A stretch of 64,000 nucleotides of DNA from NCBI GenBank assembly GCA_003168265.1, contig PMSV01000023.1:632001-696000 (forward strand). The letters run 5' to 3'. This document shows positions 1 to 64,000 of this stretch, piece after piece (position 1 is the stretch's first letter; every line of letters begins with the position of its first letter). The position numbers and the translations under genes are program-made. Under the pieces are notes generated by a model. The model had not been told where the DNA came from and ran no database searches. It was given only the letters and a program-made list of their open reading frames with translations. This DNA is from Chitinophagaceae bacterium (GTDB lineage Bacteria > Bacteroidota > Bacteroidia > Chitinophagales > Chitinophagaceae).

Positions 1-17
1 ACTAAAATGAAAAATGG

Positions 18-767
18 TTAGTCTGTTATATCCAACTCCTCCCGAATATCTTTAATGAAGTCAGCAGCATTTTTTTTGTCCCGTGTATAATACGCTTTCA
101 ACCAGGTGGCATAATTCTTATATTGCATCAGTTGCGAACTAAATTGAACAAGCTGTTCTGCTGTAATATTGATTAATTTGTCTTCAGAAGGAATAATATT
201 GGTAGGATTCAGATATGTTGAATCTGCAACCCTCTTCATTTCAAGAGGCGTAAAATGATTTGTGGCAAAGGACTCCACATAGTCAGCCTGATATTTAATT
301 TCTCTCTCATCTACTAGTGCAGTATTTCCTAAACCTTTATCATAATTATTAATAAGGGATGAAATCCTGGTATCTATAAACAGGCGCAAAAGGCCTGTGC
401 TTTTCAATTCATCGATGGTGCCATGTGATGAGACAAAATTGAAATTAATGTCAGACGCAACAAGCAGACGCTACAGATTGTAGTTATCCAATTTATCGAT
501 TGGTTGCTGCAATATGGCAAAGAGGCTATCTATCTGATGGAGCTTTCTGTCACTATGGTCAATGTAAATTGCCAATTCGGCTGTATCGGATTTTAGATCA
601 TTGATAAGGGAGGAAGCGAGTTCTGTTTTTAAATGTCCATCATGATAGTGCTCCCGGATATTCTCTGCAAAAAACCCCATGGTCACTGCAAGAAATATCA
701 TTAAACCTTCGAGCAGATATTCTTTGAATCCTTTCTTTTCGACATCGGGGTGGTGGTGGACTTCCAT
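18..767 (-). pseudogene. Bacteroidota membrane-anchored hypothetical protein, interrupted by an in-frame TAG
   Basis: The reading frame runs from ATG at 767 to TAA at 18-20, but codon 99 (471-473) is TAG. Both sides lie in one frame, and the bases between the two open pieces translate cleanly (ending in a TIDELKSTG-like stretch before the second piece), so a single nonsense change explains the break. The N-terminus has the MEVHHHP start, a short basic stretch and one hydrophobic segment (about residues 19-36, LLEGLMIFLAVTMGFFAEN) typical of a Bacteroidota family of about 250 residues of unknown function. The second piece gives the charged C-terminal half. An internally deleted relative lies at 3604-3936 on the other strand. 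A sequencing error or readthrough would restore it; otherwise it is dead. Confidence 0.75.
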
Positions 768-891
768 TTACTTTAATTACTAATTGGTGTATTGTAGTGA
801 TTCATTTCCTGAAGTATATATTAGGCTGGAATTTAAAGTTAGAAGATTTTTCAATTAAAAAAAAAGGGTGAATTCTACTATTTCAAATAAA

Positions 892-2193
892 CTAAGCAAT
901 TACTCCTGCCAATTCATGTACAGCATAAAGGGGTAAATTGATCAGCCAATCTTCCTTCCGGTAATCGGATAGGGAACATCTTATAGAAACTGATGGGTTG
1001 AATTGGTCTTTAAATATTTTCAGACTCTTGGCCTTCAAATTTTCTTCTGCTTTTACTTCCAGAGGCACAATCTTTCCCTCAAGTTGGATGAGAAAATCTA
1101 TTTCTGCCTGTGCATTGTCAGCCGACCAATAATCAATCACGCAATCCTTTTTAGTGATGAGCTGTTGAAGGACATATTGTTCTGTGAGTGCTCCTTTGAA
1201 TTCACGGAAAAGCGCATTTCCCTCCAGCAAGGTTTTGATATCAATATCTCCCATCGCAGCTAGTAGGCCGGTATCACACAAGAATAATTTGAAGGCGCTA
1301 AGATCTTCATAGGCCTTTAGAGGCAGGCTAGGCTTTGTTGTCCGGTTGACCCTGTGGATGAGCCCGCAATCGATCAGCCAGGCCATAGCCAGTTCAAATT
1401 CTTTTGCTCTGGCCCCGGCTTTGATATGGCTGTATATGAATTTCCGATTCTCTCTCGCAAGTTGGGTGGGAATAGAATTCCAGAGCATCCTGATGCGGGG
1501 GACTAATTCGCCGGGGGCATGTTTGGGAAAATCCTGTTCATAGGAGTTGAGAATGCGTTTTTGAATATCCCTTACTTCTACGAAGTTCTGCCTGTTAATA
1601 AATGCCAAAACCGCCTCGGGCATACCCCCGACATAATAATAATGTTTTAGCAATTCTGTGAATCTTGTCCTGAAATTCCTGATCACTGGCCATTCCCTGC
1701 TTTTGAGTAGTTCTGCCAGTTGCTGCTGGCCGAAAGCGATTAGAAATTCCGGAAAACTAAAAGGATGAAGGTCCATGAATTCAACTTTTCCAACGGGGAA
1801 GGATGCCTGGTTATGTAAAGATATTCCCAGTAATGAACCTGCTGCGAGTACATGATAACCAGGCGCATTCTCATAAAAATACTTTAGGCTGGTCAGCGCA
1901 CGGGGCTCTTCCTGGATCTCATCAAAAATGATCAGGGTGCCTGGATCAATGGTCAGTCCTGTTTCGATATTGAGGGATCTTATGATCCTGCCTATATCTA
2001 AATCGCCAGTAAAAATTTCGGCTAAACGGGGATTGCTCTCAAAGTTGAGGTAGGCTGTCCGGGGGAAAGCCGAAGCTCCAAATGTTTTCATCAGCCAGGT
2101 TTTACCAACCTGCCTGGCGCCCCTTATGATCATTGGCTTTCTGTCGGGGGTGGTTGCCCATTTTTGTAAAGTTGCAATTTCCGTACGTAACAT
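892..2193 (-). CDS. AAA+ ATPase with DUF4143 C-terminal domain
   Basis: A P-loop ATPase of the AAA_14/DUF4143 type. Walker A GARQVGKT lies at residues 25-32 and Walker B LIIFDEIQ at 87-94; the DUF4143 half starts near residue 195. The end carries an E..D....EVK pattern (AEIDFLI then PLEVKA), which resembles a PD-(D/E)xK nuclease core. I chose the ATG at 2191-2193, which gives the usual MLRTE-like start, over the one at 2206-2208. Such ATPases are common in bacteria and archaea and have no settled role; defence, toxin-like and mobile-element links have been suggested. It stands alone except for a second ATPase upstream in the same direction. Its leader carries phased GTACRTAA repeats, one of which overlaps the first codons. 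Confidence 0.93.
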   Translation of the reverse strand: MLRTEIATLQKWATTPDRKPMIIRGARQVGKTWLMKTFGASAFPRTAYLNFESNPRLAEIFTGDLDIGRIIRSLNIETGLTIDPGTLIIFDEIQEEPRALTSLKYFYENAPGYHVLAAGSLLGISLHNQASFPVGKVEFMDLHPFSFPEFLIAFGQQQLAELLKSREWPVIRNFRTRFTELLKHYYYVGGMPEAVLAFINRQNFVEVRDIQKRILNSYEQDFPKHAPGELVPRIRMLWNSIPTQLARENRKFIYSHIKAGARAKEFELAMAWLIDCGLIHRVNRTTKPSLPLKAYEDLSAFKLFLCDTGLLAAMGDIDIKTLLEGNALFREFKGALTEQYVLQQLITKKDCVIDYWSADNAQAEIDFLIQLEGKIVPLEVKAEENLKAKSLKIFKDQFNPSVSIRCSLSDYRKEDWLINLPLYAVHELAGVIA

Positions 2194-2270
2194 TGTGTAT
2201 AAATACATAAATACGTACGTAATATTGTAATTAATTACACTTTTAAGTACATAAAAATGTTAATACATTG
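2182..2270. repeat. Phased GTACRTAA repeats over the start of the DUF4143 ATPase
   Basis: A 15-base unit, CGTACGTAACATTGT, at 2182-2196 recurs with one mismatch at 2214-2228. The octamer GTACGTAA or GTACATAA falls at 2183, 2215 and 2247, exactly 32 bases apart, and a weaker copy ATACATTG starts at 2263 (16 bases further). ATACATAA also occurs at 2203. TACGTA is self-complementary, so either strand could be read. The first copy covers the chosen start codon. The arrangement looks like an operator for a repressor binding on one helix face, but this is inference. Confidence 0.6.
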
Positions 2271-2325
2271 AAAATCAATTGATAAATTTAATGACTTTAA
2301 TCCCCGGCTGAAATATTTTTTTCTT

Positions 2326-3450
2326 TCATATTACAAATTTCCTGAACCATAATTCATAAACAGGGTCAATGAAATAGACGTTCCCACCCCTTTCTTCTAT
2401 GAGTTCTTTTTTCATCAGGGCATGTTTTATTTTCAGGACATTGGCGGAAGTTCCAAAGCGGTATTTCTCTATAGTTTTTATACTGCTCAAGCCTTTATGC
2501 ACGCCTTCAGCAATTGCCTTTAGGAAGAGCAACTGGTTTGTGCTTAGTTCTTCTGTATCGCGCGTATAGAGGATCGCATTTTGTTCAAGAAGATCATTTA
2601 CCGAATTCTCAAGAATTTCAGTAGTCGCGACTTTTTCTGTATTTAGCCATACAATATGTGAGAGTTGCTGCACATAATAAGAATGGTCCTGGACTGTTTG
2701 GGCTATACTTTCTGCATGAGCTGCGTCTATTTTCTTGCCTGTTTCCCGAAACTTATCTACAATAAAAGAAATCCATTCGGCGCGGTCAATCCTGGACAAA
2801 TACATAACATCTCCGAACTTGTAAAAAGGCATCGATTGGCGTTCGAAGAGTTCCATCATCATATGGTGCTGGCTCCCATAAAGGCAATAATTTACCCGCT
2901 GCTGGTGCTGCCATTCGCTTCTTAACCGCTTTTGAAAAAGCAATGGTTCTCTGAATACGGCAAGGTTTTGAAACTCATCAATACAGATAATGATCCTTAT
3001 TTTTTTTGCCGCAGCAATCATTTCAGGCAATTGCAATATCTCTTTGTAATTCTTTTCAATCTCGTGCCATTCGAATGAGATTTCGAAATCTTCGACCGGA
3101 TTCGAACCCACTGAGATTTTTGGGGTTATATGCTTAAAAAAAGTTTTACAGGCGTGCAACCACTCCTCCAGCCTGTTTCCGGTGGCTTTGATGGTTTCGG
3201 TTGCCAGCACTTTGTAAAATTCTTCCTCGCTGCGTATGCCAAGGAGATCTATCTGTACAATCCTTATTGCCCGGCTCTTTACTTCATCCGAGACTTTTTT
3301 TACCAGAGAGGATTTGCCCCACCTGCGCGGTGAGATCAATATTGTATTTACCTGGTGTATGAAATTGGCCTTCAGCCTTTTGATTTCTTTTACCCGGTTG
3401 GTAAAACCCTCAGCGCTGACTGTCCTGCCAAATAAGAATGGACTTTTCAT
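2326..3450 (-). CDS. AAA+ ATPase of the archaeal-type PF01637 family
   Basis: P-loop ATPase of 374 residues. The N-terminus reads MKSPFLFGR, the usual opening of this family. Walker A (SPRRWGKSS) is at residues 40-48 and Walker B (RIIICIDEF) at 153-161; the last about 75 residues look like a winged helix and end in the family's typical FIDPVYELWFRKF. The family is widespread in archaea and in Bacteroidota, and its role is unclear. It is followed by a second ATPase gene of a different family 132 bases downstream on the same strand. Its upstream region holds five 15-base direct repeats (3470-3538). Confidence 0.93.
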   Translation of the reverse strand: MKSPFLFGRTVSAEGFTNRVKEIKRLKANFIHQVNTILISPRRWGKSSLVKKVSDEVKSRAIRIVQIDLLGIRSEEEFYKVLATETIKATGNRLEEWLHACKTFFKHITPKISVGSNPVEDFEISFEWHEIEKNYKEILQLPEMIAAAKKIRIIICIDEFQNLAVFREPLLFQKRLRSEWQHQQRVNYCLYGSQHHMMMELFERQSMPFYKFGDVMYLSRIDRAEWISFIVDKFRETGKKIDAAHAESIAQTVQDHSYYVQQLSHIVWLNTEKVATTEILENSVNDLLEQNAILYTRDTEELSTNQLLFLKAIAEGVHKGLSSIKTIEKYRFGTSANVLKIKHALMKKELIEERGGNVYFIDPVYELWFRKFVI

Positions 3451-3469
3451 GTTGCAAATATAGGACTTT

Positions 3470-3538
3470 GTAACTTACTTAAAAGTAACTTATCAAATAG
3501 TAACTTACTAATGGGTAACTTTCCATATGGTAAATTGC
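3470..3538. repeat. Five 15-base direct repeats upstream of the ATPase gene
   Basis: Units begin at 3470, 3485, 3500, 3515 and 3530, an exact 15-base step. Each starts GTAAC or GTAAA: the first three read GTAACTTA, the fourth GTAACTTT and the fifth GTAAATTG. The remainder of each unit is A-rich and variable. The array begins 20 bases upstream of the ATG at 3450, in the right place for a promoter/operator of the ATPase gene. The fixed step with a conserved octamer and free spacer is what binding-site iterons look like, rather than slipped-strand microsatellite DNA. Confidence 0.75.
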
Positions 3539-3603
3539 ATGCTTTTTGATTAGATCATATATCTACCTGAGCCTCCTAAAAGGCATACCAGGCTGCTAAT
3601 AAT

Positions 3604-3936
3604 ATGGAAGTACATAAACACCCACATCACGTGACGCATAAAAAGAAATGGGGGGAATATCTCCTGGAATCTTTCATGTTATTCCTGGCAGTTTTTCTTG
3701 GCTTCATTGCAGAAAATATGCGGGAGATCGGGAACCTATGCAGGCAAAGCGATACTACGATCAGGGCGAATATTCTCAATCTTCCAGGCTTTAACCGGGA
3801 AGAAACCATGAATATATTCATGTTTTACAAGACCATGATCAAATCGAGCAGGACCCTCCAAATGGCGGACTATATTAAAACAAATGCCGGCATACTGGAA
3901 GTGTTGCGAAAGGATTATGATAATGGAGTAAATTAG
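3604..3936 (+). pseudogene. Internally deleted member of the MEVH membrane-protein family
   Basis: A 110-residue open frame. It starts MEVHKHPHHVTHKKKW and has one hydrophobic segment (about residues 22-38), as in the family seen at 18-767. The family is normally about 250 residues. Here the N-terminal 41 residues join directly to a segment that matches only the family's helical C-terminus (about residues 42-110). The simplest reading is an in-frame internal deletion of the middle. It could still be expressed as a short membrane protein. The gap to the iterons upstream is 65 bases, so it shares an intergenic region with the divergent ATPase gene. Confidence 0.6.
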
Positions 3937-3964
3937 GCGACCAATAAAAGTAATTTCTGTTTTT

Positions 3965-4318
3965 ATGTACCATGCCTTATATATAAGCCCAATGATACCT
4001 TCCTTCGACATCGAAAAGACGGTATCGTTTTTTACTGATTTACTCCAGTTCCAAGTAGAAAGGGCTGACGAGAATTACCGGATCCTTTATAAGGATAACC
4101 AGACCTTACATATTTTGAGGGCGGGGCCGGATATCGGCGAAATGGAATTTTACCTGGTGGTGGATGACCTGGATGAGGTTTGGAATGGGATGAAGGATAA
4201 ATTAAGCGATCATATCCGGTACAGGGAACCTTTTGACCGCGAATATGGGATGAGGGAGGTGCATGTGATCATACCGGAGACGAAGACGCTGCTGTTTATA
4301 GGGCAGAGCTTAGGGTAG
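3965..4318 (+). CDS. VOC (glyoxalase/bleomycin-resistance) superfamily protein
   Basis: A 117-residue single-module vicinal-oxygen-chelate protein. The pattern of strand, helix with FDIEKTVSFFTDLLQF, then FYLVVDDLDEVW is the usual one, and the protein ends in a predicted beta strand (HVIIPETKTLLFIGQ). One module means it should work as a dimer. The metal-binding residues are not obvious, so it may be a non-enzymatic or antibiotic-binding member; the substrate is unknown. It lies 28 bases after the deleted gene at 3936. The 133-base gap after it contains a perfect 12-base palindrome (TCTCGATCGAGA, 4349-4360) of unknown meaning. Confidence 0.85.
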   Translation: MYHALYISPMIPSFDIEKTVSFFTDLLQFQVERADENYRILYKDNQTLHILRAGPDIGEMEFYLVVDDLDEVWNGMKDKLSDHIRYREPFDREYGMREVHVIIPETKTLLFIGQSLG

Positions 4319-4451
4319 GGGAGAGTTGAACTCCAGATCGTAATAGAGTCTCGATCGAGAGGTTTAGTATTTAGTTATTTCTATTGACAATTCTAATAAT
4401 CTATTAGTCAATGATAGTTAAGCTACCAGTCCTGAAGGCAGATTGAACAAT

Positions 4452-4991
4452 TTACTTAGGCCCTGGATTGGAAGTTTTTCTTTTTAACTCAATAAAATTG
4501 ACGGCCTGACGGTTGTAATAGAGGAGGAGATAGCCAGCAAGCGCTTTCAGACCATACAAGAATAACCAGGGGGTCCGTTGGCTCTTTAGTATGTTCTGGT
4601 AACCCTCTCTGACCTGCCAGTATTGAAAGATATCTTTGATAAAGAGTGGCAGGTTATCGACGAGCAAGAGACTCCCAATGACTATTGCTGCAATTCGGAG
4701 AATGACTGAGCGGTGGATATTGACTTCTAAATTCCCCTCAGGCATACCCCTGGCAAGGCCTAACTTTTCAATCAAACAAGGTGTCCTGAAGATAGTGAAC
4801 CTCAGGATAAAAAAGAAGAAGGCTATGTAGAAGATTATAAATAGTAACCAAAGGATAATTCCTTCTGTTCCTCCGTTACGACCAAAAAAGATAACATCAG
4901 TAAGAAGCTCCGGAATCGCGACCAAGGAGGAAAGAAGGAACCAGCAACCGATGACCCGGATGATGATGATCCAAAGGGATTTTATTTCCAT
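4452..4991 (-). CDS. Polytopic membrane protein of unknown function
   Basis: About 179 residues from the ATG at 4989-4991 (MEIKSLW). A longer frame reaches back to 5060, but its first 23 residues are soluble and cysteine-rich and look like leader. Four hydrophobic stretches are visible: near the start, in the WLLFIIFYIAFFFFI region, in AAIVIGSLLLV, and near the C-terminus (FLYGLKALAGYLLLYY). It faces the divergent dioxygenase gene at 5102. I do not recognise a family. Confidence 0.75.
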   Translation of the reverse strand: MEIKSLWIIIIRVIGCWFLLSSLVAIPELLTDVIFFGRNGGTEGIILWLLFIIFYIAFFFFILRFTIFRTPCLIEKLGLARGMPEGNLEVNIHRSVILRIAAIVIGSLLLVDNLPLFIKDIFQYWQVREGYQNILKSQRTPWLFLYGLKALAGYLLLYYNRQAVNFIELKRKTSNPGPK

Positions 4992-5101
4992 ATCATAAAC
5001 AGGTTTTGGTATATTACAAGATAAGCATATTGAGTGATAAGGGTAAAACAGATTATTCAATGTTTAAACAATAACACATAACTTTACATTATACTATTGT
5101 C

Positions 5102-5938
5102 ATGAGCAACCTTAAAGAACTTGATAAGATGACGGCGGCCTTTGGTGCCACCGACCCCATGCCGGTTCTTTTCATTGGCCATGGAAGTCCTATGAACGCC
5201 ATTGAAGAAAATGAATTTGTACAGGGCTTCAGGGAAGTGGGTGCGGCCCTGCCGCATCCTAAAGCGGTGCTTTGCGTTTCGGCACATTGGGAGACGAGAG
5301 GTACCTGGGTGACGGCGATGGAACATCCGAGAACGATCCATGATTTCGGGGGATTTCCGGAGGAGTTGTATGAACAGCAATACCCTGCTCCGGGGAGCCC
5401 CGAACTGGCTATGCAGACGGCGGACCTGGTGAAGAACACGAATATAGGGCTCGATCAGAAATGGGGCCTTGATCATGGGGCATGGTCGGTGATCAAGCAT
5501 CTTTTTCCAAAAGCAGACGTGCCGGTTATCGAGTTGAGCATCGATCATTTTCAAACGCCGCAATACCATATTGAACTGGCCCGTGAACTGACGGTTCTCC
5601 GTTCTAAAGGTGTCCTGATCCTGGGGAGCGGCAATATGGTGCATAATCTGCGGCTTGTGGCCTGGGATAAATTGAATGAGGCCGGTTTTGCCTATGATTG
5701 GGCAACGGAAGCGAGTGAAAAAATGAAACAATTCATATTGGAGGGAGATTTGAATTCTCTGGCCAGATATAGGTCACAGGGACGCGCCTTCGAGCTGGCA
5801 ATTCCTACAGCAGAACATTTTATACCGTTACTTTATGCACTGGCCCTAAGAGAGGAAAAGGAGCCGGTATCTTTATTCAACGATTCGGCCCTGGCAGGTT
5901 CCCTGACCATGACTTCAGTGAAGATCGGGATGAATTAG
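5102..5938 (+). CDS. ygiD: DODA-type extradiol aromatic ring-opening dioxygenase
   Basis: A 278-residue member of the LigB-like 4,5-DOPA dioxygenase family, soluble and probably iron- or zinc-dependent. Visible family motifs are GHGSPMNAIE with its metal His, SAHWETRG with the second His, the DHGAWSVIKH segment with the catalytic His region, and GSGNMVHNLR. In E. coli YgiD opens L-DOPA in vitro; the natural substrate is usually unknown. Length matches the family. The start is the first ATG in frame. The gene converges with the methyltransferase at 5935 and the two stop codons overlap by 4 bases. Confidence 0.93.
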   Translation: MSNLKELDKMTAAFGATDPMPVLFIGHGSPMNAIEENEFVQGFREVGAALPHPKAVLCVSAHWETRGTWVTAMEHPRTIHDFGGFPEELYEQQYPAPGSPELAMQTADLVKNTNIGLDQKWGLDHGAWSVIKHLFPKADVPVIELSIDHFQTPQYHIELARELTVLRSKGVLILGSGNMVHNLRLVAWDKLNEAGFAYDWATEASEKMKQFILEGDLNSLARYRSQGRAFELAIPTAEHFIPLLYALALREEKEPVSLFNDSALAGSLTMTSVKIGMN

Positions 5939-6681
5939 GAAGCCTTTCGAGCTATTAAAATCAACCGGGGCGATATAAGCGGACCAAAGCCATCCAACTG
6001 ATAATCTCCAAATACAGATTCGATTTTTAATCCGATAGCGTTGCACATTCTTTCAAATTCCGGAATTCCGTATTTGGCCACCCTTTCGGTGAATTCAATG
6101 GGCTCCGGTAAGGAAGGGTCCTGTATCCGTATTTTTTTATAGAAATATCTTTCATCGCAATAGCGGTTCTGGTCAAATTCAATTCCTTCGATCTGGCTCA
6201 CTGAATGATCGATCAGATCATGTTCGGCCTGTATCTTATTCAAATAGTCAATCACCAGGACTCCATTTGTTTTTAGGGACTGGCTGAAGCTGCGCAGGGC
6301 ATCCTGGTTTTCACGGTCTGTGCGGAAATATCCGAAACTTGTAAATAGATTGAATCCATAATCGAAATAATGAATCCAGCAGGGCAAACGCATATCATGC
6401 TCATAAAAATGAAGCTGCTCATTTTCGAATTGTTTGGCATAAGCGATGTTTACAGGAGAAAGATCATACCCAATTACGTCATAACCGCGAGAAGAAAGTA
6501 TACGCGCATGACGTCCACGTCCGCAGGCAATATCTACCATTCTTGATCCCTTCGGTGGTTGTAAAACGTCCAGAAGCCGGTCGATCAGAGCTGCTGCTTC
6601 CTGATCATCCCTGTTGGCATAGAGCAGGTGATAATAGGGTGAGTTGAACCAATCCTTATACCAAAACGCTGCACCGGGCAT
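5935..6681 (-). CDS. Class I SAM-dependent methyltransferase
   Basis: 248 residues with a Rossmann-type SAM-binding core: motif I VDIACGRGRHARIL, then GYDVIGYDLS with its acidic ribose ligand, and a post-motif LFTSFGYF region. The N-terminal FWYKDWFNSPYY block matches a common Bacteroidota methyltransferase group of unknown substrate. It sits tail-to-tail with ygiD and is not in an operon with a recognisable pathway. Confidence 0.9.
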   Translation of the reverse strand: MPGAAFWYKDWFNSPYYHLLYANRDDQEAAALIDRLLDVLQPPKGSRMVDIACGRGRHARILSSRGYDVIGYDLSPVNIAYAKQFENEQLHFYEHDMRLPCWIHYFDYGFNLFTSFGYFRTDRENQDALRSFSQSLKTNGVLVIDYLNKIQAEHDLIDHSVSQIEGIEFDQNRYCDERYFYKKIRIQDPSLPEPIEFTERVAKYGIPEFERMCNAIGLKIESVFGDYQLDGFGPLISPRLILIARKAS

Positions 6682-6944
6682 GTTAATTTTTTTGCAAAAG
6701 ATAAAGCAAAAGGATTTATTATAAAGAAGCCATTTTCAAATAGCTATCAAGGGCATCGGGATTAATTCATCCGGTATCCCTTATGAGCATTTCTCCATCA
6801 GGCTTTTCTTAAAAGGTAACCCATCGAATCTTTAATTTTTTCTTTAATTTGTTTGAAATGTTTAAATTCTAAATTCCTCTCATGCCACTTGGCGGCAATG
6901 CTTTAGATTTGCAACACTCAATTTAATTCATCAAAAGAGAACAA

Positions 6945-8324
6945 GTGGCATTGATCAAGAGCATTTCCGGAATTAGAGGAACGATTGGGGGGAAACCTGA
7001 TGAAACCTTATCCCCGCTTGATATCGTCAAGTTCGTTTCTGCTTATGGCATTTGGGTGAAGGATAACCAACGGAACCACAAGGTAGTGGTTGGCCGCGAT
7101 GCGCGCATTAGCGGGGAATTGATATCCCATATCGTCATCAGCGCCCTCAACGCGCTTGGGATCGACGTTATTGACCTGAACCTATCTACTACTCCTACGG
7201 TGGAAATGGCTGTGGTCTGGGAAAATGCCGCAGGTGGGATCATGATTACCGCAAGCCATAACCCCAGGGAATGGAACGCACTGAAATTGCTCAATCACCT
7301 GGGAGAATTCATCAGTGCGGAAGATGGCGAAAGGATTCTGGACATGGCTTCGAGAGAAGATTTTATTTACTCCTCTGTAGACAAGCTTGGCACCACTTAT
7401 TTCAACAATACTTATATCCAAAAACATATCGATAAGGTCATCAATCATCCCCTTGTTGAGGTTGATTCCATCAATAACAAGAATTATAAAGTTGTCGTGG
7501 ATGCGATCAATTCCTCAGGGGCTGTGGCCGTTCCGGAATTATTGAAAGCCCTGGGTGTCGAACAGGTCACCTTACTCAATGGGGAGATGAATGGAAAATT
7601 CGCTCATAATCCGGAGCCTTTACCGGAGAACCTGGTTGTCCTCAGTTCAACGGTGATTAAGACCAAGGCGGATTTTGGAATTGCAGTCGATCCCGATGTA
7701 GACCGCTTGTGCTTTGTATGTGAGGACGGTTCCATGTTTGGAGAAGAATATACCCTGGTGGCCGTTGCGGATTATGTCCTGAGTCGGAAAAATGGCAATA
7801 CGGTCAGCAATATGAGCAGTACCAAAGCCCTGAAGGAAATCACTCTGAAACATGGGGGGCAATATTTCCCTTCTGCTGTCGGCGAAGTGAATGTGGTGAG
7901 GAAAATGAAGGAAGTGAATGCTGTGGTAGGTGGGGAAGGAAATGGCGGCATAATTATTCCGGATCTTCATTATGGAAGGGACGCTCTTATCGGCATCGCG
8001 CTTTTTCTAACTGCGCTCTCAAAGGAAAAAAACGGGATACGCTCTTTCAGGAAGCGTTACCCCGATTATTTTATTTCCAAGAACAAGGTCGAATTGCAAA
8101 AAGGGGTAAATGTGGCGGAGATATTTACGAAGATCCGAACGAAATACAAGAACCATCCTACAAATACGGATGATGGCCTGAAGATCGAATTTGACAATGA
8201 CTGGGTCCACCTGCGCACTTCCAATACGGAGCCAATCATCCGCATCTATGCCGAAAGCAATTTTGAAACCACGGCCAGGAATATTGCCCAAAGACTGATG
8301 CACGACATCAAAGAGTTTATTTAA
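6945..8324 (+). CDS. glmM: Phosphoglucosamine mutase
   Basis: 459 residues of the alpha-D-phosphohexomutase family; it turns glucosamine-6-phosphate into glucosamine-1-phosphate for peptidoglycan and LPS. Visible parts are the phosphoserine loop TASHNPREWN, the metal loop DPDVDRL, the sugar-binding GGEGNGG and the phosphate-binding RTSNTEPIIRIY. The start is GTG at 6945 (MALIKSISGIRGT), where the family begins. A sequence TAGATTTG at 6904-6911 matches the Bacteroidota -7 element TAnnTTTG and would give a leader of roughly 30 bases, though no good -33 TTG lies at the right distance. Phosphoglucomutase/phosphomannomutase cannot be fully excluded. Confidence 0.93.
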   Translation: MALIKSISGIRGTIGGKPDETLSPLDIVKFVSAYGIWVKDNQRNHKVVVGRDARISGELISHIVISALNALGIDVIDLNLSTTPTVEMAVVWENAAGGIMITASHNPREWNALKLLNHLGEFISAEDGERILDMASREDFIYSSVDKLGTTYFNNTYIQKHIDKVINHPLVEVDSINNKNYKVVVDAINSSGAVAVPELLKALGVEQVTLLNGEMNGKFAHNPEPLPENLVVLSSTVIKTKADFGIAVDPDVDRLCFVCEDGSMFGEEYTLVAVADYVLSRKNGNTVSNMSSTKALKEITLKHGGQYFPSAVGEVNVVRKMKEVNAVVGGEGNGGIIIPDLHYGRDALIGIALFLTALSKEKNGIRSFRKRYPDYFISKNKVELQKGVNVAEIFTKIRTKYKNHPTNTDDGLKIEFDNDWVHLRTSNTEPIIRIYAESNFETTARNIAQRLMHDIKEFI

Positions 8325-8332
8325 GTTTTTAT

Positions 8333-9439
8333 TCAATCTCCGAATTTCCCGATATGTTTCTGTATCAGGGCCAGATTTTTCTGCAGGGTCTGCTTGAGTT
8401 GTCTTTTCACCAACTGCCCCATGGAACGGCATTTCAGAAAGACGGGCGCATGGGAAAATTCATTGAGTTCGGCTCCTAGCTGGCTGAGTTTTTCAGGAGT
8501 ACCGATTGTGTCTTTCGCCATTATATTGAGCAATTCCATCAGCCGGAAGCGGGAGGAGGCAACACGGAAGGCCATCATGGTCCTTTCCTCAGTCTGGTAT
8601 TGTTCAATGGAGTCCTTGTTGAGATGTTGCATGCAGAGGTCGACGAAGGCCAGGTTTTCCTTAAAGAATTGGGGGAGATATAGGGATTTTCTCCCTTCAT
8701 AGGATTGCTGGTCAAAATCAATAGCCCTGATCCGGTATTGAAAATCTTCGATATCGGGAGTGATGTCTACTACAAAATTGTAGGAACGCATATCACCCAG
8801 TAAACGGACAAAACAACGTTCGTTGAATTTCACGAATTCCTTGGCGAGACGGATCTTATTGAGGCTCGGATCCTGTAAATAGTTTTGAATAAATAAGTCT
8901 CCGGGTATGCCGGGAATATGTTCCTCAACGAGGGTATTTAGCCAGGTCAGGTAAGTGATCCTGTTGGGAGAAAGAAGGTGCTCCAGTTCCAGTCCATAGA
9001 TCCTCGAAGCGTCGGCCAGTTTGATATAATAATGATCATAATTGTCATTGAACTTATTGACGATTCGGATCCGAAAGGGATTGGAATTGGCGAAGCTGCA
9101 ATAGTCGATGCGGGCGACATCAAGATGCTTCGTGAAAGTGAGATCGCCTTCGGTCTTGAGGATGGCATAGATTTTCACCAGCCCTTCCCGGATAAAATCC
9201 CAATGACGCATATCATAGACAACAGTCTCCCACAATGTGTTCTTGCCCTGCTTGTCAAGAAGGGGAACGGAGGAGACAAAATGAATGAGATCCCGGTAGG
9301 AAACAGGGATTTTTACTTCCCGCCCGTTTTTTTTAAGGTATTCGCGCAGACGTTCATTGACCTGGAAGATGGGCTTTTTCTTTGATGGCTTATTGTTGGC
9401 GTCAGAACGGAATTTCAGTTGTTCATCAATAAAATTCAT
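8333..9439 (-). CDS. Conserved hypothetical protein, possibly with a kinase-like fold
   Basis: 368 residues, soluble, no signal peptide or membrane segment. I do not recognise a named family. The stretch RCFVRLLGDMRSYNFVVDI followed by RIRAIDFDQQSY resembles the catalytic-loop and Asp motif order of kinase-like folds (an Asn-containing loop, two strands, then I-D-F-D), which is inference only. The last 40 residues are basic and helical. It sits 8 bases from the end of glmM, convergent. The ATG at 9437-9439 is the only reasonable start. Confidence 0.8.
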   Translation of the reverse strand: MNFIDEQLKFRSDANNKPSKKKPIFQVNERLREYLKKNGREVKIPVSYRDLIHFVSSVPLLDKQGKNTLWETVVYDMRHWDFIREGLVKIYAILKTEGDLTFTKHLDVARIDYCSFANSNPFRIRIVNKFNDNYDHYYIKLADASRIYGLELEHLLSPNRITYLTWLNTLVEEHIPGIPGDLFIQNYLQDPSLNKIRLAKEFVKFNERCFVRLLGDMRSYNFVVDITPDIEDFQYRIRAIDFDQQSYEGRKSLYLPQFFKENLAFVDLCMQHLNKDSIEQYQTEERTMMAFRVASSRFRLMELLNIMAKDTIGTPEKLSQLGAELNEFSHAPVFLKCRSMGQLVKRQLKQTLQKNLALIQKHIGKFGD

Positions 9440-9469
9440 TACCTGAAAATACGATGCTTGCGACGGATT

Positions 9470-10045
9470 TCAATGCAGGCCCCTTATCCAGGATTCGAAA
9501 GCCGTGGTATTGTACCTGCTCATTCCTTCTTTGCGGTGGACGATGCGGCCGTCCGGAGAGATGATTACCGTGGTTGGCGTAGTGCCTGACATGATTTCAG
9601 CCGGCATGGCGCCTAGCGATGAGTAAACAGGCAGTTCGTAACCATGACCGGTCATAAAGGCGGAGGATTTTTTCAGGTCCCCGTCCACATCTACCATCAG
9701 GAATACAATGTTGGTATCCTGTCTGAGGTCATTATGAAGTTCATTGATGCCAGGCATTTCAGCGAGACAGGGCGGGCACCAAGTGGCCCAGAAATTAAGA
9801 AATACTGCTTTTCCGAGCAATTGACGGGTGGAAATGATCCTGCCCCGGGAATCCTGAAATTGTATTTCGGGAGCTTTGATGGCAGAAGGAATATCGGTTC
9901 TGGCATTGAAGAGGCCGGTATAGAGCAGTTTATTTAAGAGCCAGGATTTGGAGCCGGTACTGAAAAGCAGGATGAAGAGAGCAGCGGCAAGTAAAAAATC
10001 GAGCCAGTATTTTTTTAAGAAGGATTTCTGTTTCAAGTTTTGCAT
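9470..10045 (-). CDS. TlpA-like membrane-anchored thioredoxin
   Basis: 191 residues from the ATG at 10043-10045; a GTG 12 bases further upstream is also possible. A basic N-terminus and one hydrophobic segment (FLLAAALFILLFS) anchor a periplasmic thioredoxin fold. The active site CPPC sits in FWATWCPPCLAEMPGI, and the cis-Pro loop TTPTTVII is present. Family members reduce disulfides in the periplasm, for example in cytochrome c maturation. It starts 51 bases from the divergent gamma-glutamyltranspeptidase gene, which is also exported; a shared promoter region is likely. Confidence 0.92.
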   Translation of the reverse strand: MQNLKQKSFLKKYWLDFLLAAALFILLFSTGSKSWLLNKLLYTGLFNARTDIPSAIKAPEIQFQDSRGRIISTRQLLGKAVFLNFWATWCPPCLAEMPGINELHNDLRQDTNIVFLMVDVDGDLKKSSAFMTGHGYELPVYSSLGAMPAEIMSGTTPTTVIISPDGRIVHRKEGMSRYNTTAFESWIRGLH

Positions 10046-10096
10046 GAAGCAATTCACCCGCTTCTCATTATATTTATCTTTTATCAGTGATTCATT

Positions 10097-11782
10097 ATGA
10101 GAAAATTCGCTTACCTGTTAATAGCTATCTTGTTCAGCACCGGATGTACTCAAAATTCCAGTAATCAGCCAGCAACTGTATACAGCCGCGGTCTCGTAGT
10201 ATGCGCCTATCCCGACGCGGCGAGGATTGGTCTGGATATCCTGAAGAAGGGCGGTAATGCCGTGGACGCGGCAGTAGCTGTTCAGTTTGCACTTGCCGTT
10301 TGTTACCCCGAGGCGGGTAATATTGGGGGTGGAGGTTTTATGGTGTATCGCGGAGAAGATGGAAGGACGGCAGCTCTGGATTTTAGAGAGAAGGCTCCCG
10401 CGGGAGCCAAGGCCAGCATGTTCCTGGATGCAAATGGTCGGGTCATTGAAAATAAAAGCCTCAACACTGCCAGCGCATCCGGCGTGCCCGGTTCTGTGGA
10501 TGGAATGTTTACCGCCCATGCCCGCTTCGGCAAAATGCCTTGGGCTATCCTGATACAACCAGCCATCGATCTTGCTGAAAAAGGTTTTCGCTTGTCAAAG
10601 AACCTGGCCGCTGACATAAATACCATTCATGATGAACTAAAAAAATTGAACCCCTACAAATCCTATTTTTTAAAACGGACTCCCTGGCAGGAGGGTGATA
10701 CCTTGCTGCAACCCGATCTGGCAGTGACCCTTAAACTGATCCGGGACAAGGGCCGCGATGGATTTTATTCCGGACTGGTTGCCGAAGAGATTTCGCATGA
10801 AATGCAATATGACCAGGGACTGATTACCAGGGAGGACCTGGCTTCCTACCATTCCATATGGAGGGAACCGGTTAACGGAACCTATAAGGGATACACCATC
10901 ATCAGCATGCCGCCTCCGTCCAGCGGGGGCATCGCGCTAATTCAACTTCTTCATTCGGTTGAAAAATATCCATTATCCCGATGGGGCTTTCATGCGGATT
11001 CTACCGTTCAATTGATGGTGGAGGCAGAAAGAAGGGTCTATGCCGATCGTTCCAAATGGCTGGGTGACCCGGATTTTTTTAAGGTTCCTGAAGACAGCCT
11101 GCTGAATCCGGACTATAGCGACAAACGCATGGCAACTATGAATTGGGATTCGGCTACTCCGAGTTCAAGCATTCAGCCAGGCAGTTTCTCCCTCTACGAA
11201 AGCCACAAGACCACGCATTTCAGCATCGTGGATTCCGCTGGCAATGCAGTTTCCGTCACCACCACGATCAATGATAATTTCGGTTCTAAGATCGTTGTCA
11301 ACGGTGCAGGATTTCTGCTCAACAATGAGATGGACGATTTCAGCATTAAGCCGGGGGTTCCGAATATGTTCGGATTGATCGGAGGAAAGGCCAATAGCAT
11401 CGAGCCAAACAAACGCATGCTTTCTTCCATGACTCCGACAATCGTCGAAAAAGACGGAAGGCTTTTCATGGTGATAGGGACGCCCGGCGGAGGCACCATT
11501 ATCACTTCCGTTTTTCAGACCCTGCTAAATGTCCTGGATTTTAAGGAAGACATCCAAACCGCAGTAGGTGCAGGCCGCTTTCATTTTCAATGGCTGCCCG
11601 ATTCAGTTGATGTGGAGTCAGGAGCCTTGGATACAGCACTCATTGTAAGGTTAAGTAAAAAAGGATATCGGTTTTATACGGACTATCCCTCAATCGGCGC
11701 GGTGGATGCCATCCTGAAAACGGATAAGGGGTATGAGGGCGGGGCCGACCCTCGCGGTGACGATACTAAGGCCGGTTGGTAA
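10097..11782 (+). CDS. ggt: Gamma-glutamyltranspeptidase (lipoprotein)
   Basis: 561 residues. It cleaves and transfers the gamma-glutamyl group of glutathione and related peptides. The N-terminus is a lipoprotein signal (LLIAILFSTGC, Cys17), so it should be periplasmic and lipid-anchored. The catalytic Thr372 begins TTHFS, where autocleavage makes the two subunits, followed by GNAVSVTTTIN. GGNAVDAAVA, GNIGGGGFMV and the C-terminal GTPGGGTIITSVFQ are all in place. Length is usual for the family. Its last 17 bases overlap the end of the convergent gene at 11766. Confidence 0.96.
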   Translation: MRKFAYLLIAILFSTGCTQNSSNQPATVYSRGLVVCAYPDAARIGLDILKKGGNAVDAAVAVQFALAVCYPEAGNIGGGGFMVYRGEDGRTAALDFREKAPAGAKASMFLDANGRVIENKSLNTASASGVPGSVDGMFTAHARFGKMPWAILIQPAIDLAEKGFRLSKNLAADINTIHDELKKLNPYKSYFLKRTPWQEGDTLLQPDLAVTLKLIRDKGRDGFYSGLVAEEISHEMQYDQGLITREDLASYHSIWREPVNGTYKGYTIISMPPPSSGGIALIQLLHSVEKYPLSRWGFHADSTVQLMVEAERRVYADRSKWLGDPDFFKVPEDSLLNPDYSDKRMATMNWDSATPSSSIQPGSFSLYESHKTTHFSIVDSAGNAVSVTTTINDNFGSKIVVNGAGFLLNNEMDDFSIKPGVPNMFGLIGGKANSIEPNKRMLSSMTPTIVEKDGRLFMVIGTPGGGTIITSVFQTLLNVLDFKEDIQTAVGAGRFHFQWLPDSVDVESGALDTALIVRLSKKGYRFYTDYPSIGAVDAILKTDKGYEGGADPRGDDTKAGW

Positions 11783-12617
11783 CCATGAGGCTATCGGCCC
11801 TGTTAGATTTTTTTGGCGGGGAAGCTTCGTGGCCGATGGAAAAATCAAAGGCCTTAAACTCCCGACCCTGGTAAAGCGTGGAAGAATTGTAGATAAAGCA
11901 ATACTCTCCCGGAGCTAGCCCGTGCATTGGTAATACTTCATAGACTCCTTCCTTGATTTTTTTTGAACTGAATGCGATCTTCATCGTATCCGCCACCTGT
12001 ATAGGAGCGGTATTTGCCGGACGCAGGAAACTGATCTGCCTTTCGCCTTTCAGCACCTGCATGCGTACCAGGAAGAATTCCCCCGGACTCTTGGCCGGAA
12101 AATCAAGAACGAATAGAAATTGCGGTCTGGGCTGGTTAAGAAGGGTAGCGGCGTGAGCACTCTGGATTGAGGCTTTGACCGGGAAATTTATAATATTTCC
12201 AACCAGTTTTTTCACAGTGCCGAGGGCGACTGCTGCATTGCTTGCAATGAGTTCAGAGGGACTCATCTCCGTATAATTTTCCGCTTGCTTCAAATAAATT
12301 CCCGGTTGCATAAATTCAAGGGAATCTTTAGGAATTGGTTTGGTTGGCTCAGGTTTGACTGCGCTCTTGCCGATCATCGCGAGTAAAATATCGTCCGGCA
12401 TCCCGCTTTTTTTCAATTGGACCAGGCTTGGTGCTGAAAGATTGAAATTGGTTTTTGATTTGGTAATGGAAGCCTTGATGATGGCAGGGCTCAATCCCGC
12501 GCCTACCATCGCGATGATGTCCTGATTGGTCAGGATTGATTCCGCAACTTCCTGTTGGGCGAGGGCTGGATAATTTAAGATCAAATAGCTGTTCAGTAAA
12601 ATAAGAATTGTTTTCAT
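11766..12617 (-). CDS. Secreted protein of unknown function with a short helical repeat
   Basis: 283 residues with a signal peptide (about residues 1-20, ending NYPALA). After it comes a helical stretch, TNQDIIAMVGAGLSPAIIKA then PSLVQLKKSGMPDDILLAMI, with two similar halves. This resembles a Bacteroidota pattern found in secreted proteins where a 'glycine-leucine' helix pair precedes a beta-rich domain. The remaining 180 residues are beta-rich. I cannot name a function. It converges with ggt. Confidence 0.8.
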   Translation of the reverse strand: MKTILILLNSYLILNYPALAQQEVAESILTNQDIIAMVGAGLSPAIIKASITKSKTNFNLSAPSLVQLKKSGMPDDILLAMIGKSAVKPEPTKPIPKDSLEFMQPGIYLKQAENYTEMSPSELIASNAAVALGTVKKLVGNIINFPVKASIQSAHAATLLNQPRPQFLFVLDFPAKSPGEFFLVRMQVLKGERQISFLRPANTAPIQVADTMKIAFSSKKIKEGVYEVLPMHGLAPGEYCFIYNSSTLYQGREFKAFDFSIGHEASPPKKSNRADSLMVTNRP

Positions 12618-12762
12618 CTAGATGTGATTAATTGATTTGAAGAATTGCTAGCAGAAAGGGCGGCAAATTAGGATGGGGAAGAGGAGCGGGTCTAATGAAA
12701 AGAGGAATATTTTTTCATTCTTTTTTCATTGGTTTGGAGAAATGAGGGAAGAGTTTTAATTT

Positions 12763-13251
12763 CTATATTATTTCTTCAAACTGCCCGGTCTGCTTATTCT
12801 TTCTAACATGTCCGGCATGAAAATATCTCCCATTCATAGTGACATAGACGCCCTTGGGAAGGCATTGGGCGAAGGCCAAGGCGGCGCCCAGGTTGAAGAA
12901 ACCGTCGGAGCTTCCAAATTTATAGGGGATCATGGCTCCGGTGAGAACAATGGTTTTGTCAGGGACTTTTTTTGCGAGCACTTCGGCAGTAATTGTCATG
13001 GTGTCTGTCCCATGGGTGATGACGATCCGGTCTTCTTCTGCGGCCCGGCATTGGTGAGCGATGAGTTCGCGGTCTTCCTCGCTCATGTTAAGGCTGTCGA
13101 TCATCATCAGGGTGCGGACCGTGACTTCGAGGGTGCTTCGGCTTCTGGTGAGCATTTCGGGGAGATGGGTTTCCTTGAAGAACAGCTCCCCTGTCAGTTC
13201 GTTGTATTCTTTGTCGAAGGTGCCACCAGTTACGAAAATACGTATGTTCAT
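12763..13251 (-). CDS. Short asparaginase-family protein
   Basis: 162 residues with the two threonine motifs of L-asparaginase: TGGTFDKEY at residues 8-16 and ITHGTDTM in the middle. Normal asparaginases are about 330 residues with a second domain. This protein is only the N-terminal domain, which forms a recognised short subgroup in NCBI-type annotations. Whether it hydrolyses asparagine is not known. The frame is intact, so truncation looks ancestral rather than recent. Start ATG at 13249-13251. Confidence 0.85.
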   Translation of the reverse strand: MNIRIFVTGGTFDKEYNELTGELFFKETHLPEMLTRSRSTLEVTVRTLMMIDSLNMSEEDRELIAHQCRAAEEDRIVITHGTDTMTITAEVLAKKVPDKTIVLTGAMIPYKFGSSDGFFNLGAALAFAQCLPKGVYVTMNGRYFHAGHVRKNKQTGQFEEII

Positions 13252-13454
13252 TGCCGTTAATAATTTGATCTCGGAGATAAATTTAGGAAATCTTCCATTA
13301 GCGGTTCTCTGGATGCAGATTGTTTTGGTATCATGTGTTCAGGTTAGCTAACCGGTCTTTAGTAGGCAAATCTAAAGGGCCGGCCGTATTTTTCAACGTC
13401 ATTTGATACAAACGGTCAAAAATCGTCTACAAAAGAAGGGTCAGAAAAATCAAA

Positions 13455-13490
13455 AGGAAGGGGCAATCTTGAAAAGAGACGCCCCTTCCT
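13455..13490 (-). terminator. Intrinsic terminator after the gene at 13510
   Basis: Perfect 10-base inverted repeat AGGAAGGGGC (13455-13464) and GCCCCTTCCT (13481-13490) with a 16-base loop. On the minus strand the stem is followed by TTTTGATTTTTC. It lies 20 bases beyond the stop of the minus-strand gene. A weaker outer pairing (GGGTCAG with CTGACCC) extends it. Confidence 0.75.
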
Positions 13491-13509
13491 GACCCTCAAG
13501 TTCATTATG

Positions 13510-14169
13510 CTAGGGTCTTGGATCATCCGCTGCCATCGAAAGGGCTTCATTCATGCTGTATTCCTTTATCTGAATGGTCCTATCCTTTGGATGAGCTTCC
13601 AAAAGAACGCTTCTTACCCCGCTGGGATCCCTCATGAATGCAGGCTGAAGATTTCCTTTTTGCAGGGATCTTAGTAGCATGGAAGGAGTCCAATTAGAAC
13701 TAGGCGGCTCAATGGGTAACATGGAGAGCGCGGATTCGAGGTCAAAACCGTAGTTCTCATAATACATATTGGTCTTGAAACCTTCTTCCTCAAGAGTTTC
13801 CAGGTCGAGTTGAAGCCAGACATTAAATTTCTTACCCTCTCTTCCTGTCAGTTCCTTGAATACTGCTCTTCCGCAAAGTAGATTATACCCCTCTTTTACC
13901 GTTACGCCTCTGCCTTTAAAGATGCGGAATTGTTGCATCCTGTCCCTCACCATAAGGTCATAATCTGTGAAATGGATATTTCCGGACTGGGTTAAGCGTT
14001 TGAAATTTAACCTGGCAGAGATTTTGTCCTGGTTGATCTTCCCCTTAAAAGTCAGGCCGAAATTTTCGGTTTTGCTGTCCATCGCATCTCTCAAGCTTGC
14101 CTGGAGCAGCTCTCCAAAGCCGAGGAACTTGAGGTCCCTGCTTAGCATTTCATAATTCGTCATTTGCAT
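13510..14169 (-). CDS. Bacteroidota hypothetical protein, DUF3945-like
   Basis: 219 residues, soluble. The block FRIFKGRGVTVKEGYNLL, then GRAVFKELTGREGKKFNVW and NYGFDLESALSMLPI, is a pattern I associate with Bacteroidota proteins carrying DUF3945-type regions, often on mobile elements. Here it is free-standing in what looks like a core region. Start is ATG at 14167-14169 with a second at 14161-14163. No enzyme motif is visible. Confidence 0.8.
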   Translation of the reverse strand: MQMTNYEMLSRDLKFLGFGELLQASLRDAMDSKTENFGLTFKGKINQDKISARLNFKRLTQSGNIHFTDYDLMVRDRMQQFRIFKGRGVTVKEGYNLLCGRAVFKELTGREGKKFNVWLQLDLETLEEEGFKTNMYYENYGFDLESALSMLPIEPPSSNWTPSMLLRSLQKGNLQPAFMRDPSGVRSVLLEAHPKDRTIQIKEYSMNEALSMAADDPRP

Positions 14170-14510
14170 AAATATTATTTTTCTAAAGGTAGGAGCGCAT
14201 GCTCTCCCGCCAGTAATGAATTCGGTTTAAATAAGGATGATTAATGTAAATCCATGAATCCGGGAAATAAGGCTGTTGGGTGACTGCCTGGAGTGTATGC
14301 CGATGGAACCAGTCAAAAACGGGAGAATATGATGTACAATAAGACCTTACAATGTTCCTTCTTCGAAGCCAGATTGAAATTGCTTTAAATGCGACGAAAT
14401 AAAAATATTTTAAATTGGAATATTAATTAGCAGAAATGGAATATATCAACCCCTTTTTATGTACTTACTTACATGCTGAAAAATGAAATTACCAATTAAA
14501 AAAGAGTAAA
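14170..14510. other. Intergenic region between divergent genes
   Basis: 341 bases separating the minus gene ending its start at 14169 from the plus gene at 14511. AT-rich near the right end. I see no convincing open frame, hairpin or repeat, only the space expected for two divergent promoters. Confidence 0.6.
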
Positions 14511-14801
14511 ATGCCCCAGATTAATCCGCAGACAATCTGCCTTACCGAAAAAGAAGGGAAGAATCCCATGAAATTCCTTCACCAGTTTTTTCAAAACCAT
14601 CATTTAACCGAGATCCACAAACTCATGTGGGAATGGCTGGTCTGCGGCCTCACCCAGAAAGACGGTTATTTTGAAGATCCCAAGCAAAGATCAAAGCTGA
14701 TCTGGTGCTACCAGGAATTTGAAAAATTATTCGAAGCGGCATGGCTTATCCAAAATAATCACTATAAGTCCAAGATAGAAATTCAGGGAACAAGGAATTG
14801 A
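14511..14801 (+). CDS. Small hypothetical protein
   Basis: 96 residues, predicted helical, rich in Trp and aromatic residues (MWEWLVCGL, KLIWCYQEFEKLFEAAWLI). ATG at 14511 follows an A/G-rich leader (AAAAAAGAGTAAA), normal for this lineage. No signal peptide. I do not recognise the family; coding is supported by composition and by the long amphipathic helices. Confidence 0.6.
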   Translation: MPQINPQTICLTEKEGKNPMKFLHQFFQNHHLTEIHKLMWEWLVCGLTQKDGYFEDPKQRSKLIWCYQEFEKLFEAAWLIQNNHYKSKIEIQGTRN

Positions 14802-15230
14802 ATTGAAAAAAAATTGAATATCAGGACTAACCGGGCAAATTGATACCGTCACCGGGGAAGCCATTCCTGCCAATATAGCCGATTTTAAAAGAATCCTAAA
14901 GTCATTGTTATTATACCCTTAATCATTGGCAATACACCGGGCATGGAATGATAATTGATTAGAGTTGGGGATTGCAAACAAATCTTTTCGATTTCGGTAT
15001 CTTTTAAAATTTGCTATATGGAAATCCAAGTTATGTCGCATAAGGTTCGTGCAAACAGTTCGATTTTCAGTTCATTTTCCAGGACTATTCATTCTAAATG
15101 TATTATAAAGCACAAACTTTCCCGCAAACAGGTCATTTCTATTCATTCAGAAAAACTTCACCACCTGGCTCAGAAGCCTCCTTTTTGTTTTACTTCCAGG
15201 GCCAAAAAGAATGACCCTTTATAAGGTATA
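14802..15230. other. Mostly non-coding region with a possible coding remnant
   Basis: No intact gene that I trust. A 34-codon stretch from 14818 to the TAA at 14920-14922 reads like protein (GQIDTVTGEAIPANIADF) but is preceded directly by a stop and has no start codon. An 89-codon TTG-initiated frame at 14955-15224 has a serine/histidine/lysine-rich translation that resembles nothing I know; I left it out. Confidence 0.4.
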
Positions 15231-15479
15231 AAAAAGGGGGCTGTTTATAAAAACAGCCCCACGGATACTTTGGTGTATCCTTACCATATGAAAAATAATC
15301 TACCGTTATTAAAGACGGTCGAGTTGAATAATGGTACTAAATTCCCTAAATATTTTTATTATATAGGATTGGAATTAGACATTTTACGCCCGGCGTCCCT
15401 CTTTAAAACAGGAGCCTTTGCGCTCTCATTCAACATATAACAGTTAGCATGGCCCCACCATTCTTGGCGGGGCTTTTTT
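15231..15479 (+). ncRNA. Candidate structured small RNA region
   Basis: Two adjacent perfect hairpins: GGGGCTGTTT (15237-15246) with AAACAGCCCC (15251-15260), and GGATAC (15263-15268) with GTATCC (15275-15280). About 170 AT-rich bases follow, and the region ends in a strong plus-strand terminator (15452-15479). No protein frame fits between. The first hairpin also ends in a T run on the minus strand and could be a terminator for that direction. Transcript limits and identity are unknown. Confidence 0.35.
15452..15479 (+). terminator. Strong intrinsic terminator with no gene directly upstream
   Basis: GCCCC-A-CCA pairs with TGG-C-GGGGC (15452-15460 with 15465-15473), followed by six T. The nearest plus-strand CDS end is 650 bases upstream, so it more likely ends a short untranslated transcript. 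The same design and nearly the same loop (ATT.TTGGCGGGG) occur at 53267-53291. Confidence 0.75.
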
Positions 15480-15616
15480 CATGTTCATACCAGGGTTCTA
15501 AAACCGGCCAAATGATTAAAATACCGGCAATACTTCAAATAATGTTTTTAACATAGCTTTTGTACCTATTCTTCAGGCATGAGCGTCTTTTAATTACAAC
15601 AACAAAAATTAAAGCC

Positions 15617-16057
15617 ATGAAAAAGATTATTTCTTCCTTAGCCTTCCTGCTCCTGATTGGAATTTCCACTTCATTTGCAGCCGGACCGGGCGATCAAATG
15701 CACAAAATTTTTAAAGAATTATTCCCAGGTATCGAGAATGTAAACTGGACAGAGCAAAATGGCACTTACACGGCCTACTTTTCCAAGGGCAATATTCAAA
15801 CCCGCGCCTATTTTAATGCAAAAGGGGATTTTATAGGAGCCCTCCGTTATTATAGTGAAGATGAACTTCCTCTTTATCTCCTCTTAAAGTTGCATGACAG
15901 TTATCCCGGTGTAAAAATTTTCGGTGTGACTGAAAAATCTAATAAGGATGGGATTAATTATTATATAAAACTGGTAGACGATAAGCATTGGTATGATGCT
16001 TTTGTGGATAATGATGGAAACCTGGAAAAAACCTCCCAATACGACAAGGCTGAATAA
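15617..16057 (+). CDS. Small secreted PepSY-like protein
   Basis: 146 residues from ATG 15617, which opens a clean signal peptide (MKKIISSLAFLLLIGISTSFA). A longer frame from 15560 has no leader value. The mature part (LFPGIENVNWTEQNGTYTAYF then YFNAKGDFIGALRYY) is the repeated strand-strand-helix pattern of the PepSY-like/beta-lactamase-inhibitor-like small secreted proteins of Bacteroidota. Periplasmic; function unknown. A terminator follows at 16081. Confidence 0.88.
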   Translation: MKKIISSLAFLLLIGISTSFAAGPGDQMHKIFKELFPGIENVNWTEQNGTYTAYFSKGNIQTRAYFNAKGDFIGALRYYSEDELPLYLLLKLHDSYPGVKIFGVTEKSNKDGINYYIKLVDDKHWYDAFVDNDGNLEKTSQYDKAE

Positions 16058-16080
16058 TTGTTAAAGAAAACTAATAAAAT

Positions 16081-16107
16081 ATGCTCCCGACCGGGGGCAT
16101 TTTTTTT
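16081..16107 (+). terminator. Intrinsic terminator after the PepSY-like gene
   Basis: ATGCTCCC (16081-16088) pairs with GGGGGCAT (16093-16100) with one G-T pair and a 4-base loop, followed by seven T. It lies 24 bases after the stop. Confidence 0.85.
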
Positions 16108-16224
16108 CTTCCGGTATTTTTCACGGGGTAGACAGGGGGAAATCACGGGAAAATCTTAAATGAATTCCGATAATTTTGCATGCATCTCACTCCAACCCGA
16201 GTGCATGAACATATGCTAATTGTT

Positions 16225-16253
16225 ATGATTGTTGAAATTTAATTAACAATCAT
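16225..16253. promoter_or_regulatory. Inverted repeat just upstream of the AraC-type regulator
   Basis: ATGATTGTT (16225-16233) and AACAATCAT (16245-16253), perfect 9-base arms with an 11-base AT-rich centre, end 10 bases before the ATG at 16264. A TAATTTTG element at 16171-16178 matches the Bacteroidota -7 consensus, so the repeat may lie in the leader and act as an operator or RNA hairpin. Confidence 0.45.
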
Positions 16254-16263
16254 TGATTTTTTT

Positions 16264-17247
16264 ATGATGCTTGAACTAGAACAGGAGGGTTTTGGCCAAA
16301 TCGAAATTCTTCAATCCATTCCCGATTACATTAAGCCTAAATTAAATCATTCCTCCAATGCAATCGTTCTGAAAGGTTTTGCTTTCCAGGGACTTCTTCA
16401 GGAGTTCGGTGGCAGGGGGTTTAGCGTATGGTATAGCCGCTATTGGCTGAAGGCTCCGGTGAGGATATTTGCACAGGGCGGAATGCCTTTTCTGGAATTG
16501 CGCATTTCGCGAAAAAACCGGATCTCGGGAAGCTGGGAAAATATCTATGATCCTGAACTGCCTGAGCATTTTTTTCAACTCAGTTTTGTTCCCTATGTGC
16601 GGAGTGAGGCTTTTTTTGAGGTTCCCACTGAATATGAAACATTCGATATTCATTTTGAGTTGGAATTTTTGGAAAAATGCGGCTTGCAATATCTGAAATT
16701 GGATAGATTCATCAACGATATTCTGCAGAATAAGCCCTGCGAAATATTTGAAGGGCCGAAGGCTTGCCCTAAGGAGATGATTGATGCGATGGAAAAAATT
16801 CTGAAAAACAAATATTCGGCAACAGGAAGAAAGTACCTTTTGGAATGCCAGGTAGGGATCATATTATTGTCGGCGCTCGAAGCAGGTTTGAAAGAAAAGT
16901 TTCCTAAACTGATCCTGAGGCCAGCCGATATCGAGGCCCTTCATTTTGTGCGCGACCTTATCAAGGCCTCATGTCCGAAATACCCCGGAAATGATGAGCT
17001 GGTGGCAAAGGCCAGGCCCAGTATGAATGCTTTCAAACTCACCCATGGATTCAAGAAACTGTTTGGTATTTCACCCTTTGAATATTCTCAAATTATTCGT
17101 TATGAACAGGCAATCGAAATGCTGGAAAAAGGCATCCCCGTCAATACTGTCGCCTATAGGCTGGATTATGAATCGGCTAATTCCTTTTCAAAGGCTTTTC
17201 GTATACGTTTCGGCTATCCGCCAAATACTGTCAGGCATAAATTTTAA
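16264..17247 (+). CDS. AraC family transcriptional regulator
   Basis: 327 residues. The C-terminal third (from about residue 220) has the two helix-turn-helix units: MNAFKLTHGFKKLFGISPFEY, then NTVAYRLDYESANSFSKAF and RFGYPP. The N-terminal two thirds match the Bacteroidota AraC group with a long effector domain rather than a cupin. It precedes two DsrE genes (from 17322, 74-base gap) and is a likely regulator of them. An inverted repeat sits directly upstream. Confidence 0.92.
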   Translation: MMLELEQEGFGQIEILQSIPDYIKPKLNHSSNAIVLKGFAFQGLLQEFGGRGFSVWYSRYWLKAPVRIFAQGGMPFLELRISRKNRISGSWENIYDPELPEHFFQLSFVPYVRSEAFFEVPTEYETFDIHFELEFLEKCGLQYLKLDRFINDILQNKPCEIFEGPKACPKEMIDAMEKILKNKYSATGRKYLLECQVGIILLSALEAGLKEKFPKLILRPADIEALHFVRDLIKASCPKYPGNDELVAKARPSMNAFKLTHGFKKLFGISPFEYSQIIRYEQAIEMLEKGIPVNTVAYRLDYESANSFSKAFRIRFGYPPNTVRHKF

Positions 17248-17321
17248 GGCTGCCATTTTCGATCTTTGCTCTTTGCAGAATGCTGAAATAACACGTACTT
17301 TATACATTCATTTATCTGCAT

Positions 17322-17753
17322 ATGCGAAAAATATTCAGTATACTCCTGGCGGGGTTTTGCTTTTTGTCCGTTCATGCACAGCAGCAGTCATTTCATTCGA
17401 ATCTTAAACATCATGTCGTGATGGAATTGACTGGCAGCGATACCCTAATTTGGAAAGGGGCTATCAATAATATCAGGCATCTTAAGGAAGAATGGGGAGA
17501 GAATGTAGAAATTGAGCTTGTGGCGCATGGGCCGGGAATTAGCTTTCTTCAAAAGGACAAAACCACACAATTGAGCGCAATGGAGGAATTAAGAAAATCC
17601 GGGGTCGTATTTGCTGCCTGTAATAATTCAATGAAGGCCAGAAATATCAGTCTGGCTGATTTGGTTTCACAGGCGACCGTGGTCCCCTCCGGTGTAGCGG
17701 AAATTGTTACCAAACAGGAACAGGGCTGGAGCTATCTCAAAACGAGTTTCTGA
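17322..17753 (+). CDS. Exported DsrE family protein
   Basis: 143 residues. A signal peptide (MRKIFSILLAGFCFLSVHAQ) precedes a DsrE/DsrF-like domain: VVMELTGSD, IELVAHGPGISFL, then VVFAACNNSMKAR and the closing VVPSGVAEIVTKQEQGWSY. The single Cys in AACNNSM is at the position of the reactive sulfur-relay Cys of the family. It overlaps its cytosolic paralogue by one base (TGATG), so the two are translationally coupled. Confidence 0.92.
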   Translation: MRKIFSILLAGFCFLSVHAQQQSFHSNLKHHVVMELTGSDTLIWKGAINNIRHLKEEWGENVEIELVAHGPGISFLQKDKTTQLSAMEELRKSGVVFAACNNSMKARNISLADLVSQATVVPSGVAEIVTKQEQGWSYLKTSF

Positions 17754-18103
17754 TGCATCGGGTAGTCATTCAATTGAGCAATGGGGATGATAGTCTCATC
17801 AGAAGTACCGGCTCACAGATCCAAAACCTTTTCAATGCATTCGAGGGGCAGGTGCAGATCGAACTGGTCTGTCATGGGATCAGCCTGCCAATCCTGTTGA
17901 AGAAGGAAAACCATTTGGGGGATTTGCTGGAGAAATTGATAGCAGACTTCCACGTTAAGATCCTGGCCTGTGAGAACATGCTGAAAGCCAACGGCAAGTC
18001 TGAAGCCGATCTTTTCAAAGGCATTCGTCTGGTTCCCTCCGGGGTTGCATGGATCGTGAGCCGGCAGGAGGAGGGCTGGTCCTATATCAGAGCCGCTTAT
18101 TAA
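17753..18103 (+). CDS. Cytosolic DsrE family protein
   Basis: 116 residues, paralogue of the preceding gene but with no signal peptide. Corresponding parts are IQLSNGDD, IELVCHGISLPILL, ILACENMLKANG and LVPSGVAWIVSRQEEGWSY, with Cys retained in ACENM. The pair looks like a tandem duplication that now serves two compartments. Function in sulfur transfer is suggested by the family only. Confidence 0.92.
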   Translation: MHRVVIQLSNGDDSLIRSTGSQIQNLFNAFEGQVQIELVCHGISLPILLKKENHLGDLLEKLIADFHVKILACENMLKANGKSEADLFKGIRLVPSGVAWIVSRQEEGWSYIRAAY

Positions 18104-18198
18104 TTGCCTTAAAAGCCCTATCCCACAAATTAATTTTCTTCCGGGTATTGTAACCTTTCCCATTTTTTCTGGTATTCAATAGAGACAATTTTAACAGC

Positions 18199-18738
18199 GT
18201 GCAGGAAATTCCAGACGAAACCCTGATGCTAAGGGTGAAAGAAGGTGATATTTCTGCCATGGCCGGGCTTTTTGAACGGTACCATGGAAGGGTCTATCAT
18301 TTTTTCTGTAAGCTGAGTATGGACCAGGGGGCCAGTGAGGATTTGACCCAGCAGGCCTTCTACCGGATGATCCGCTACAAGTCGTCTTTTAATCAAAAGG
18401 AGGGCAGTTTCAAGTCCTGGATGTATAAGATTGCCAGAAACATCCACTTTGATTGGCTGCAGAAAAAGAAGAAGGAGGGAAAGTTAGAAAGCCTTGCAGA
18501 ATCACAGCAGGCGCTGTCTGCCCGGCAGGCCCATGAAGCTGAAATTGAAAGAAAATCACTGCATGAGGCCCTTCAAAAGCTGAAACCGGAACAAAGAGAA
18601 TTGATCCTTTTAAGCCGTTTCGAGGGATTGCAGTACAGGGAGATTTCACGGATCAATGGCAAGTCGGTGATGGCTATCAAGGTCCAGATTCACCGGGCCA
18701 TCCGGCAACTAAAGGATTTTTATTTTAACAAGGAATAA
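18199..18738 (+). CDS. ECF-type RNA polymerase sigma factor
   Basis: 179 residues from GTG 18199. Region 2 (LFERYHGRVYHFFCKL to SWMYKIARN) and region 4 (LKPEQRELILLSRFEGLQ, then IKVQIHRAIRQL) are both clear. It starts a compact operon: a zinc-finger anti-sigma 9 bases downstream, then two DUF4097 proteins. Such factors are held by the membrane partner until an envelope signal arrives. Confidence 0.95.
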   Translation: MQEIPDETLMLRVKEGDISAMAGLFERYHGRVYHFFCKLSMDQGASEDLTQQAFYRMIRYKSSFNQKEGSFKSWMYKIARNIHFDWLQKKKKEGKLESLAESQQALSARQAHEAEIERKSLHEALQKLKPEQRELILLSRFEGLQYREISRINGKSVMAIKVQIHRAIRQLKDFYFNKE

Positions 18739-18747
18739 TTCTGAGCT

Positions 18748-19548
18748 ATGAATTGTGAAGAAGTGCAGGCCCTGCTGCCTGATTATTATGATGACGAGCT
18801 GAGCCCGATCACGCGTTACGGAATCCAGAAGCACCTGAAGGGTTGTGCTGCCTGTTCGAAGGAACTGGAAGAGATCAGCCTGCTTTTTGTAAAAATGGCG
18901 GCTAGCCCGATTGAAATTCCACCGGAGTCGGTCAAAGAAGGATTTTACCAGATGTTGGAAGCGGAGATGAAAAAGGAAGAGAAAAAAAGAGCTTCATGGA
19001 TGGGAAAAATACTTTCGATCAGGGGTTTTTCGGCCTGGTTGCGAATTGCGGCCATATTGGTCATCTTCATAGGTGGTTTTGCCTTAGGCTATTTTCTGCG
19101 AAAAGGATGGGATCAGCACAGCCGGCAAGAGTATAGCGAACTGAAAAAACAGGTGAACGATGTCCAGGAGGTGATTATGTTTAAATTACTGGAACAAGAG
19201 TCGGCGAGCGAGAGGATCTGGGGAGTCAATTATGCAAATGACATGAGCAATCCGGACCAGCGCGTAATTTCAGCGATGTTGAAAACGCTTAACCAGGATA
19301 AGAACGTGAATGTGAGGCTGGCTTCACTTTATGCGCTTTCGAAATTTTCAGATAGGCCGGAAGTCACGGATTCCCTGGTAGGTTCCCTGTCCAAACAAAC
19401 AGAACCGGTCATACAGATCGTGCTCATTAATATGCTGGCGGATAAAAAGGAGGCCAAGGCAAAAAAGCCCATAGAAGATATTTTATCCGATCAGAAGACG
19501 ATGAAGGAAGTCAAGGATATCGCCGCTAAGAAATTAAAATCACTTTAA
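18748..19548 (+). CDS. Zinc-finger anti-sigma factor with HEAT-repeat C-terminus
   Basis: 266 residues. The N-terminal zinc-binding anti-sigma domain shows H29, C33 and C36 (HLKGCAAC) after the early Cys3. One membrane helix spans about residues 99-116 (RIAAILVIFIGGFALGYF). The periplasmic part has a coiled stretch and then HEAT-type helical repeats (about 170-266, KNVNVRLASLYALSKF). The architecture implies that the sensor acts through a periplasmic protein-binding solenoid. It shares an operon with the sigma factor at 18199 and the DUF4097 genes. Confidence 0.92.
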   Translation: MNCEEVQALLPDYYDDELSPITRYGIQKHLKGCAACSKELEEISLLFVKMAASPIEIPPESVKEGFYQMLEAEMKKEEKKRASWMGKILSIRGFSAWLRIAAILVIFIGGFALGYFLRKGWDQHSRQEYSELKKQVNDVQEVIMFKLLEQESASERIWGVNYANDMSNPDQRVISAMLKTLNQDKNVNVRLASLYALSKFSDRPEVTDSLVGSLSKQTEPVIQIVLINMLADKKEAKAKKPIEDILSDQKTMKEVKDIAAKKLKSL

Positions 19549-19556
19549 TAATTGTT

Positions 19557-20339
19557 ATGAATACAAAGATCATCAGCATGGGGGCGCTTCTGTTTTTGGT
19601 GAACGGCTCCCGCCTGCCGGCGCAGGAATACCATACTACCGTTCAGGATCCCAAAGCAACTACCCTGATCCTTGAGAATTTCGGAGATGAATTGCCGATC
19701 GAAGGTTATGCCGGCAATGACATCTTAGTAACCGTTGTTTCCAATAGCCTCAAGGAAACGCCGGAAAGGGCCAAAGGGCTAAAGGCCGTTTACCCAGCCG
19801 GAACAGATAACACAGGGATTGCCATCGAGGCCATAAAGGATGGCAATACGGTCAAATTAGTTTGCCTGAATGCTTTTTTTAAACACGATATGAAGTATAA
19901 ATTAAAAGTGCCTGAGAATATCGCACTGAGGATACATACCGGTTGTGAATATCATACCATGGTGGAGATAGAAGATATTAAAAATGAGATCGATGTTGAA
20001 GTTTGCAAATCAATCAAACTGAAAAATGTGAGCGGGCCCCTGGTCCTTTCGTCTATAAATGGGGAAATCAGCGTTGTTTTCACTGAACTCAGCTCCAAAC
20101 CTATCTCGATTGCCGATATCAATGGAGAGGTAGATGTCACTCTTCCCTCCAAATCCGCCATCAACCTCGAAATGGAAAATTTTCACGGGGGAATGTATAC
20201 GGATTTTGATGTTGTAAAGGACAAAAAGGACGATATGAAACAGGTCGGAGGAAATAAACTCATGTCTAAAATCAATGGCGGTGGCACCGATCTGAAGATC
20301 ACCAATATCAACGGGAATATCTATCTGCGGAAGGGGTAA
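19557..20339 (+). CDS. DUF4097-type beta-helical protein, exported
   Basis: 260 residues with a signal peptide ending near AQEYH. The rest is strand after strand with NGE/NGN turns (LVLSSINGEISVVF, PISIADINGEVDVTL), the DUF4097 right-handed beta-helix-like pattern, ending LKITNINGNIYLRKG. Likely periplasmic or surface. Its closing segment, VGGNKLMSKINGGG, is nearly repeated in the next gene, so the two are paralogues. Confidence 0.88.
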   Translation: MNTKIISMGALLFLVNGSRLPAQEYHTTVQDPKATTLILENFGDELPIEGYAGNDILVTVVSNSLKETPERAKGLKAVYPAGTDNTGIAIEAIKDGNTVKLVCLNAFFKHDMKYKLKVPENIALRIHTGCEYHTMVEIEDIKNEIDVEVCKSIKLKNVSGPLVLSSINGEISVVFTELSSKPISIADINGEVDVTLPSKSAINLEMENFHGGMYTDFDVVKDKKDDMKQVGGNKLMSKINGGGTDLKITNINGNIYLRKG

Positions 20340-20359
20340 GGAAAATTAAATCTAGCAAT

Positions 20360-21019
20360 ATGAAGAAGATCATTTGCATGCTATTCTGCTGCGCGCTTGC
20401 GGGGAGTTCATTTGCCCAAAAAATCATCGAAAAGAGGCTGGATTTTTCCGGTAAGAAATTGCTGGTCATGAATTTTGAGATCGCAGATTCTATCCGGATC
20501 ATCGGCTGGGATAAGGAAGAAGTTTATGTAAAGGGCTCGGTCAATGTCAATAACAATAAGGATAACGATGCCTATGATGTGAAATTTGATGAGTCAGGTT
20601 CCGATATTTCTATTCATTCACATCTGGATGACAATGAAATAAAAAGCAGGAAGAACGATACCTGCGATTGCTGCTGCAATTACCATGTAAGGGTTTATTT
20701 CGATGTCTATGTCCCATCGAGGGCGGAATTTACGGTAGAAACGATCAACGGAAATGTGACTATTTCCGGAAAAAATGCTTTGATGAAGGCGCATACCATC
20801 AGCGGTTTTATCGACCTGAGCCTGGCAGCAGATGCAAAGGCAGGACTGAGCATGCATACGATAACGGGAAGAATGTTCAGCAGTTTTGAATTGCCCCAGG
20901 ATAAGGATATGCGGCATGTCGGTGGGGATAAGGTGAATGCCATGCTCAATGGCGGGGGAGACCGTTCCATCGAACTCGAAACCATCAGCGGGGATATTTT
21001 CCTGAGGAAGGGTTCCTAA
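20360..21019 (+). CDS. DUF4097-type beta-helical protein, exported, with a Cys cluster
   Basis: 219 residues, signal peptide about 1-19 (MKKIICMLFCCALAGSSFA). Same fold as its neighbour, with FTVETINGNVTISGKN, HTISGFIDLSL and the closing IELETISGDIFLRKG. It has an unusual DTCDCCCNYH stretch near residue 96, four Cys in five positions, not seen in its paralogue; this could bind metal or form disulfides. Last gene of the sigma operon. Confidence 0.88.
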   Translation: MKKIICMLFCCALAGSSFAQKIIEKRLDFSGKKLLVMNFEIADSIRIIGWDKEEVYVKGSVNVNNNKDNDAYDVKFDESGSDISIHSHLDDNEIKSRKNDTCDCCCNYHVRVYFDVYVPSRAEFTVETINGNVTISGKNALMKAHTISGFIDLSLAADAKAGLSMHTITGRMFSSFELPQDKDMRHVGGDKVNAMLNGGGDRSIELETISGDIFLRKGS

Positions 21020-21128
21020 GGGAAAAACAGGTCTTCCTATGGAAAATTTAAGCGTTTTTGGGCAGGGCTCAAAAACGTCCTATTTTTAGACTGACTTACT
21101 CAATTCGCTAACGATTAAAACTACTTCT

Positions 21129-21641
21129 ATGGCAAAGTCAGCTAAGAAGGCCGTTAAAAAGGCTGCCAAAAAATCTCTAAGAAAAATTGAAAGGAAAGCT
21201 GCTTCCAGGGCAGCTAAAAAAACAGCAAAAAAAGCGGTCAAAAAAGCCGTTAAGAAAGTTTCCCGCAAAGCCAAAGCAAAGCCAGTTGCAAGACCCGGTA
21301 AAAGATTCCTGGTCATCTATCATGTACCGATGGATGAAAGAACCTTGAATATGGATAGGACACCGGAAGATCATGCTGAGGGTCTTGCTATTTGGAAGGC
21401 CTGGGCGCAAAGATGCGGGGAAAGGCTGCTAGATTTAGGTGCTCCTCTGGCAAACGGAAAAAGCATTGCTTCCGGAGGTAGTGCCGAACCGAGTGAAAAA
21501 GAGGTTGCCGGATTTTCCCTGCTGCTGGCAGAGGATTGGGACGAAGTGCTGAGCATGCTTGAAGGGCATCCTCATATATCGGGCTGGCATCCGGAAGCCA
21601 CTATCGAAGTGCATGAAACGATGATGATGCCGGGGCTATAG
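21129..21641 (+). CDS. Histone H1-like Lys/Ala-rich tail fused to a YCII-related domain
   Basis: 170 residues. Residues 1-58 are almost all K, A, R, S and V in (A)KKAVKK-type repeats, as in bacterial histone H1-like proteins. Residues 58-165 form a YCII/DGPF domain: FLVIYHVPMDERTLN at the start, then GLAIWKAWAQRCGERLLDLG, FSLLLAEDWDEVLSML and WHPEATIEVHETM. YCII domains are small ferredoxin-like units, mostly of unknown role. The fusion would bring one to DNA. The start is ATG 21129; there is no sign of an internal start before the YCII part. Confidence 0.88.
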   Translation: MAKSAKKAVKKAAKKSLRKIERKAASRAAKKTAKKAVKKAVKKVSRKAKAKPVARPGKRFLVIYHVPMDERTLNMDRTPEDHAEGLAIWKAWAQRCGERLLDLGAPLANGKSIASGGSAEPSEKEVAGFSLLLAEDWDEVLSMLEGHPHISGWHPEATIEVHETMMMPGL

Positions 21642-21757
21642 GTTTTTTCCAATCCAACAATTGATCGAAATGAGACCAGGTTAGAATCCTGATTTAACCC
21701 GGGCAGGTTCTTATTTTACTAAAACCAATACTTGCAAATACTTTCTTACTATTGTTT

Positions 21758-22870
21758 ATGAGAAATGATGCATTGATTACAAAGCCCCATTACGCGATAC
21801 TTGACGGACTCCGGGGGGTGGCTTCTGTTCTGGTAATTGCCTTTCACCTTTTCGAAGCTCATTCAACCAACCATTTTGATCAGATCCTGAATCACGGCTA
21901 TCTCGCAGTGGATTTCTTTTTCATGCTTTCGGGATTTGTAATCGGATATGCCTATGATGACCGATGGAAAAAAATGAGCGTAACAGATTTTTTTAAGATC
22001 CGGCTTGTGCGTTTACAGCCCCTTGTCGTTTTGGGCATGGTAATCGGAGCGATTTGTTTTTATTTCCAGGATTCGGTAATGTGGCCAGGGATTCACAATG
22101 TGCCTGTGTGGAAAATGCTGCTGATCATGCTGATCGGAATGACACTAATCCCTCTTCCCGTTTCAATGGATATACGGGGCTGGCAGGAAATGCATCCTTT
22201 GAACGGACCCGGATGGTCCCTTTTCTTTGAGTATGTTGCCAATATTCTCTATGCGATTGTAGTGAGACGTTTTTCGAAATTCATGTTGTTTGTGTTGGCC
22301 CTGGTTTCGGGAGCGGCCCTGGTTCATTTGGCAGTCAATAGCAAGTCGGGTGATATTATCGGCGGATGGTCCCTTGATCCCGAACAACTCCGGATCGGCT
22401 TTACGCGTGTCATGTATCCTTTTTTTACCGGCCTCCTACTTTATAAAATTGTCAGACTGCGATTTATTGGCAATGGATTTTTTTGGAGCAGTCTTTTACT
22501 GCTGATCGTTTTATGCATGCCCAGGGTTGGGGGACAGGCCGGTCTTTGGAAAAACGGACTTTATGATTCCCTATCCGTGATCCTGGTATTTCCTCTGGTG
22601 GTATATATCGGCGCCTGCGGCCAGGTGAAAGGCAGGGTAGAGAATTCGATCTGCAAATTCCTGGGGGAAATTTCATATCCTCTTTACATTTCCCATTATC
22701 CGATCAATTATATCTATACGGGCTGGGTTAGCGATCATCACCCGGGACTATCGACTGCCTTTCCCGTAGCCGCAATCTGTTTTGTTTCGAGCATTGCATT
22801 GGCCTATGCCAGCCTGAAACTATTTGATGAGCCGGTGAGGAAATGGCTGAAGAAAAAAGTGCTGGTCTGA
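21758..22870 (+). CDS. Acyltransferase 3 family membrane protein
   Basis: About 370 residues from ATG 21758 (a TTG lies two codons earlier). The family start YAILDGLRGVASVLVIAFH carries the usual Arg, followed by GYLAVDFFFMLSGFVIGYAY with the catalytic-region His/Asp context, and about ten membrane segments. The end is LFDEPVRKWL. It acylates sugars or other surface molecules in the inner membrane; the substrate is not known. Confidence 0.93.
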   Translation: MRNDALITKPHYAILDGLRGVASVLVIAFHLFEAHSTNHFDQILNHGYLAVDFFFMLSGFVIGYAYDDRWKKMSVTDFFKIRLVRLQPLVVLGMVIGAICFYFQDSVMWPGIHNVPVWKMLLIMLIGMTLIPLPVSMDIRGWQEMHPLNGPGWSLFFEYVANILYAIVVRRFSKFMLFVLALVSGAALVHLAVNSKSGDIIGGWSLDPEQLRIGFTRVMYPFFTGLLLYKIVRLRFIGNGFFWSSLLLLIVLCMPRVGGQAGLWKNGLYDSLSVILVFPLVVYIGACGQVKGRVENSICKFLGEISYPLYISHYPINYIYTGWVSDHHPGLSTAFPVAAICFVSSIALAYASLKLFDEPVRKWLKKKVLV

Positions 22871-22886
22871 TTTGGAAAGGAGAATC

Positions 22887-22906
22887 CCCGGTCATTCATG
22901 ACCGGG
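22887..22906. terminator. Hairpin between convergent genes
   Basis: CCCGGTCA (22887-22894) and TGACCGGG (22899-22906), loop TTCA. It covers the stop of the antiporter gene and follows the acyltransferase stop by 17 bases. There is no good T run on either side, so it may act as a weak two-way terminator or mRNA 3'-end stabiliser. Confidence 0.5.
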
Positions 22907-24265
22907 CCTTAGCAGCCAATTTAATATGGGTCCGGTCATACAGGTCGTCAGCAACGCCATCAATACCAAGGCTGTAAATATCTGTTGGGAAATGATACCC
23001 AGGTCATAACCGATATTTAGGACTACAAGCTCCATCAATCCTCTCGTATTGAGCAGGGCGCCCAGAACCAGACTGTCTTTGGAGTTTTCCCCAACCAATC
23101 TTGAAGCAATGAAAGTGCCTCCTAATTTTCCGACTATTGCTGCGATCAGAATCAAGAGGAAGATAAGCCAGGAATGAGAGGAGGATAACAAACCTATTTG
23201 AGTTCGTAGCCCGGAAAAGGCAAAGAAAAGCGGCAGTAAAAGGGTGACGGATACATATTCAGTTTTTTCGATTAGCGCCAGTCTGAAGATTTTTTTCGAA
23301 GGGGCCAATGCCCCTGCTATAAATGCTCCGAAGAGTGCATGTACGCCGATCAACTCGGTGAAGGCGGCAGAGGCAAGAAGTACACAGAACATTATGGCCA
23401 GCATATTTTTGTCCTGGCTTATACGCTCTAAAAAAGGCTTCACTACAAGGAACATGAGAATTATATAAAAAATGGCCATGAAGAGTGGGAAAATAGCCCC
23501 AACCATCGACCCTGCCTTCGCGATCGATATGACCGCAGCCAGGATGCACCACCCGGTAATATCGCCGAAGGCGGCACAGGCAATAGCAAGATTCCCGATC
23601 CTTGTAAGGCCCAATTTCCTCTCCTTAATGATCCTTGCAAGTACCGGGAAGGCCGTAATGCTCATGGCGACCCCAATGAACAGGCTGAAGGGAAGAAAGC
23701 CTGAACGAGCATTCCCGTATTCCCTGAATAAAAAATAAGACAGCACCATGCCGAGCATGAAAGGGAAGATGATCCCTGCAATGCTTATACCCAATGCTTT
23801 GCCAGCCCCTGACCTTAATATTCCCAGGTCGAGTTCCATGCCCACAACAAACATAAAGAGTACCAGTCCCAATTGGCTAAGGACCTGTAAGTGGCCGAGA
23901 GAATCGATAGGAAAAAGAAAGGAGCTGAAGGAAGGAAAAATCAATCCGCATAAAGATGGCCCCAGACATATCCCTGCTATGACTTCACCGATTACGGAGG
24001 GCTGGTGGATCTCTCTGAAAAGAGCCCCGAATATTCTGGACACCAGGATAATGACGATCATTTGCAGCAGGAGTTTAGCAAGAGGGGAATTAATGCCATG
24101 AGTCATGCTTTCTGAAAACGAATCGAAACCATTGCTGACCCCCTGGTATGTGGTTTTGGTGTTATTGTTGTCGAAAGATCTTCCTGCCATGATGGTCCTG
24201 TACATGACATAAAGGAGGATCATGCCAGTGAGAAGGAAAAGCAAAAAATTCCTATATCGCTTCAT
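22892..24265 (-). CDS. Cation:proton antiporter (CPA2 / NhaP-Kef type)
   Basis: 457 residues with one N-terminal membrane helix and about 12 further hydrophobic segments of the Na+/H+ exchanger fold. Recognisable parts are [19 protein letters not shown], then the discontinuous-helix region [12 protein letters not shown] with its Asp, and [20 protein letters not shown] near the end. No RCK/TrkA domain follows, so it is closer to cation/H+ exchangers than to full Kef channels. Confidence 0.93.
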
Positions 24266-24378
24266 TGGAATGGGGCGCTTGATTTTCAGACACTAAATAA
24301 GCCAATTTAAGGGTTTTGAAAAAATGAGGGTATGTGCCGTAATTAACAATACTTTCACAAATATAAATCACAACAGCG

Positions 24379-24408
24379 TTGCATTTTTTCAAAAGAGGGG
24401 TATTTTCG
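24379..24408 (+). promoter_or_regulatory. Bacteroidota-type promoter (TTG-N19-TATTTTCG)
   Basis: TTG at 24379-24381 and TATTTTCG at 24401-24408 separated by 19 bases fit the -33 / -7 consensus TTG and TAnnTTTG with one mismatch. The expected start of transcription, 4-6 bases later, falls at about 24413, right at the GTG proposed as start codon of the following gene, which would make it leaderless. Confidence 0.55.
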
Positions 24409-24413
24409 CGACC

Positions 24414-24776
24414 GTGAAATATAAGGGTCATATCCTGATCAGGAAAATTTTTACGATTTTCCTAATAGGGATCATGCTTTTGATCAATGCGATTCAGTTA
24501 TTTCATACACATCCGATTGACCCGGCTCCCAAGACGATTTTCAATAATACTAAGGTTACCCCGACTTCTCCTTTAATTAGAATACCTGGCAGAACGAAAA
24601 GTGACCATTGCCCCATATGCGATTTCAGACTTACCCAGGATACAGAAACCACCGCATTTTTTATTGTTCATTCTTCAGCTTCAAATGCGGTTCTACTCAG
24701 GACGGCGCCTCTTCAATTTCATAATCTTCCATTTTATTCTACTAGTTCAGGCAGGGCGCCACCCAGCTTTATTTAA
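24414..24776 (+). CDS. Small exported protein with HTHP and CPxCD motifs
   Basis: About 120 residues from GTG 24414 (VKYKGHILIR...), which opens a signal/anchor helix (KIFTIFLIGIMLLINAIQLF). The open frame continues back to 24324, but those codons overlap the promoter. The mature part has HTHP and SDHCPICDFRLTQD. Short proteins with such CPxCDF and histidine motifs commonly sit before a TonB-dependent receptor in this phylum; metal handling is a reasonable guess, not shown. The start codon is uncertain. Confidence 0.65.
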   Translation: MKYKGHILIRKIFTIFLIGIMLLINAIQLFHTHPIDPAPKTIFNNTKVTPTSPLIRIPGRTKSDHCPICDFRLTQDTETTAFFIVHSSASNAVLLRTAPLQFHNLPFYSTSSGRAPPSFI

Positions 24777-24986
24777 TTGATTTCTTTGATTGCTTTGCCA
24801 AATTTTCTTTGTGAAACCTGCTGTTAAAGAAACTTGGCTATGTCTTATAAATATTCATTGAAGCGAACAAATCGCCGGACCTGCGTTATTTTCAGAAAGA
24901 AGATGACTGAAATTAAACATAGGACTGAATTCAACCACAAACTGACTAACCCACATTATTAAACGAGATTAATCATATAACGAGCG

Positions 24987-27533
24987 ATGAGAAAAATAGT
25001 TTTTATACTTGTATTATCCATTTCAGGATTTTGCTTAAAAGGCCAATCCCTGAGCGGCAATGTGACGGATTCGGCTAACCACCAGCCGATCGCCGGCGCT
25101 TCCATTTATTTCCCGCAACTCAGAATGGGCGCCATTACTGATTCAAATGGGAATTATAAACTGTCTCCTCTGCCAAAAGGTATTTATACTGTAGAGCTTC
25201 ATATGACAGGTTATGCCACAGCAGTAAAAAAAATCACTATTGATACGGACCGGACATTGGATTTCGCAATCCTGACTTCTGCCACCACTTTAAAAGAGGT
25301 GATTGTAACCGCATTGGGCAATAAGATGGTGATTCAACGTGCTCCTGTTCCCGTAACCGTGGTATCACATGATATGATGCTTCAACAAGCTTCAACCAAC
25401 GTGGTTGATGCCATCGCCAGAGAACCGGGGATAACGGCGATCACCACGGGCCCCGGAGTTTCCAAGCCCGAGATCAATGGATTGGGATATAATCGGGTGC
25501 TGACTCTGATGGATGGTGAGCGGCAGGAAGATTTTCAATGGGGCGATGAACATGGTATCCTGATCGACCCCTATGCCGTTTATAGCGCCGAGATCATCAG
25601 GGGACCCGCTTCGCTGCAATATGGAGCGAATGCCGTAGGGGGTGTTGTCAGTTTTAAATCGGAGCCCATGCCTGAGACCGGACATTTTCAGGGGAGCGTT
25701 CAATCTGAATTCCAAACCAATAATGGCCTGTTCGGGAATTCCTTGGATCTCGGGTCCAGTAAAAACGGTTTTGCATGGAACCTGAGAGGCAGTTATGAAA
25801 TGGCCCATTGCTACCAGGACCCGCATGACGGATATGTATGGGGCACGGCTTACTTACAAGGCAACGCAAGAGGCGTGGTTGAATTGAACCGCTCATGGGG
25901 TTATTCCCGTTTGACAGTTAGCTTTCTTCACCGGCAAATAGAAATCCCTGATGGGAACCGCGATAGCGCAACGGGACAGTTCGAATTTGATGTGCCCCTT
26001 GGCGCCCAATTTGTGAACGGGAACTATGTACCAGGAAGCGGTAAGATTTTCCCAACATTAGGAAATTTTCTTTCATATAAGCCAAATATTTCAGGATACC
26101 AGATTTTGGATCATGACGAGGTTTGGTGGCAAAATAGCATCAATGTCGGCAGTGGATACCTCGGATTGGATATTGGTTTTACTCAGAGCATCCGTCATGA
26201 AATAGATACCGGAAATGTCGGCGAAGAAAATATGGTGGTTCATGATATTCCTTACTCATTTAAATACCAGCTTGAGAATGGAACTAGCGGTATAAAGTTG
26301 ACCACGGGATTGAACGGAATGTATGAATTTGAGAACAATTATGCGGAACCTCCTGCTCCTTATGTAGGGGATTTTGAAATCCCTAACTATCATCTGTTCG
26401 ATATCGGAGGTTATGGAATCCTGGAAAAGGATTTTCAAAACCTTACCCTTAGCGGAGGACTGCGCTATGATTTGAGGACTATCAGCGGACAATCCATGTA
26501 CCTGGCTAATTATGACTTGCAAACTCAAGAACAGGTCCCTGCCGGAACGCCCGGAGCTTATCAGCAGTTTCCTCCATTCAATCAAACCTATACCGGGTTT
26601 TCCGGAAGCATCGGAGCCACCTATCAATTACCGGGTCATAATTATATTAAGGCAAATGTGGCAAAAAGCTATCGGGCACCTGCCATCAATGAACTAACCG
26701 CCAATGAACTAGACCCCTCCAATGTATATAAGATTGGAGATCCCGACCTTAAATCAGAAAAAGGATATGAAGTGGATCTGGCATATGGAATTAACAGTGA
26801 GGACATCGGTTTTGAAGTCGACGGGTTTTATAATCATATCAGCAATTTCATATTTGCCGATAGAATAGCCAGCGTATCTGGCGCGGATTCCATGCAATTG
26901 GGAGCGCCGGTATACAAATACGCAGGTGACAATACGGCGATCCTTACTGGCATCACGGCCTTTTTCAATCTGCACCTCACTGATTTAAAATGGATAGAAT
27001 GGAGGAATGGCTTTACCTATATTTATTCATTCCTGCCAGGACAAACGGATTCCACCCAGCATATCCCTTTTACACCTGCTCCCAGGCTGACCTCAAATCT
27101 TAAGTTCAAACTTTCGGATCGGAATTCTTCGATTATGAGAGGAGCTTATTTCTTGTTCGGACTTGAGCATGACTGGGCTCAGAATAATATTTATAGCGCA
27201 CTCTATAATGAATTGCCTTCATTAGCCTATACCTTATACAATGCAGGCCTTGGTACGAATTTTGTAAATCCCAAAACCAAGAGGATGATATGCTCTTTGA
27301 TCATCAGTTGCACTAATCTGATGAATATTTCTTATATAGCCCATACTTCCCGTCCCCAATATTTCTGGGCATACAATAGCGTGGAGAACCCGACCAATTT
27401 CGGGGCACAGGCGGCGATCGTCACACAGCGAAACGAAGGGATATTTAATATGGGAAGGAATATAGGATTCAAAGTCATCTTTCCTTTCGGGGAACATAAA
27501 GTATCAGATACGGAGCTGCATGGAATGAACTAA
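24987..27533 (+). CDS. TonB-dependent receptor with carboxypeptidase-regulatory-like domain
   Basis: 848 residues. A signal peptide (1-20) is followed by a CarboxypepD_reg-like domain (about 21-95: SLSGNVTDSANHQPIAGASI and the TDSNGNYKLSPLPKGIYTV type), a plug from about 115 (VTVVSHDMM, GLGYNRVLTLMDG, ADPYAV-like then EIIRGPASLQYGANAVGGVV), and a 22-strand barrel ending FNMGRNIGFKVIFPF. It imports an iron, metal or other scarce ligand. No SusD partner is present, so it is not a glycan-uptake pair. It follows the small CPxCD protein by 210 bases; metal uptake is plausible but unproven. A terminator ends the unit. Confidence 0.94.
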   Translation: MRKIVFILVLSISGFCLKGQSLSGNVTDSANHQPIAGASIYFPQLRMGAITDSNGNYKLSPLPKGIYTVELHMTGYATAVKKITIDTDRTLDFAILTSATTLKEVIVTALGNKMVIQRAPVPVTVVSHDMMLQQASTNVVDAIAREPGITAITTGPGVSKPEINGLGYNRVLTLMDGERQEDFQWGDEHGILIDPYAVYSAEIIRGPASLQYGANAVGGVVSFKSEPMPETGHFQGSVQSEFQTNNGLFGNSLDLGSSKNGFAWNLRGSYEMAHCYQDPHDGYVWGTAYLQGNARGVVELNRSWGYSRLTVSFLHRQIEIPDGNRDSATGQFEFDVPLGAQFVNGNYVPGSGKIFPTLGNFLSYKPNISGYQILDHDEVWWQNSINVGSGYLGLDIGFTQSIRHEIDTGNVGEENMVVHDIPYSFKYQLENGTSGIKLTTGLNGMYEFENNYAEPPAPYVGDFEIPNYHLFDIGGYGILEKDFQNLTLSGGLRYDLRTISGQSMYLANYDLQTQEQVPAGTPGAYQQFPPFNQTYTGFSGSIGATYQLPGHNYIKANVAKSYRAPAINELTANELDPSNVYKIGDPDLKSEKGYEVDLAYGINSEDIGFEVDGFYNHISNFIFADRIASVSGADSMQLGAPVYKYAGDNTAILTGITAFFNLHLTDLKWIEWRNGFTYIYSFLPGQTDSTQHIPFTPAPRLTSNLKFKLSDRNSSIMRGAYFLFGLEHDWAQNNIYSALYNELPSLAYTLYNAGLGTNFVNPKTKRMICSLIISCTNLMNISYIAHTSRPQYFWAYNSVENPTNFGAQAAIVTQRNEGIFNMGRNIGFKVIFPFGEHKVSDTELHGMN

Positions 27534-27552
27534 GCAAAATTACCTGATCAGG

Positions 27553-27590
27553 GAACCTGCATTTTAATATCGGATGCAGGTTCTTTGTTT
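27553..27590 (+). terminator. Intrinsic terminator after the TonB receptor
   Basis: GAACCTGCAT (27553-27562) pairs perfectly with ATGCAGGTTC (27574-27583) over an 11-base loop, followed by TTTGTTT. It lies 20 bases after the stop. Confidence 0.85.
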
Positions 27591-27619
27591 TAGAATTTTT
27601 TCTGGATCTTTAACTGAAT

Positions 27620-28126
27620 ATGGATTCAAATAAGATTTTGCCTCTGGCCAAGCGCCCCATCGATATTGCTATCCTAGTATTTTTCTTTATCAACCTGTTA
27701 TTTATTACTTATATCGTGGACCTGGAGCAATTAGTGATCAGGGATGCTGATCATTTTAGTTATCCCACCTGGCCGCCGGCGCGGTTGATTGATCTGATTC
27801 ATTGGTATGGACATCATTTTGATCCTGTGCTGATCGCCCGTCCTGCCTGGTGGAGGGCCACTATCTGGATCGATGCCCTGTTTTTCGGACCCTATTATTT
27901 GATCGCCATCTATGCCTTTGCCAGGGGTAAATCCTGGATCCGCTTAATAAGTATTGTCTGGGCCTCCGTGATGTTGACCAATGTTTCGATCATTCTATTT
28001 GAGGAGATTTTCGGGGAGCATGCTACCCCTGAACTAGGGCGGGTATTGCTTGCAAATGCAGCATGGCTCCTATTCCCAATTATAGTATTGAGGAGGATGT
28101 GGAAATCACCATCAGCTTTCAGTTAA
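27620..28126 (+). CDS. EXPERA/emopamil-binding-like membrane protein
   Basis: 168 residues, four or five membrane segments. The pattern FFFINLLFITYIVDLEQLVI, WYGHHFDPVLIARPAWWRATIWIDALFFGPYYL and the later FEE is the EXPERA domain known from sterol isomerases and sigma-2 receptors. In bacteria its role is unknown. The ATG at 27620 follows the terminator of the receptor gene, so it should have its own promoter. It converges with the SDR gene at 28133, 6 bases apart. Confidence 0.85.
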   Translation: MDSNKILPLAKRPIDIAILVFFFINLLFITYIVDLEQLVIRDADHFSYPTWPPARLIDLIHWYGHHFDPVLIARPAWWRATIWIDALFFGPYYLIAIYAFARGKSWIRLISIVWASVMLTNVSIILFEEIFGEHATPELGRVLLANAAWLLFPIIVLRRMWKSPSAFS

Positions 28127-28132
28127 AGATAG

Positions 28133-28978
28133 CTATGTAGATTGCTGAGCCAGTTCTCCATACCAATAAGCAGCAGTTACGCCCCCATCCATCAGAAAAT
28201 CGCTGCCTGTAATAAATGCTCCATCCCTTCCCATTAACAAGGCCCCAAGAACACCCACTTCATCAGGAGTGCCGGCCCTTCCCACGGCTGAAGTTGAGAT
28301 CATCCTTCGATATCCATCACCCCTGGGTCCGGACAATTCATCTTTGGCCAGCGGAGTAATGATGATACCAGGACTAATGGAATTGATACGGGCTCCTCTT
28401 TTCCCCCATCTTACCGCTTCGGCCATCACACGCTTTGCATTCCCTCTCTTTGATAATTGGTAGGCATGGAGCGAGTCTTTCACCTGATCGGGTTTAAGCA
28501 TTTCAAGCGACAATAACTCCTCTACTGCTGTGGTCGCAAGGGCTTTATCCTGTTCAGGAGTCAATGAAGGCAGGCGATGACCAGACTGGGAAGCGATCAC
28601 CACACCCGAACCCCCTTCAGCAATGACCTTCCCAAATTCCTCTAAGACCAATGCAGTGCCATATAAATCCACTTTGAGTATAGTGGAAGGGGAGGCCTGA
28701 CTAGGAGAAACACCTGCAGCATGTATTAGGCCGGAAACAGAACCAATGGCTGTGGCTTCCTTGATCAGGGCCTGAACCGACTCCTTTGAAGAAACATCTA
28801 CCATTGCCGTACTCACTTCAAAACCTGCTTCGGACAGAACTTTTGCAGCAACATCCGCATTTTCCCTGCGGAGATCCGCGAGTAAGATATGTTTTCCGGA
28901 GCCAATACGCCTGGCAATTGCCTGGCCGATCGATCCCGCGCCAATTACAACGATTACTTCTATTGCCTTGATCTTCAT
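28133..28978 (-). CDS. Short-chain dehydrogenase/reductase
   Basis: About 281 residues from ATG 28976-28978 (MKIKAIEVIVVIGAGSIGQA). Further upstream codons to 29020 are in frame but unlikely. The nucleotide-binding GAGSIGQAIARRIG, the NAG-equivalent HAAGVSPSQ, a YxxxK pair at AYQLSKRG and GFITGSDFLMDGGVTAAYWYG at the end are visible. The Ser of the usual triad lies in VVIASQSGHR. It probably reduces a small carbonyl or oxidises an alcohol with NAD(P). The substrate is not indicated by neighbours. Confidence 0.9.
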   Translation of the reverse strand: MKIKAIEVIVVIGAGSIGQAIARRIGSGKHILLADLRRENADVAAKVLSEAGFEVSTAMVDVSSKESVQALIKEATAIGSVSGLIHAAGVSPSQASPSTILKVDLYGTALVLEEFGKVIAEGGSGVVIASQSGHRLPSLTPEQDKALATTAVEELLSLEMLKPDQVKDSLHAYQLSKRGNAKRVMAEAVRWGKRGARINSISPGIIITPLAKDELSGPRGDGYRRMISTSAVGRAGTPDEVGVLGALLMGRDGAFITGSDFLMDGGVTAAYWYGELAQQST

Positions 28979-29020
28979 AAAAATTTTATTTTTCAGGTTT
29001 GTTGATGCGCAGGTTTTCAT

Positions 29021-29299
29021 TTATGTGTAAAGCAGGATTATTCACGATTTTGGAAATAAGGTCTGCGATACTTTTTCATGAAATGACCGAACCCTTTTGA
29101 GCTTCTGATTTCATAATCCACCTCATTGGGACTAACGAAAAAGAAACCAATATTCAAACATTTCTAAAGGAACATATAATAAAAAACTCAATTTATTGTG
29201 CGATAATGGTTTTTTTCGGATAAATTCATCATCCGGGCAACCTTTTGGAGCCGGTTTCAGTTTGTAATTTTGATTATTATACTGTACATAGCTTAAAGA
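29021..29299. other. Intergenic region between divergent genes
   Basis: Two divergent transcription units face away from each other here. The right end carries the promoter at 29244-29272. I see no gene in the rest, which is AT-rich. Confidence 0.6.
29244..29272 (+). promoter_or_regulatory. Bacteroidota-type promoter (TTTG-N17-TAATTTTG)
   Basis: TTTG at 29244-29247 and TAATTTTG at 29265-29272, a perfect match to TAnnTTTG, with 17 bases between. It would start a transcript near 29277, about 20 bases before the TTG start of the sigma gene at 29300. Confidence 0.6.
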
Positions 29300-29875
29300 T
29301 TGGATAACATTCTGGACATAATCGACGGTTGTTCAAGGAATGACCCCAAATGCCAAAAGTGGTTTTATGAGCACTATTTTGGCTTTGGACTCATGACAGC
29401 CTTTCGCTATTTACATTTCTATGAAAAGGCTGTCGATGCTACAAACGACGCATTCGTTAAGATCTTTAAGAACCTGAAGAATTTCCAGAACCGTGACCCT
29501 TTAAATTATGAAAAAATGCTGATGGGCTGGATGAAGCGGATAATCGTGAATTCATCGATAGATTTTTTACGGAGGGAGAGCCTGGCAGAGGAATTCATCC
29601 CAATACCGGAGGAAATTTGGGAGGGCTCAGTTTCAGGTCAGACCCCAGATCGCCAGCTCATGTTTAAGGAACTGATTATGCAGGTAAAGAAGCTTAGTCC
29701 CGCTTACAGGACAGTTTTCAATATGCACGTGATCGATGGGTTCTCCCACTATGAAATCGCAAAAGCGCTTGGTATATCTGTTGGAACTTCTAAATCAAAT
29801 CTTTCAAAAGCAAAAGTGCAATTGCAGAAAGCCATGGTGAAAGATTACAAAGGAACCGTATTATGTTTGACTTGA
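29300..29875 (+). CDS. ECF-type RNA polymerase sigma factor
   Basis: 191 residues from TTG 29300. Region 2 runs from CQKWFYEHYFGFGLMTAFRYL to MGWMKRIIVNSSIDFLRRE; region 4 is LSPAYRTVFNMHVIDGFSHY then IAKALGISVGTSKSNLSKA. Overlaps the next gene by 13 bases, so both should be co-translated. This pair (sigma plus anti-sigma/barrel) is a common Bacteroidota arrangement. Confidence 0.95.
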   Translation: MDNILDIIDGCSRNDPKCQKWFYEHYFGFGLMTAFRYLHFYEKAVDATNDAFVKIFKNLKNFQNRDPLNYEKMLMGWMKRIIVNSSIDFLRRESLAEEFIPIPEEIWEGSVSGQTPDRQLMFKELIMQVKKLSPAYRTVFNMHVIDGFSHYEIAKALGISVGTSKSNLSKAKVQLQKAMVKDYKGTVLCLT

Positions 29876-31119
29876 ACAACGACGATATGGACCAGTTGTT
29901 TCGGGAAGCTGCTGAAAACTATCCCTTAAGGACCGAAGGCGCAGCCGATTGGAACAGGGTACTTTCGTCGCTTCAAAGCGATGCAGGCGCTGAGTTTACC
30001 AATGTTACCCAATTTAAAAAGGAAAAAAAGCGCCGGGTCATCTTCTGGTGGCTTTTGCTTTTGCCCTTGGGATGGATAGGTCATTATTCATATGAAGGAC
30101 AATCCGGAAATGGTATAATAAATAAATTTAAGACCGAAACAGAGCAGGGCGTTATAATTACAGCAAATAATGCACCTGAAAGAAACCAGCAGGGAAACAC
30201 TGGAACCATTTCCGACCCCAAGCCATCGGAAAAAAACCTTTATGAAAGCAGGTTCGTGACAGAACCGGGAAGCAAGCAAACAAAATTCAAGACAGCGTTC
30301 CTGAAGAAACCAGTCAATAATGCCGCTGAGAATGAAACCATAATAGCAGACAGTTCAAATTCCGAAAATATTAAAAATGCCGGCACAAGCCGCGGCACGA
30401 ATATGAAAGGGCTAAATCAAGAAGAACTTAAAGAGGACAAAACAGAAAAGAAAAATACAGATAGTCCTTCTCAGTCTAAAAATGCTGAGCAACCGCCCCT
30501 ATCAGCAGTAAAGCTCAAAAAAGATTCCCATTTTTATGCCGCATTAATGGCCGGCGCGGATCTCAGCACCATTAAATTCCAGCCGACAAAAGGCGTTGGT
30601 TATTCCATCGGAATATTAATAGGCTACCATTTAAGCAAAAGCAGGTTCGGAATTGAAACCGGCCTATTCTGGGACAAGAAAAATTACTTTAGCAATGGAG
30701 AGTATGTCGACAGAAGCAAAATGCCGGCGTATTTTCAAAATGATGAGTTGCAATATGTCGACGGCAATTGCAATATGTTCGAAATACCTGTTAACCTCAG
30801 GTATAACCTGATACAAAAACGAGCCACCACCTATTTCGGGATCATTGGACTTTCATCCTATCTCATGAACAAAGAAGTTTATGGATACCAAATTAAATAT
30901 CCCAATGGCTACCAGGATTATGATCAGTATTCCTACTATCATTCGACCCAAAACCTCTTTTCCATTCTGAACCTAAGCCTTGGCTATGAACACAGACTCG
31001 GGAAGATCGGCGATATCAGGATTGAGCCTTATGCTAAATTGCCGATAGCGGGAGTAGGAAAACTAAATCTCTCCATCATGAGCGGAGGTCTGAATGTCGG
31101 ACTGAGTAAGCGATTTTAG
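29863..31119 (+). CDS. Anti-sigma-like membrane protein fused to an outer-membrane beta-barrel
   Basis: 418 residues. The N-terminal 50 residues (MDQLFREAAENYPLRTEGAADW) are the cytosolic anti-sigma-type segment. A membrane helix follows at about 53-70 (VIFWWLLLLPLGWIGHY). Then comes a long low-complexity, polar, charged linker (about 75-215) and a C-terminal barrel-type domain (about 220-418: FYAALMAGADLSTIKFQ, GIETGLFWDKKNYF, EIPVNLRYNLI, ILNLSLGYEHRLGKIGDIRIEPYAKLPI). If both ends fold, one chain spans both membranes. It overlaps the sigma gene by 13 bases. Alternatively the barrel-like domain may remain in the periplasm. Confidence 0.88.
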   Translation: MFDLNNDDMDQLFREAAENYPLRTEGAADWNRVLSSLQSDAGAEFTNVTQFKKEKKRRVIFWWLLLLPLGWIGHYSYEGQSGNGIINKFKTETEQGVIITANNAPERNQQGNTGTISDPKPSEKNLYESRFVTEPGSKQTKFKTAFLKKPVNNAAENETIIADSSNSENIKNAGTSRGTNMKGLNQEELKEDKTEKKNTDSPSQSKNAEQPPLSAVKLKKDSHFYAALMAGADLSTIKFQPTKGVGYSIGILIGYHLSKSRFGIETGLFWDKKNYFSNGEYVDRSKMPAYFQNDELQYVDGNCNMFEIPVNLRYNLIQKRATTYFGIIGLSSYLMNKEVYGYQIKYPNGYQDYDQYSYYHSTQNLFSILNLSLGYEHRLGKIGDIRIEPYAKLPIAGVGKLNLSIMSGGLNVGLSKRF

Positions 31120-31154
31120 AGCTTATCATTTTTCATTTTAGGGAAAACAATTGT

Positions 31155-31568
31155 ATGCAAAAAAAAGTTAGATTTTTTTTGGGTGGAATATTTTTGTGCC
31201 TTTTTGTTGCCGGTGTCTGGTTTTATGGACTCTTCTCCGAAAAACATCAAAGCGCAAAAGACCTGAAGGCCGAAATCACGATTAACTCCTTTGATCTGTA
31301 TAAACTCTATGCTCAAGATGAATCGGCGGCCGATAAACTATTCCTCAATAAAATAATCAGGGTAAAGGGAAGGATCTCTCAAATCATCGCAAGCGGCAGT
31401 ACAAAAATTTACTTACTGAAGAAAAACATTTCGGGCGGCATCAATTGCCAGATGTCAGGTGATGGAAAGGATAATTTACCGATACCAGCCGATAGCACCA
31501 TAACGATTAAAGGTAGATGCACAGGATTTCTGATGGATGTGAATTTAGTAGACTGTGTCAGGGAATAA
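31155..31568 (+). CDS. OB-fold (tRNA_anti-like) exported protein
   Basis: 137 residues with a basic N-terminus and one hydrophobic segment (about 7-22, FFLGGIFLCLFVAGVWF). The rest matches the OB-fold group annotated 'tRNA_anti-like' (KLFLNKIIRVKGRISQIIASG, KIYLLKKN, STITIKGRCTGFLMDVNLVDC). Its last 50 bases overlap an upstream extension of the next open frame. It lies before the glycan locus and 35 bases after the anti-sigma/barrel gene. Confidence 0.82.
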   Translation: MQKKVRFFLGGIFLCLFVAGVWFYGLFSEKHQSAKDLKAEITINSFDLYKLYAQDESAADKLFLNKIIRVKGRISQIIASGSTKIYLLKKNISGGINCQMSGDGKDNLPIPADSTITIKGRCTGFLMDVNLVDCVRE

Positions 31569-31594
31569 TAGTAGAAGATTCAAAGTCGGCGAAT

Positions 31595-31960
31595 ATGCTT
31601 TATAAAATGCCAATAATGCTCTTAACTTTCCTCACCCTGATAAACGCCTGCATCAAATCAAATCAGCCCATCGGCCCGGGCTCCGGCTATTGCGATACAA
31701 CCAACATCACTTATTCAAGGAACGTACTACCCATCCTTGAATCCTATTGCTACCCCTGCCACAGTAATACGAATATGGCCTTCAGCAATGGCATCAGCCT
31801 CGAAGGTTACAAAAATACTAAAGACTGGGCCGGCACCGGCTACCTGATTGGCGATATCACGCACCAGGCTGGTTTCATTGGCAACTGGGGCAATGGTGGA
31901 ATATATTCTGGATTCAATCTGTCAAGAGTGTTCAACCTCAATAAAAGGAATGGCCGGTAA
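31595..31960 (+). CDS. Small lipoprotein with one c-type heme motif, C-terminus doubtful
   Basis: About 121 residues from ATG 31595. Signal peptide with lipobox-like LTLINAC. The mature part has CDTTNITYSRNVLPILESYC, then CYPCH, the CxxCH heme motif, then ISLEGYKNTKDW. Related Bacteroidota cytochrome-like lipoproteins end in a helix after an MP-rich segment. Here the frame instead ends in an unrelated tail, while a more family-like tail (ILDSICQECSTSIKG) is read in the next frame from about 31905. A frameshift near 31890 is possible. The stop overlaps the start of the next gene. Confidence 0.6.
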   Translation: MLYKMPIMLLTFLTLINACIKSNQPIGPGSGYCDTTNITYSRNVLPILESYCYPCHSNTNMAFSNGISLEGYKNTKDWAGTGYLIGDITHQAGFIGNWGNGGIYSGFNLSRVFNLNKRNGR

Positions 31961-33512
31961 AATTCATAATGAGATCACACAGAATGCGGATTGGAAGCTG
32001 CTTCTGTTTCTATTATTGCTGTTAAATGTAAAGCTGATTTTAAAGGCTACTGCCATCGGTTTCATTTATACTCTCAATCCGGATTTCAGGTTGGGTTTCA
32101 AACTCAAGAATTCAAGACTACCTTTGTTTTATTTGATCATTCCAGTCATTGCATGTTTCGATCTAATAACTTATGCTCTTTTCTTCAACCTCCGCTATGA
32201 TTTTGTATTTCTGACTGGCCTTTGTTTTTGGGCAATTTGCCTGCTTGCCACAAATCAACTAAAGCAGTTCTCAGAAAAGCTCAGCCGGGAAGTCATCCTA
32301 AATACCCTGACTCTTTTTTTCATCCTGAATGCCGCTCTTTCTTTAATAAATCTACTTTCAATTATTGCAGAAACCGGGAGCCTTAATCCCTTTCAATACC
32401 AGGGGCTCTACCAAAAATACTTTATTGGTACAGGAGATTATATCCGGGGTATAAGCCTTGATACTTCCAATACAAATGCCTTTATAAACGCATTTGGCAT
32501 CCTGTATTTTTTAAGAAATGAAAAATATTCAATGACCCTATTATGTATGTGCATTCTTCTGCTAACAGGAAGCAACCTGGCAAACAGCTTACTGATAATT
32601 TCATTAATTTATTTTGCATTAAATTCCTCCCGCGAACAGAAAAGCATCATCAGTATCTGCCTGTTTCTGTTCATCCTCTTTATCGCTAAAATCTCACCTC
32701 AAAACCAGGAATATGCCATGGGGATTGTGGAAAAATTCCTCCCAAAAGAAAACACTGCAATTGCCGCCGCGAGCCTTCCCGCCTCTGAAGAACAAAGAAA
32801 ACAATATGCCAAAAATGCCATTAATAGCGAATACACAATTCTCCAAAAGGAAGGCTTATTAGCAAATATAATCGCCACCAGCCCAGGCCCCAAACCCATC
32901 ATACCCATGCCTGATATCAATGGGCCTGTATACCAAAGCAAAAACGATTCCGGAACTCAACGGCTGATACTGATCAATTATTCCAGACAAAATCACCTTG
33001 ATACCATCTTTTCAAGTGTAAAAGACAGTTGGCAAAAAAAATCCGGTAAACTCATTTCCTTTCAGCAAACAGTTGCTTATTTCAAAACCCATCACTGGCA
33101 AATACCCACTGGAACCGGCATGGGCCAGTTCTCCTCCAAACTCGCCTTTCGTTCCACCGCATTAAATATTGCGGGTGGTTTTCCTAAGGAATGTACATAT
33201 GCCAGCAAAGCCTTTTTAAGCAACCATCTGGCAGTCTTTCTCTATTTTTTCACAAAGCAAAAAGAATTGCACTCGGTTGCCAATACGCCGGATTCTGTTT
33301 ACAATCAGTTGATGGGAGAATATGGATTGGCAGGAATACTCGCTTTGTTGATTTTCTATTTTGGTTATTTCCTGAAAGGCCGGGACCTAAGGATCACTAT
33401 TCCTTATATCATTCTACTTTCCGGCGCATTTGCCTTCGGATATTGGTTTGAGCAATTATCAATCGTTCCTTTATTCGAATTGCTTCTTTTTTCAAATAAA
33501 AATTCACTATGA
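31950..33512 (+). CDS. O-antigen polymerase/ligase-like membrane protein
   Basis: 520 residues from ATG 31950 (MAGKIHNEITQNADWK); the open frame extends to 31848 but overlaps the lipoprotein gene. About ten membrane segments, starting LLLFLLLLLNVKLILKATAIGF. A long soluble loop spans about residues 230-400, typical of Wzy/WaaL proteins, followed by NTPDSVYNQLMGEYGLAGIL, the usual late-loop motif. It likely joins glycan units in the periplasm. Stop overlaps the start of the next gene by 4 bases. Confidence 0.8.
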   Translation: MAGKIHNEITQNADWKLLLFLLLLLNVKLILKATAIGFIYTLNPDFRLGFKLKNSRLPLFYLIIPVIACFDLITYALFFNLRYDFVFLTGLCFWAICLLATNQLKQFSEKLSREVILNTLTLFFILNAALSLINLLSIIAETGSLNPFQYQGLYQKYFIGTGDYIRGISLDTSNTNAFINAFGILYFLRNEKYSMTLLCMCILLLTGSNLANSLLIISLIYFALNSSREQKSIISICLFLFILFIAKISPQNQEYAMGIVEKFLPKENTAIAAASLPASEEQRKQYAKNAINSEYTILQKEGLLANIIATSPGPKPIIPMPDINGPVYQSKNDSGTQRLILINYSRQNHLDTIFSSVKDSWQKKSGKLISFQQTVAYFKTHHWQIPTGTGMGQFSSKLAFRSTALNIAGGFPKECTYASKAFLSNHLAVFLYFFTKQKELHSVANTPDSVYNQLMGEYGLAGILALLIFYFGYFLKGRDLRITIPYIILLSGAFAFGYWFEQLSIVPLFELLLFSNKNSL

Positions 33513-34465
33513 ATAATCCACTGATCACCGTATTAATGCCGGCTTACAATGCTGAAAACTATATCCGAGAAGCGATTCAATCTGTATTGTGTCAGACATT
33601 TGAAGACTTCGAAATGCTGGTCATTGACGATGGCTCCTCCGATAGAACAAAACAAATAGTGGATGAATTTTCAGATATACGTATTAAACGAATCTCCAAA
33701 GCTCATGAAGGAATCTCAAAAACCCTTAATATCGGCCTCTATTGCTCAACCGGAAAATATATCGCCCGTTTTGACGCTGATGATATCTGTTTCCCCGAGC
33801 GGCTGCAATATCAGGTAAACTTTCTTGAATCCCACCCTGACCATTCATTGACTGGTTGCGATGCGGCATATATTCAGGAAGATGGAGAATACCTTTTCCA
33901 ATTCAAATGCATGGCCCACGAACATCATGAAATCATCCGAAAACTCTATTTCTACTGCCCATTCATCCATTCCGGGGTAATGTTCAGAAAGGAAGATGTT
34001 ATTGCTGCAGGGGGTTATCCTATCCATGCCCATCATTTTGAAGACTATTTATTATGGGTGAAGTTGGCCAAAAAGGGAAAGCTGCACAATATCCCAAAAC
34101 CCCTTATTAAAGTGCGCTTTAACGCGAAGTCTCTAACCATTGACGAGAAATGGCGAGGTTATAAATTTCGAAAGCTAAAAAGCCAGATTATTCACAGGGG
34201 GGAGGTTACCGAAAAGGAGGGAGCCCAACTGCTTGAAATCATCAAAGGACAAAATGATGAAGGACTAAAGCAGGCCGCATACCATGCTCTATGCGCCAAA
34301 AAGTTACTGGCAGACAACTACCAGCCGGGAGAAGCCAGAAGGCAGATCTTGAAGGCCATCAATTTTAAACCCTTTCGAATAGACAATTACGGATTGCTAA
34401 TCGTCAGCTATTTACCTGAAAAATTTATTAAATGGCTGCATAACCAAAGCCCTAACCGGCTCTAA
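33509..34465 (+). CDS. Glycosyltransferase family 2
   Basis: 318 residues, GT-A fold. ITVLMPAYNAENYIREAIQS opens it; the nucleotide-sugar loops VIDDGSSDRTK and ARFDADDICFPERL (DxD metal site) and SGVMFRKEDVIAAGG follow. No membrane segment, so a peripheral inner-membrane enzyme. It overlaps the previous gene by 4 bases and lies 9 bases before the next, part of one operon. Sugar specificity unknown. Confidence 0.94.
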   Translation: MNNPLITVLMPAYNAENYIREAIQSVLCQTFEDFEMLVIDDGSSDRTKQIVDEFSDIRIKRISKAHEGISKTLNIGLYCSTGKYIARFDADDICFPERLQYQVNFLESHPDHSLTGCDAAYIQEDGEYLFQFKCMAHEHHEIIRKLYFYCPFIHSGVMFRKEDVIAAGGYPIHAHHFEDYLLWVKLAKKGKLHNIPKPLIKVRFNAKSLTIDEKWRGYKFRKLKSQIIHRGEVTEKEGAQLLEIIKGQNDEGLKQAAYHALCAKKLLADNYQPGEARRQILKAINFKPFRIDNYGLLIVSYLPEKFIKWLHNQSPNRL

Positions 34466-34474
34466 TTTAAAAGG

Positions 34475-35548
34475 ATGAGAGTTGCATTTATCACGAGGTC
34501 AAGCCTATTTTCTGTTCCCGGGGGGGATACCATCCAGACTTTGGAAACGGTCAGGCATCTAAACCTGCTAGGTATTCATCCAGACATCAAATTATCCTGT
34601 GAGTCAATTGACTATGATGATTTCGACATTCTCCACTTTGTCAACCTGGGCCGGCCGGCTGACATACTTGTTCATTTAACCAAGGCCAGATTGCCCTTTG
34701 TTGTCACGACCAATTTTGTGGATTACAGCAGCTTTGACAGGCAGAACAGGAAGGGGCTTCCAGGTTTACTGTTAAAACAGCTTAGTGTCGATGGAACGGA
34801 GTACTGTAAGACCCTATTCAGATGGATCAGAGGAAAAGACAATTTAGGCACTCCTTCCTATTTATGGAAAGGGCAACGCAGGTGCATAACCCAAATACTG
34901 GAACAGGCCAAACACCTATTTTCCAACTCTAAATCTGAATATGATGCCATTGTAAGCGCTTACCAGGTCTCTCCCAACTACAGCTCAATTCCAAACGCCA
35001 TCAATAAGAATTTATTCAGGAATAACGATGAGATCAAAAAAGACTATTCAATGGTGCTCTGCGTCGCAAGGATCGAAGGCATAAAAAACCAGCTTAACCT
35101 GATCAGGGCTTTGAATCATACCGAATTCAGACTAATCCTCATCGGGAAGGCAGCCCCGAATCAGCGCTCCTATTACGAAGAATGTAAAAGAGCGGCTGCT
35201 TCTAATATTGAATTTATCAGCCACCTGCCTCAAACTGAACTATTGCCTTATTATCAAAAAGCCAAAGTCCATATTCTCCCGAGCTGGTTTGAAACCACTG
35301 GACTCAGTTCACTGGAAGCTGCAGCAATGGGTTGCAATATTGTCATTACAAACAAGGGTTACGCGAGGGACTATTTTCAGGAAGATGCGGTGTATTGCGA
35401 TCCAGGATCGATTGAAAGCATTTTTTCAGCAGTATCGATTGCCAGTGCGTTGCCTTCCAATAAAACCCTGATGAGCAGGGTTGCTTCAGAATACACCTGG
35501 GATAAAGCAGCCTCGCAAATAGCAAATATCTATAAACAAATCGTATAA
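34475..35548 (+). CDS. Glycosyltransferase family 4-like
   Basis: 357 residues, GT-B fold. N-terminal VAFITRSSLFSVPGGDTIQT is the acceptor-side domain; the C-terminal donor domain has VLCVARIEGIKNQLNLIRAL and the EX7E-type motif ETTGLSSLEAAAMGCNIVIT. Soluble and peripheral. Ends 5 bases before the next gene. Confidence 0.92.
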   Translation: MRVAFITRSSLFSVPGGDTIQTLETVRHLNLLGIHPDIKLSCESIDYDDFDILHFVNLGRPADILVHLTKARLPFVVTTNFVDYSSFDRQNRKGLPGLLLKQLSVDGTEYCKTLFRWIRGKDNLGTPSYLWKGQRRCITQILEQAKHLFSNSKSEYDAIVSAYQVSPNYSSIPNAINKNLFRNNDEIKKDYSMVLCVARIEGIKNQLNLIRALNHTEFRLILIGKAAPNQRSYYEECKRAAASNIEFISHLPQTELLPYYQKAKVHILPSWFETTGLSSLEAAAMGCNIVITNKGYARDYFQEDAVYCDPGSIESIFSAVSIASALPSNKTLMSRVASEYTWDKAASQIANIYKQIV

Positions 35549-35553
35549 GAACC

Positions 35554-36696
35554 ATGCCGCTTAAAATTGGAATCTTAAGTACAAGAGGTATACCAAACCA
35601 TTATGGTGGCTTTGAGCAGCTTGCTGAATATCTCTCCATCGGATTGGTAGAAAAAGGACACGAGGTGATCGTTTATAATTCCCGACTCCATCCCTTCAAA
35701 AAGGAAAAATGGAACGAGGTATCTCTGGTTCATTGTTACGATCCGGAAGATAAGATAGGATCAGCCGGTCAGTTCATCTATGATTTTAATTGTTTGATCG
35801 ACGCGCGAAATAGAAATTTCGATGTGCTGCTGATCCTGGGCTATACCAGTATTTCTGTTTGGAAAGCAATTTTCCCCAGTGCTCCGGTAATCATCTTCAA
35901 TATGGATGGAATGGAATGGATACGTTGCAAATATTCAAATTCAGTCAAGAGGTTTCTCTTGTATGCGGAAAAACTTGCAATAAATGCGGGCGATTATTTT
36001 ATAGCCGATTCGATTGCAATTCAAAGCTATTTAACACAAAAATATGGCCTCCTTCCAGGATATATCGCCTATGGCGCCGAGATCAGGGAAGACCAGGACG
36101 AAAATATCCTTGCACAATACGGTATAAAAAGGAATGAATACTATATCCAGGTTGCAAGAATGGAACCCGAGAATAATATCGAAATGGTATTAGAGGGATT
36201 CAATGCCAGCTTCGCCTCCGAAAAAATGATCGTATTGGGCGATATATCCAACAAATTCGCCAGGCGATTAGTCAGCAAATTCGGCACCGACCACCGGATA
36301 ATGTTCTTAGGCGCTATCTATGACAAAAAAATCAAGCACAGCCTTTGCCATTATAGCAAAATCTATTTCCACGGGCATAGCGTCGGCGGCACCAATCCTT
36401 CGCTGCTCGAAGCCATGGCGAGCAAAACACTGATCGCCGCTCACAAAAACGAATTCAATCAGGCGGTTCTCCAGGATAATGCTTTTTATTTTTCAAATGC
36501 GGAAGAACTAAAAAGCATCATCCAAAAGGAAATCTGCCCCTTTCAGAAATTGGCCAAACTTGAGAACAATTTAAAGCGCATCAGACAGGATTTCAGTTGG
36601 GACAAGATTGTAGACCAATACGAAAACTTCATCCTAAGCGCGTACAAACAGAGAAAACTTGAAAGAAATCTTAATTATAAGGGACAGCCTTGTTAA
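35554..36696 (+). CDS. Glycosyltransferase with DUF1972 N-terminus
   Basis: 380 residues, GT-B fold. The N-terminus (IGILSTRGIPNHYGGFEQLA, then IYDFNCLIDARNRNFDVLL) is DUF1972 type, found in rhamnosyl- and related transferases (WchF-like). The C-terminal domain has HGHSVGGTNPSLLEAMASKT. Overlaps the next open frame by 38 bases. Confidence 0.93.
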   Translation: MPLKIGILSTRGIPNHYGGFEQLAEYLSIGLVEKGHEVIVYNSRLHPFKKEKWNEVSLVHCYDPEDKIGSAGQFIYDFNCLIDARNRNFDVLLILGYTSISVWKAIFPSAPVIIFNMDGMEWIRCKYSNSVKRFLLYAEKLAINAGDYFIADSIAIQSYLTQKYGLLPGYIAYGAEIREDQDENILAQYGIKRNEYYIQVARMEPENNIEMVLEGFNASFASEKMIVLGDISNKFARRLVSKFGTDHRIMFLGAIYDKKIKHSLCHYSKIYFHGHSVGGTNPSLLEAMASKTLIAAHKNEFNQAVLQDNAFYFSNAEELKSIIQKEICPFQKLAKLENNLKRIRQDFSWDKIVDQYENFILSAYKQRKLERNLNYKGQPC

Positions 36697-37948
36697 CAGG
36701 ATCAGTTATTACCATCTCCTGGCATTCCTGGTGCTCCTTCCATTCGACCGTTTTTACAGCGAGCTGGTCTTAATAAGCCTGGTCATTCACACAATCATCC
36801 ATCTCAAAAAGAGCCGCCTTCGATCAATTCCCGCGATCATACTGCTTTTTAGCTCAATCTGGCTCTTAACTATCTTCGGCACACTCTATACCCGGGACCC
36901 TCAACAGGCATTCAAAGACTGGGAAAAGCAATTGGCACTCATTCTGTTTCCCCTAATCTTCTCAATTAACTCCATTGAACTAAACAAATACAAATTAAAC
37001 CTTCTGAAGTCCTTTTCCATTACAAATCTGCTGACTGGCATTTATTTATATTTTGACGCATTCCGGATTATTATCTATAACCATCTCCCGTTTTCTTCGA
37101 TACTGGACCCCATCTTCACAAGCCATAATTTCTCCCAGGCTATCGGCCTCCATGCTACCTATTTTTCCTTGTACATCTCCATTTCTCTTATAACAATGAT
37201 CTATCTATCCATCATTTCTATGAAGAGAAATTTTTACCTTGCAGCCAGTATAATTCTATTCTTGGTGTTGTTACAGCTTCAGTCCAGGTCCGTATTGATC
37301 GCGAGCCTGCTCATCATTAATTTTCTTATTCCATTCAATCTACTCAAGAGAAATGTAAGTAAGAAACTTATTGCGGTCTTTCCGGCACTTAGCTTAATAA
37401 TTATTTTCTTTACATTTCAAAACCACAATTTCAAAAAAAGGTTTGTTTCAGATTTAAAGTCTGATATTTCACAAAATGATGGGAAAATTCATGACGTTGA
37501 ACCCCGCGCCGCTCGATGGGCCTGTGCCCTGGAACTCATAAAAGCATCGCCTTTGATTGGTTATGGATCCGGATCCGAAGTTCAATTATTGAAAGAAAAA
37601 TATTTTCAAAAAGGCTATTATACATCCTTTCTTAACGAACTGAATGCGCACAATGAATACCTTAGCCTTACGATCCAATTCGGTTTCGCGGGTCTCGCGA
37701 TCTACTTATTCCTCCTAATAATTGCATTTGCCAATGGCCTCAGCAGAAAAGATATTCTTTTAACAGGATTTATAGCGCTCATTGCCACCGTTTCCTTGTC
37801 GGAAAACATACTCGATACCAATAAAGGAATCTTTTTCTTCAGCTTCTTCCTTTCCTTTTTATCGTGGCCTTTGAATGAGTTTGAAATTGCTCCGACTAAT
37901 TATTCAAGCTCGCCTTTTGAAGATGGTATAATTTCAAGTGTTTTGTAA
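36659..37948 (+). CDS. O-antigen ligase/polymerase family membrane protein
   Basis: About 429 residues from TTG 36659, which overlaps the previous gene by 38 bases; the first ATG is not near the N-terminus, so TTG is favoured. About ten membrane segments. The family mark is SPLIGYGSGSE then LNAHNEYLSLTIQFGFAGLAI (WzyC region). Second such protein in the locus, beside that at 31950; one may polymerise and the other ligate. Its 3' end overlaps the convergent glycosyltransferase gene by 53 bases. Confidence 0.88.
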   Translation: MKEILIIRDSLVNRISYYHLLAFLVLLPFDRFYSELVLISLVIHTIIHLKKSRLRSIPAIILLFSSIWLLTIFGTLYTRDPQQAFKDWEKQLALILFPLIFSINSIELNKYKLNLLKSFSITNLLTGIYLYFDAFRIIIYNHLPFSSILDPIFTSHNFSQAIGLHATYFSLYISISLITMIYLSIISMKRNFYLAASIILFLVLLQLQSRSVLIASLLIINFLIPFNLLKRNVSKKLIAVFPALSLIIIFFTFQNHNFKKRFVSDLKSDISQNDGKIHDVEPRAARWACALELIKASPLIGYGSGSEVQLLKEKYFQKGYYTSFLNELNAHNEYLSLTIQFGFAGLAIYLFLLIIAFANGLSRKDILLTGFIALIATVSLSENILDTNKGIFFFSFFLSFLSWPLNEFEIAPTNYSSSPFEDGIISSVL

Positions 37949-38663
37949 AAACTGATCTTGCAGTCTCAATGGAGATGAATAGCCCATAATAGCCATCCAG
38001 AAAGCCAAGCCTTAAGAAATATCCGTGAAAAAAATCCCATACCGGATTCACCAGGATATGAAATAGACTCGTCCTTCTTCCCGCCTTAAATAAGAATTCG
38101 GCATAAATAGAACTGAAATAATCTCTTTTCCTTTCACAATCTTCCAGGCTATTGTATGAGTAATGAAGAATATCCCCCTTCAAATGCTTTACGGCAAGAT
38201 TCCTTGTCAAAACCACCTTATCATGAGGATTGATCCCCCCCCATTTTGCAAATTGCCTATTGAATAAACGTAATTTCCTGTCCGGATACCATAGTCCGAA
38301 CCTTATTTTTTTCCCGCAAAAAAAAGCTCGGCGATTCATGGTAAAAGCCTCAGCCCTGCAGTTCCGTTTAATATCCAGGATCGACCTAGCCAGTTCATCG
38401 CTCAATACTTCATCCGCATCGAGGCTTAATATGTGATCATAGGAGGCCAAATGAAGGGCAAAATCTTTTTGCTCAATATGCCCCCTGAATTCTTCCTGTC
38501 TTACAATCGCTCCTTTACTCTGGGAAATAGCCACTGTTTTGTCCTTTGAAAAAGAATCCACAACAATGATCTCATCAGCTACGACTTTGACCGAATCAAG
38601 GCAACGGCCAATATTATTTTCTTCATTTTTGGTTATTATGGTAACAGACAATTTAATCATCAT
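37896..38663 (-). CDS. Glycosyltransferase family 2 (LPS core type)
   Basis: 256 residues from ATG 38661-38663, overlapping the TGA of the upstream sugar transferase gene; a second ATG follows directly (38660). SVTIITKNEENNIGRCLDSV, then IIVVDSFSKDKTV, LSLDADEVLSDEL and WYPDRKLRLFNR are the marks of the WaaE/KdtX-like group, which adds glucose or another sugar to a core. A hydrophobic-aromatic C-terminus suggests membrane contact. It converges with the ligase. Confidence 0.93.
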   Translation of the reverse strand: MMIKLSVTIITKNEENNIGRCLDSVKVVADEIIVVDSFSKDKTVAISQSKGAIVRQEEFRGHIEQKDFALHLASYDHILSLDADEVLSDELARSILDIKRNCRAEAFTMNRRAFFCGKKIRFGLWYPDRKLRLFNRQFAKWGGINPHDKVVLTRNLAVKHLKGDILHYSYNSLEDCERKRDYFSSIYAEFLFKAGRRTSLFHILVNPVWDFFHGYFLRLGFLDGYYGLFISIETARSVFTKHLKLYHLQKASLNN

Positions 38664-39316
38664 ACAATATTTCTGAGAGAGGAGAAAAAAAGCCCTGCCG
38701 TTTTCCAAATAATCCGGAAATCAAGTCCTAAACCGGCATTCCTTATGTAAAACGCATCCCACTGATACCTCCTGAAAATCCTTTCTAAATCGGGCGCCGG
38801 GCCATGAAATCCTTTAACCTGTGCCATTCCTGTAATCCCGGGCTTTACCACAAGCCTGAAATCATAATCCCTGATCATCGCAGAAAATCGTCGGCTCTCG
38901 CTCACCATATGCGGCCTGGGCCCCACAATGCTCATATTTCCCATCAACACATTCAGGAACTGTGGAAACTCATCGATATTGGTCTTGCGTAGAAATCTTC
39001 CGATGCGAGTGATTCGCTTATCATCCTCCACTGCCTGAAGCCTATCCGCTTCCTGATTTATCCTCATCGACCTGAATTTATAGCAGGTAAACTGTTCGTT
39101 ATTTTTCCCCACTCTTTTCTGTAAAAAGAATACAGGCCCCTTTGAATCAAGCCATATAAGAAAAGCAATCAGGGGGAAAAGCCAGCTCATGACAGCAACG
39201 AGAAAAAGAAAAGATAAGATGATATCGACAGTTCTTTTGACATAGTCCTCTTTTAAATGGCCTTCAACAGATTTCCTCTCCAAAATCTTTTCTGTAAAAC
39301 TGCTGTCTATGATCAT
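38660..39316 (-). CDS. Initiating sugar transferase (WcaJ/WbaP-like)
   Basis: 218 residues. It moves a sugar-phosphate to undecaprenyl phosphate, which starts lipid-linked glycan building. One membrane helix at about 29-52 ([16 protein letters not shown]), then [44 protein letters not shown] and [10 protein letters not shown], the full motif set. Only the short catalytic core is present, without the four N-terminal helices of large PglB/WcaJ forms. Overlaps the next gene by 4 bases. It indicates the locus makes an undecaprenyl-linked product. Confidence 0.95.
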
Positions 39317-39408
39317 TTAAATCCCTTTTGAAAATGATAAAACCCAAAGCAACCTTTTGACAGGATTGAAAGTTTCTATTATTAGAAACGCCGGAGCAGA
39401 TTATACAG

Positions 39409-40407
39409 TTGCCAGTGAATCAGGACAAGAAAAAGATATTCCCTATTTGGGCCAATCAAATCAGTTTGAATAAGCAGGTAAGCATATTAAAGACCCTGAC
39501 CTATTTCGGCCAGTTCAATTACCCGCTGACAAGGGAAGAACTCGTCATTTTCCTCGACCAGAAAATCAGTTCTGTCGAGCTAACAGACAATCTGCATCAT
39601 CTGAAAAAGTCTGGGCTAATCTTCCAGGCCGGTCATTTTTATTCCCTCAAAGACGATCCTGCCCTATTTGAAACCCGGGTAAAGGGAAATCTAAGGGCCC
39701 TGGCCCTACTCACCCAGGCTGAAAATAAGTCCCGGCTACTCTACAATTTTCCATTCACACGAGCCGTTTTCATCTCCGGATCATTGTCAAAGAATTTCGC
39801 AGGAGAAGATGCAGATATAGATTATTTCATCATCACAAAATCCGGTCGGCTTTGGATTGCCAGAACTCTGATGCACATACTGAAAAAAATCAGTTTCCTA
39901 TTCGGAAAGCAACATCTCTTCTGCATGAACTATTATATCGATGAAGAAAACTTAAAGATAATCGAGCAAAACTCTTATACCGCCACCGAAATATTCACCC
40001 TCCTTCCCTTTTGCGGCGACAATAGCATTAATGAGTTTTTCAGAATAAACAATTGGGTCAATCTTTATTATCCCAACTATGAACTAAAGAACCTGCAACC
40101 AAGAACTTCAGTTAGGAGTTCATTCATTAAGAAATTCTTTGAGCTCTGCCTCGACAATGGCTTCGGCAATAAAATCGACGATTACCTGATGAAGTTTACC
40201 GCAAACAGATGGAAAAGCAAAGAATCTGCAAATCCTATTACTAAGAAAGGAAGGAAAATGGGAATAAGGGTGAGCAAACATTTTTGCAAACCCAACCCCG
40301 ATTATTACCAGGAGAAAATGCTGAAAAGCTATTTTCGCCAATTGAAAGCCATTCTTATCAAATTTTCTCAATTGTGTGAAGAACAGAAATCAACCTTTCT
40401 TAATTAG
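39409..40407 (+). CDS. Winged-helix-like protein with a nucleotidyltransferase domain
   Basis: 332 residues from TTG 39409 (GTG 6 bases later is an alternative). The first about 85 residues look like a winged helix (ILKTLTYFGQFNYPLTREEL, then ELTDNLHHLKKSGLIFQAG). The minimal nucleotidyltransferase motif is SGSLSKNFAGEDADIDYFII with G124, S125 and D136/D138. The rest is helical and basic. Proteins of this build occur beside radical SAM genes in glycan loci of this phylum, but no activity is known to me. Its end overlaps the convergent methyltransferase gene by 18 bases. Confidence 0.8.
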   Translation: MPVNQDKKKIFPIWANQISLNKQVSILKTLTYFGQFNYPLTREELVIFLDQKISSVELTDNLHHLKKSGLIFQAGHFYSLKDDPALFETRVKGNLRALALLTQAENKSRLLYNFPFTRAVFISGSLSKNFAGEDADIDYFIITKSGRLWIARTLMHILKKISFLFGKQHLFCMNYYIDEENLKIIEQNSYTATEIFTLLPFCGDNSINEFFRINNWVNLYYPNYELKNLQPRTSVRSSFIKKFFELCLDNGFGNKIDDYLMKFTANRWKSKESANPITKKGRKMGIRVSKHFCKPNPDYYQEKMLKSYFRQLKAILIKFSQLCEEQKSTFLN

Positions 40408-41202
40408 TGAAATAATATAATAGTCGCCAATAGTGTTCCAAGGCCAGGAAGATTTGAGCCTTTCTTCCTTCCTTTTCAAAAAATCATAGATCATTGGGTA
40501 TTTATATGCAAATCCCTCCATATATGAAGGAGGCACGATGCTGCACAATCCTTCCAGGCCAATAACCTGAAAGGATTCCTTAAGCGATCTGGTAATAAAT
40601 GAAGGATTATAATACCAGCACCTGAAATAAACCCCTGCAACCCTTGATCTGGTGCCCTTATACGCGAAAAACCTTCGAAAAGCTGTTCTGAATTTGCCCC
40701 TGAAAACCAGCAGCGTTTCCCATAGACAAAACCTGGGCAACAAAACAAGCGTGACCACTCCTCCTGGTTTCAATAGCTGGGAAAATGAATCCAGGGCAAT
40801 TTTCAAATCACCTGTGCAATTAAGCCCCGCGAAATTGGAAAAAATATGATCATAGGGCCCCTTTCGCTGAAGGTTCGCCAAATTGGTAAAAGAACAAATC
40901 TCCCAGCTTATATCTTTGGACTTAACTTTTTTTCCAAGCTCCCCAAGCATCCCTGCTGAAATATCGGTAGCATGCACCAGGTGGCCTCTCCCGGCAAAAT
41001 ATAGGGTATCCTCACCCGTACCCGCATTCAATTCAAGTATACTGCTGTTTGCCTTAAGAAGCGTGTCCATATGAGAACGCACCCTATTTCGTTTATAATT
41101 AATGATTGCACTAGAACCATAGAGTTCATCAAAAACAGCCGACTGTCTGTTAAATGCAATGGCGGCCAATTGTTCATTGCTATCTTTTTCAATCTCTTTC
41201 AT
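40390..41202 (-). CDS. Class I SAM-dependent methyltransferase
   Basis: About 270 residues from ATG 41200-41202; a TTG 9 bases upstream is in frame. Motif I is ILELNAGTGEDTLYFAGRG with acidic VHATDISAGM, and a late LLKPGGVVTLVLLPRFCLW. The start overlaps the end of the B12 radical SAM gene, so the two are translated together. It is one of three methyltransferases in the locus. Confidence 0.9.
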   Translation of the reverse strand: MKEIEKDSNEQLAAIAFNRQSAVFDELYGSSAIINYKRNRVRSHMDTLLKANSSILELNAGTGEDTLYFAGRGHLVHATDISAGMLGELGKKVKSKDISWEICSFTNLANLQRKGPYDHIFSNFAGLNCTGDLKIALDSFSQLLKPGGVVTLVLLPRFCLWETLLVFRGKFRTAFRRFFAYKGTRSRVAGVYFRCWYYNPSFITRSLKESFQVIGLEGLCSIVPPSYMEGFAYKYPMIYDFLKRKEERLKSSWPWNTIGDYYIISLIKKG

Positions 41203-42658
41203 AAAGCTCAATCTTTTCCAATTTCAGTCTCGCAAAGAAACTTGCAACGGCATAATAAATGCCTGAAGCAATTTGTTTCAATTTAGCGATGGATATCATT
41301 CCCGGATTAAGAATTAGTTTCTTTACCGTTTCCAATGCAAGATGTTTTCTGAACTCTTTGTGGGTATAGCGATGAAGTTGTTTATAAAAGGCAGGCGAAT
41401 AAGTATTTCTAAATAACAATTGAAGTTCATCCGAATCCCTCCAATTGGTCTTCTCCCTTAATTGTTCTTTTATCCGTTCGTAAAAAACAGTTCCGGGCAA
41501 TGGATAGGAAACCGAAATACCAATACTATGCGGCAACAATCCGGTAATCATACCGATCGTCTTCCTTATATCCTCCCTGGTTTCACCCGGATAACCAAAT
41601 TGGATGAAAAAAGAAGGCTTGATACCGTATTTTTTAAGTAAGTCAGTCGAATCGCGGATCTGTGCAAGCTCGATACCCTTATCCATGGCATCCAGTATCT
41701 TCTGTGAGCCGCTCTCAGCACCCATCCAGACATTATCACAACCCGCTCTTGCAAGATCCATGATATAATCTTCCTGGACCAGCAGGTCTGCCCTGGCCTG
41801 TATCTTGAATATGAATTTCAGCCCCTCTCTTTCAATCAAGTCAGCAAACTCATGCAGCCATCCGGGCTTCAGCCCGAAAATATCATCACAGAACCAGATA
41901 TGATCGAATTGAAATCTCGATTTCAGCATCTTCAATTCACTCACAACATTCGCCGGCGACCTTGAATTATAACGATTACCATAAATAGGTTTTGCGCACC
42001 AGTTACATTTGAATGGGCAGCCCCTTGTGGTGGCCATATTCATTGAAAAATACCTGCTGCTCTTCAACCACATTTTCCTGTAAGGCTCCATGTCGATAAT
42101 ATCCCAGGCCGGAAATGGCAGTTCATCCAGGTTCTTCATGATGTTTCTTTTTGCCGTCTTTAAAATCCCGTCCATACTCCTGTAAGCCAAACCGGCAATC
42201 TGCGAGCAATCAGCCTCCTCATTGGAAACTGCTTTTAAAAGTTCAAGTAAGCTGATCTCTCCTTCGCCCAAAACAATAAAATCAGCCCCTTCATTGAGAT
42301 ATTCCTCAAAATGGTCCGTAGAGTCTGAGCTGGATACTATTACTTTACAGTTGTATTGCCTCGCTATTTTACACATTCTAAATGCGGCTTCCCGCATATT
42401 CGTCAGACACATTTTTGTAAGGAAATTAAAGCCATCATCGTAGATCACAAAAAAATCCGGCTGAAAACTTTCCAGAAAAGGCAGAACTTTCACTGGACCC
42501 TCAGCAAACTGAGAATCGAACAATAAGACTTCAAAACCATAATCCCTCATCAGCGAAGCCGCATATAAAGTGCCCAATGGGGCATAAGGCTGTGCAGTTT
42601 GCCATTGCTTAGGATCGAACCGCATAAAATAGGAATGCGTAAAAAGTACTTTTTTCAT
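41189..42658 (-). CDS. B12-binding-type radical SAM protein
   Basis: 489 residues. N-terminal Rossmann-type B12-binding-like domain (about 1-150: PLGTLYAASLMRDYGFEVLL, VIVSSSDSTDHFEEYL, FIVLGEGEISLLELL) without the DxHxxG base-off motif. Radical SAM core from about 205 with C214, C218 and C221 in TTRGCPFKCNWC. C-terminal region to 489 is basic. Such proteins methylate or rearrange unactivated carbons. Overlaps the methyltransferase downstream and a remnant gene upstream (4 bases). Confidence 0.92.
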   Translation of the reverse strand: MKKVLFTHSYFMRFDPKQWQTAQPYAPLGTLYAASLMRDYGFEVLLFDSQFAEGPVKVLPFLESFQPDFFVIYDDGFNFLTKMCLTNMREAAFRMCKIARQYNCKVIVSSSDSTDHFEEYLNEGADFIVLGEGEISLLELLKAVSNEEADCSQIAGLAYRSMDGILKTAKRNIMKNLDELPFPAWDIIDMEPYRKMWLKSSRYFSMNMATTRGCPFKCNWCAKPIYGNRYNSRSPANVVSELKMLKSRFQFDHIWFCDDIFGLKPGWLHEFADLIEREGLKFIFKIQARADLLVQEDYIMDLARAGCDNVWMGAESGSQKILDAMDKGIELAQIRDSTDLLKKYGIKPSFFIQFGYPGETREDIRKTIGMITGLLPHSIGISVSYPLPGTVFYERIKEQLREKTNWRDSDELQLLFRNTYSPAFYKQLHRYTHKEFRKHLALETVKKLILNPGMISIAKLKQIASGIYYAVASFFARLKLEKIELYERD

Positions 42659-42972
42659 TTCCTTGTAACGGAATAAATAAAATAATCGGGATTGATAATG
42701 CCCTTGTTAAAACAAATCAATTCTTTGAACCGGAAAATGCTTTTATCACATCTGATCTCGTTATCAGAAATATAGTGAGTAATAAAATATAACAAATAGT
42801 TCCAGAGGCGCACATGCCCGTCATATTGCATATTAAAATAAAGGCTTCTCAATGACTCGCTATCCCTAGCTATCAAAAAATGCTGGGCCTCATCCAGCCA
42901 GAGCTCATGATGGTAAATACCCCAGGCGCTGACAATAAAAAAGACAATGGTTATCGCTAAAGACTGACGCAT
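42655..42972 (-). pseudogene. Remnant of a PMT/ArnT-like glycosyltransferase
   Basis: 105 codons from ATG 42970-42972. The N-terminal 70 residues match the start of family 39/83 membrane glycosyltransferases: one helix (AITIVFFIVSAWGIYHH), then the ELWLDEAQHFLIARDSES motif with its catalytic-type DE, and GHVRLWNYLLYFITHY. Full members are about 450-500 residues with more than ten helices; here only this piece remains and a 35-residue tail of other origin or from the C-terminus follows. In-frame internal deletion is the simplest account. It still overlaps its neighbours as an operon member. Confidence 0.65.
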
Positions 42973-42977
42973 ACTGA

Positions 42978-44027
42978 TCAACTAAGATTTGAAAACAGAG
43001 GCAGATTCAAATGACAGACACATTTTTTGCAAATCTCATTTTCATCCGTATCCAGGGACTTCCTGAAATGAATGGCATCCGGGCTATTTAAAATATCACT
43101 TAAGCATTGCTGGTGAATATTCCCCAAAGCCTCATGAAAAAAACAGGGCCTAACCGTGCCATCTGCTTCGATCACAGTAGACACCCAGGGTGCATTGCAT
43201 TTTTTAAAAGGAAATGGCTTCATGCCATGCAGGGCCGAATAATACTGATAGATCTGCTGGATTTTTGCGGGAGACTCTGCTATAAAATGATTTTCAAATT
43301 CCTTACGATAATTTTCCAGGAGCAAATGGATCATATTCTGAAGTGCAGGCAAACCCTCTGCAGGGATTAAAATTTCATTTTGCTTCAATTCATCCCAGGG
43401 TATCTTCCTGTTAAAAGCAGAACTGCTAATGTCGGCAGGCAGAAAACTAATCTGATCGAACCCGATATCTTTGGCATTTTCAATAGTCAAATCCCATGAC
43501 CGATAGTTTAACCTGTGAATCACTGTCCTTGCTCTAATCAGGAAATCAGGTTTCAGAGATTTCAGATATCGGACTGATTCCCGCATCTTCCTAAATGCTC
43601 CGGGAACATTTCGGATAGCATCGTGCAATTTCTCAGGTCCATCGAGGGAAATGATGACATCGTCCACCCACTCAATCAATTCATCCACATGAATTTTGAG
43701 CCCAAGTCCGGTTGACAACAAGGAAATCCTGATATTTTCCCTCTTTAATATCATGCAAAGCCGAAAAAAATTTGGATTCAGCAAAGCCTCGCCGCCAGAC
43801 ATAGTCACCTGCCGGGTTCCGAATTTCTTAAATGTGATCATCAAATGCTTAAGATCGACCTCATTAAGCTGCTTCAAATTCTTATTGTCCTTCCATATAT
43901 CGCAGATCACACATTTGCAATTACAGGAGCTATGCGGCATCAGGATCACGATTGGCAATGCCGAAATCCTATGTGTTTGTAATGTTACAAACCGCTGAAA
44001 GCTATTGTATAATAATTTCCCAGACAT
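42978..44027 (-). CDS. Radical SAM protein with C-terminal cysteine-rich (SPASM-like) region
   Basis: 349 residues. The 4Fe-4S site is C35, C39 and C42 (CNCKCVICDIW, with an extra C37). The barrel follows, and the C-terminus has CNAPWVSTV, RPCFFHEALGNI and a final CKKCVC cluster that can hold one or two more clusters. This build is that of SPASM/twitch enzymes that modify peptides, sugars or alcohols. It ends 5 bases before the remnant gene and starts 1 base after the methyltransferase stop; all are one operon. Confidence 0.9.
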   Translation of the reverse strand: MSGKLLYNSFQRFVTLQTHRISALPIVILMPHSSCNCKCVICDIWKDNKNLKQLNEVDLKHLMITFKKFGTRQVTMSGGEALLNPNFFRLCMILKRENIRISLLSTGLGLKIHVDELIEWVDDVIISLDGPEKLHDAIRNVPGAFRKMRESVRYLKSLKPDFLIRARTVIHRLNYRSWDLTIENAKDIGFDQISFLPADISSSAFNRKIPWDELKQNEILIPAEGLPALQNMIHLLLENYRKEFENHFIAESPAKIQQIYQYYSALHGMKPFPFKKCNAPWVSTVIEADGTVRPCFFHEALGNIHQQCLSDILNSPDAIHFRKSLDTDENEICKKCVCHLNLPLFSNLS

Positions 44028-44028
44028 A

Positions 44029-44778
44029 TCATTTCCTGACCCTGATCCAGTGAAAGGGATATTTTTTTCTTAAAAAGGCGTTCTGCACTGAATTTGGGTT
44101 GTACATGACCTTCCAATTAAAAGGTTCCAATTCTTTAAGTGAATGATGGAAATAAAATTCCCTCATCTGTTGAAAACCCAGACAGGAATAATATTCACTT
44201 GTTCGTTCTGAAGCCGCTATGAGTTCACTCTCTTTGTAAAACGGGGTATCGATAATATGAATTTCTCCCTGTTCACTCAATAACCTTAGGGCATTTCCGA
44301 TAGTCTCATTTAGACTCGAAAAATATTGTAAGGAGGAAGCAAATACAATGATATCAAATGAATTTTCCTTCAGCCTGATCTCACTCATCTCCCCAAATAT
44401 AAAATACAGGTTTCTCCGGCCTTCAAAAGCTATTAAGGCCTGCATCAATTCAAGCCTGTTCAAATCGATTCCCGTTACTTTTGTATTTTTTACGTCCGCT
44501 ATCCTGGCGGCAAGCCAGCCATTGCCACAACCCGCTTCAAGCACGTTGAGTACTCTTTCTTTTTTTCTTATATAATTGACCAATCTTTCACTGGAATTTT
44601 TCCGGATAACCCATTCCCGGTAATGAGGATGATCCGAATTCACCGCGGGCAATTTCACGACCTCATCAATCGAAAATATCCTTCCTTCAGCCAGGCGCAG
44701 GCTCTGATATTGCGTTTCAAAATCCCTGAATTTCAGGCTGTCTGTATTTCCAGACCCTATGCAGTAATTTAATTTCAT
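44029..44778 (-). CDS. Class I SAM-dependent methyltransferase
   Basis: 249 residues. Motif I NVLEAGCGNGWLAARIADV and acidic VTGIDLNRLEL are present; DIIVFASSLQYF is the motif II region. A 100-residue N-terminus before the core is unusual and could bind the substrate. The start overlaps the preceding radical SAM gene by 62 bases. Confidence 0.88.
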   Translation of the reverse strand: MKLNYCIGSGNTDSLKFRDFETQYQSLRLAEGRIFSIDEVVKLPAVNSDHPHYREWVIRKNSSERLVNYIRKKERVLNVLEAGCGNGWLAARIADVKNTKVTGIDLNRLELMQALIAFEGRRNLYFIFGEMSEIRLKENSFDIIVFASSLQYFSSLNETIGNALRLLSEQGEIHIIDTPFYKESELIAASERTSEYYSCLGFQQMREFYFHHSLKELEPFNWKVMYNPNSVQNAFLRKKYPFHWIRVRK

Positions 44779-46219
44779 AAGGTTTTTGATAAAAATTGAC
44801 CTTATACCTAAGTCCGGAGACCAGTTTTATGATATTCCGCTTCCATTGGCCAAGCCTTATATCTGTCACTGTTGGGAAATAACCATTCAGCACAGTTTCA
44901 AAATTTTTAATCTTATCGATCATCTCAGCCCTCAGCCAGGGAGTAAGAGGGTTTTTACGCAGGTCGAAATTCTGCCAGGCCGGGCTGGCCCAATCCTCCA
45001 ATGTTTTAGGGAAGGAAAACCCATTTGCCAGCACCTCCTTATAAAGTTCAGAACCTTCCGTCGGCACAGGACTATATACATACAGAATGATCTCCGTACC
45101 AGGATTGATGGTTTTTATCTTTTTAATAAAATCAATATCAAAATCGATCTGTTCTTCAACTTTCTCAGGAGTCGCCGCCGGCATTCCAAGGACAAATGAA
45201 TATTCGGGGATGATATCAAACTGCTTAAGCCTTGCCGCAAACTCCAGGATCTGTTCACCACTCTGGGTACCGCCCTTATCCATACGTTTTAGCAATTCAT
45301 CATTACCACTCTCCGCTCCAAAAAAGATCATCCTGCAACCTGCTTCGCGCAAAGTGTCCAGGGACTCATCAGAAAACCGGTGCATTGTATCAATTCTGGC
45401 CATCCCCCACCAGTTCATCTTTTCCGGCCTGATCAATTTTGCAAACTCAACGGCCCGCTTTTCCGAAACAAAAAAATTGTTATCGTGGAACTCAATGGAA
45501 TCTGCTCCCCATCTCTGTTTGACGTATTTAATATCCTTATAGACGTGTACGGCCGATTTAGCCTTCCATCTTGCCTCATAAATCGGCACGACGGCGCAGA
45601 ATGAGCAGGAGAAAGGACAGCCTACACTTGAATGGTAGGCAAAAGTCTTATCGCCGAGATAGGTCTTGCCCAGATAGGCTTTATCAATCGAATAAAACCG
45701 GTCTATTTTGTCATAAGGCAAGGCAGGCAGATCATCCTGTTCAATCAGGTCCTCTTTCGCTGATCTTATGATATTATCCCCCGACTTCCAGATCAGGTTT
45801 TTGATCAGTTCAAAAGGCTTGTTATGCTCCAGCGCATAGATCAATTTGGGAAATGCATGATCGCCTGGTCCATTAACCACAAAATCAACAAAACCAGCAT
45901 CTAAAACAACCTTAAACTGGCTAGTAGGGAAGTACCCGCCCCAGATCATTATCGTCTGTGGGAAATTCTCTTTAATCTTTTTTGCAATCGGAATCGCCTG
46001 CCTCAACTGCGGCCCCGGCATCACGGTAAAACCGATGTATTTGAATGAAGTATCACTTAAGTAGTTTTCTATTCTTTCATAGGGGTTGCTTTCCCAATTG
46101 CCATCGACAATCACCCATTCGTAAAAGCCGTCCACAGATGCCGCGATGTTCAGAATCGAATTCGGCACTCTGTGTTTCGCAATAGCGCTCCTCGGATTGA
46201 ATAAAAGTATTTTACACAT
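44717..46219 (-). CDS. B12-binding-type radical SAM protein
   Basis: About 500 residues from ATG 46217-46219 (MCKILLFNPR); the frame extends to 46261 without need. A B12-binding-like domain occupies about 1-165 (FTVMPGPQLRQAIPIAKKIK, MIWGGYFPTSQFKVVLDAG). Radical SAM core: C201, C205 and C208 in SSVGCPFSCSFC. Different from its neighbour at 41189 in the linker and C-terminus. Divergent from the methyltransferase at 46336; the 116-base gap should carry both promoters. Confidence 0.92.
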   Translation of the reverse strand: MCKILLFNPRSAIAKHRVPNSILNIAASVDGFYEWVIVDGNWESNPYERIENYLSDTSFKYIGFTVMPGPQLRQAIPIAKKIKENFPQTIMIWGGYFPTSQFKVVLDAGFVDFVVNGPGDHAFPKLIYALEHNKPFELIKNLIWKSGDNIIRSAKEDLIEQDDLPALPYDKIDRFYSIDKAYLGKTYLGDKTFAYHSSVGCPFSCSFCAVVPIYEARWKAKSAVHVYKDIKYVKQRWGADSIEFHDNNFFVSEKRAVEFAKLIRPEKMNWWGMARIDTMHRFSDESLDTLREAGCRMIFFGAESGNDELLKRMDKGGTQSGEQILEFAARLKQFDIIPEYSFVLGMPAATPEKVEEQIDFDIDFIKKIKTINPGTEIILYVYSPVPTEGSELYKEVLANGFSFPKTLEDWASPAWQNFDLRKNPLTPWLRAEMIDKIKNFETVLNGYFPTVTDIRLGQWKRNIIKLVSGLRYKVNFYQKPYEIKLLHRVWKYRQPEIQGF

Positions 46220-46335
46220 CCTTAAAGTAGAAACGCCCACCAAAGCTTTGCGGTTGCCCACGGGGTACAGACATATTAATAGAACTAGCCTTCCCTTAGC
46301 CCAAATCCTGCGTTTGTACTCAGAAATATCCAGAC

Positions 46336-47091
46336 ATGCAGTCTCTCCTTAGAATCAAAAAGGTCATAAAAAAACCTTTCGAAATTCGACCCAGGACTAT
46401 TGAACCTGAAAAAGCCTATGATATCTGGGCCCCGGACTATGATAACCAACCTAATAATTTAATTTTAACAATGGAGCAGGAATTGTTTTCCGGCTTGCTT
46501 CAAAATCTTCCACTCCAAAAAAAGATCATAATTGATGTGGGCTGCGGCACCGGAAGGCATTGGCAAGAATTGTTCGCAAAGGATCCTAGGTTAATAATCG
46601 GATTTGACGTTTCTGAAGGAATGCTTGCCATCTTAAAAAACAAATACCCTGATGCCATAATATATAAGCATACAGACAACCAATTGTCAATGCTGTGTAA
46701 CCGGTACTGCGACCTCATCATCTCAACGCTCACCCTTGCCCATATCGATAATATTGCCGAGGTTTTTAAGGAATGGGATCGCGTGTTGAAACCTGGTGGA
46801 AGTCTTATTATCACAGACTACCATTGTGAAGCACTGTTAAAAGGAGCCAGCAGGACCTTCCGGAATAAAAACAAGCTAATTGCCATAAAAAGCCATATTT
46901 ATCCGATAAAACAAATCATGCAGATTGCCGATAGCAGCGGAATCTCTCAAATCCAATTCTGCGAAAGAAAAATCGATGAATTAGTGAAACATTATTACAC
47001 AAAACAGAACGCAGATCATCTGTACCAGCATTTTTATGGCACTCCCATTATCTATGGGATTCATTTCAAAAAAGGCTATGCTTTTAGCTAA
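46336..47091 (+). CDS. Class I SAM-dependent methyltransferase
   Basis: 251 residues. IIDVGCGTGRHWQELF is motif I, IGFDVSEGMLAIL the acidic ribose site, ISTLTLAHIDNI and LKPGGSLIITDYH the later strands. The C-terminal 60 residues are extra. First gene of the plus-strand block that also holds the amidohydrolase and the family 9 transferase. Confidence 0.9.
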   Translation: MQSLLRIKKVIKKPFEIRPRTIEPEKAYDIWAPDYDNQPNNLILTMEQELFSGLLQNLPLQKKIIIDVGCGTGRHWQELFAKDPRLIIGFDVSEGMLAILKNKYPDAIIYKHTDNQLSMLCNRYCDLIISTLTLAHIDNIAEVFKEWDRVLKPGGSLIITDYHCEALLKGASRTFRNKNKLIAIKSHIYPIKQIMQIADSSGISQIQFCERKIDELVKHYYTKQNADHLYQHFYGTPIIYGIHFKKGYAFS

Positions 47092-48214
47092 TGTAAATAT
47101 ACCAGGTCGACCCGGAGCCAAAAATATTCTGATAAGGGGTGATATTATTCAGTGCATATCCGATTGTGAATACTCAGGTATCACGTTTGAATTCAATAAC
47201 GCAACCGCAATCCCCGGTCTCATCAACTCTCATGATCATCTTGAATTCAATTTATTTCCTCCGCTAAAAAACCGGATATACGATAACTATACCGAATGGG
47301 GGAAAGATATTCACCTGCACAACAAAAAAGAAATTGATAAAGCATTGCAAGTGCCCCTTCCTTTAAGAATTCAATGGGGCATCTATAAAAACCTATTAAA
47401 CGGTTTTACTACCGTCATTAACCATGGAAAACGGCTAAGGGTCAAGGACGACCTGATCAATGTGATTCAGCAAACCCAAACCATCCACTCAGTTGGCTTC
47501 GACAAATACTGGAAATGGAAACTCAACAATCCTGTCAAAATAGGCCTCCCTGTTAATATCCATGTCGGAGAAGGAAAAGACGAGCAGGCGCATGCTGAAA
47601 TAAACAAGCTTATCCGCGCTAATTTCCTTAAAAGAAAAATGGTGGGAATCCATGCCGTAGCAATGGATCCGGAACAGGCTGCCCATTTTAAGGCGCTTGT
47701 TTGGTGCCCTGCCTCAAATTATTATATGCTGGAAAAAACCGCCTCGATTGACAGCCTGAAAAGCCGCAGCAATATCCTATTCGGATCCGATTCGACCCTA
47801 ACATCACCCTGGAATATCTGGGAACATTTTCGTGCCGCTAAATCTACAAAAATGCTTAACAATGCGGAGTTGCTCGAATCAATCACTACAAAACCCGCAC
47901 TTATCTGGGGCCTGAATGGATATGGGAAATTAGAAAGAAATTACAAGGCCGATATTCTGATAATCAGAAATCCGGAAAATATCTTCTCAACCAATCCGGA
48001 TGATATTTTATTAGTTATTAAAAATGGAAAAATAATATTATTCGACATAAGCCTGAGGCAAGAGCTAGATAATATGAATCAGGAGCTAAATCAAAATAAC
48101 TTCAGTAAAATCAGGATTAAAAGCTCGGAAAAATATGTCTGTGGAAACCTAAACCTATTGATAATTGAAATCAAAAAATACTACCCGGAAGCAGAATTGC
48201 CCATCAGTATTTAA
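47078..48214 (+). CDS. Amidohydrolase superfamily enzyme
   Basis: About 378 residues from ATG 47078 (MLLANVNIPG); a longer frame starts at 47036 inside the previous gene. The beta/alpha-barrel metal ligands are all visible: SHDHLEFN (HxH), NIHVGEG, GIHAVAM and LFGSDSTLTS with the Asp. The small beta domain is split between the ends (NILIRGDIIQ and ADILIIRNPENIF). It hydrolyses an amide, amine or related bond; family members include chlorohydrolases and deaminases. An enzyme of this type in a glycan locus is unusual. Ends 50 bases inside the next gene's frame. Confidence 0.86.
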   Translation: MLLANVNIPGRPGAKNILIRGDIIQCISDCEYSGITFEFNNATAIPGLINSHDHLEFNLFPPLKNRIYDNYTEWGKDIHLHNKKEIDKALQVPLPLRIQWGIYKNLLNGFTTVINHGKRLRVKDDLINVIQQTQTIHSVGFDKYWKWKLNNPVKIGLPVNIHVGEGKDEQAHAEINKLIRANFLKRKMVGIHAVAMDPEQAAHFKALVWCPASNYYMLEKTASIDSLKSRSNILFGSDSTLTSPWNIWEHFRAAKSTKMLNNAELLESITTKPALIWGLNGYGKLERNYKADILIIRNPENIFSTNPDDILLVIKNGKIILFDISLRQELDNMNQELNQNNFSKIRIKSSEKYVCGNLNLLIIEIKKYYPEAELPISI

Positions 48215-49202
48215 CAATTCCCACCCTCCCAGGCGAATACTGGCCATTCGCTTCCACGCGATAGGAGATGTAGTAATCACACTCCCCTACCTTCAATTCT
48301 TGAAAAAGAGTCTTCCCCACATAAAACTGGATCTACTGATCAGGGAAGAAACTGAAGAAATCCCTAAAAACATCCTCTTATTTGACAATATATATTCCAT
48401 CAGAGGAGGAAGAAATTATAAGAAACAATTGATCTACTCAGCATTCTTATTGCCCCGTCTCTATTTAAACCATTACGATGTAGTCATCGATCTTCAGAAT
48501 AATACTGTCAGTAAATTTATCAGGAAGGCTCTCATGCCAAAAGCCTGGGCCGAATTTGACCGTTTTTCATCCAATCCGGCAGGTGAAAGGACAAGAAAAA
48601 CAATTGAAGCGATTGGCCTTGGCCAATGTTTCGCATCAACGGGATTTATTCTAAAAAATCAAGCGGAGCCTCTTGAAATATTGAAGAGATTTGGCTGGAA
48701 AATCGAAAACCAGTTGGTGATACTGAACCCTGCAGGTGCATTTGAAACCCGGAACTGGCCCATTATTAATTATGTCGATTTTTCAAAACAATGGTTGAAT
48801 CGATTCCCCGGTACACAATTTGCCATTATAGGATTAGGGAAAATTTCAGAGAAAGCCCAATATCTTGAAAAATGCCTGGGAGAATGCCTCATCAATCTCG
48901 TCGGCCACACTAACCTTTCTCAGGCATTCGGAATCATTCAACATGCATCGTTTATTCTGTCAGAGGATTCAGGCCTGATGCATATGGCATGGGTATCAGG
49001 GATTCCTACAATGGTATTATTCGGATCGACGAGAAGCGATTGGGCAAGACCGCTCGGAGATCATACGGATTATCTTGATTCATCAGATCTGGAATGCGGC
49101 AACTGCATGAAGAAACATTGCAAATTCGAGGATATTTTTTGCCTTACCAGATACAGCGCTGAATATGTCTTTGAAAGGGCAGTTTCACTTGCAAGGAAAT
49201 AA
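48165..49202 (+). CDS. Glycosyltransferase family 9 (heptosyltransferase-like)
   Basis: 345 residues. LAIRFHAIGDVVITLPYLQF opens the GT-B fold. The donor end has FILSEDSGLMHMAWVSGIPT and VLFGSTRSDWARPLG, then a Cys pair (CGNCMKKHC). Start codon uncertain: TTG 48165 is the only usual start in frame before the conserved RRILAIR and overlaps the amidohydrolase by 50 bases. Probably adds heptose or a similar sugar. Its end overlaps the convergent GT4 gene by 18 bases. Confidence 0.9.
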   Translation: MKSKNTTRKQNCPSVFNNSHPPRRILAIRFHAIGDVVITLPYLQFLKKSLPHIKLDLLIREETEEIPKNILLFDNIYSIRGGRNYKKQLIYSAFLLPRLYLNHYDVVIDLQNNTVSKFIRKALMPKAWAEFDRFSSNPAGERTRKTIEAIGLGQCFASTGFILKNQAEPLEILKRFGWKIENQLVILNPAGAFETRNWPIINYVDFSKQWLNRFPGTQFAIIGLGKISEKAQYLEKCLGECLINLVGHTNLSQAFGIIQHASFILSEDSGLMHMAWVSGIPTMVLFGSTRSDWARPLGDHTDYLDSSDLECGNCMKKHCKFEDIFCLTRYSAEYVFERAVSLARK

Positions 49203-50246
49203 CTCCATGATCTTTTTTGTGCTATCCTTCATTAAATAAGGGTAGGAAGGGTTATAGCAGGTTCCGGGATCGAGCAAGATTTTCAAAGCTTTGTGCAGCA
49301 TCTCCTCTTCTGAGTCCACGATATACCAATGATTGATTACGGACTGCATCGGTTTACAAAAACTTATAACATTCGTTCCGGCCGCTAAAGCTTCAAGACA
49401 GGCTCCGCTAAATCCCTCATAGGAAGACGTATGTAGAAATATTTTACTGCGTTGCATTATTTTCAAGACCTGTTCGTGGGGAAGTTCTCCGGTAAACGAT
49501 ATATTATTATCCATCTTCAGGCTCTTAACAAGAGATTCGAGATGATTTCTTTCAATTCCTTCGCCGCAGATCATAGCCCTGATGCCTGGAATGCTATCAC
49601 TAATTTGCTCAATAATTGAAATGGCTCTGTCATACTGTTTAAGTATTATAAGGGAGCCTGCGCAGCAGATATCAATATCTCTTTCAATTCCTTTATTTGC
49701 GAATTCGCCCGCATCGATCCCATTAGGAATAGTATAAGCTGGAAGAACCGAATGGTTTTTATTAAACTCATCTCTAAGAAAATCAGATAGAGCGATCAAT
49801 TCACCCGGTTTCGGCCCGATCCATTTCACATATTTATTCTCACTTTTCGCATCCTGACCAAGAATCCAGGTATAATGCCTGAGCTTATTTTTTTTTGCAA
49901 ATCCTGATCCTATTAAAGCGCATTCCCCACACCAAAAGGAAAGCAGCCCCTGAATCTCATTTTCTTCAGAAAGTGACTTCAGCACTTTCTTAATCCTTTG
50001 CCATAAAACCCAGCGCCATAGTTTACCCCTGTTTTTCCCCCCAAATGCAATTACCCGACAGCCTTCCCAACTATATGTACGACCAGTATTTGGATATTGA
50101 AAACTGAGAACAATAATTCCAAGACCCGGAAATAATCTATGAAGTTCCCTGACAAAAAGCTGCTGTGCAGGAAGGCAATTCGAGTCCTCTTCATTAGCCG
50201 GGAATCCCGGAGTAAGTATTATGAATATTTTGGGTTTGCTGTTCAT
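49185..50246 (-). CDS. Glycosyltransferase family 4
   Basis: 353 residues, GT-B. LTPGFPANEEDSNCLPAQQL is the acceptor-side start; the donor domain holds CAGSLIILKQYDRAI, then SFTGELPHEQVLKIM and SYEGFSGACLEALAAGTNVI with the conserved Glu pair. The gene overlaps the ABC exporter gene upstream by 53 bases, the two being coupled. It faces the family 9 transferase. Confidence 0.92.
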   Translation of the reverse strand: MNSKPKIFIILTPGFPANEEDSNCLPAQQLFVRELHRLFPGLGIIVLSFQYPNTGRTYSWEGCRVIAFGGKNRGKLWRWVLWQRIKKVLKSLSEENEIQGLLSFWCGECALIGSGFAKKNKLRHYTWILGQDAKSENKYVKWIGPKPGELIALSDFLRDEFNKNHSVLPAYTIPNGIDAGEFANKGIERDIDICCAGSLIILKQYDRAISIIEQISDSIPGIRAMICGEGIERNHLESLVKSLKMDNNISFTGELPHEQVLKIMQRSKIFLHTSSYEGFSGACLEALAAGTNVISFCKPMQSVINHWYIVDSEEEMLHKALKILLDPGTCYNPSYPYLMKDSTKKIMELFPCK

Positions 50247-51900
50247 TCAAATAAAGAATTTTGTCACAATATGAAATGGCTTGCCGGTTATGGGTGATCA
50301 ATAAAACAATCCTGCCCTCATTTGCAAGGGCCCTTAAATGCCGGAGGATATTATCGCTTGATCCCTCATCAAGCCCGTTGAACGGCTCATCCATAATGAT
50401 CAATCCGGCATTTTTGTACAGTGCCCTCGCTATTGCAATTCTTTGCCTTTGCCCACCGCTTATATTTTTACCGTTCTCAGTAACAATGGTATCGAGCCCA
50501 AAAGGGAATTTGTGCAACGTTTCCTGAAGGCCGGACCGGGCAATAGCAGCATCCAATCGGTCTTTATCATAATTATTTTCCCCAAGAACGATATTGTTCA
50601 ACACCGAATCATGGATCAGAAAGGTCTGTTGCTTTAAGTAAGAAATATCCTTCCAGAAATTCCTTAAATATTCTGAATCACAAATAAGCCCGTTAATGAT
50701 TATCTTTCCGAATGACGGTTTATAAAAGCCCAGTAAAAGATGAATCAGGGTAGTTTTTCCTCTTCCCGAAACCCCTGATAATCCGATAAACTCTCCCTTT
50801 TTAGTATCCAGGTTTATCTCATTGAGCAGTCTGTTTTTCTCTCTTTCAAAGCAAAGGTTTTGAAAGCTGACCGAATGGATTTTTGTCATGGCCCCCGGCA
50901 CTGAAGTCATCTTCTGCCCTTTCTCCGATATGAGCCCCTCAATCGTAAATTCATAATCCCTCACATGGCTGTTCGCATTAATGATCCTCACGACTCCAGG
51001 GATTATCTTATAGGCTCCGGCAATAAAAGCAGCGATTGTGGTAAATGAAATAAGGCTTCCATGTCCCAACAATGCATTGGTGGCTATCAGAATAAATAGA
51101 CTTAAAATCGCGAATACCTCTATTACCCTCACAGAAATGCCTTGGTTAATCTGCAAGTCCGCCAGGTGACCGTTCAACCACTGCTGCTGGGTCGAATAAC
51201 GCCGGGAAAAATAATCGTTCTTCCCGTACAAATTGCTCTCCATAAAGCCCGAAAGGCTTTCCTGTAAATACTGGAGCACTTTCTCGCTCCGTTTTTTAAT
51301 ATCCCCCCTCACTACCTGCAACTTATAGCGAATACCATAGGTAAGCAGGAAAAATGGAGGCAACATCAGCATCAGCAACAAGAAAAATAGTTTGGCATTG
51401 AAGAAAAGTATGGCTGTTGCGGTTAAAACCACCAGGAGAGATTCGGTTATTATTTGCTGGACACCGGCCAATACGTAATGGACGAATTCAGCAGGCTGAT
51501 GGGAAATCTTTTTAATAAGCACGGAAGAATCAGTTCCTACATGATCCTCATAACTACCTTCCAGAAAATCCATCAAAAGTCCGTGGGAAATCCTAGAAGC
51601 AACACTGTAAACAAAACGATACTGGAATTTCAGGACAAAATACCCTGCTACGCTCTTAAGAGAAAAAAACAATAAGAAGGCCGAGATAAGGAGCATGGAA
51701 TGCCTATCCAAAATTGCTTCCGGCAGCCTGAAATGAAAATTCAGTGTCTGTCCTGTGTAAATATTAACTACGAAAAGCATTAGGGCAAGAGAAGCCACAT
51801 CGGCCACGCTGATCAAAAAATTTAAAAAGATCAGCAGACAGCTCAGGCGCTTTTCTCTTCTGTCCAGAATCTGTAATATATGCTTGATAATCCTGATCAA
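50194..51900 (-). CDS. ABC exporter, fused membrane and ATPase domains (MsbA/PglK-like)
   Basis: 568 residues from TTG 51898-51900. About six membrane helices in residues 20-310, then the ATPase: Walker A GVSGRGKT (376-383), signature ISGGQ (480-484), Walker B LIIMDEP (500-506) and H-loop His537. A half-transporter that works as a homodimer. With an undecaprenyl-phosphate sugar transferase in the same locus, a lipid-linked oligosaccharide flippase of the PglK kind is the likely role; a multidrug or lipid exporter is the alternative. First gene of its block. Confidence 0.92.
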   Translation of the reverse strand: MIRIIKHILQILDRREKRLSCLLIFLNFLISVADVASLALMLFVVNIYTGQTLNFHFRLPEAILDRHSMLLISAFLLFFSLKSVAGYFVLKFQYRFVYSVASRISHGLLMDFLEGSYEDHVGTDSSVLIKKISHQPAEFVHYVLAGVQQIITESLLVVLTATAILFFNAKLFFLLLMLMLPPFFLLTYGIRYKLQVVRGDIKKRSEKVLQYLQESLSGFMESNLYGKNDYFSRRYSTQQQWLNGHLADLQINQGISVRVIEVFAILSLFILIATNALLGHGSLISFTTIAAFIAGAYKIIPGVVRIINANSHVRDYEFTIEGLISEKGQKMTSVPGAMTKIHSVSFQNLCFEREKNRLLNEINLDTKKGEFIGLSGVSGRGKTTLIHLLLGFYKPSFGKIIINGLICDSEYLRNFWKDISYLKQQTFLIHDSVLNNIVLGENNYDKDRLDAAIARSGLQETLHKFPFGLDTIVTENGKNISGGQRQRIAIARALYKNAGLIIMDEPFNGLDEGSSDNILRHLRALANEGRIVLLITHNRQAISYCDKILYLNEQQTQNIHNTYSGIPG

Positions 51901-52580
51901 ATGATATTGGGGATCATTCCCTACCAGATTAAACGCAGAAAAAGCTTAAAAGTCCAAAGAAAATCTAGTTTTTAAGGAATGTCTTTTTAAAGCCGGGTTT
52001 GGATTGCCGACAGGTTAATAATTATGAGGAGAGTTTTTGCTTGCCTCAACTGAAAAAATTTGAGTCTTGCTTAAGATATAGAAAAAATTCAATAGACATA
52101 ATAAGGTAACATTTGAAACAAATAAATCCAGCATGTCATGCCTGAAGAAATTAATCAAAATATATGCAAAAGTCAAATGTGTGAATGATGCAACCAATTC
52201 CCGGATTTGTGTAACACTAATAACTAAAACAAAATACACTTTTGCGCTATAAAATATTTAATCAAATCATAATTAAGTGAAAAAGTTATTTGAATTTCTG
52301 GCATTAATTTTAATTTCTTATTGCGCCCTCGCTTAGGATTGCACCATGTAGAAGTTGGATATCGGAAAGTTGAAAATATCGCGCTAAGGGAACTTATTAT
52401 TCATAATTGTAGTTGTTTTCGCAGCGACATATGCAATAAGAGGTCCGAATCATAAACTATATGAGGCATAACTTCTCCGAAAATTATCCCACTTGGCGGC
52501 GAGTTAATGACTATAATTCCGGGTTTCGTATTTGAACAGTTTGAGATGCAATTTTTTTAATCATTTTAATATATAGTTAA
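51901..52580. other. AT-rich intergenic region
   Basis: 680 bases between the exporter gene and the DUF892 gene. A 74-codon minus-strand frame at 52015-52239 has no recognisable family or leader and is probably chance. Near the right end, TATAAT occurs at about 52512 within the last 80 bases before the DUF892 gene, but I cannot assign a promoter. No hairpin or repeat stands out. Confidence 0.5.
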
Positions 52581-53120
52581 ATGACACAAACGAAAACAGG
52601 CAAAGACCCAGAAACATCTTCGAGACTGGAAGAATTCTTTTTAGATGAAATCAAAGATATTTACTGGGCAGAAAAACACTTAGTGAAGATACTCCCAAAA
52701 ATGCGGAAAGCTGCCAGTTCAGAACAATTGAAAAGTGCGTTTGGCGAACACCTTGAAACTACCAAAGAACATGTAACAAGGCTGGAAAAGGTATTTGATA
52801 TACTTGGTGAAAAAGCGGAATCAAAGAAATGCGATGCGATAGCAGGCATAACGAAAGAGGGCGAAAGTATAATTGAAGAAACGGAAAAAGGATCAGCTAC
52901 CAGGGATGTAGGACTTATTTTCGCTGGACAGAAAGTCGAGCATTATGAAATTTCAACATATGGAGGCCTTGTACAGCTGGCTCGCACGCTAGGGCATAAA
53001 GACATATCAATCGTTCTTGAATCTACTCTGAAGGATGAAAAAAAAGCAGATGAATTGCTTACATCGATTGCTGAAAAACATATTAATTATGAAGCCGCTA
53101 CAGAAATGCAGGAGAATTAG
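52581..53120 (+). CDS. DUF892 ferritin-like stress protein (YciE/YciF-like)
   Basis: 179 residues. The four-helix ferritin-like fold is plain: LEEFFLDEIKDIYWAEKHLVKILPKMRKAA with its Glu/His ligand positions, then EHLETTKEHVTRLEKVFDILG, KVEHYEISTYGGLVQLARTLGH and LKDEKKADELLTSIAE. Such proteins are induced by osmotic and oxidative stress. Stands alone. Confidence 0.95.
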   Translation: MTQTKTGKDPETSSRLEEFFLDEIKDIYWAEKHLVKILPKMRKAASSEQLKSAFGEHLETTKEHVTRLEKVFDILGEKAESKKCDAIAGITKEGESIIEETEKGSATRDVGLIFAGQKVEHYEISTYGGLVQLARTLGHKDISIVLESTLKDEKKADELLTSIAEKHINYEAATEMQEN

Positions 53121-53530
53121 CTCTGTTCGTGAGCATTAATAATTATGACGTGTGAATAATACAATTTATTTGAAGCATCGTATAACAATAAAAAAAAATG
53201 AGAATTATTTTTGATTGACCTTATTTATTCAATAGTATAGTGCATAGTACAGTAGTTTTGGTTATGCCCCGCATTTTGGCGGGGTTTTTTTATGGCCAAG
53301 GTACTCCCTAAGCAGGTTGAGCTGTTGTTATTTACATTGAAGTTCAGATATCCATTATTGACCAATGTCGGACCACTGATGCTTTGACTGCTTTCAGCTT
53401 AAATTAATGGGATGGTTTCTGCATTGCTTTCAGTTATCGGTAAGTTGGGTGTCAGTTAATTTGATGGTTTCAAAGCAGCTTCATGCGCCCAGATCCAGCA
53501 CGAATTGGCTGCCAGGTTTTGCTAAAGAAA
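53121..53530. other. Intergenic region with a lone terminator
   Basis: About 410 bases between the DUF892 gene and the terminator of the 53591 gene. The plus-strand terminator at 53267-53291 is the only clear structure. Just upstream, TAGTTTTG at 53253-53260 matches the TAnnTTTG -7 consensus, though the required TTG is not at the right distance. No protein frame is credible. Confidence 0.5.
53267..53291 (+). terminator. Strong intrinsic terminator, twin of the one at 15452
   Basis: CCCCGC (53267-53272) pairs with GCGGGG (53279-53284), loop ATTTTG, then seven T. It may end the DUF892 transcript 147 bases after the stop, or a small RNA. The preceding CATAGTACAGT resembles CATATAACAGT before the 15452 terminator. 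Confidence 0.8.
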
Positions 53531-53556
53531 GAGCCGCATCTTAATCGATGCGGCTC
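53531..53556 (-). terminator. Intrinsic terminator after the large secreted protein gene
   Basis: GAGCCGCATC (53531-53540) and GATGCGGCTC (53547-53556), perfect 10-base stem and 6-base loop. On the minus strand TTTCTTT follows. It lies 35 bases after the stop at 53591. Confidence 0.85.
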
Positions 53557-53590
53557 GTAGTCTTCAATAAAGGTATTGGTGATTTTTCAA

Positions 53591-56500
53591 TTACTGTTTT
53601 ACGAATGTCAGGGTATTGGTTTGTCCGTTCATGAATACACCCCTTACGATGTACATTCCACTTGCCAGTGACAAAGTATGGAGATCTATGGTATTCATTC
53701 CCCCTACCACATTGATCGTTTGACGAACCAATTGCTTTCCGTCGATGCTGAAGATCACCAGTTCCACATTCTGATTTTCAGAAGCCGAGATATTCAACCA
53801 GGCTTCGGTCTGTACCGGGTTGGGTTTCACATTCATCAACTGGATAGTATTTGCATCATTCAGAATGAGTTCGATCTGGGAAATGCTGATCTTTCCGTTC
53901 TGATCGATCATTTCCAGGCGGTAATAGACCCTGCTTCCGGTTGCCGTATAATCATTAAAGTTATAAGGCAATGAGCATTCGGTTGCCGTTGCTGCCTGAA
54001 TGGAATCGATGTCGCTGAAGTTGGCACCGTCAGAAGAACGTTGCAATATATACTCGGCAGTCGGAGATGTGCAGTTAGCCTGCCAGCTTAGTGCATTGTT
54101 TCCATTGGCTTTTGTAGCTTTGAAATAATTCAGGATAATTTCCAGGGGGTTGGTCGAGCCGTCCGTAGTCCCTAATGTGAAGGGGCTGAATGTGGAAGTG
54201 CCTGCGTAAGAAATCGATCCGGCCGTCGTCGTTCCGCTTGTATTATAGCTTCCCATTCCGATCGGGTTCCATAGTCCGATATAAGACTGCCCTGATACGA
54301 CGTTCAGGTGTCCGATTGCCAGTGTCGTCATGTTGTTCACATAGGCACCATTGGAGCCCACACAATTGGATCCGTTATTCTGGTTCCAGTACAGGATAAC
54401 GGGTACGGATACGCCGGCTGGAAGTGAATTATTGGTGATGGTTGAAGTATAGGTTGATCCAAGATCCAGCCTCCAGTAATCGCAACTGCTTGCATGTACC
54501 AGTTGAGGGGTGCTGGCTCCTACAGGTCCCAGCGTTTCGGCGCTGGTATGGATATATTGTGCGGTGAAAGTCTGGTTGATGGAGGTTCCGTTGATCAAGC
54601 CGATTCCGATGGGGACATAACCCGTGGCGGCCTGTCCGACCGGGAAGGTGAATGCCGACAGACCTGTCTTTTGGATTGGTCCATCTACATAGGCAGGGTT
54701 GGTGTAATCAGAAACCGTTAGATTGGCTGATGCCGAACTGCCGAGTGAAATGATGGAACTCGTATTTGTGGTCAACACTCCATTTGTCAGATTCAGGCTG
54801 CCTGTCCCGTTGATGGCCGTTGGCTGAGTCAGGCTGATTCCTGAACTGTTGTTGATCGTCAGGCTGCCGGTTCCGGTGAGTGTCGCGGGCAAACCGGTTC
54901 CAGTCACCTGGGCGCTCGCCCCATTATATGAATAATTGGCTGCCGCATTGAAGTTGCGGGTTGCAGTTTGTATGTTGCCGCTGTTGCCGGAAGCAGAAAT
55001 ACCCGAAGCAGAACCTATTTGCAGTGTGCCAGAGACATTCTGCGTATATGAGCCGGTGCCGTCATCGCTGATAGTATTTTCTCCTGATGCGATTAGGGTG
55101 CCTCCGTTCAAGATATTGAAACTGCTACCATGGCTCAGTGCAAGGTTAGTTTGGAGCGTAGTCGTACTGCCACTGTTGACGCTGAAGCTGGCATAACCAA
55201 GACTACCTGAGGTCGAACTGCTGATGTTTTGAGTAGTTCCACTGAAGTTTATTGCTCCCTTATTTGCATCACTGGCTATAATGGATGCTGTTCCGCTAAG
55301 AGTCACATTGCCGGTCACATTGATCGTGCCCGTGCTGCTACCTGCGCCGAAATCCAGTGTCCCGCCTGAATGGGAGAACATTCCGGATATAGTGATTACC
55401 GGGCTTGCGCTTCCACTAGTCAACTGCAACACCGGGCCGGTGGCAGCCGACAGTACAAAATTGCCTCCGATATTCAAAGCCAACGCTGCGTTGGTTGCCA
55501 GACTGAGAATTCCGGTTGAAGACGATGGTGAAAAACTAAAGGATCCAAGGACCGTCGTAAGTGTACTATTCAGGTTCACATTGCCGGTCAGATTGCTGTT
55601 CCATGTAAAGTTGCCGAAGCTTTGGCCTAAACCTGAAGGTGCAATAGATGTGATGCCGCTCACCAAGCAGGTTGAATTTGGATCCCAGGTTGCAACAGGT
55701 ATTGTTCCGCCATTGACTGCGTGTTGATAAGTGCTTGCGTATTTGGCAAACATCGTTACTGCGGAGCTGGTTATTGTTCCTGTCCCTGCGTTTGAAAGAG
55801 TTCCTCCAGAATTAATGTTTACCACACCTGCTACTGAAAGAAGATTGCTTGTCCCACTCAAGGTCAGGCTCCCTCCGGAATTGATATCAAGTTCACCGGT
55901 AACGGTGATGTTTGTTCCGGTGATAGTATTGGTAGAGACCGTGACGATTCCTGCTGCCTGAGGTTGTATCAAAATAGAAAGGGCCGTATTTGTGGGTACC
56001 GCAGTGGCAGCGAACCAATTGGAACCATCATGGGACCCCTGCCAGATTGAAACAGATGACCAGTCGCTATTTGTCGCCAGAGCGCTGTTATTGCGGAAAT
56101 AATCTCCTGAACTGCTTGCAAAAGCATTTACATTAAATGTATTGCTCTGTTCGAATACATTGTTGTTAGCGGCCGAGGAAGCGGTTAGGGTCACATTTGT
56201 TCCCGGCTGGAGAACTGCAAAGTTGCTTAGGATCGAAGTTCCATTGCTTCCAAGTGTAATGGAGGGTGAATTGCTGGTGCCTCCCGAATAGGTTATGTTG
56301 ACAGAACCACCATTTACCAGATTACCATAAATATCCATTCCAGTTATGGTAAAGGAAGGGGTAAAATTGACATCTACGGATTGTGGGCTTGCGATTGGGC
56401 TTATTTGCAAACTTGCCAGAGAACCCGGCGTAACTGTTATCTGTACCTGGTTGCTGGTAAGTGTGCCACAGGCAAATGTTGAAACGCAAACTATATAATA

Positions 56501-58423
56501 AACACTTGCAATATTGTTATTGATATTTGTTGGCGTATAGGTTGAGCTGTTTGCTCCGGAAATTGCATTGTAAGGGCCTGCACCGGAATTGGATGACCAA
56601 TACCATTGCCAAGAACTAGCCGTAACCGGTTGATCGGTAACGGTAAGCTGGACGCCGCTTGCCCCTGCTGCAAAGCTTTGGTTTGAAGTTGGCGCAATAC
56701 TGTTGTTGTTGATGGTTATCGGACCGTTTGCAGAACCGGTGACAGCCGGACTGCTGCTGATTACCCGAATCAGATAGCCGCTACCGGGAGCGGTGCCGAT
56801 CGGTATGGTTGCGCTGATCGTTCCTGAGTTGGACGAGCTTGTAAGCGTGCCAATATTGACAGGGCTCGCAAAAGATCCGGAGGCATTTGATAACTGGGCT
56901 GTATAAGTGTTGCCTGCTGAATAAATGCCAATGCTGGTGAATGTAACGCTTATAGCCGATGCGCTTGCCGGTGTCAAACAGGTCGGTGAAACTCCCAGGG
57001 TGCCTGTTGCAATGGAAGGTGTCACTGCGGTAACCTCGACCGCATTGCTGGTAATTGGGTTGCAGGAATAGTTTGAAACGCAAACCACCCAATAATTATT
57101 CGCGGTACTAAATGTGCTATTGGAGGGGGTATAGGTGGTGCCGATCGCTCCTGTGATCGGGTTGTTGAATGGCCCCGAACTTGATGTGCCATAATACCAT
57201 TGATGGCTCGAGGCAGCGACCCCTGAGCCGTCAGTGACCGTCAAAAGTGTACCGTTTCCGGGATTTATCGTATTGATAGTTTGCGCCGTATTAGGAGCAA
57301 TACTATTTTGCTGAGGAGTAAATATTGTAATTGGAATTGTATTTGTGCTTGTTGTTGTGGGGGCACTGCCTGTCACCCGGATAAGATAACCTGTTCCGTC
57401 AACCGTGCCTATGGGGATATTTCCGCTAATTGTTGTGCTACTATTAACAATAGTCCCGCTGAGGGGTAAGCTGCCAAGCAGTATGGGGATTGCAAAGGAG
57501 CCTGATGCATTTGATAGCTGAGCCTCAAATGTATTTCCACTTGTAAATATCCCCGAGATTGTTATTGGGACACTAATGCTTATAGTTGAAGTGGTCGGTG
57601 ACGCAGTTGCACAGAAAGGGGACCCGCTGATAGCACCAACCGTAATCGTTGGCGGTGGGATGGTGTAAGTAAGGATTACTTCTCCTGCGCCGCCAGCACC
57701 GCCGCTAGGAGTACTTGCTAATGAAATTGCACCACCACCACCTCCGCCGTATGAAGAACCTGTGGCTCCATTACCTGCGCTTGAATTTGTTCTACCATTA
57801 CCACCGGCGCCACCCCCTGTTGCCCCTCCGGCTCCGCCTGTAGAGTTACTTCCATTACTACCAGCGTGCGTAGTGCCAGCCCCGCCGCCTCCTCCACCGC
57901 TATTGTAAAGCGCACCACCAAGAGTTGTATATCCACTTACGCCGTTGCCGCCATAAAAATTAGTAGTTCCGATATTTCCTGTTGTTGGACCCGTAGCGCC
58001 AGCTCCTAAGAGAGCTAATGCGGTGCCACCCCCACCACCATTACCACCAACGGCGTACACAGTAGACGTTGAACTAAACCAGGATGGACCACCGTTACCG
58101 CCTGCTCCTGTACTGCCAACACCACTGGCGCCAACTGTAACAGTATAGGTGTTTCCCGGAACAATATTTGTCAATATACTTGAGGCAAAACCGCCGCCCT
58201 TGCCGCCACCTCCAACACCGGCCAGTAATGCCCCACCTCCGGCACCTCCACCACCCCAGCACTGAACGGTAACTGAAGTTACGCCCGGTGGTGCGGTCCA
58301 GGTTCCGCTCGAAGAAAAAGAGAGAGTTGTTAGCTGGCCAATGCTATCCTTGCTCAAAGCACTCAAGAGAATCAGAATCATCATAGAGGAAACTGTCTTA
58401 AAGCTGTGTAAAGTTTTCTTCAT
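53591..58423 (-). CDS. Very large glycine-rich secreted protein with type IX sorting domain
   Basis: 1610 residues. Signal peptide about 1-29. A glycine-rich part (about 40-255) opens with VTVQCWGGGGAGGG and continues in G-, A-, S-rich runs. Then come two similar Ig-like blocks (each holding ASGSFA.P and GYLIRV), then a long Ser/Thr/Gly/Asn-rich beta stretch with many NINSGG- and LSGT-type turns as in adhesins. A type IX secretion C-terminal sorting domain ends the chain (about 1530-1610: VKPNPVQTEAWLNIS, VELVIFSIDGKQLV, LASGMYIVRG). It should be exported, the sorting domain removed and the chain held at the surface or released. No enzyme motif is visible. Confidence 0.93.
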   Translation of the reverse strand: MKKTLHSFKTVSSMMILILLSALSKDSIGQLTTLSFSSSGTWTAPPGVTSVTVQCWGGGGAGGGALLAGVGGGGKGGGFASSILTNIVPGNTYTVTVGASGVGSTGAGGNGGPSWFSSTSTVYAVGGNGGGGGTALALLGAGATGPTTGNIGTTNFYGGNGVSGYTTLGGALYNSGGGGGGAGTTHAGSNGSNSTGGAGGATGGGAGGNGRTNSSAGNGATGSSYGGGGGGAISLASTPSGGAGGAGEVILTYTIPPPTITVGAISGSPFCATASPTTSTISISVPITISGIFTSGNTFEAQLSNASGSFAIPILLGSLPLSGTIVNSSTTISGNIPIGTVDGTGYLIRVTGSAPTTTSTNTIPITIFTPQQNSIAPNTAQTINTINPGNGTLLTVTDGSGVAASSHQWYYGTSSSGPFNNPITGAIGTTYTPSNSTFSTANNYWVVCVSNYSCNPITSNAVEVTAVTPSIATGTLGVSPTCLTPASASAISVTFTSIGIYSAGNTYTAQLSNASGSFASPVNIGTLTSSSNSGTISATIPIGTAPGSGYLIRVISSSPAVTGSANGPITINNNSIAPTSNQSFAAGASGVQLTVTDQPVTASSWQWYWSSNSGAGPYNAISGANSSTYTPTNINNNIASVYYIVCVSTFACGTLTSNQVQITVTPGSLASLQISPIASPQSVDVNFTPSFTITGMDIYGNLVNGGSVNITYSGGTSNSPSITLGSNGTSILSNFAVLQPGTNVTLTASSAANNNVFEQSNTFNVNAFASSSGDYFRNNSALATNSDWSSVSIWQGSHDGSNWFAATAVPTNTALSILIQPQAAGIVTVSTNTITGTNITVTGELDINSGGSLTLSGTSNLLSVAGVVNINSGGTLSNAGTGTITSSAVTMFAKYASTYQHAVNGGTIPVATWDPNSTCLVSGITSIAPSGLGQSFGNFTWNSNLTGNVNLNSTLTTVLGSFSFSPSSSTGILSLATNAALALNIGGNFVLSAATGPVLQLTSGSASPVITISGMFSHSGGTLDFGAGSSTGTINVTGNVTLSGTASIIASDANKGAINFSGTTQNISSSTSGSLGYASFSVNSGSTTTLQTNLALSHGSSFNILNGGTLIASGENTISDDGTGSYTQNVSGTLQIGSASGISASGNSGNIQTATRNFNAAANYSYNGASAQVTGTGLPATLTGTGSLTINNSSGISLTQPTAINGTGSLNLTNGVLTTNTSSIISLGSSASANLTVSDYTNPAYVDGPIQKTGLSAFTFPVGQAATGYVPIGIGLINGTSINQTFTAQYIHTSAETLGPVGASTPQLVHASSCDYWRLDLGSTYTSTITNNSLPAGVSVPVILYWNQNNGSNCVGSNGAYVNNMTTLAIGHLNVVSGQSYIGLWNPIGMGSYNTSGTTTAGSISYAGTSTFSPFTLGTTDGSTNPLEIILNYFKATKANGNNALSWQANCTSPTAEYILQRSSDGANFSDIDSIQAATATECSLPYNFNDYTATGSRVYYRLEMIDQNGKISISQIELILNDANTIQLMNVKPNPVQTEAWLNISASENQNVELVIFSIDGKQLVRQTINVVGGMNTIDLHTLSLASGMYIVRGVFMNGQTNTLTFVKQ

Positions 58424-58882
58424 TGTAGTACATTAAATTAAAAATGCTTTACAATCGTTGATTGTACTGCAAATGATTTCCAGTCCAGCATTAGCATGCA
58501 GATCGCTGAAAAAAAGATGGTATTTATTTTATGGCATCGCCACAAAAAATACAGCTTCTTCTAAAAGAATAATTTTAAGGTAATAATCAACAGTTGCGGA
58601 GAGGAAAGCAGTAGTTCACTTTGGAAGTTTGTGATCCCGCATATTAAAAGAGATGTAAGATATATTTCCTTTTCGCGGAATATATTACACAATCAGATAA
58701 ATAAGTTATACAATTCACACTTTTGCGTCGATATTAATTAAGAAAAGAAGAAAAATATCTTTTGCAATACAACCAGTAGGATATACTTAAACGTTAAACG
58801 TATTGCCTTTTATCGAACATGGGGTCGAAGTTATTCCACTAAAATACGAGGAAATGGAGATTTAGATCAACACGTAATTTGG
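58424..58882. other. Intergenic region upstream of the large secreted protein gene
   Basis: 459 AT-rich bases between minus-strand genes. It should hold the promoter of the 58423 gene, but I cannot point to a clear consensus. No open frame, repeat or terminator hairpin stands out. Confidence 0.5.
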
Positions 58883-59140
58883 CTATTTGTTGATGGAAGC
58901 GAAATCAACCAGATTTTCAGATGATGTTATTTGTGATTTTAGTTCTTGGCTAATATCAGAAACTTCTGAACGATGTTTAAAGTCATTTTCTAAATAAATA
59001 GTTAAGGCTCCATTTGCATTATTAATTTCTTCTTCAAACTGTTTATACTTTTCTTGAAATAATAACCCTTTATCACTTGATGAAAATGCCTCAACTTCGA
59101 TCTTATCCAGCTCTTTGAAAATTCTTATCTTCTTTATCAT
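58883..59140 (-). CDS. Small hypothetical protein, helical
   Basis: 85 residues, charged and helical (KIRIFKELDKIEVEAFSSS, then LLFQEKYKQFEEEINN). No signal peptide or membrane segment. Start ATG 59138-59140. I know no family; the coding call rests on length, composition and a regular heptad-like helix. Confidence 0.5.
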   Translation of the reverse strand: MIKKIRIFKELDKIEVEAFSSSDKGLLFQEKYKQFEEEINNANGALTIYLENDFKHRSEVSDISQELKSQITSSENLVDFASINK

Positions 59141-59307
59141 AAACTTTTCAAATTATTCACATGATCTATAACAGCTATTATTCTTAATATACAGAAGTTA
59201 ATTATTTCTAAGTTCCAGCAACCACTATTTTTTAGAAATATTGAAAATAAATATTCAAAGGATATTACTGCATCATTCACATCCTCGGAGGATAATTCGT
59301 CAAAAAA

Positions 59308-59460
59308 TCAACGATGATCATCATCGTGATGATCCCTGTCATCATGGTAACGATCGTTCTCATGGTGATGAGTCGCTCTATATCCCGGTCGACAGGAAAT
59401 GGAAAAAAACAAGGCTAAGGCGGCAACTAATAAAATGCTCAGTTTTATATTTCTTTTCAT
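59308..59460 (-). CDS. 50-residue His/Asp-rich lipoprotein
   Basis: ATG at 59458-59460 to TGA at 59308-59310. It starts MKRNIKLSILLVAALALFF and continues to the lipobox-like SISC (Cys23), so it should be a lipoprotein. The mature part is RPGYRAT followed by about 20 residues that are nearly all H, D, R, E, N and Y (for example RDHHDDDHR). This is a typical layout of small Bacteroidota lipoproteins that may bind metal ions. The frame is too short for common length cut-offs. A hepta-T run at the end of the signal peptide is intact in this reading. Confidence 0.7.
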   Translation of the reverse strand: MKRNIKLSILLVAALALFFSISCRPGYRATHHHENDRYHDDRDHHDDDHR

Positions 59461-59652
59461 CATACTGATTTATGTTAGTGAAGCAATTTCTTTGCATAAA
59501 GTTGGACTCTTTAATCATAAAGAGCATTACACAGTTATTAAAAAGAATTGTATCATTCACACATTGTTATCATGAATGAGAAGAAGGAAAGCTCATGATT
59601 CCTTTAATTTAATTCAAACTATATACGCGTAAGCTAACCCGGTCGTTAACCA

Positions 59653-59880
59653 TTAACAGGCAACATCTATTACGGTTGCATTAGCTACCTGCGCGAGGTT
59701 AGGGGACAGGCCGACTGTCGTTATTGAGTGATTTCGGATGATAACTGTATAGGCCGGCATGATTCTTTGCTTCTCTGTATCGTCCTGCCTGAAAACCAGG
59801 CTGAGTAGTATAGATGGGCTGAGAGTGTGAATTTGGAACGGTCTAAGTTCAAAATCACGAAGCGAATCTACCATTATCAT
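59653..59880 (-). CDS. Possible small hypothetical protein
   Basis: 75 codons from ATG 59878-59880. The translation is mixed and soluble, with no signal peptide and no family I recognise. It lies in a long otherwise empty region. Both a real short gene and chance are possible; kept only as a low-confidence entry. Confidence 0.2.
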   Translation of the reverse strand: MIMVDSLRDFELRPFQIHTLSPSILLSLVFRQDDTEKQRIMPAYTVIIRNHSITTVGLSPNLAQVANATVIDVAC

Positions 59881-60471
59881 AAAAAGAGATCTGCGCAGAA
59901 ATACTCAATTTGTCCGGCTTGTATGAATGAAGGCCAATCTAAATCAATAATTAAACGGTTCGAAAATTGAACGGTAAGGCCTACCGAGCTATTATTTAAA
60001 GATAAAATGAAATCTAAAGCCTGCAAATAATTGAATTTCAATTATTTAGTTATAACCCATTTGGCAATACTATGTTTAATTTCAGTTTTGATATCTTCAT
60101 TTATTTCGTGTGCAATCCACCATCTTCTGATTTCTAATGTTTTATCTTCTATTTTTCTCCTGACCGGACAGTTTAGTACTACCAAAATATTTGGCCACTT
60201 ATTGTGTACAGAGACGGAAAACTGCAGTCCGCTTTGCAGGCATCTCCTCCGCTGTAAGTTCTTGAAAATGATTCTCTAATTTTTCGATAAAAAAAGAATG
60301 ATGTAGTAATGATGAGGCAAAATATTTTTTTCACATAATTTTTTTTATATGATGTGGTTGAGATGTAGCTAAAATAAGGTGGTTTGGTTTGATCAATAGT
60401 ATTTTTATAAACACAATGAAATCTATAATAATCATTGCATTGGTCTTTTATTTTATGGTATAAGCAAACTA

Positions 60472-60500
60472 ACGGGGCAATTTCTATTGCCCCGTTTTTT
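60472..60500 (+). terminator. Strong intrinsic terminator with no clear gene upstream
   Basis: ACGGGGCAA (60472-60480) and TTGCCCCGT (60487-60495), perfect 9-base stem, 6-base loop, then a T run to 60500. No supported plus-strand gene precedes it within 7 kb, so it implies a small RNA or an unannotated transcript. Confidence 0.75.
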
Positions 60501-60633
60501 CGTAGTTTTAAAAAGAGGATTGGACTATCTGTGTTCGATAATGTGTTAATAATTTTTATTTTTAAAAACAACAGGAATTAAGATCACGCAAGTCTCCGGT
60601 TGACTTATTTTTGCTTTTTATATAAATAATAAG

Positions 60634-61161
60634 ATGGATAGACGTACAGCTATCAGAAGTTCATTAGCAGTCACGGCGGGCATTTTTTTAATGCCATCCT
60701 GCATTCAGGAAAAAAGAAAGGCATCTATAAGCCTAAAAAATATTGTTATAAGTGGCAATCAGGAAGATTTCCTCGCCGACTTTGCAGAAATGATCATCCC
60801 AAAAACCTCTACCCCGGGGGCAAAGGATATTTCATCACATATCTTTGCATTGATGATGGTAGATGATTGTTATGCTCCGGAAGTGCAGAAGAAATTCATG
60901 AATGGCCTTAACCAATTTGAATCCATAGCCAAATCCAGGTTCGGGACTTCTTTCTCAAAATGCAGTCAGCCCGAGAAAGTGGAACTGTTGAAAGCGATGG
61001 AAGGCAAAGCGGGCATACCAGACGAAACATTATTATTTTATAATTCAATGAAAAGACTTACCATACAGAGTTTTACCACCTCACAGTACTACCTCACAAA
61101 TATCCATGTATATGAACTCGTGCCTTCAAGGTTTCATGGGTGCGTAGCAGTTACAAAATAA
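60634..61161 (+). CDS. Gluconate 2-dehydrogenase subunit 3 family protein
   Basis: 175 residues. An RR-type signal is visible (MDRRTAIRSSLAVTAGIFLMPSC), Tat-like, with a Cys at 23 that could be lipidated. Then FAEMIIPKTSTPGAKDI and PSRFHGCVAV are typical of this small subunit, which in known enzymes escorts the flavoprotein through the Tat path. It lies 18 bases before the GMC oxidoreductase, its partner. Confidence 0.93.
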   Translation: MDRRTAIRSSLAVTAGIFLMPSCIQEKRKASISLKNIVISGNQEDFLADFAEMIIPKTSTPGAKDISSHIFALMMVDDCYAPEVQKKFMNGLNQFESIAKSRFGTSFSKCSQPEKVELLKAMEGKAGIPDETLLFYNSMKRLTIQSFTTSQYYLTNIHVYELVPSRFHGCVAVTK

Positions 61162-61179
61162 AACTAGAAAATTATTCTT

Positions 61180-62886
61180 ATGGGGGATACCTTAAATAGC
61201 CGGACTTTTGATGCCATTGTAATCGGTTCCGGCATGAGCGGTGGATGGGCTGCAAAAGAACTTTGTGAAAAAGGATTAAAGACATTAGTTCTGGAAAGAG
61301 GAAGGGATGTGAAACACATAAAGGATTACCCCACTACCAATATGTATCCCTGGGAATTTAAACATCGTGGCCAGGTTCCTTATGAAATCGAAAAGGCAAA
61401 TCCTTCTGTAAGCAGGTGCTATGCTTTTCGCGAAGATGCGATGCATTTTTTTGTAAAAGACACGGACCATCCTTATGTTCAGGATAAACCATTTGACTGG
61501 ATACGTGGCTACCAGGTAGGCGGCAAATCCATTATGTGGGCGAGGCAGACTCAGCGGTGGAGTGATTTTGATTTTGAAGGACCTTTAAGAGATGGCTTTG
61601 CTGTTGACTGGCCTATTCGATACAACGACCTTTCGCCATGGTACAGCTATGTGGAAAGATTTGCAGGCATATCAGGTAACAAGGATGGGCTCCCCAACCT
61701 ACCCGATGGGGAATTTTTGCCGCCGATGGAATTAAGCTGCGTGGAAAATTATTTTAAGAATTTTGTTTCTGAAAAATATAAAGATCGCCATGTCATTTAT
61801 GCGCGTTGCGCTCATCTGACAGAACCTCAACCCATACATATTGAGCAGGGTAGAGGTCAATGCCAAAAAAGAAACCTATGCCAGCGTGGTTGTCCCTTTG
61901 GCGGTTACTATAATACAAACTCGACCACCATACCGTTTGCTGAAAAAACAGGTAACATGACACTGCGCCCTTTTTCAGTTGTACATTCCGTTATTTATGA
62001 TGACAATAAAGTCAAAGCGACAGGAGTAAGAGTGATTGATTCAAAAACAAAAGAAACGATTGATTTTTTTGCAAAAGTGATTTTTGTAAATGCAGGTTCC
62101 TTCAATACAAATCTCATATTGTTGAATTCAATTTCATCCCACTTCCCCATTGGATTAGGCAATGAAAACGGCTTGATGGGAAAGTTTGTAGCCTTTCACA
62201 ACTACAGGGCTCGCATTACGGCAAGTTATGATGGGTTTAAAGAATTCACTACGGATGGTCGGCGACCAACCAGTGCATATATACCCCGTTTCAGGAATCT
62301 TTTTAGACAAGAAACGGATTTCCTGAGGGGTTATGCATCTACTTTTTCGGCAGGCAGGGGCAATAAGCTTGCAGACACCAGAGGATTTGGGGAGAGCCTG
62401 AAAAACAGCCTGTCGGCCAAACAGGAACTTGATGTCTGGCATGTTGGGTCACAGATGATGGGGGAAACTATCCCGAAAGAAACCAACCATCTTGCGCTGG
62501 ACACAGACAAAAAAGATGAATGGGGTGTGCCTCTATTAAAGATATCCATCAGCTATGACAATAACGAAGACATGATGATCAAGGATTTTTTTGAACAGAT
62601 GACTGAGATGTACACGGATGCTGGTTTTAAAGATATTAAGACTTCTGATTCAAAGCAGGCGCCCGGATTGGATATTCATGAAATGGGTGGTGTTAGGATG
62701 GGGCATGATTCCAAATCATCCTTGCTTAATAAATGGAACCAGATGCATGCATGCCAGAATGTGTTCGTTACAGACGGCTCATGCATGACCTCAACCTCCA
62801 CGCAAAATCCATCTCTAACCTATATGGCATTAACAGCAAGGGCTGTTGATTATGCTGTATCCAAAATGAAAAGGAATGAATTGTGA
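61180..62886 (+). CDS. GMC family oxidoreductase (FAD)
   Basis: 568 residues. FAD-binding AIVIGSGMSGGWAAKELCEK and LVLERGRDVKHI; family loops YQVGGKSIMWARQTQRW and a cysteine-rich GQCQKRNLCQRGCPFGG. The C-terminal domain includes DGSCMTSTSTQNPSLTYMAL with the catalytic-region His/Asn replaced by Thr/Ser and Asn. It has no signal peptide of its own, consistent with co-export with its small subunit through the Tat system. It oxidises a sugar or alcohol; acceptor probably a cytochrome, none in this window. Confidence 0.94.
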   Translation: MGDTLNSRTFDAIVIGSGMSGGWAAKELCEKGLKTLVLERGRDVKHIKDYPTTNMYPWEFKHRGQVPYEIEKANPSVSRCYAFREDAMHFFVKDTDHPYVQDKPFDWIRGYQVGGKSIMWARQTQRWSDFDFEGPLRDGFAVDWPIRYNDLSPWYSYVERFAGISGNKDGLPNLPDGEFLPPMELSCVENYFKNFVSEKYKDRHVIYARCAHLTEPQPIHIEQGRGQCQKRNLCQRGCPFGGYYNTNSTTIPFAEKTGNMTLRPFSVVHSVIYDDNKVKATGVRVIDSKTKETIDFFAKVIFVNAGSFNTNLILLNSISSHFPIGLGNENGLMGKFVAFHNYRARITASYDGFKEFTTDGRRPTSAYIPRFRNLFRQETDFLRGYASTFSAGRGNKLADTRGFGESLKNSLSAKQELDVWHVGSQMMGETIPKETNHLALDTDKKDEWGVPLLKISISYDNNEDMMIKDFFEQMTEMYTDAGFKDIKTSDSKQAPGLDIHEMGGVRMGHDSKSSLLNKWNQMHACQNVFVTDGSCMTSTSTQNPSLTYMALTARAVDYAVSKMKRNEL

Positions 62887-62988
62887 AATGAAACCTGTTT
62901 AACAAAGGGCTATTTCAGACTGCCAAATCGAATACAAAATGCTAAACGGGATGGAGTAGCGCTAACGGCATTAGAGATTTTGCAAAAC

Positions 62989-64000
62989 TCAATAATATCT
63001 CCCAATAAATGGATTTTCTACTATTGCCCGTTTCAGAGCAGCCGGATCTACTGCGCCATCTTTAGCATATACAATTTTTCCCCCCGGTTCAACCAGTATA
63101 GTATAGGGTAGGGCGCCCTGCCATTTCGGATCAATGGCTTCGATCAGTTTGTACCTGTCTTCCATGTTAAAAATATAATTGATGTTAGAAGCCTGTTGTG
63201 ACTTCAGGAATTGCAGCGCTTTTTCTTTTTTATCAGGCTCATCTGCACTGATGCTTATAAACTCAAAATCACGGCGGCGATACATCCTGTTCATGGTAAC
63301 GAAATCCCCGAATTCTGCCACACAAGGGCCGCACCAGGTAGCCCATATATTAATCAGACGCAGTTTGCCCGAATTGTTTTTTATCAGTTCTTTAATCTGA
63401 TCTTCACTTATCGTATCCAGTTTCACAGGTTCTTTTGCCCATTGTTCTCTTGCTTTCGATATCCAATCGCTTTTCTCTGCCCACTTAATCGAGCACCCAA
63501 AAACTTTCGTAGTTGTTACAGGAACAGGCTTGTTATTCAGCAACGCTTCGATTGCATTGCGCGCATCCTGGCTATTCGGTTTTTTAGTAGGCTTCTCCAC
63601 ATCATCGATGCGTCCACTGTAGCGCAACTTTCGTTCCTTATCAAAAATGAAAACATGGGGCGTTGCGATTGGTCCATATTTTTTGGAGGTTTCTTCAGTA
63701 TCTCCGTCATAGAGGTAGGGGAAATTAAAATGCTTTTCATTTGACCTACTTTTCATTTCATCAAAGCTATCGCCCATGTCTGTATATCCCAATTCATCCA
63801 AACGGATAGAAGAGGGGTCATTTGGCATAATAGCCAATACTGCCACCCCTTTGTTGGTATAATCGCTTGTTAATTGTAAGATTCGATCTTCATAAGCCTG
63901 TGCTGTTGGGCAATGGTTGCAAGTGAAAATTATAACCAGAATTTTTGCATCTTTGAAAGAGGCCAGCGTATATCTTTTTCCATCTACTGAAGGAAGATTA
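62989..64000 (-). CDS. Two-domain thioredoxin-like protein (partial at window edge)
   Basis: The frame runs to 64000 with no start, so at least 336 residues are seen and the N-terminus lies outside. The first domain is redoxin-like (DGKRYTLASFKDAK, then FTCNHCPTAQAYEDR with C-x-x-C reduced to CNHC). The second is a TlpA-type thioredoxin with INIWATWCGPCVAEF and a cis-Pro (ALPYTILVEP). Two such domains in one chain are seen in Bacteroidota periplasmic redox proteins. It converges on the GMC gene with a 102-base gap. Confidence 0.9.
   Translation of the reverse strand, partial: NLPSVDGKRYTLASFKDAKILVIIFTCNHCPTAQAYEDRILQLTSDYTNKGVAVLAIMPNDPSSIRLDELGYTDMGDSFDEMKSRSNEKHFNFPYLYDGDTEETSKKYGPIATPHVFIFDKERKLRYSGRIDDVEKPTKKPNSQDARNAIEALLNNKPVPVTTTKVFGCSIKWAEKSDWISKAREQWAKEPVKLDTISEDQIKELIKNNSGKLRLINIWATWCGPCVAEFGDFVTMNRMYRRRDFEFISISADEPDKKEKALQFLKSQQASNINYIFNMEDRYKLIEAIDPKWQGALPYTILVEPGGKIVYAKDGAVDPAALKRAIVENPFIGRYY

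Follow-up and report, generated by a model that had tools for sequence, protein, structure and literature searches.

What does a locus make when it sets genes for glycan assembly beside B12-type radical SAM proteins, an amidohydrolase, and a nucleotidyltransferase, and do these tailoring genes belong together? The locus lies in a 64,000-nucleotide stretch of a Chitinophagaceae bacterium (GCA_003168265.1, contig PMSV01000023.1, positions 632,001 to 696,000 of the forward strand). We call this whole stretch the window, and all coordinates below are given within it. An earlier note had proposed that the product is a lipid-linked glycan carrying C-methyl or other radical-chemistry changes, or that a second small molecule is attached, and it knew of no described pathway with such a gene set.

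Gene content of the locus

Profile scans (Pfam and NCBIfam) confirmed a locus of 20 kb and recovered 18 of 18 genes, as follows.

g1, 31848..33512, +: polymerase-like multi-pass membrane protein (listed length 554 aa; a later true start is probable)
g2, 33509..34465, +: GT2 glycosyltransferase (Glycos_transf_2, 111.4 bits)
g3, 34475..35548, +: GT4 glycosyltransferase (Glycos_transf_1, 67.1 bits)
g4, 35554..36696, +: DUF1972/GT4 glycosyltransferase, Cps2T-like (211.7 bits, cut-off 500)
g5, 36659..37948, +: Wzy_C polymerase/O-antigen ligase family (PF04932, 72.2 bits, cut-off 31.7)
g6, 37896..38708, -: GT2 glycosyltransferase (62.3 bits)
g7, 38660..39316, -: initiating phosphoglycosyltransferase, WcaJ C-terminal type (Bac_transf, 206.6 bits, cut-off 27)
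g8, 39409..40407, +: winged-helix and pol-beta-type nucleotidyltransferase; core
g9, 40390..41211, -: class I SAM methyltransferase; near-core
g10, 41189..42658, -: B12-type radical SAM protein (Radical_SAM, 77.4 bits); core
remnant, 42659..42977, -: membrane-protein gene remnant (tblastn pieces of a relative's intact protein)
g11, 42978..44027, -: radical SAM/SPASM protein (Radical_SAM, 57 bits; SPASM, 50.7 bits; each over its cut-off); accessory
g12, 44029..44778, -: class I methyltransferase; accessory
g13, 44717..46261, -: second B12-type radical SAM protein (Radical_SAM 60.8 and B12-binding 40.9 bits); accessory
g14, 46336..47091, +: class I methyltransferase; accessory
g15, 47036..48214, +: amidohydrolase, nucleobase/nucleoside deaminase (ATZ/TRZ) branch (Amidohydro_1, 54.2 bits; true start probably near 47081); accessory
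g16, 48165..49202, +: GT9 heptosyltransferase-like (PF01075, 74.6 bits)
g17, 49185..50246, -: GT4 glycosyltransferase (80 bits)
g18, 50194..51900, -: MsbA/PglK-like ABC exporter (ABC_tran, 97.4 bits)

The gene content described earlier is thus all present: an initiating transferase, six glycosyltransferases (g2, g3, g4, g6, g16, and g17), the Wzy_C protein g5, and the exporter g18, together with a tailoring set of two B12-type proteins (g10 and g13), the SPASM protein g11, the methyltransferases g9, g12, and g14, the amidohydrolase g15, and g8. Where two polymerase- or ligase-like proteins had been named, g5 stands by its Wzy_C score, whereas g1 is a membrane protein of seven hydrophobic segments with no Pfam hit, and in an alignment of its family only 1 of 15 members reaches Wzy_C (E value of 0.006). 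Homologues of g1 occur in 41 of 80 loci (the best 80 of 484 relatives). The remnant between g10 and g11 corresponds to a gene for a multi-pass membrane protein, of which relatives in the same genus have an intact copy; the two ends are matched and the middle is gone (63% identity over residues 5 to 83 and 41% over residues 468 to 508 of the 510-aa protein of relative L067, by tblastn). A scan for promoter-like sites and terminators was left unused, as the former were no commoner than in shuffled sequence (34 versus a mean of 36.2) and the latter numbered 17 versus 13.1 (SD 3.4).

Two constituents of a Wzy-dependent locus were found at the scores listed, a polyprenyl-phosphate glycosylphosphotransferase (g7) and a Wzy polymerase/ligase (g5). 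Against the WcaJ_sugtrans model, g7 scored 268 bits, under the cut-off of 410.75. Among g1 to g18, Pfam detected neither a Wzx flippase nor a nucleotide-sugar synthesis gene. The best match to PF01943 (Wzx-like) in the host genome lies at C8:552032, ~111 kb from g1, and none of the 10 proteins scanned around it (L204) is a glycosyltransferase; among 52 relatives' loci, at least 6 contain a Polysacc_synt protein. Among the best 80 of 484 relatives, g7, g16, and g18 were found in 31, 8, and 17 stretches, respectively, many of these stretches stopping short of g16 to g18. The radical enzymes are more conserved than the glycosyltransferases (median identities of 60 to 71% versus 33 to 56%).

Catalytic residues are conserved in g8, g10, g13, g11, and g15. 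The CxxxCxxC motif is present in all 69 g10 homologues and all 52 g13 homologues, and g11 combines a radical SAM core with a SPASM domain. The B12-binding domain (cut-off of 32.1 bits) is recognized in g13, and g10 falls below it at 25.2 bits; g13 is the most conserved gene of all (median identity of 71% over 51 loci). The host genome also carries a B12-dependent methionine synthase domain. In the window itself, neither g10 nor g13 scores as high as the cut-off of an NCBIfam model. The best named model is BchE (cut-off of 481.35), against which g10 scores 135.9 and g13 111.9 bits; these bit scores are those of the window proteins, other family members having been compared by E value. Identification of g10 or g13 as BchE, HpnJ, PhpK, or AprD4 was rejected, as the window-protein scores lie far under the curated cut-offs. 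In g15, residues H51, H53, H161, E164, H191, and D237 are invariant in 34 sequences, a pattern (HxH, H, E, H, D) that we take to be the metal and acid residues of the ATZ/TRZ deaminase branch. In fold comparison it matches adenosine deaminase 4gbd (E value of 2.7e-14), and against named equivalogs such as aminofutalosine deaminase it scores at best 36.5 of 320 bits.

The nucleotidyltransferase assignment of g8 rests on an SG..SK...DxD motif whose residues S123, G124, S127, D136, and D138 are invariant in sets of 23 and 48 sequences; GS...DxD is presumably the active-site motif of pol-beta-type nucleotidyltransferases. The window protein scores 20.2 bits, just under the Pfam cut-off of 21, and its relative in L089 passes both Pfam cut-offs (Polbeta, 28.1 versus 26.9; NTP_transf_2, 26.5 versus 21). 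The AF2 model (pLDDT of 92.1) has MntA as its top Foldseek match (E value of 0.0074), with AAD(9), AadA, and LinB lower. No solved relative was matched by Foldseek at an E value of 0.001 or below, and the best profile match has an E value of 0.11. The protein has its own winged-helix N terminus, which resembles MarR/IclR-type regulators in fold comparison, and a helical C terminus. Median identity is 45% for g8 versus 63 to 71% for the B12 proteins, which could mean that the substrate of g8 varies.

Co-occurrence of g8 and g10

Across 244 genomes of the host family, g8 occurs in 64, g10 in 61, and both in 60; 4 carry g8 only, 1 (63% complete) carries g10 only, and 179 carry neither, these presence/absence sets resting on tables with differing E-value limits (1e-5, 1e-100, 1e-100, and 1e-40). 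The two genes lie at most 12.4 kb apart in 57 of the 60 family genomes with both, and on separate contigs in the other three. A phylum sample of 296 genomes gave 24 with both, 3 with g8 only, none with g10 only, and 269 with neither, and in all 24 the pair shares a contig with gene starts 869 to 5,333 bases apart. The two collections overlap in genomes (L095 and G158, for example), so their counts cannot be added as independent. This grouping is far from chance by Fisher tests, which ignore shared ancestry. Nine g8 loci have no g10 beside g8; g10 was found elsewhere, at 60 to 63% identity, in all 8 genomes searched, a search that covered these loci apart from L145, where g8 is next to a contig end. 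In five Mucilaginibacter genomes, g1, g2, g4, and g5 are kept with g8, and g9, g10, and g13 lie apart.

Recurrence across genera had been set beforehand as the test of the earlier note, and in the phylum sample 12 family groups have g8-g10 pairs, with g8, g10, g13, and g15 clustered together in at least 5 of the 12 (f1, f3, f14, f26, and f34). The tailoring set proposed there is not a single unit: g8 and g10 form the core and g9 is near-core (72 of 80 loci, the best 80 of 484 relatives), whereas g13, g11, g12, g14, and g15 are accessories, g13 being found in 36 and g15 in 25 of the 64 g8-bearing family genomes. The unbroken order from g8 to g15 is retained in 24 of the same 80 loci, from three families.

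In six genomes g8 is present and no g10 was found. Two of these are incomplete (G079, 89%; G200, 87%), and in G200 the g8 frame is broken by an unread stretch. An epimerase-type SDR (PF01370) and a methyltransferase lie near g8 in 5 of the 6; the sixth, G351, lacks the SDR pair as well as g10. None of the 140 stretches (not genomes) holding g10 yielded the SDR, in a search of 152 stretches, six of them (L184 to L189) without g8, with two query proteins that a distant SDR may escape. In two of these six genomes g8 forms a fusion with a GT4 glycosyltransferase, the GT4 half being recognized by Pfam, which leaves the g8 half undetected, and the g8 half by profile (E values of 2.5e-25 and 5.3e-17). 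Neither g8 (E value of 1e-5) nor g10 (1e-60) had a match in 72,556 plasmid records.

Taken together, the neighbouring genes, the split loci, and the GT4-g8 fusions support a glycan as the product well, and g8 and g10 very probably act in one glycan pathway. That g8 is nearly always accompanied by a B12 radical enzyme points to an undescribed chemical editing of surface sugars, and it is plausible that the product bears C-methyl groups or other marks of radical chemistry. As a whole, the locus is best explained, on balance, as a dedicated Bacteroidota surface-glycan pathway with a conserved tailoring core.

A possible route and its alternatives

In the route we propose, g7 would initiate a lipid-linked glycan to be extended by the glycosyltransferases g2, g3, g4, g6, g16, and g17. 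It is quite possible, if somewhat short of probable, that a sugar or sugar phosphate receives a nucleotide from g8 and becomes an activated or protected intermediate, which g10 and the methyltransferase g9 would edit (C-methylation, ring rearrangement, or deoxygenation) ahead of its use by a glycosyltransferase, and that in other genomes the epimerase-type SDR and methyltransferase take the place of g10 and g9. AadA, AAD(9), and LinB adenylylate hydroxyls of small molecules, and known pol-beta enzymes such as AadA and LinB act on those of drugs, so that an activating role for g8 is a guess. Rather doubtfully, g13, g14, and g15 may make a further, optional change, with g15 removing a nitrogen group by hydrolysis. 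The lipid-linked unit would then be flipped by g18 and polymerized or ligated by g5/g1.

The same pol-beta likenesses could instead mean that g8 attaches a nucleotide to the glycan itself, whether nascent or finished, as a decoration or chain stop, with no intermediate for g10. The GT4-g8 fusions place g8 beside the glycan, and g15, of the nucleobase/nucleoside deaminase branch and with a complete active site, might edit the attached base. Yet g15, given its presence in 25 of 64 g8-bearing family genomes, cannot be required for the g8 product, and the pairing of g8 with g10, or with the SDR instead, is left unexplained; we regard this reading as unlikely. It is quite unlikely that the tailoring genes make a second lipid-linked small molecule, cyclitol-ether-like or aminoglycoside-like, exported by g18 beside a polymer made by g1 to g7. 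The locus does have its own ABC exporter, g9 to g15 are sometimes separate from g1 to g6, and the top model scores of g10 and g13 are to BchE and HpnJ, though far under cut-off; HpnJ makes the cyclitol ether from a lipid-borne glucosamine in the membrane that has first been deacetylated (PMC12583986). However, in the five genomes with split loci g8 stays beside the polymer genes rather than g9 to g15, and the two GT4 fusions likewise tie it to the glycan.

A role of g8 outside glycan synthesis, as an AMPylator of protein like MntA or a regulator of the locus through its winged helix, is improbable. Its top fold match is indeed an antitoxin nucleotidyltransferase, and its N-terminal part is MarR/IclR-like, but no fold match passes an E value of 0.001, no HEPN protein was found by Pfam among 10 recurrent unlabelled neighbour families scanned, and neither the switch of partner from radical SAM protein to SDR nor the GT4 fusion fits. 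Peptides are often matured by SPASM and B12-type radical SAM proteins accompanied by an ABC exporter, and some NCBIfam RiPP models match weakly, so we considered whether the locus encodes a short peptide that its radical SAM proteins modify. This reading is largely refuted, and we hold it highly improbable: among 1,286 intergenic small open reading frames from 81 loci, no precursor gene recurs widely, the largest family reaching 8 loci with the three members examined at locus edges, and the longest such frame in the window is the membrane-protein remnant. A peptide from elsewhere in the genome, or from a frame that overlaps another gene, is still conceivable. Finally, O-antigen-type loci do shuffle cassettes, and the patchy g7, g16, and g18 would suit a chance assembly, but the co-occurrence of g8 and g10 in both samples, even when separated, and the intact g8-to-g15 order already contradict it, leaving it scarcely credible.

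Relation to known systems

Wzx/Wzy exopolysaccharide and O-antigen loci initiated by WcaJ share with this locus an initiating phosphoglycosyltransferase, several glycosyltransferases, and a Wzy_C protein; the present locus differs in having an ABC exporter instead of Wzx, three radical SAM proteins, and g8. The exporter g18 aligns with the PglK flippase model over nearly its full length (residues 5 to 552 of 568), but falls short of the equivalog cut-off in each case (MsbA, 217.6 of 602 bits; PglK, 179.6 of 1000). With AadA, AAD(9), LinB, and MntA, g8 shares the GS...DxD-type active site, but it has no fold match to them at an E value of 0.001 or below, and its termini are distinct.

AprD4/GenK-type radical SAM enzymes edit sugar-like rings by radical chemistry in aminoglycoside pathways, and 6fd2 (apramycin oxidoreductase 4, which we take to be AprD4) is the second PDB match of g10 and the first of g13; against the AprD4 model, however, g10 scores 77.6 of 500 bits, and the present locus is no antibiotic cluster. 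TIGR04295 (B12_rSAM_oligo), presumably linked to oligosaccharides by its model name, covers B12 radical SAM proteins noted earlier in sugar loci, but g10 scores 84.5 of 400 bits. The HpnI-HpnK-HpnJ system (PMC12583986) resembles the locus in that a radical SAM protein edits a lipid-borne sugar unit, HpnJ being the second-best model of g10. It differs in score (129.8 of 577.6 bits), in the glycan polymer genes that the present locus adds, and in its deacetylase HpnK, as g15 belongs to the deaminase branch. A full-text search of the open-access literature gave no pathway with this gene set among the matches listed, as far as their available text extends.

A broader reading, which we consider doubtful, is that g8 represents a new kind of sugar-activating enzyme of the pol-beta fold, whose nucleotide-linked sugar would be the substrate of a B12 radical enzyme in some genomes and of an SDR in others, making radical chemistry a standard and interchangeable step of surface-glycan synthesis in many Bacteroidota. 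If true, a widespread phylum would share a way of making radical-edited cell-surface sugars that has gone unstudied, B12 supply would help determine surface structure, and sugar activation would gain a new fold. The g8-g10 pair, with the SDR version as its natural comparison, would then be an entry point to new sugar chemistry.

Gene content and conservation of the locus

All of the genes named in the earlier note were found, between 31.8 and 51.9 kb of the window, on contig C8 of a 4.3-Mb genome. They are designated here as follows.

g1-g6: polymerase-like proteins and glycosyltransferases
g7: initiating transferase
g8: nucleotidyltransferase
g9: methyltransferase
g10: B12 radical SAM protein
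g11: SPASM radical SAM protein
g12: methyltransferase
g13: second B12 radical SAM protein
g14: methyltransferase
g15: amidohydrolase
g16: GT9 glycosyltransferase
g17: GT4 glycosyltransferase
g18: ABC exporter

There was no Wzx among g1-g18, and no nucleotide-sugar gene set was present in the locus. Positions 42659-42977 hold the remnant of a gene for a multi-pass membrane protein of 510 to 522 aa, an uninterrupted copy of which separates g10 from g11 in stretches of same-genus relatives (L055, 5650-7218, and L067, 14584-16116); the gene has been lost from the locus in the window's species. Upstream of g1, a small open reading frame (31517-31960) with no Pfam family carries a haem-type CxxCH motif. 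Just downstream of the locus, a 1,610-aa protein with a glycine-rich domain (53591-58423) has a C-terminal Por secretion tail scoring 26.9 bits against a cut-off of 27 and is possibly a surface protein. Elsewhere in the same genome, two adjacent Cupin_8/JmjC-type proteins lie beside a Wzx-like gene (L204, 11885-13640).

GTDB species genomes were scanned with the g8 alignment, and the best 80 of at least 484 relatives were taken; these came from Chitinophagaceae, Mucilaginibacter, Pedobacter, and Dyadobacter, together with records named to phylum or order level only. Many of these 80 stretches are shortened by contig ends. Among them, g9 was seen in 72, g10 in 71, g11 in 55, g13 in 53, g12 in 50, g5 in 48, g15 in 36, g14 in 34, g7 in 31, g18 in 17, and g16 in 8. 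The order g8-g9-g10 was kept in 66 of the 80, and the order from g8 to g15 was unbroken in 24, spanning Chitinophagaceae, Sphingobacteriaceae, and Spirosomataceae.

Median identities to the window genes in the same best 80 loci were 71% for g13, 63% for g10, and 60% for g9 and g11, compared to 48% for g15, 45% for g8, 44 to 45% for g12 and g14, 42 to 54% for g1-g5, g7, and g17, and 33% for g6 (g16, 56%, in 7 loci only; g18, 42%, in 4 loci). Judged by these medians, the radical enzymes and g9 are the most constrained part of the locus.

Several loci carried additional genes. A second protein of the B12 radical SAM type, which shares less than 40% identity with g10 and is mostly accompanied by a diverged g9-like methyltransferase, lies near g10 in L047, L049, L051, L054, L057, L059, L076, L079, L084, L088, L112, L190, L195, L198, and L203, and constitutes an alternative accessory module. 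Close to the locus, L050, L061, L062, L063, L065, and L066 share a flavin-reductase-like protein; L050, L061, and L063 additionally encode a GNAT protein and a polysaccharide deacetylase. A single 624-aa protein at L087 10428-12302 matches Bac_transf (169.3 bits) and, weakly, Wzy_C (20 bits; cut-off, 31.7); it joins a polymerase-like segment to the initiating transferase.

Co-occurrence of g8 and g10

Four genes were searched in 244 Chitinophagaceae genomes, including that of the window. Of these, 64 had g8 (in 41 of 101 genera), 61 had g10, 39 had g13, and 26 had g15. Both g8 and g10 were present in 60, on one contig and at most 12.4 kb apart in 57 and on different contigs in 3; only G183, which is 63% complete, had g10 without g8. 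g10 accompanied g13 in 37 of 39 genomes, and g8 accompanied g15 in 25 of 26. Among 296 genomes spread across Bacteroidota, g10 (E ≤ 1e-80) occurred in 24, from 12 family groups, each time with g8 on the same contig and with starts 869 to 5,333 bases apart; g8 without g10 was seen in 3 of the 296. All seven loci reached through g15 in other families held g8, g9, and g10. The recurrence across genera that the earlier note had proposed as a test was thus observed for g8-g10 pairs in both sets, with association tests made without regard to shared ancestry.

The link also outlasts physical separation, which is stronger evidence than mere neighborhood. Nine of the best 80 stretches lacked g10, and in all eight of these that were searched it was found elsewhere in the genome, at 60 to 63% identity. 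In five Mucilaginibacter genomes, g8 stays with g1, g2, g4, and g5, while g9, g10, g13, and others lie apart: in L117 they are ~16 kb away on the cluster's other side, and in L132, L138, L155, and L168 they occupy a different contig or are separated by hundreds of kilobases. In a sixth (L150), g1-g6 are found with g9, g10, g11, g13, and g15, and g8 is on another contig.

Six genomes had g8 but no g10-like protein (E ≤ 1e-20), four from the host family (G050, G079, G200, and G240) and two from another (G351 and G361); g8 can exist without g10. A seventh, G259, holds broken pieces of g8 and g10 side by side (L212, G259 C3:2259-3967), a pair that seems to have decayed together. This decay, the patchy spread across 41 of 101 genera, and the absence of g8, g10, g13, and g15 from the same-genus genome G127 argue for joint gain and loss of these genes.

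An SDR alternative and fusions to a glycosyltransferase

An Epimerase-family SDR and a class I methyltransferase were found near g8 in five of the six genomes without g10. They adjoin g8 in G050, G200, and G240, are one gene away in G361, and lie ~3.5 kb away in G079, past a GT2 and a g18-like gene; neither a radical nor an SDR module was found in G351. Of 152 fetched stretches, 3 had the SDR (E ≤ 1e-15), and all 3 lacked g10; no SDR was found in the 140 that hold g10. A GT4 glycosyltransferase makes up the N-terminal half of one protein in G351 (656 aa) and in G361 (668 aa), and the g8-like part makes up its C-terminal half. Pfam detects only the GT4 half, and the g8 half was detected by profile (E values of 5.3e-17 and 2.5e-25). 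On this evidence, g8 is paired with either a radical or an SDR editing module and is in places joined to glycosyl transfer within one protein. Because SDRs of the Epimerase family act mostly on nucleotide sugars, the pairing with an SDR suggests that g8 may supply a nucleotide-linked intermediate.

Enzymes and proposed pathway

The high-confidence predicted structure of g8 (pLDDT, 92.1) had no solved match at E ≤ 0.001; above that value, MntA was the best match, followed by winged-helix regulators and, lower, AAD(9), AadA, and LinB. The GS..DxD-type motif of g8 shows no variation across 48 sequences. The predicted structure of g15, also of high confidence (pLDDT, 92.8), matched deaminases of adenosine, triazine, guanine, and cytosine; its metal ligands and the glutamate of its HxGE motif are invariant. 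Radical SAM cysteines are kept in all homologs examined of g10 (69), g13 (52), and g11 (52). Because the window's g10 and g13 fell below every NCBIfam cut-off, they can be assigned neither a methylation nor any other radical reaction. The host probably uses B12, as its genome encodes a B12-dependent methionine synthase domain.

In the pathway we propose, g7 would start assembly by transferring the first sugar phosphate to undecaprenyl phosphate, the glycosyltransferases would lengthen the glycan, and the unit would be flipped by g18 and polymerized or ligated by g5/g1; these are the steps expected of the gene families named above. The co-occurrence of g8 and g10, the SDR replacement, and the fusions lead us to infer that g8 and g10/g9 may prepare an edited sugar and that g11-g15 may add a further, optional edit.

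The locus is real and conserved, and its gene set was not found described in open-access full texts among the matches listed. As a whole it is a variant of the known surface glycan cluster; what is new is that g8 is paired with g10 or, alternatively, with an SDR.
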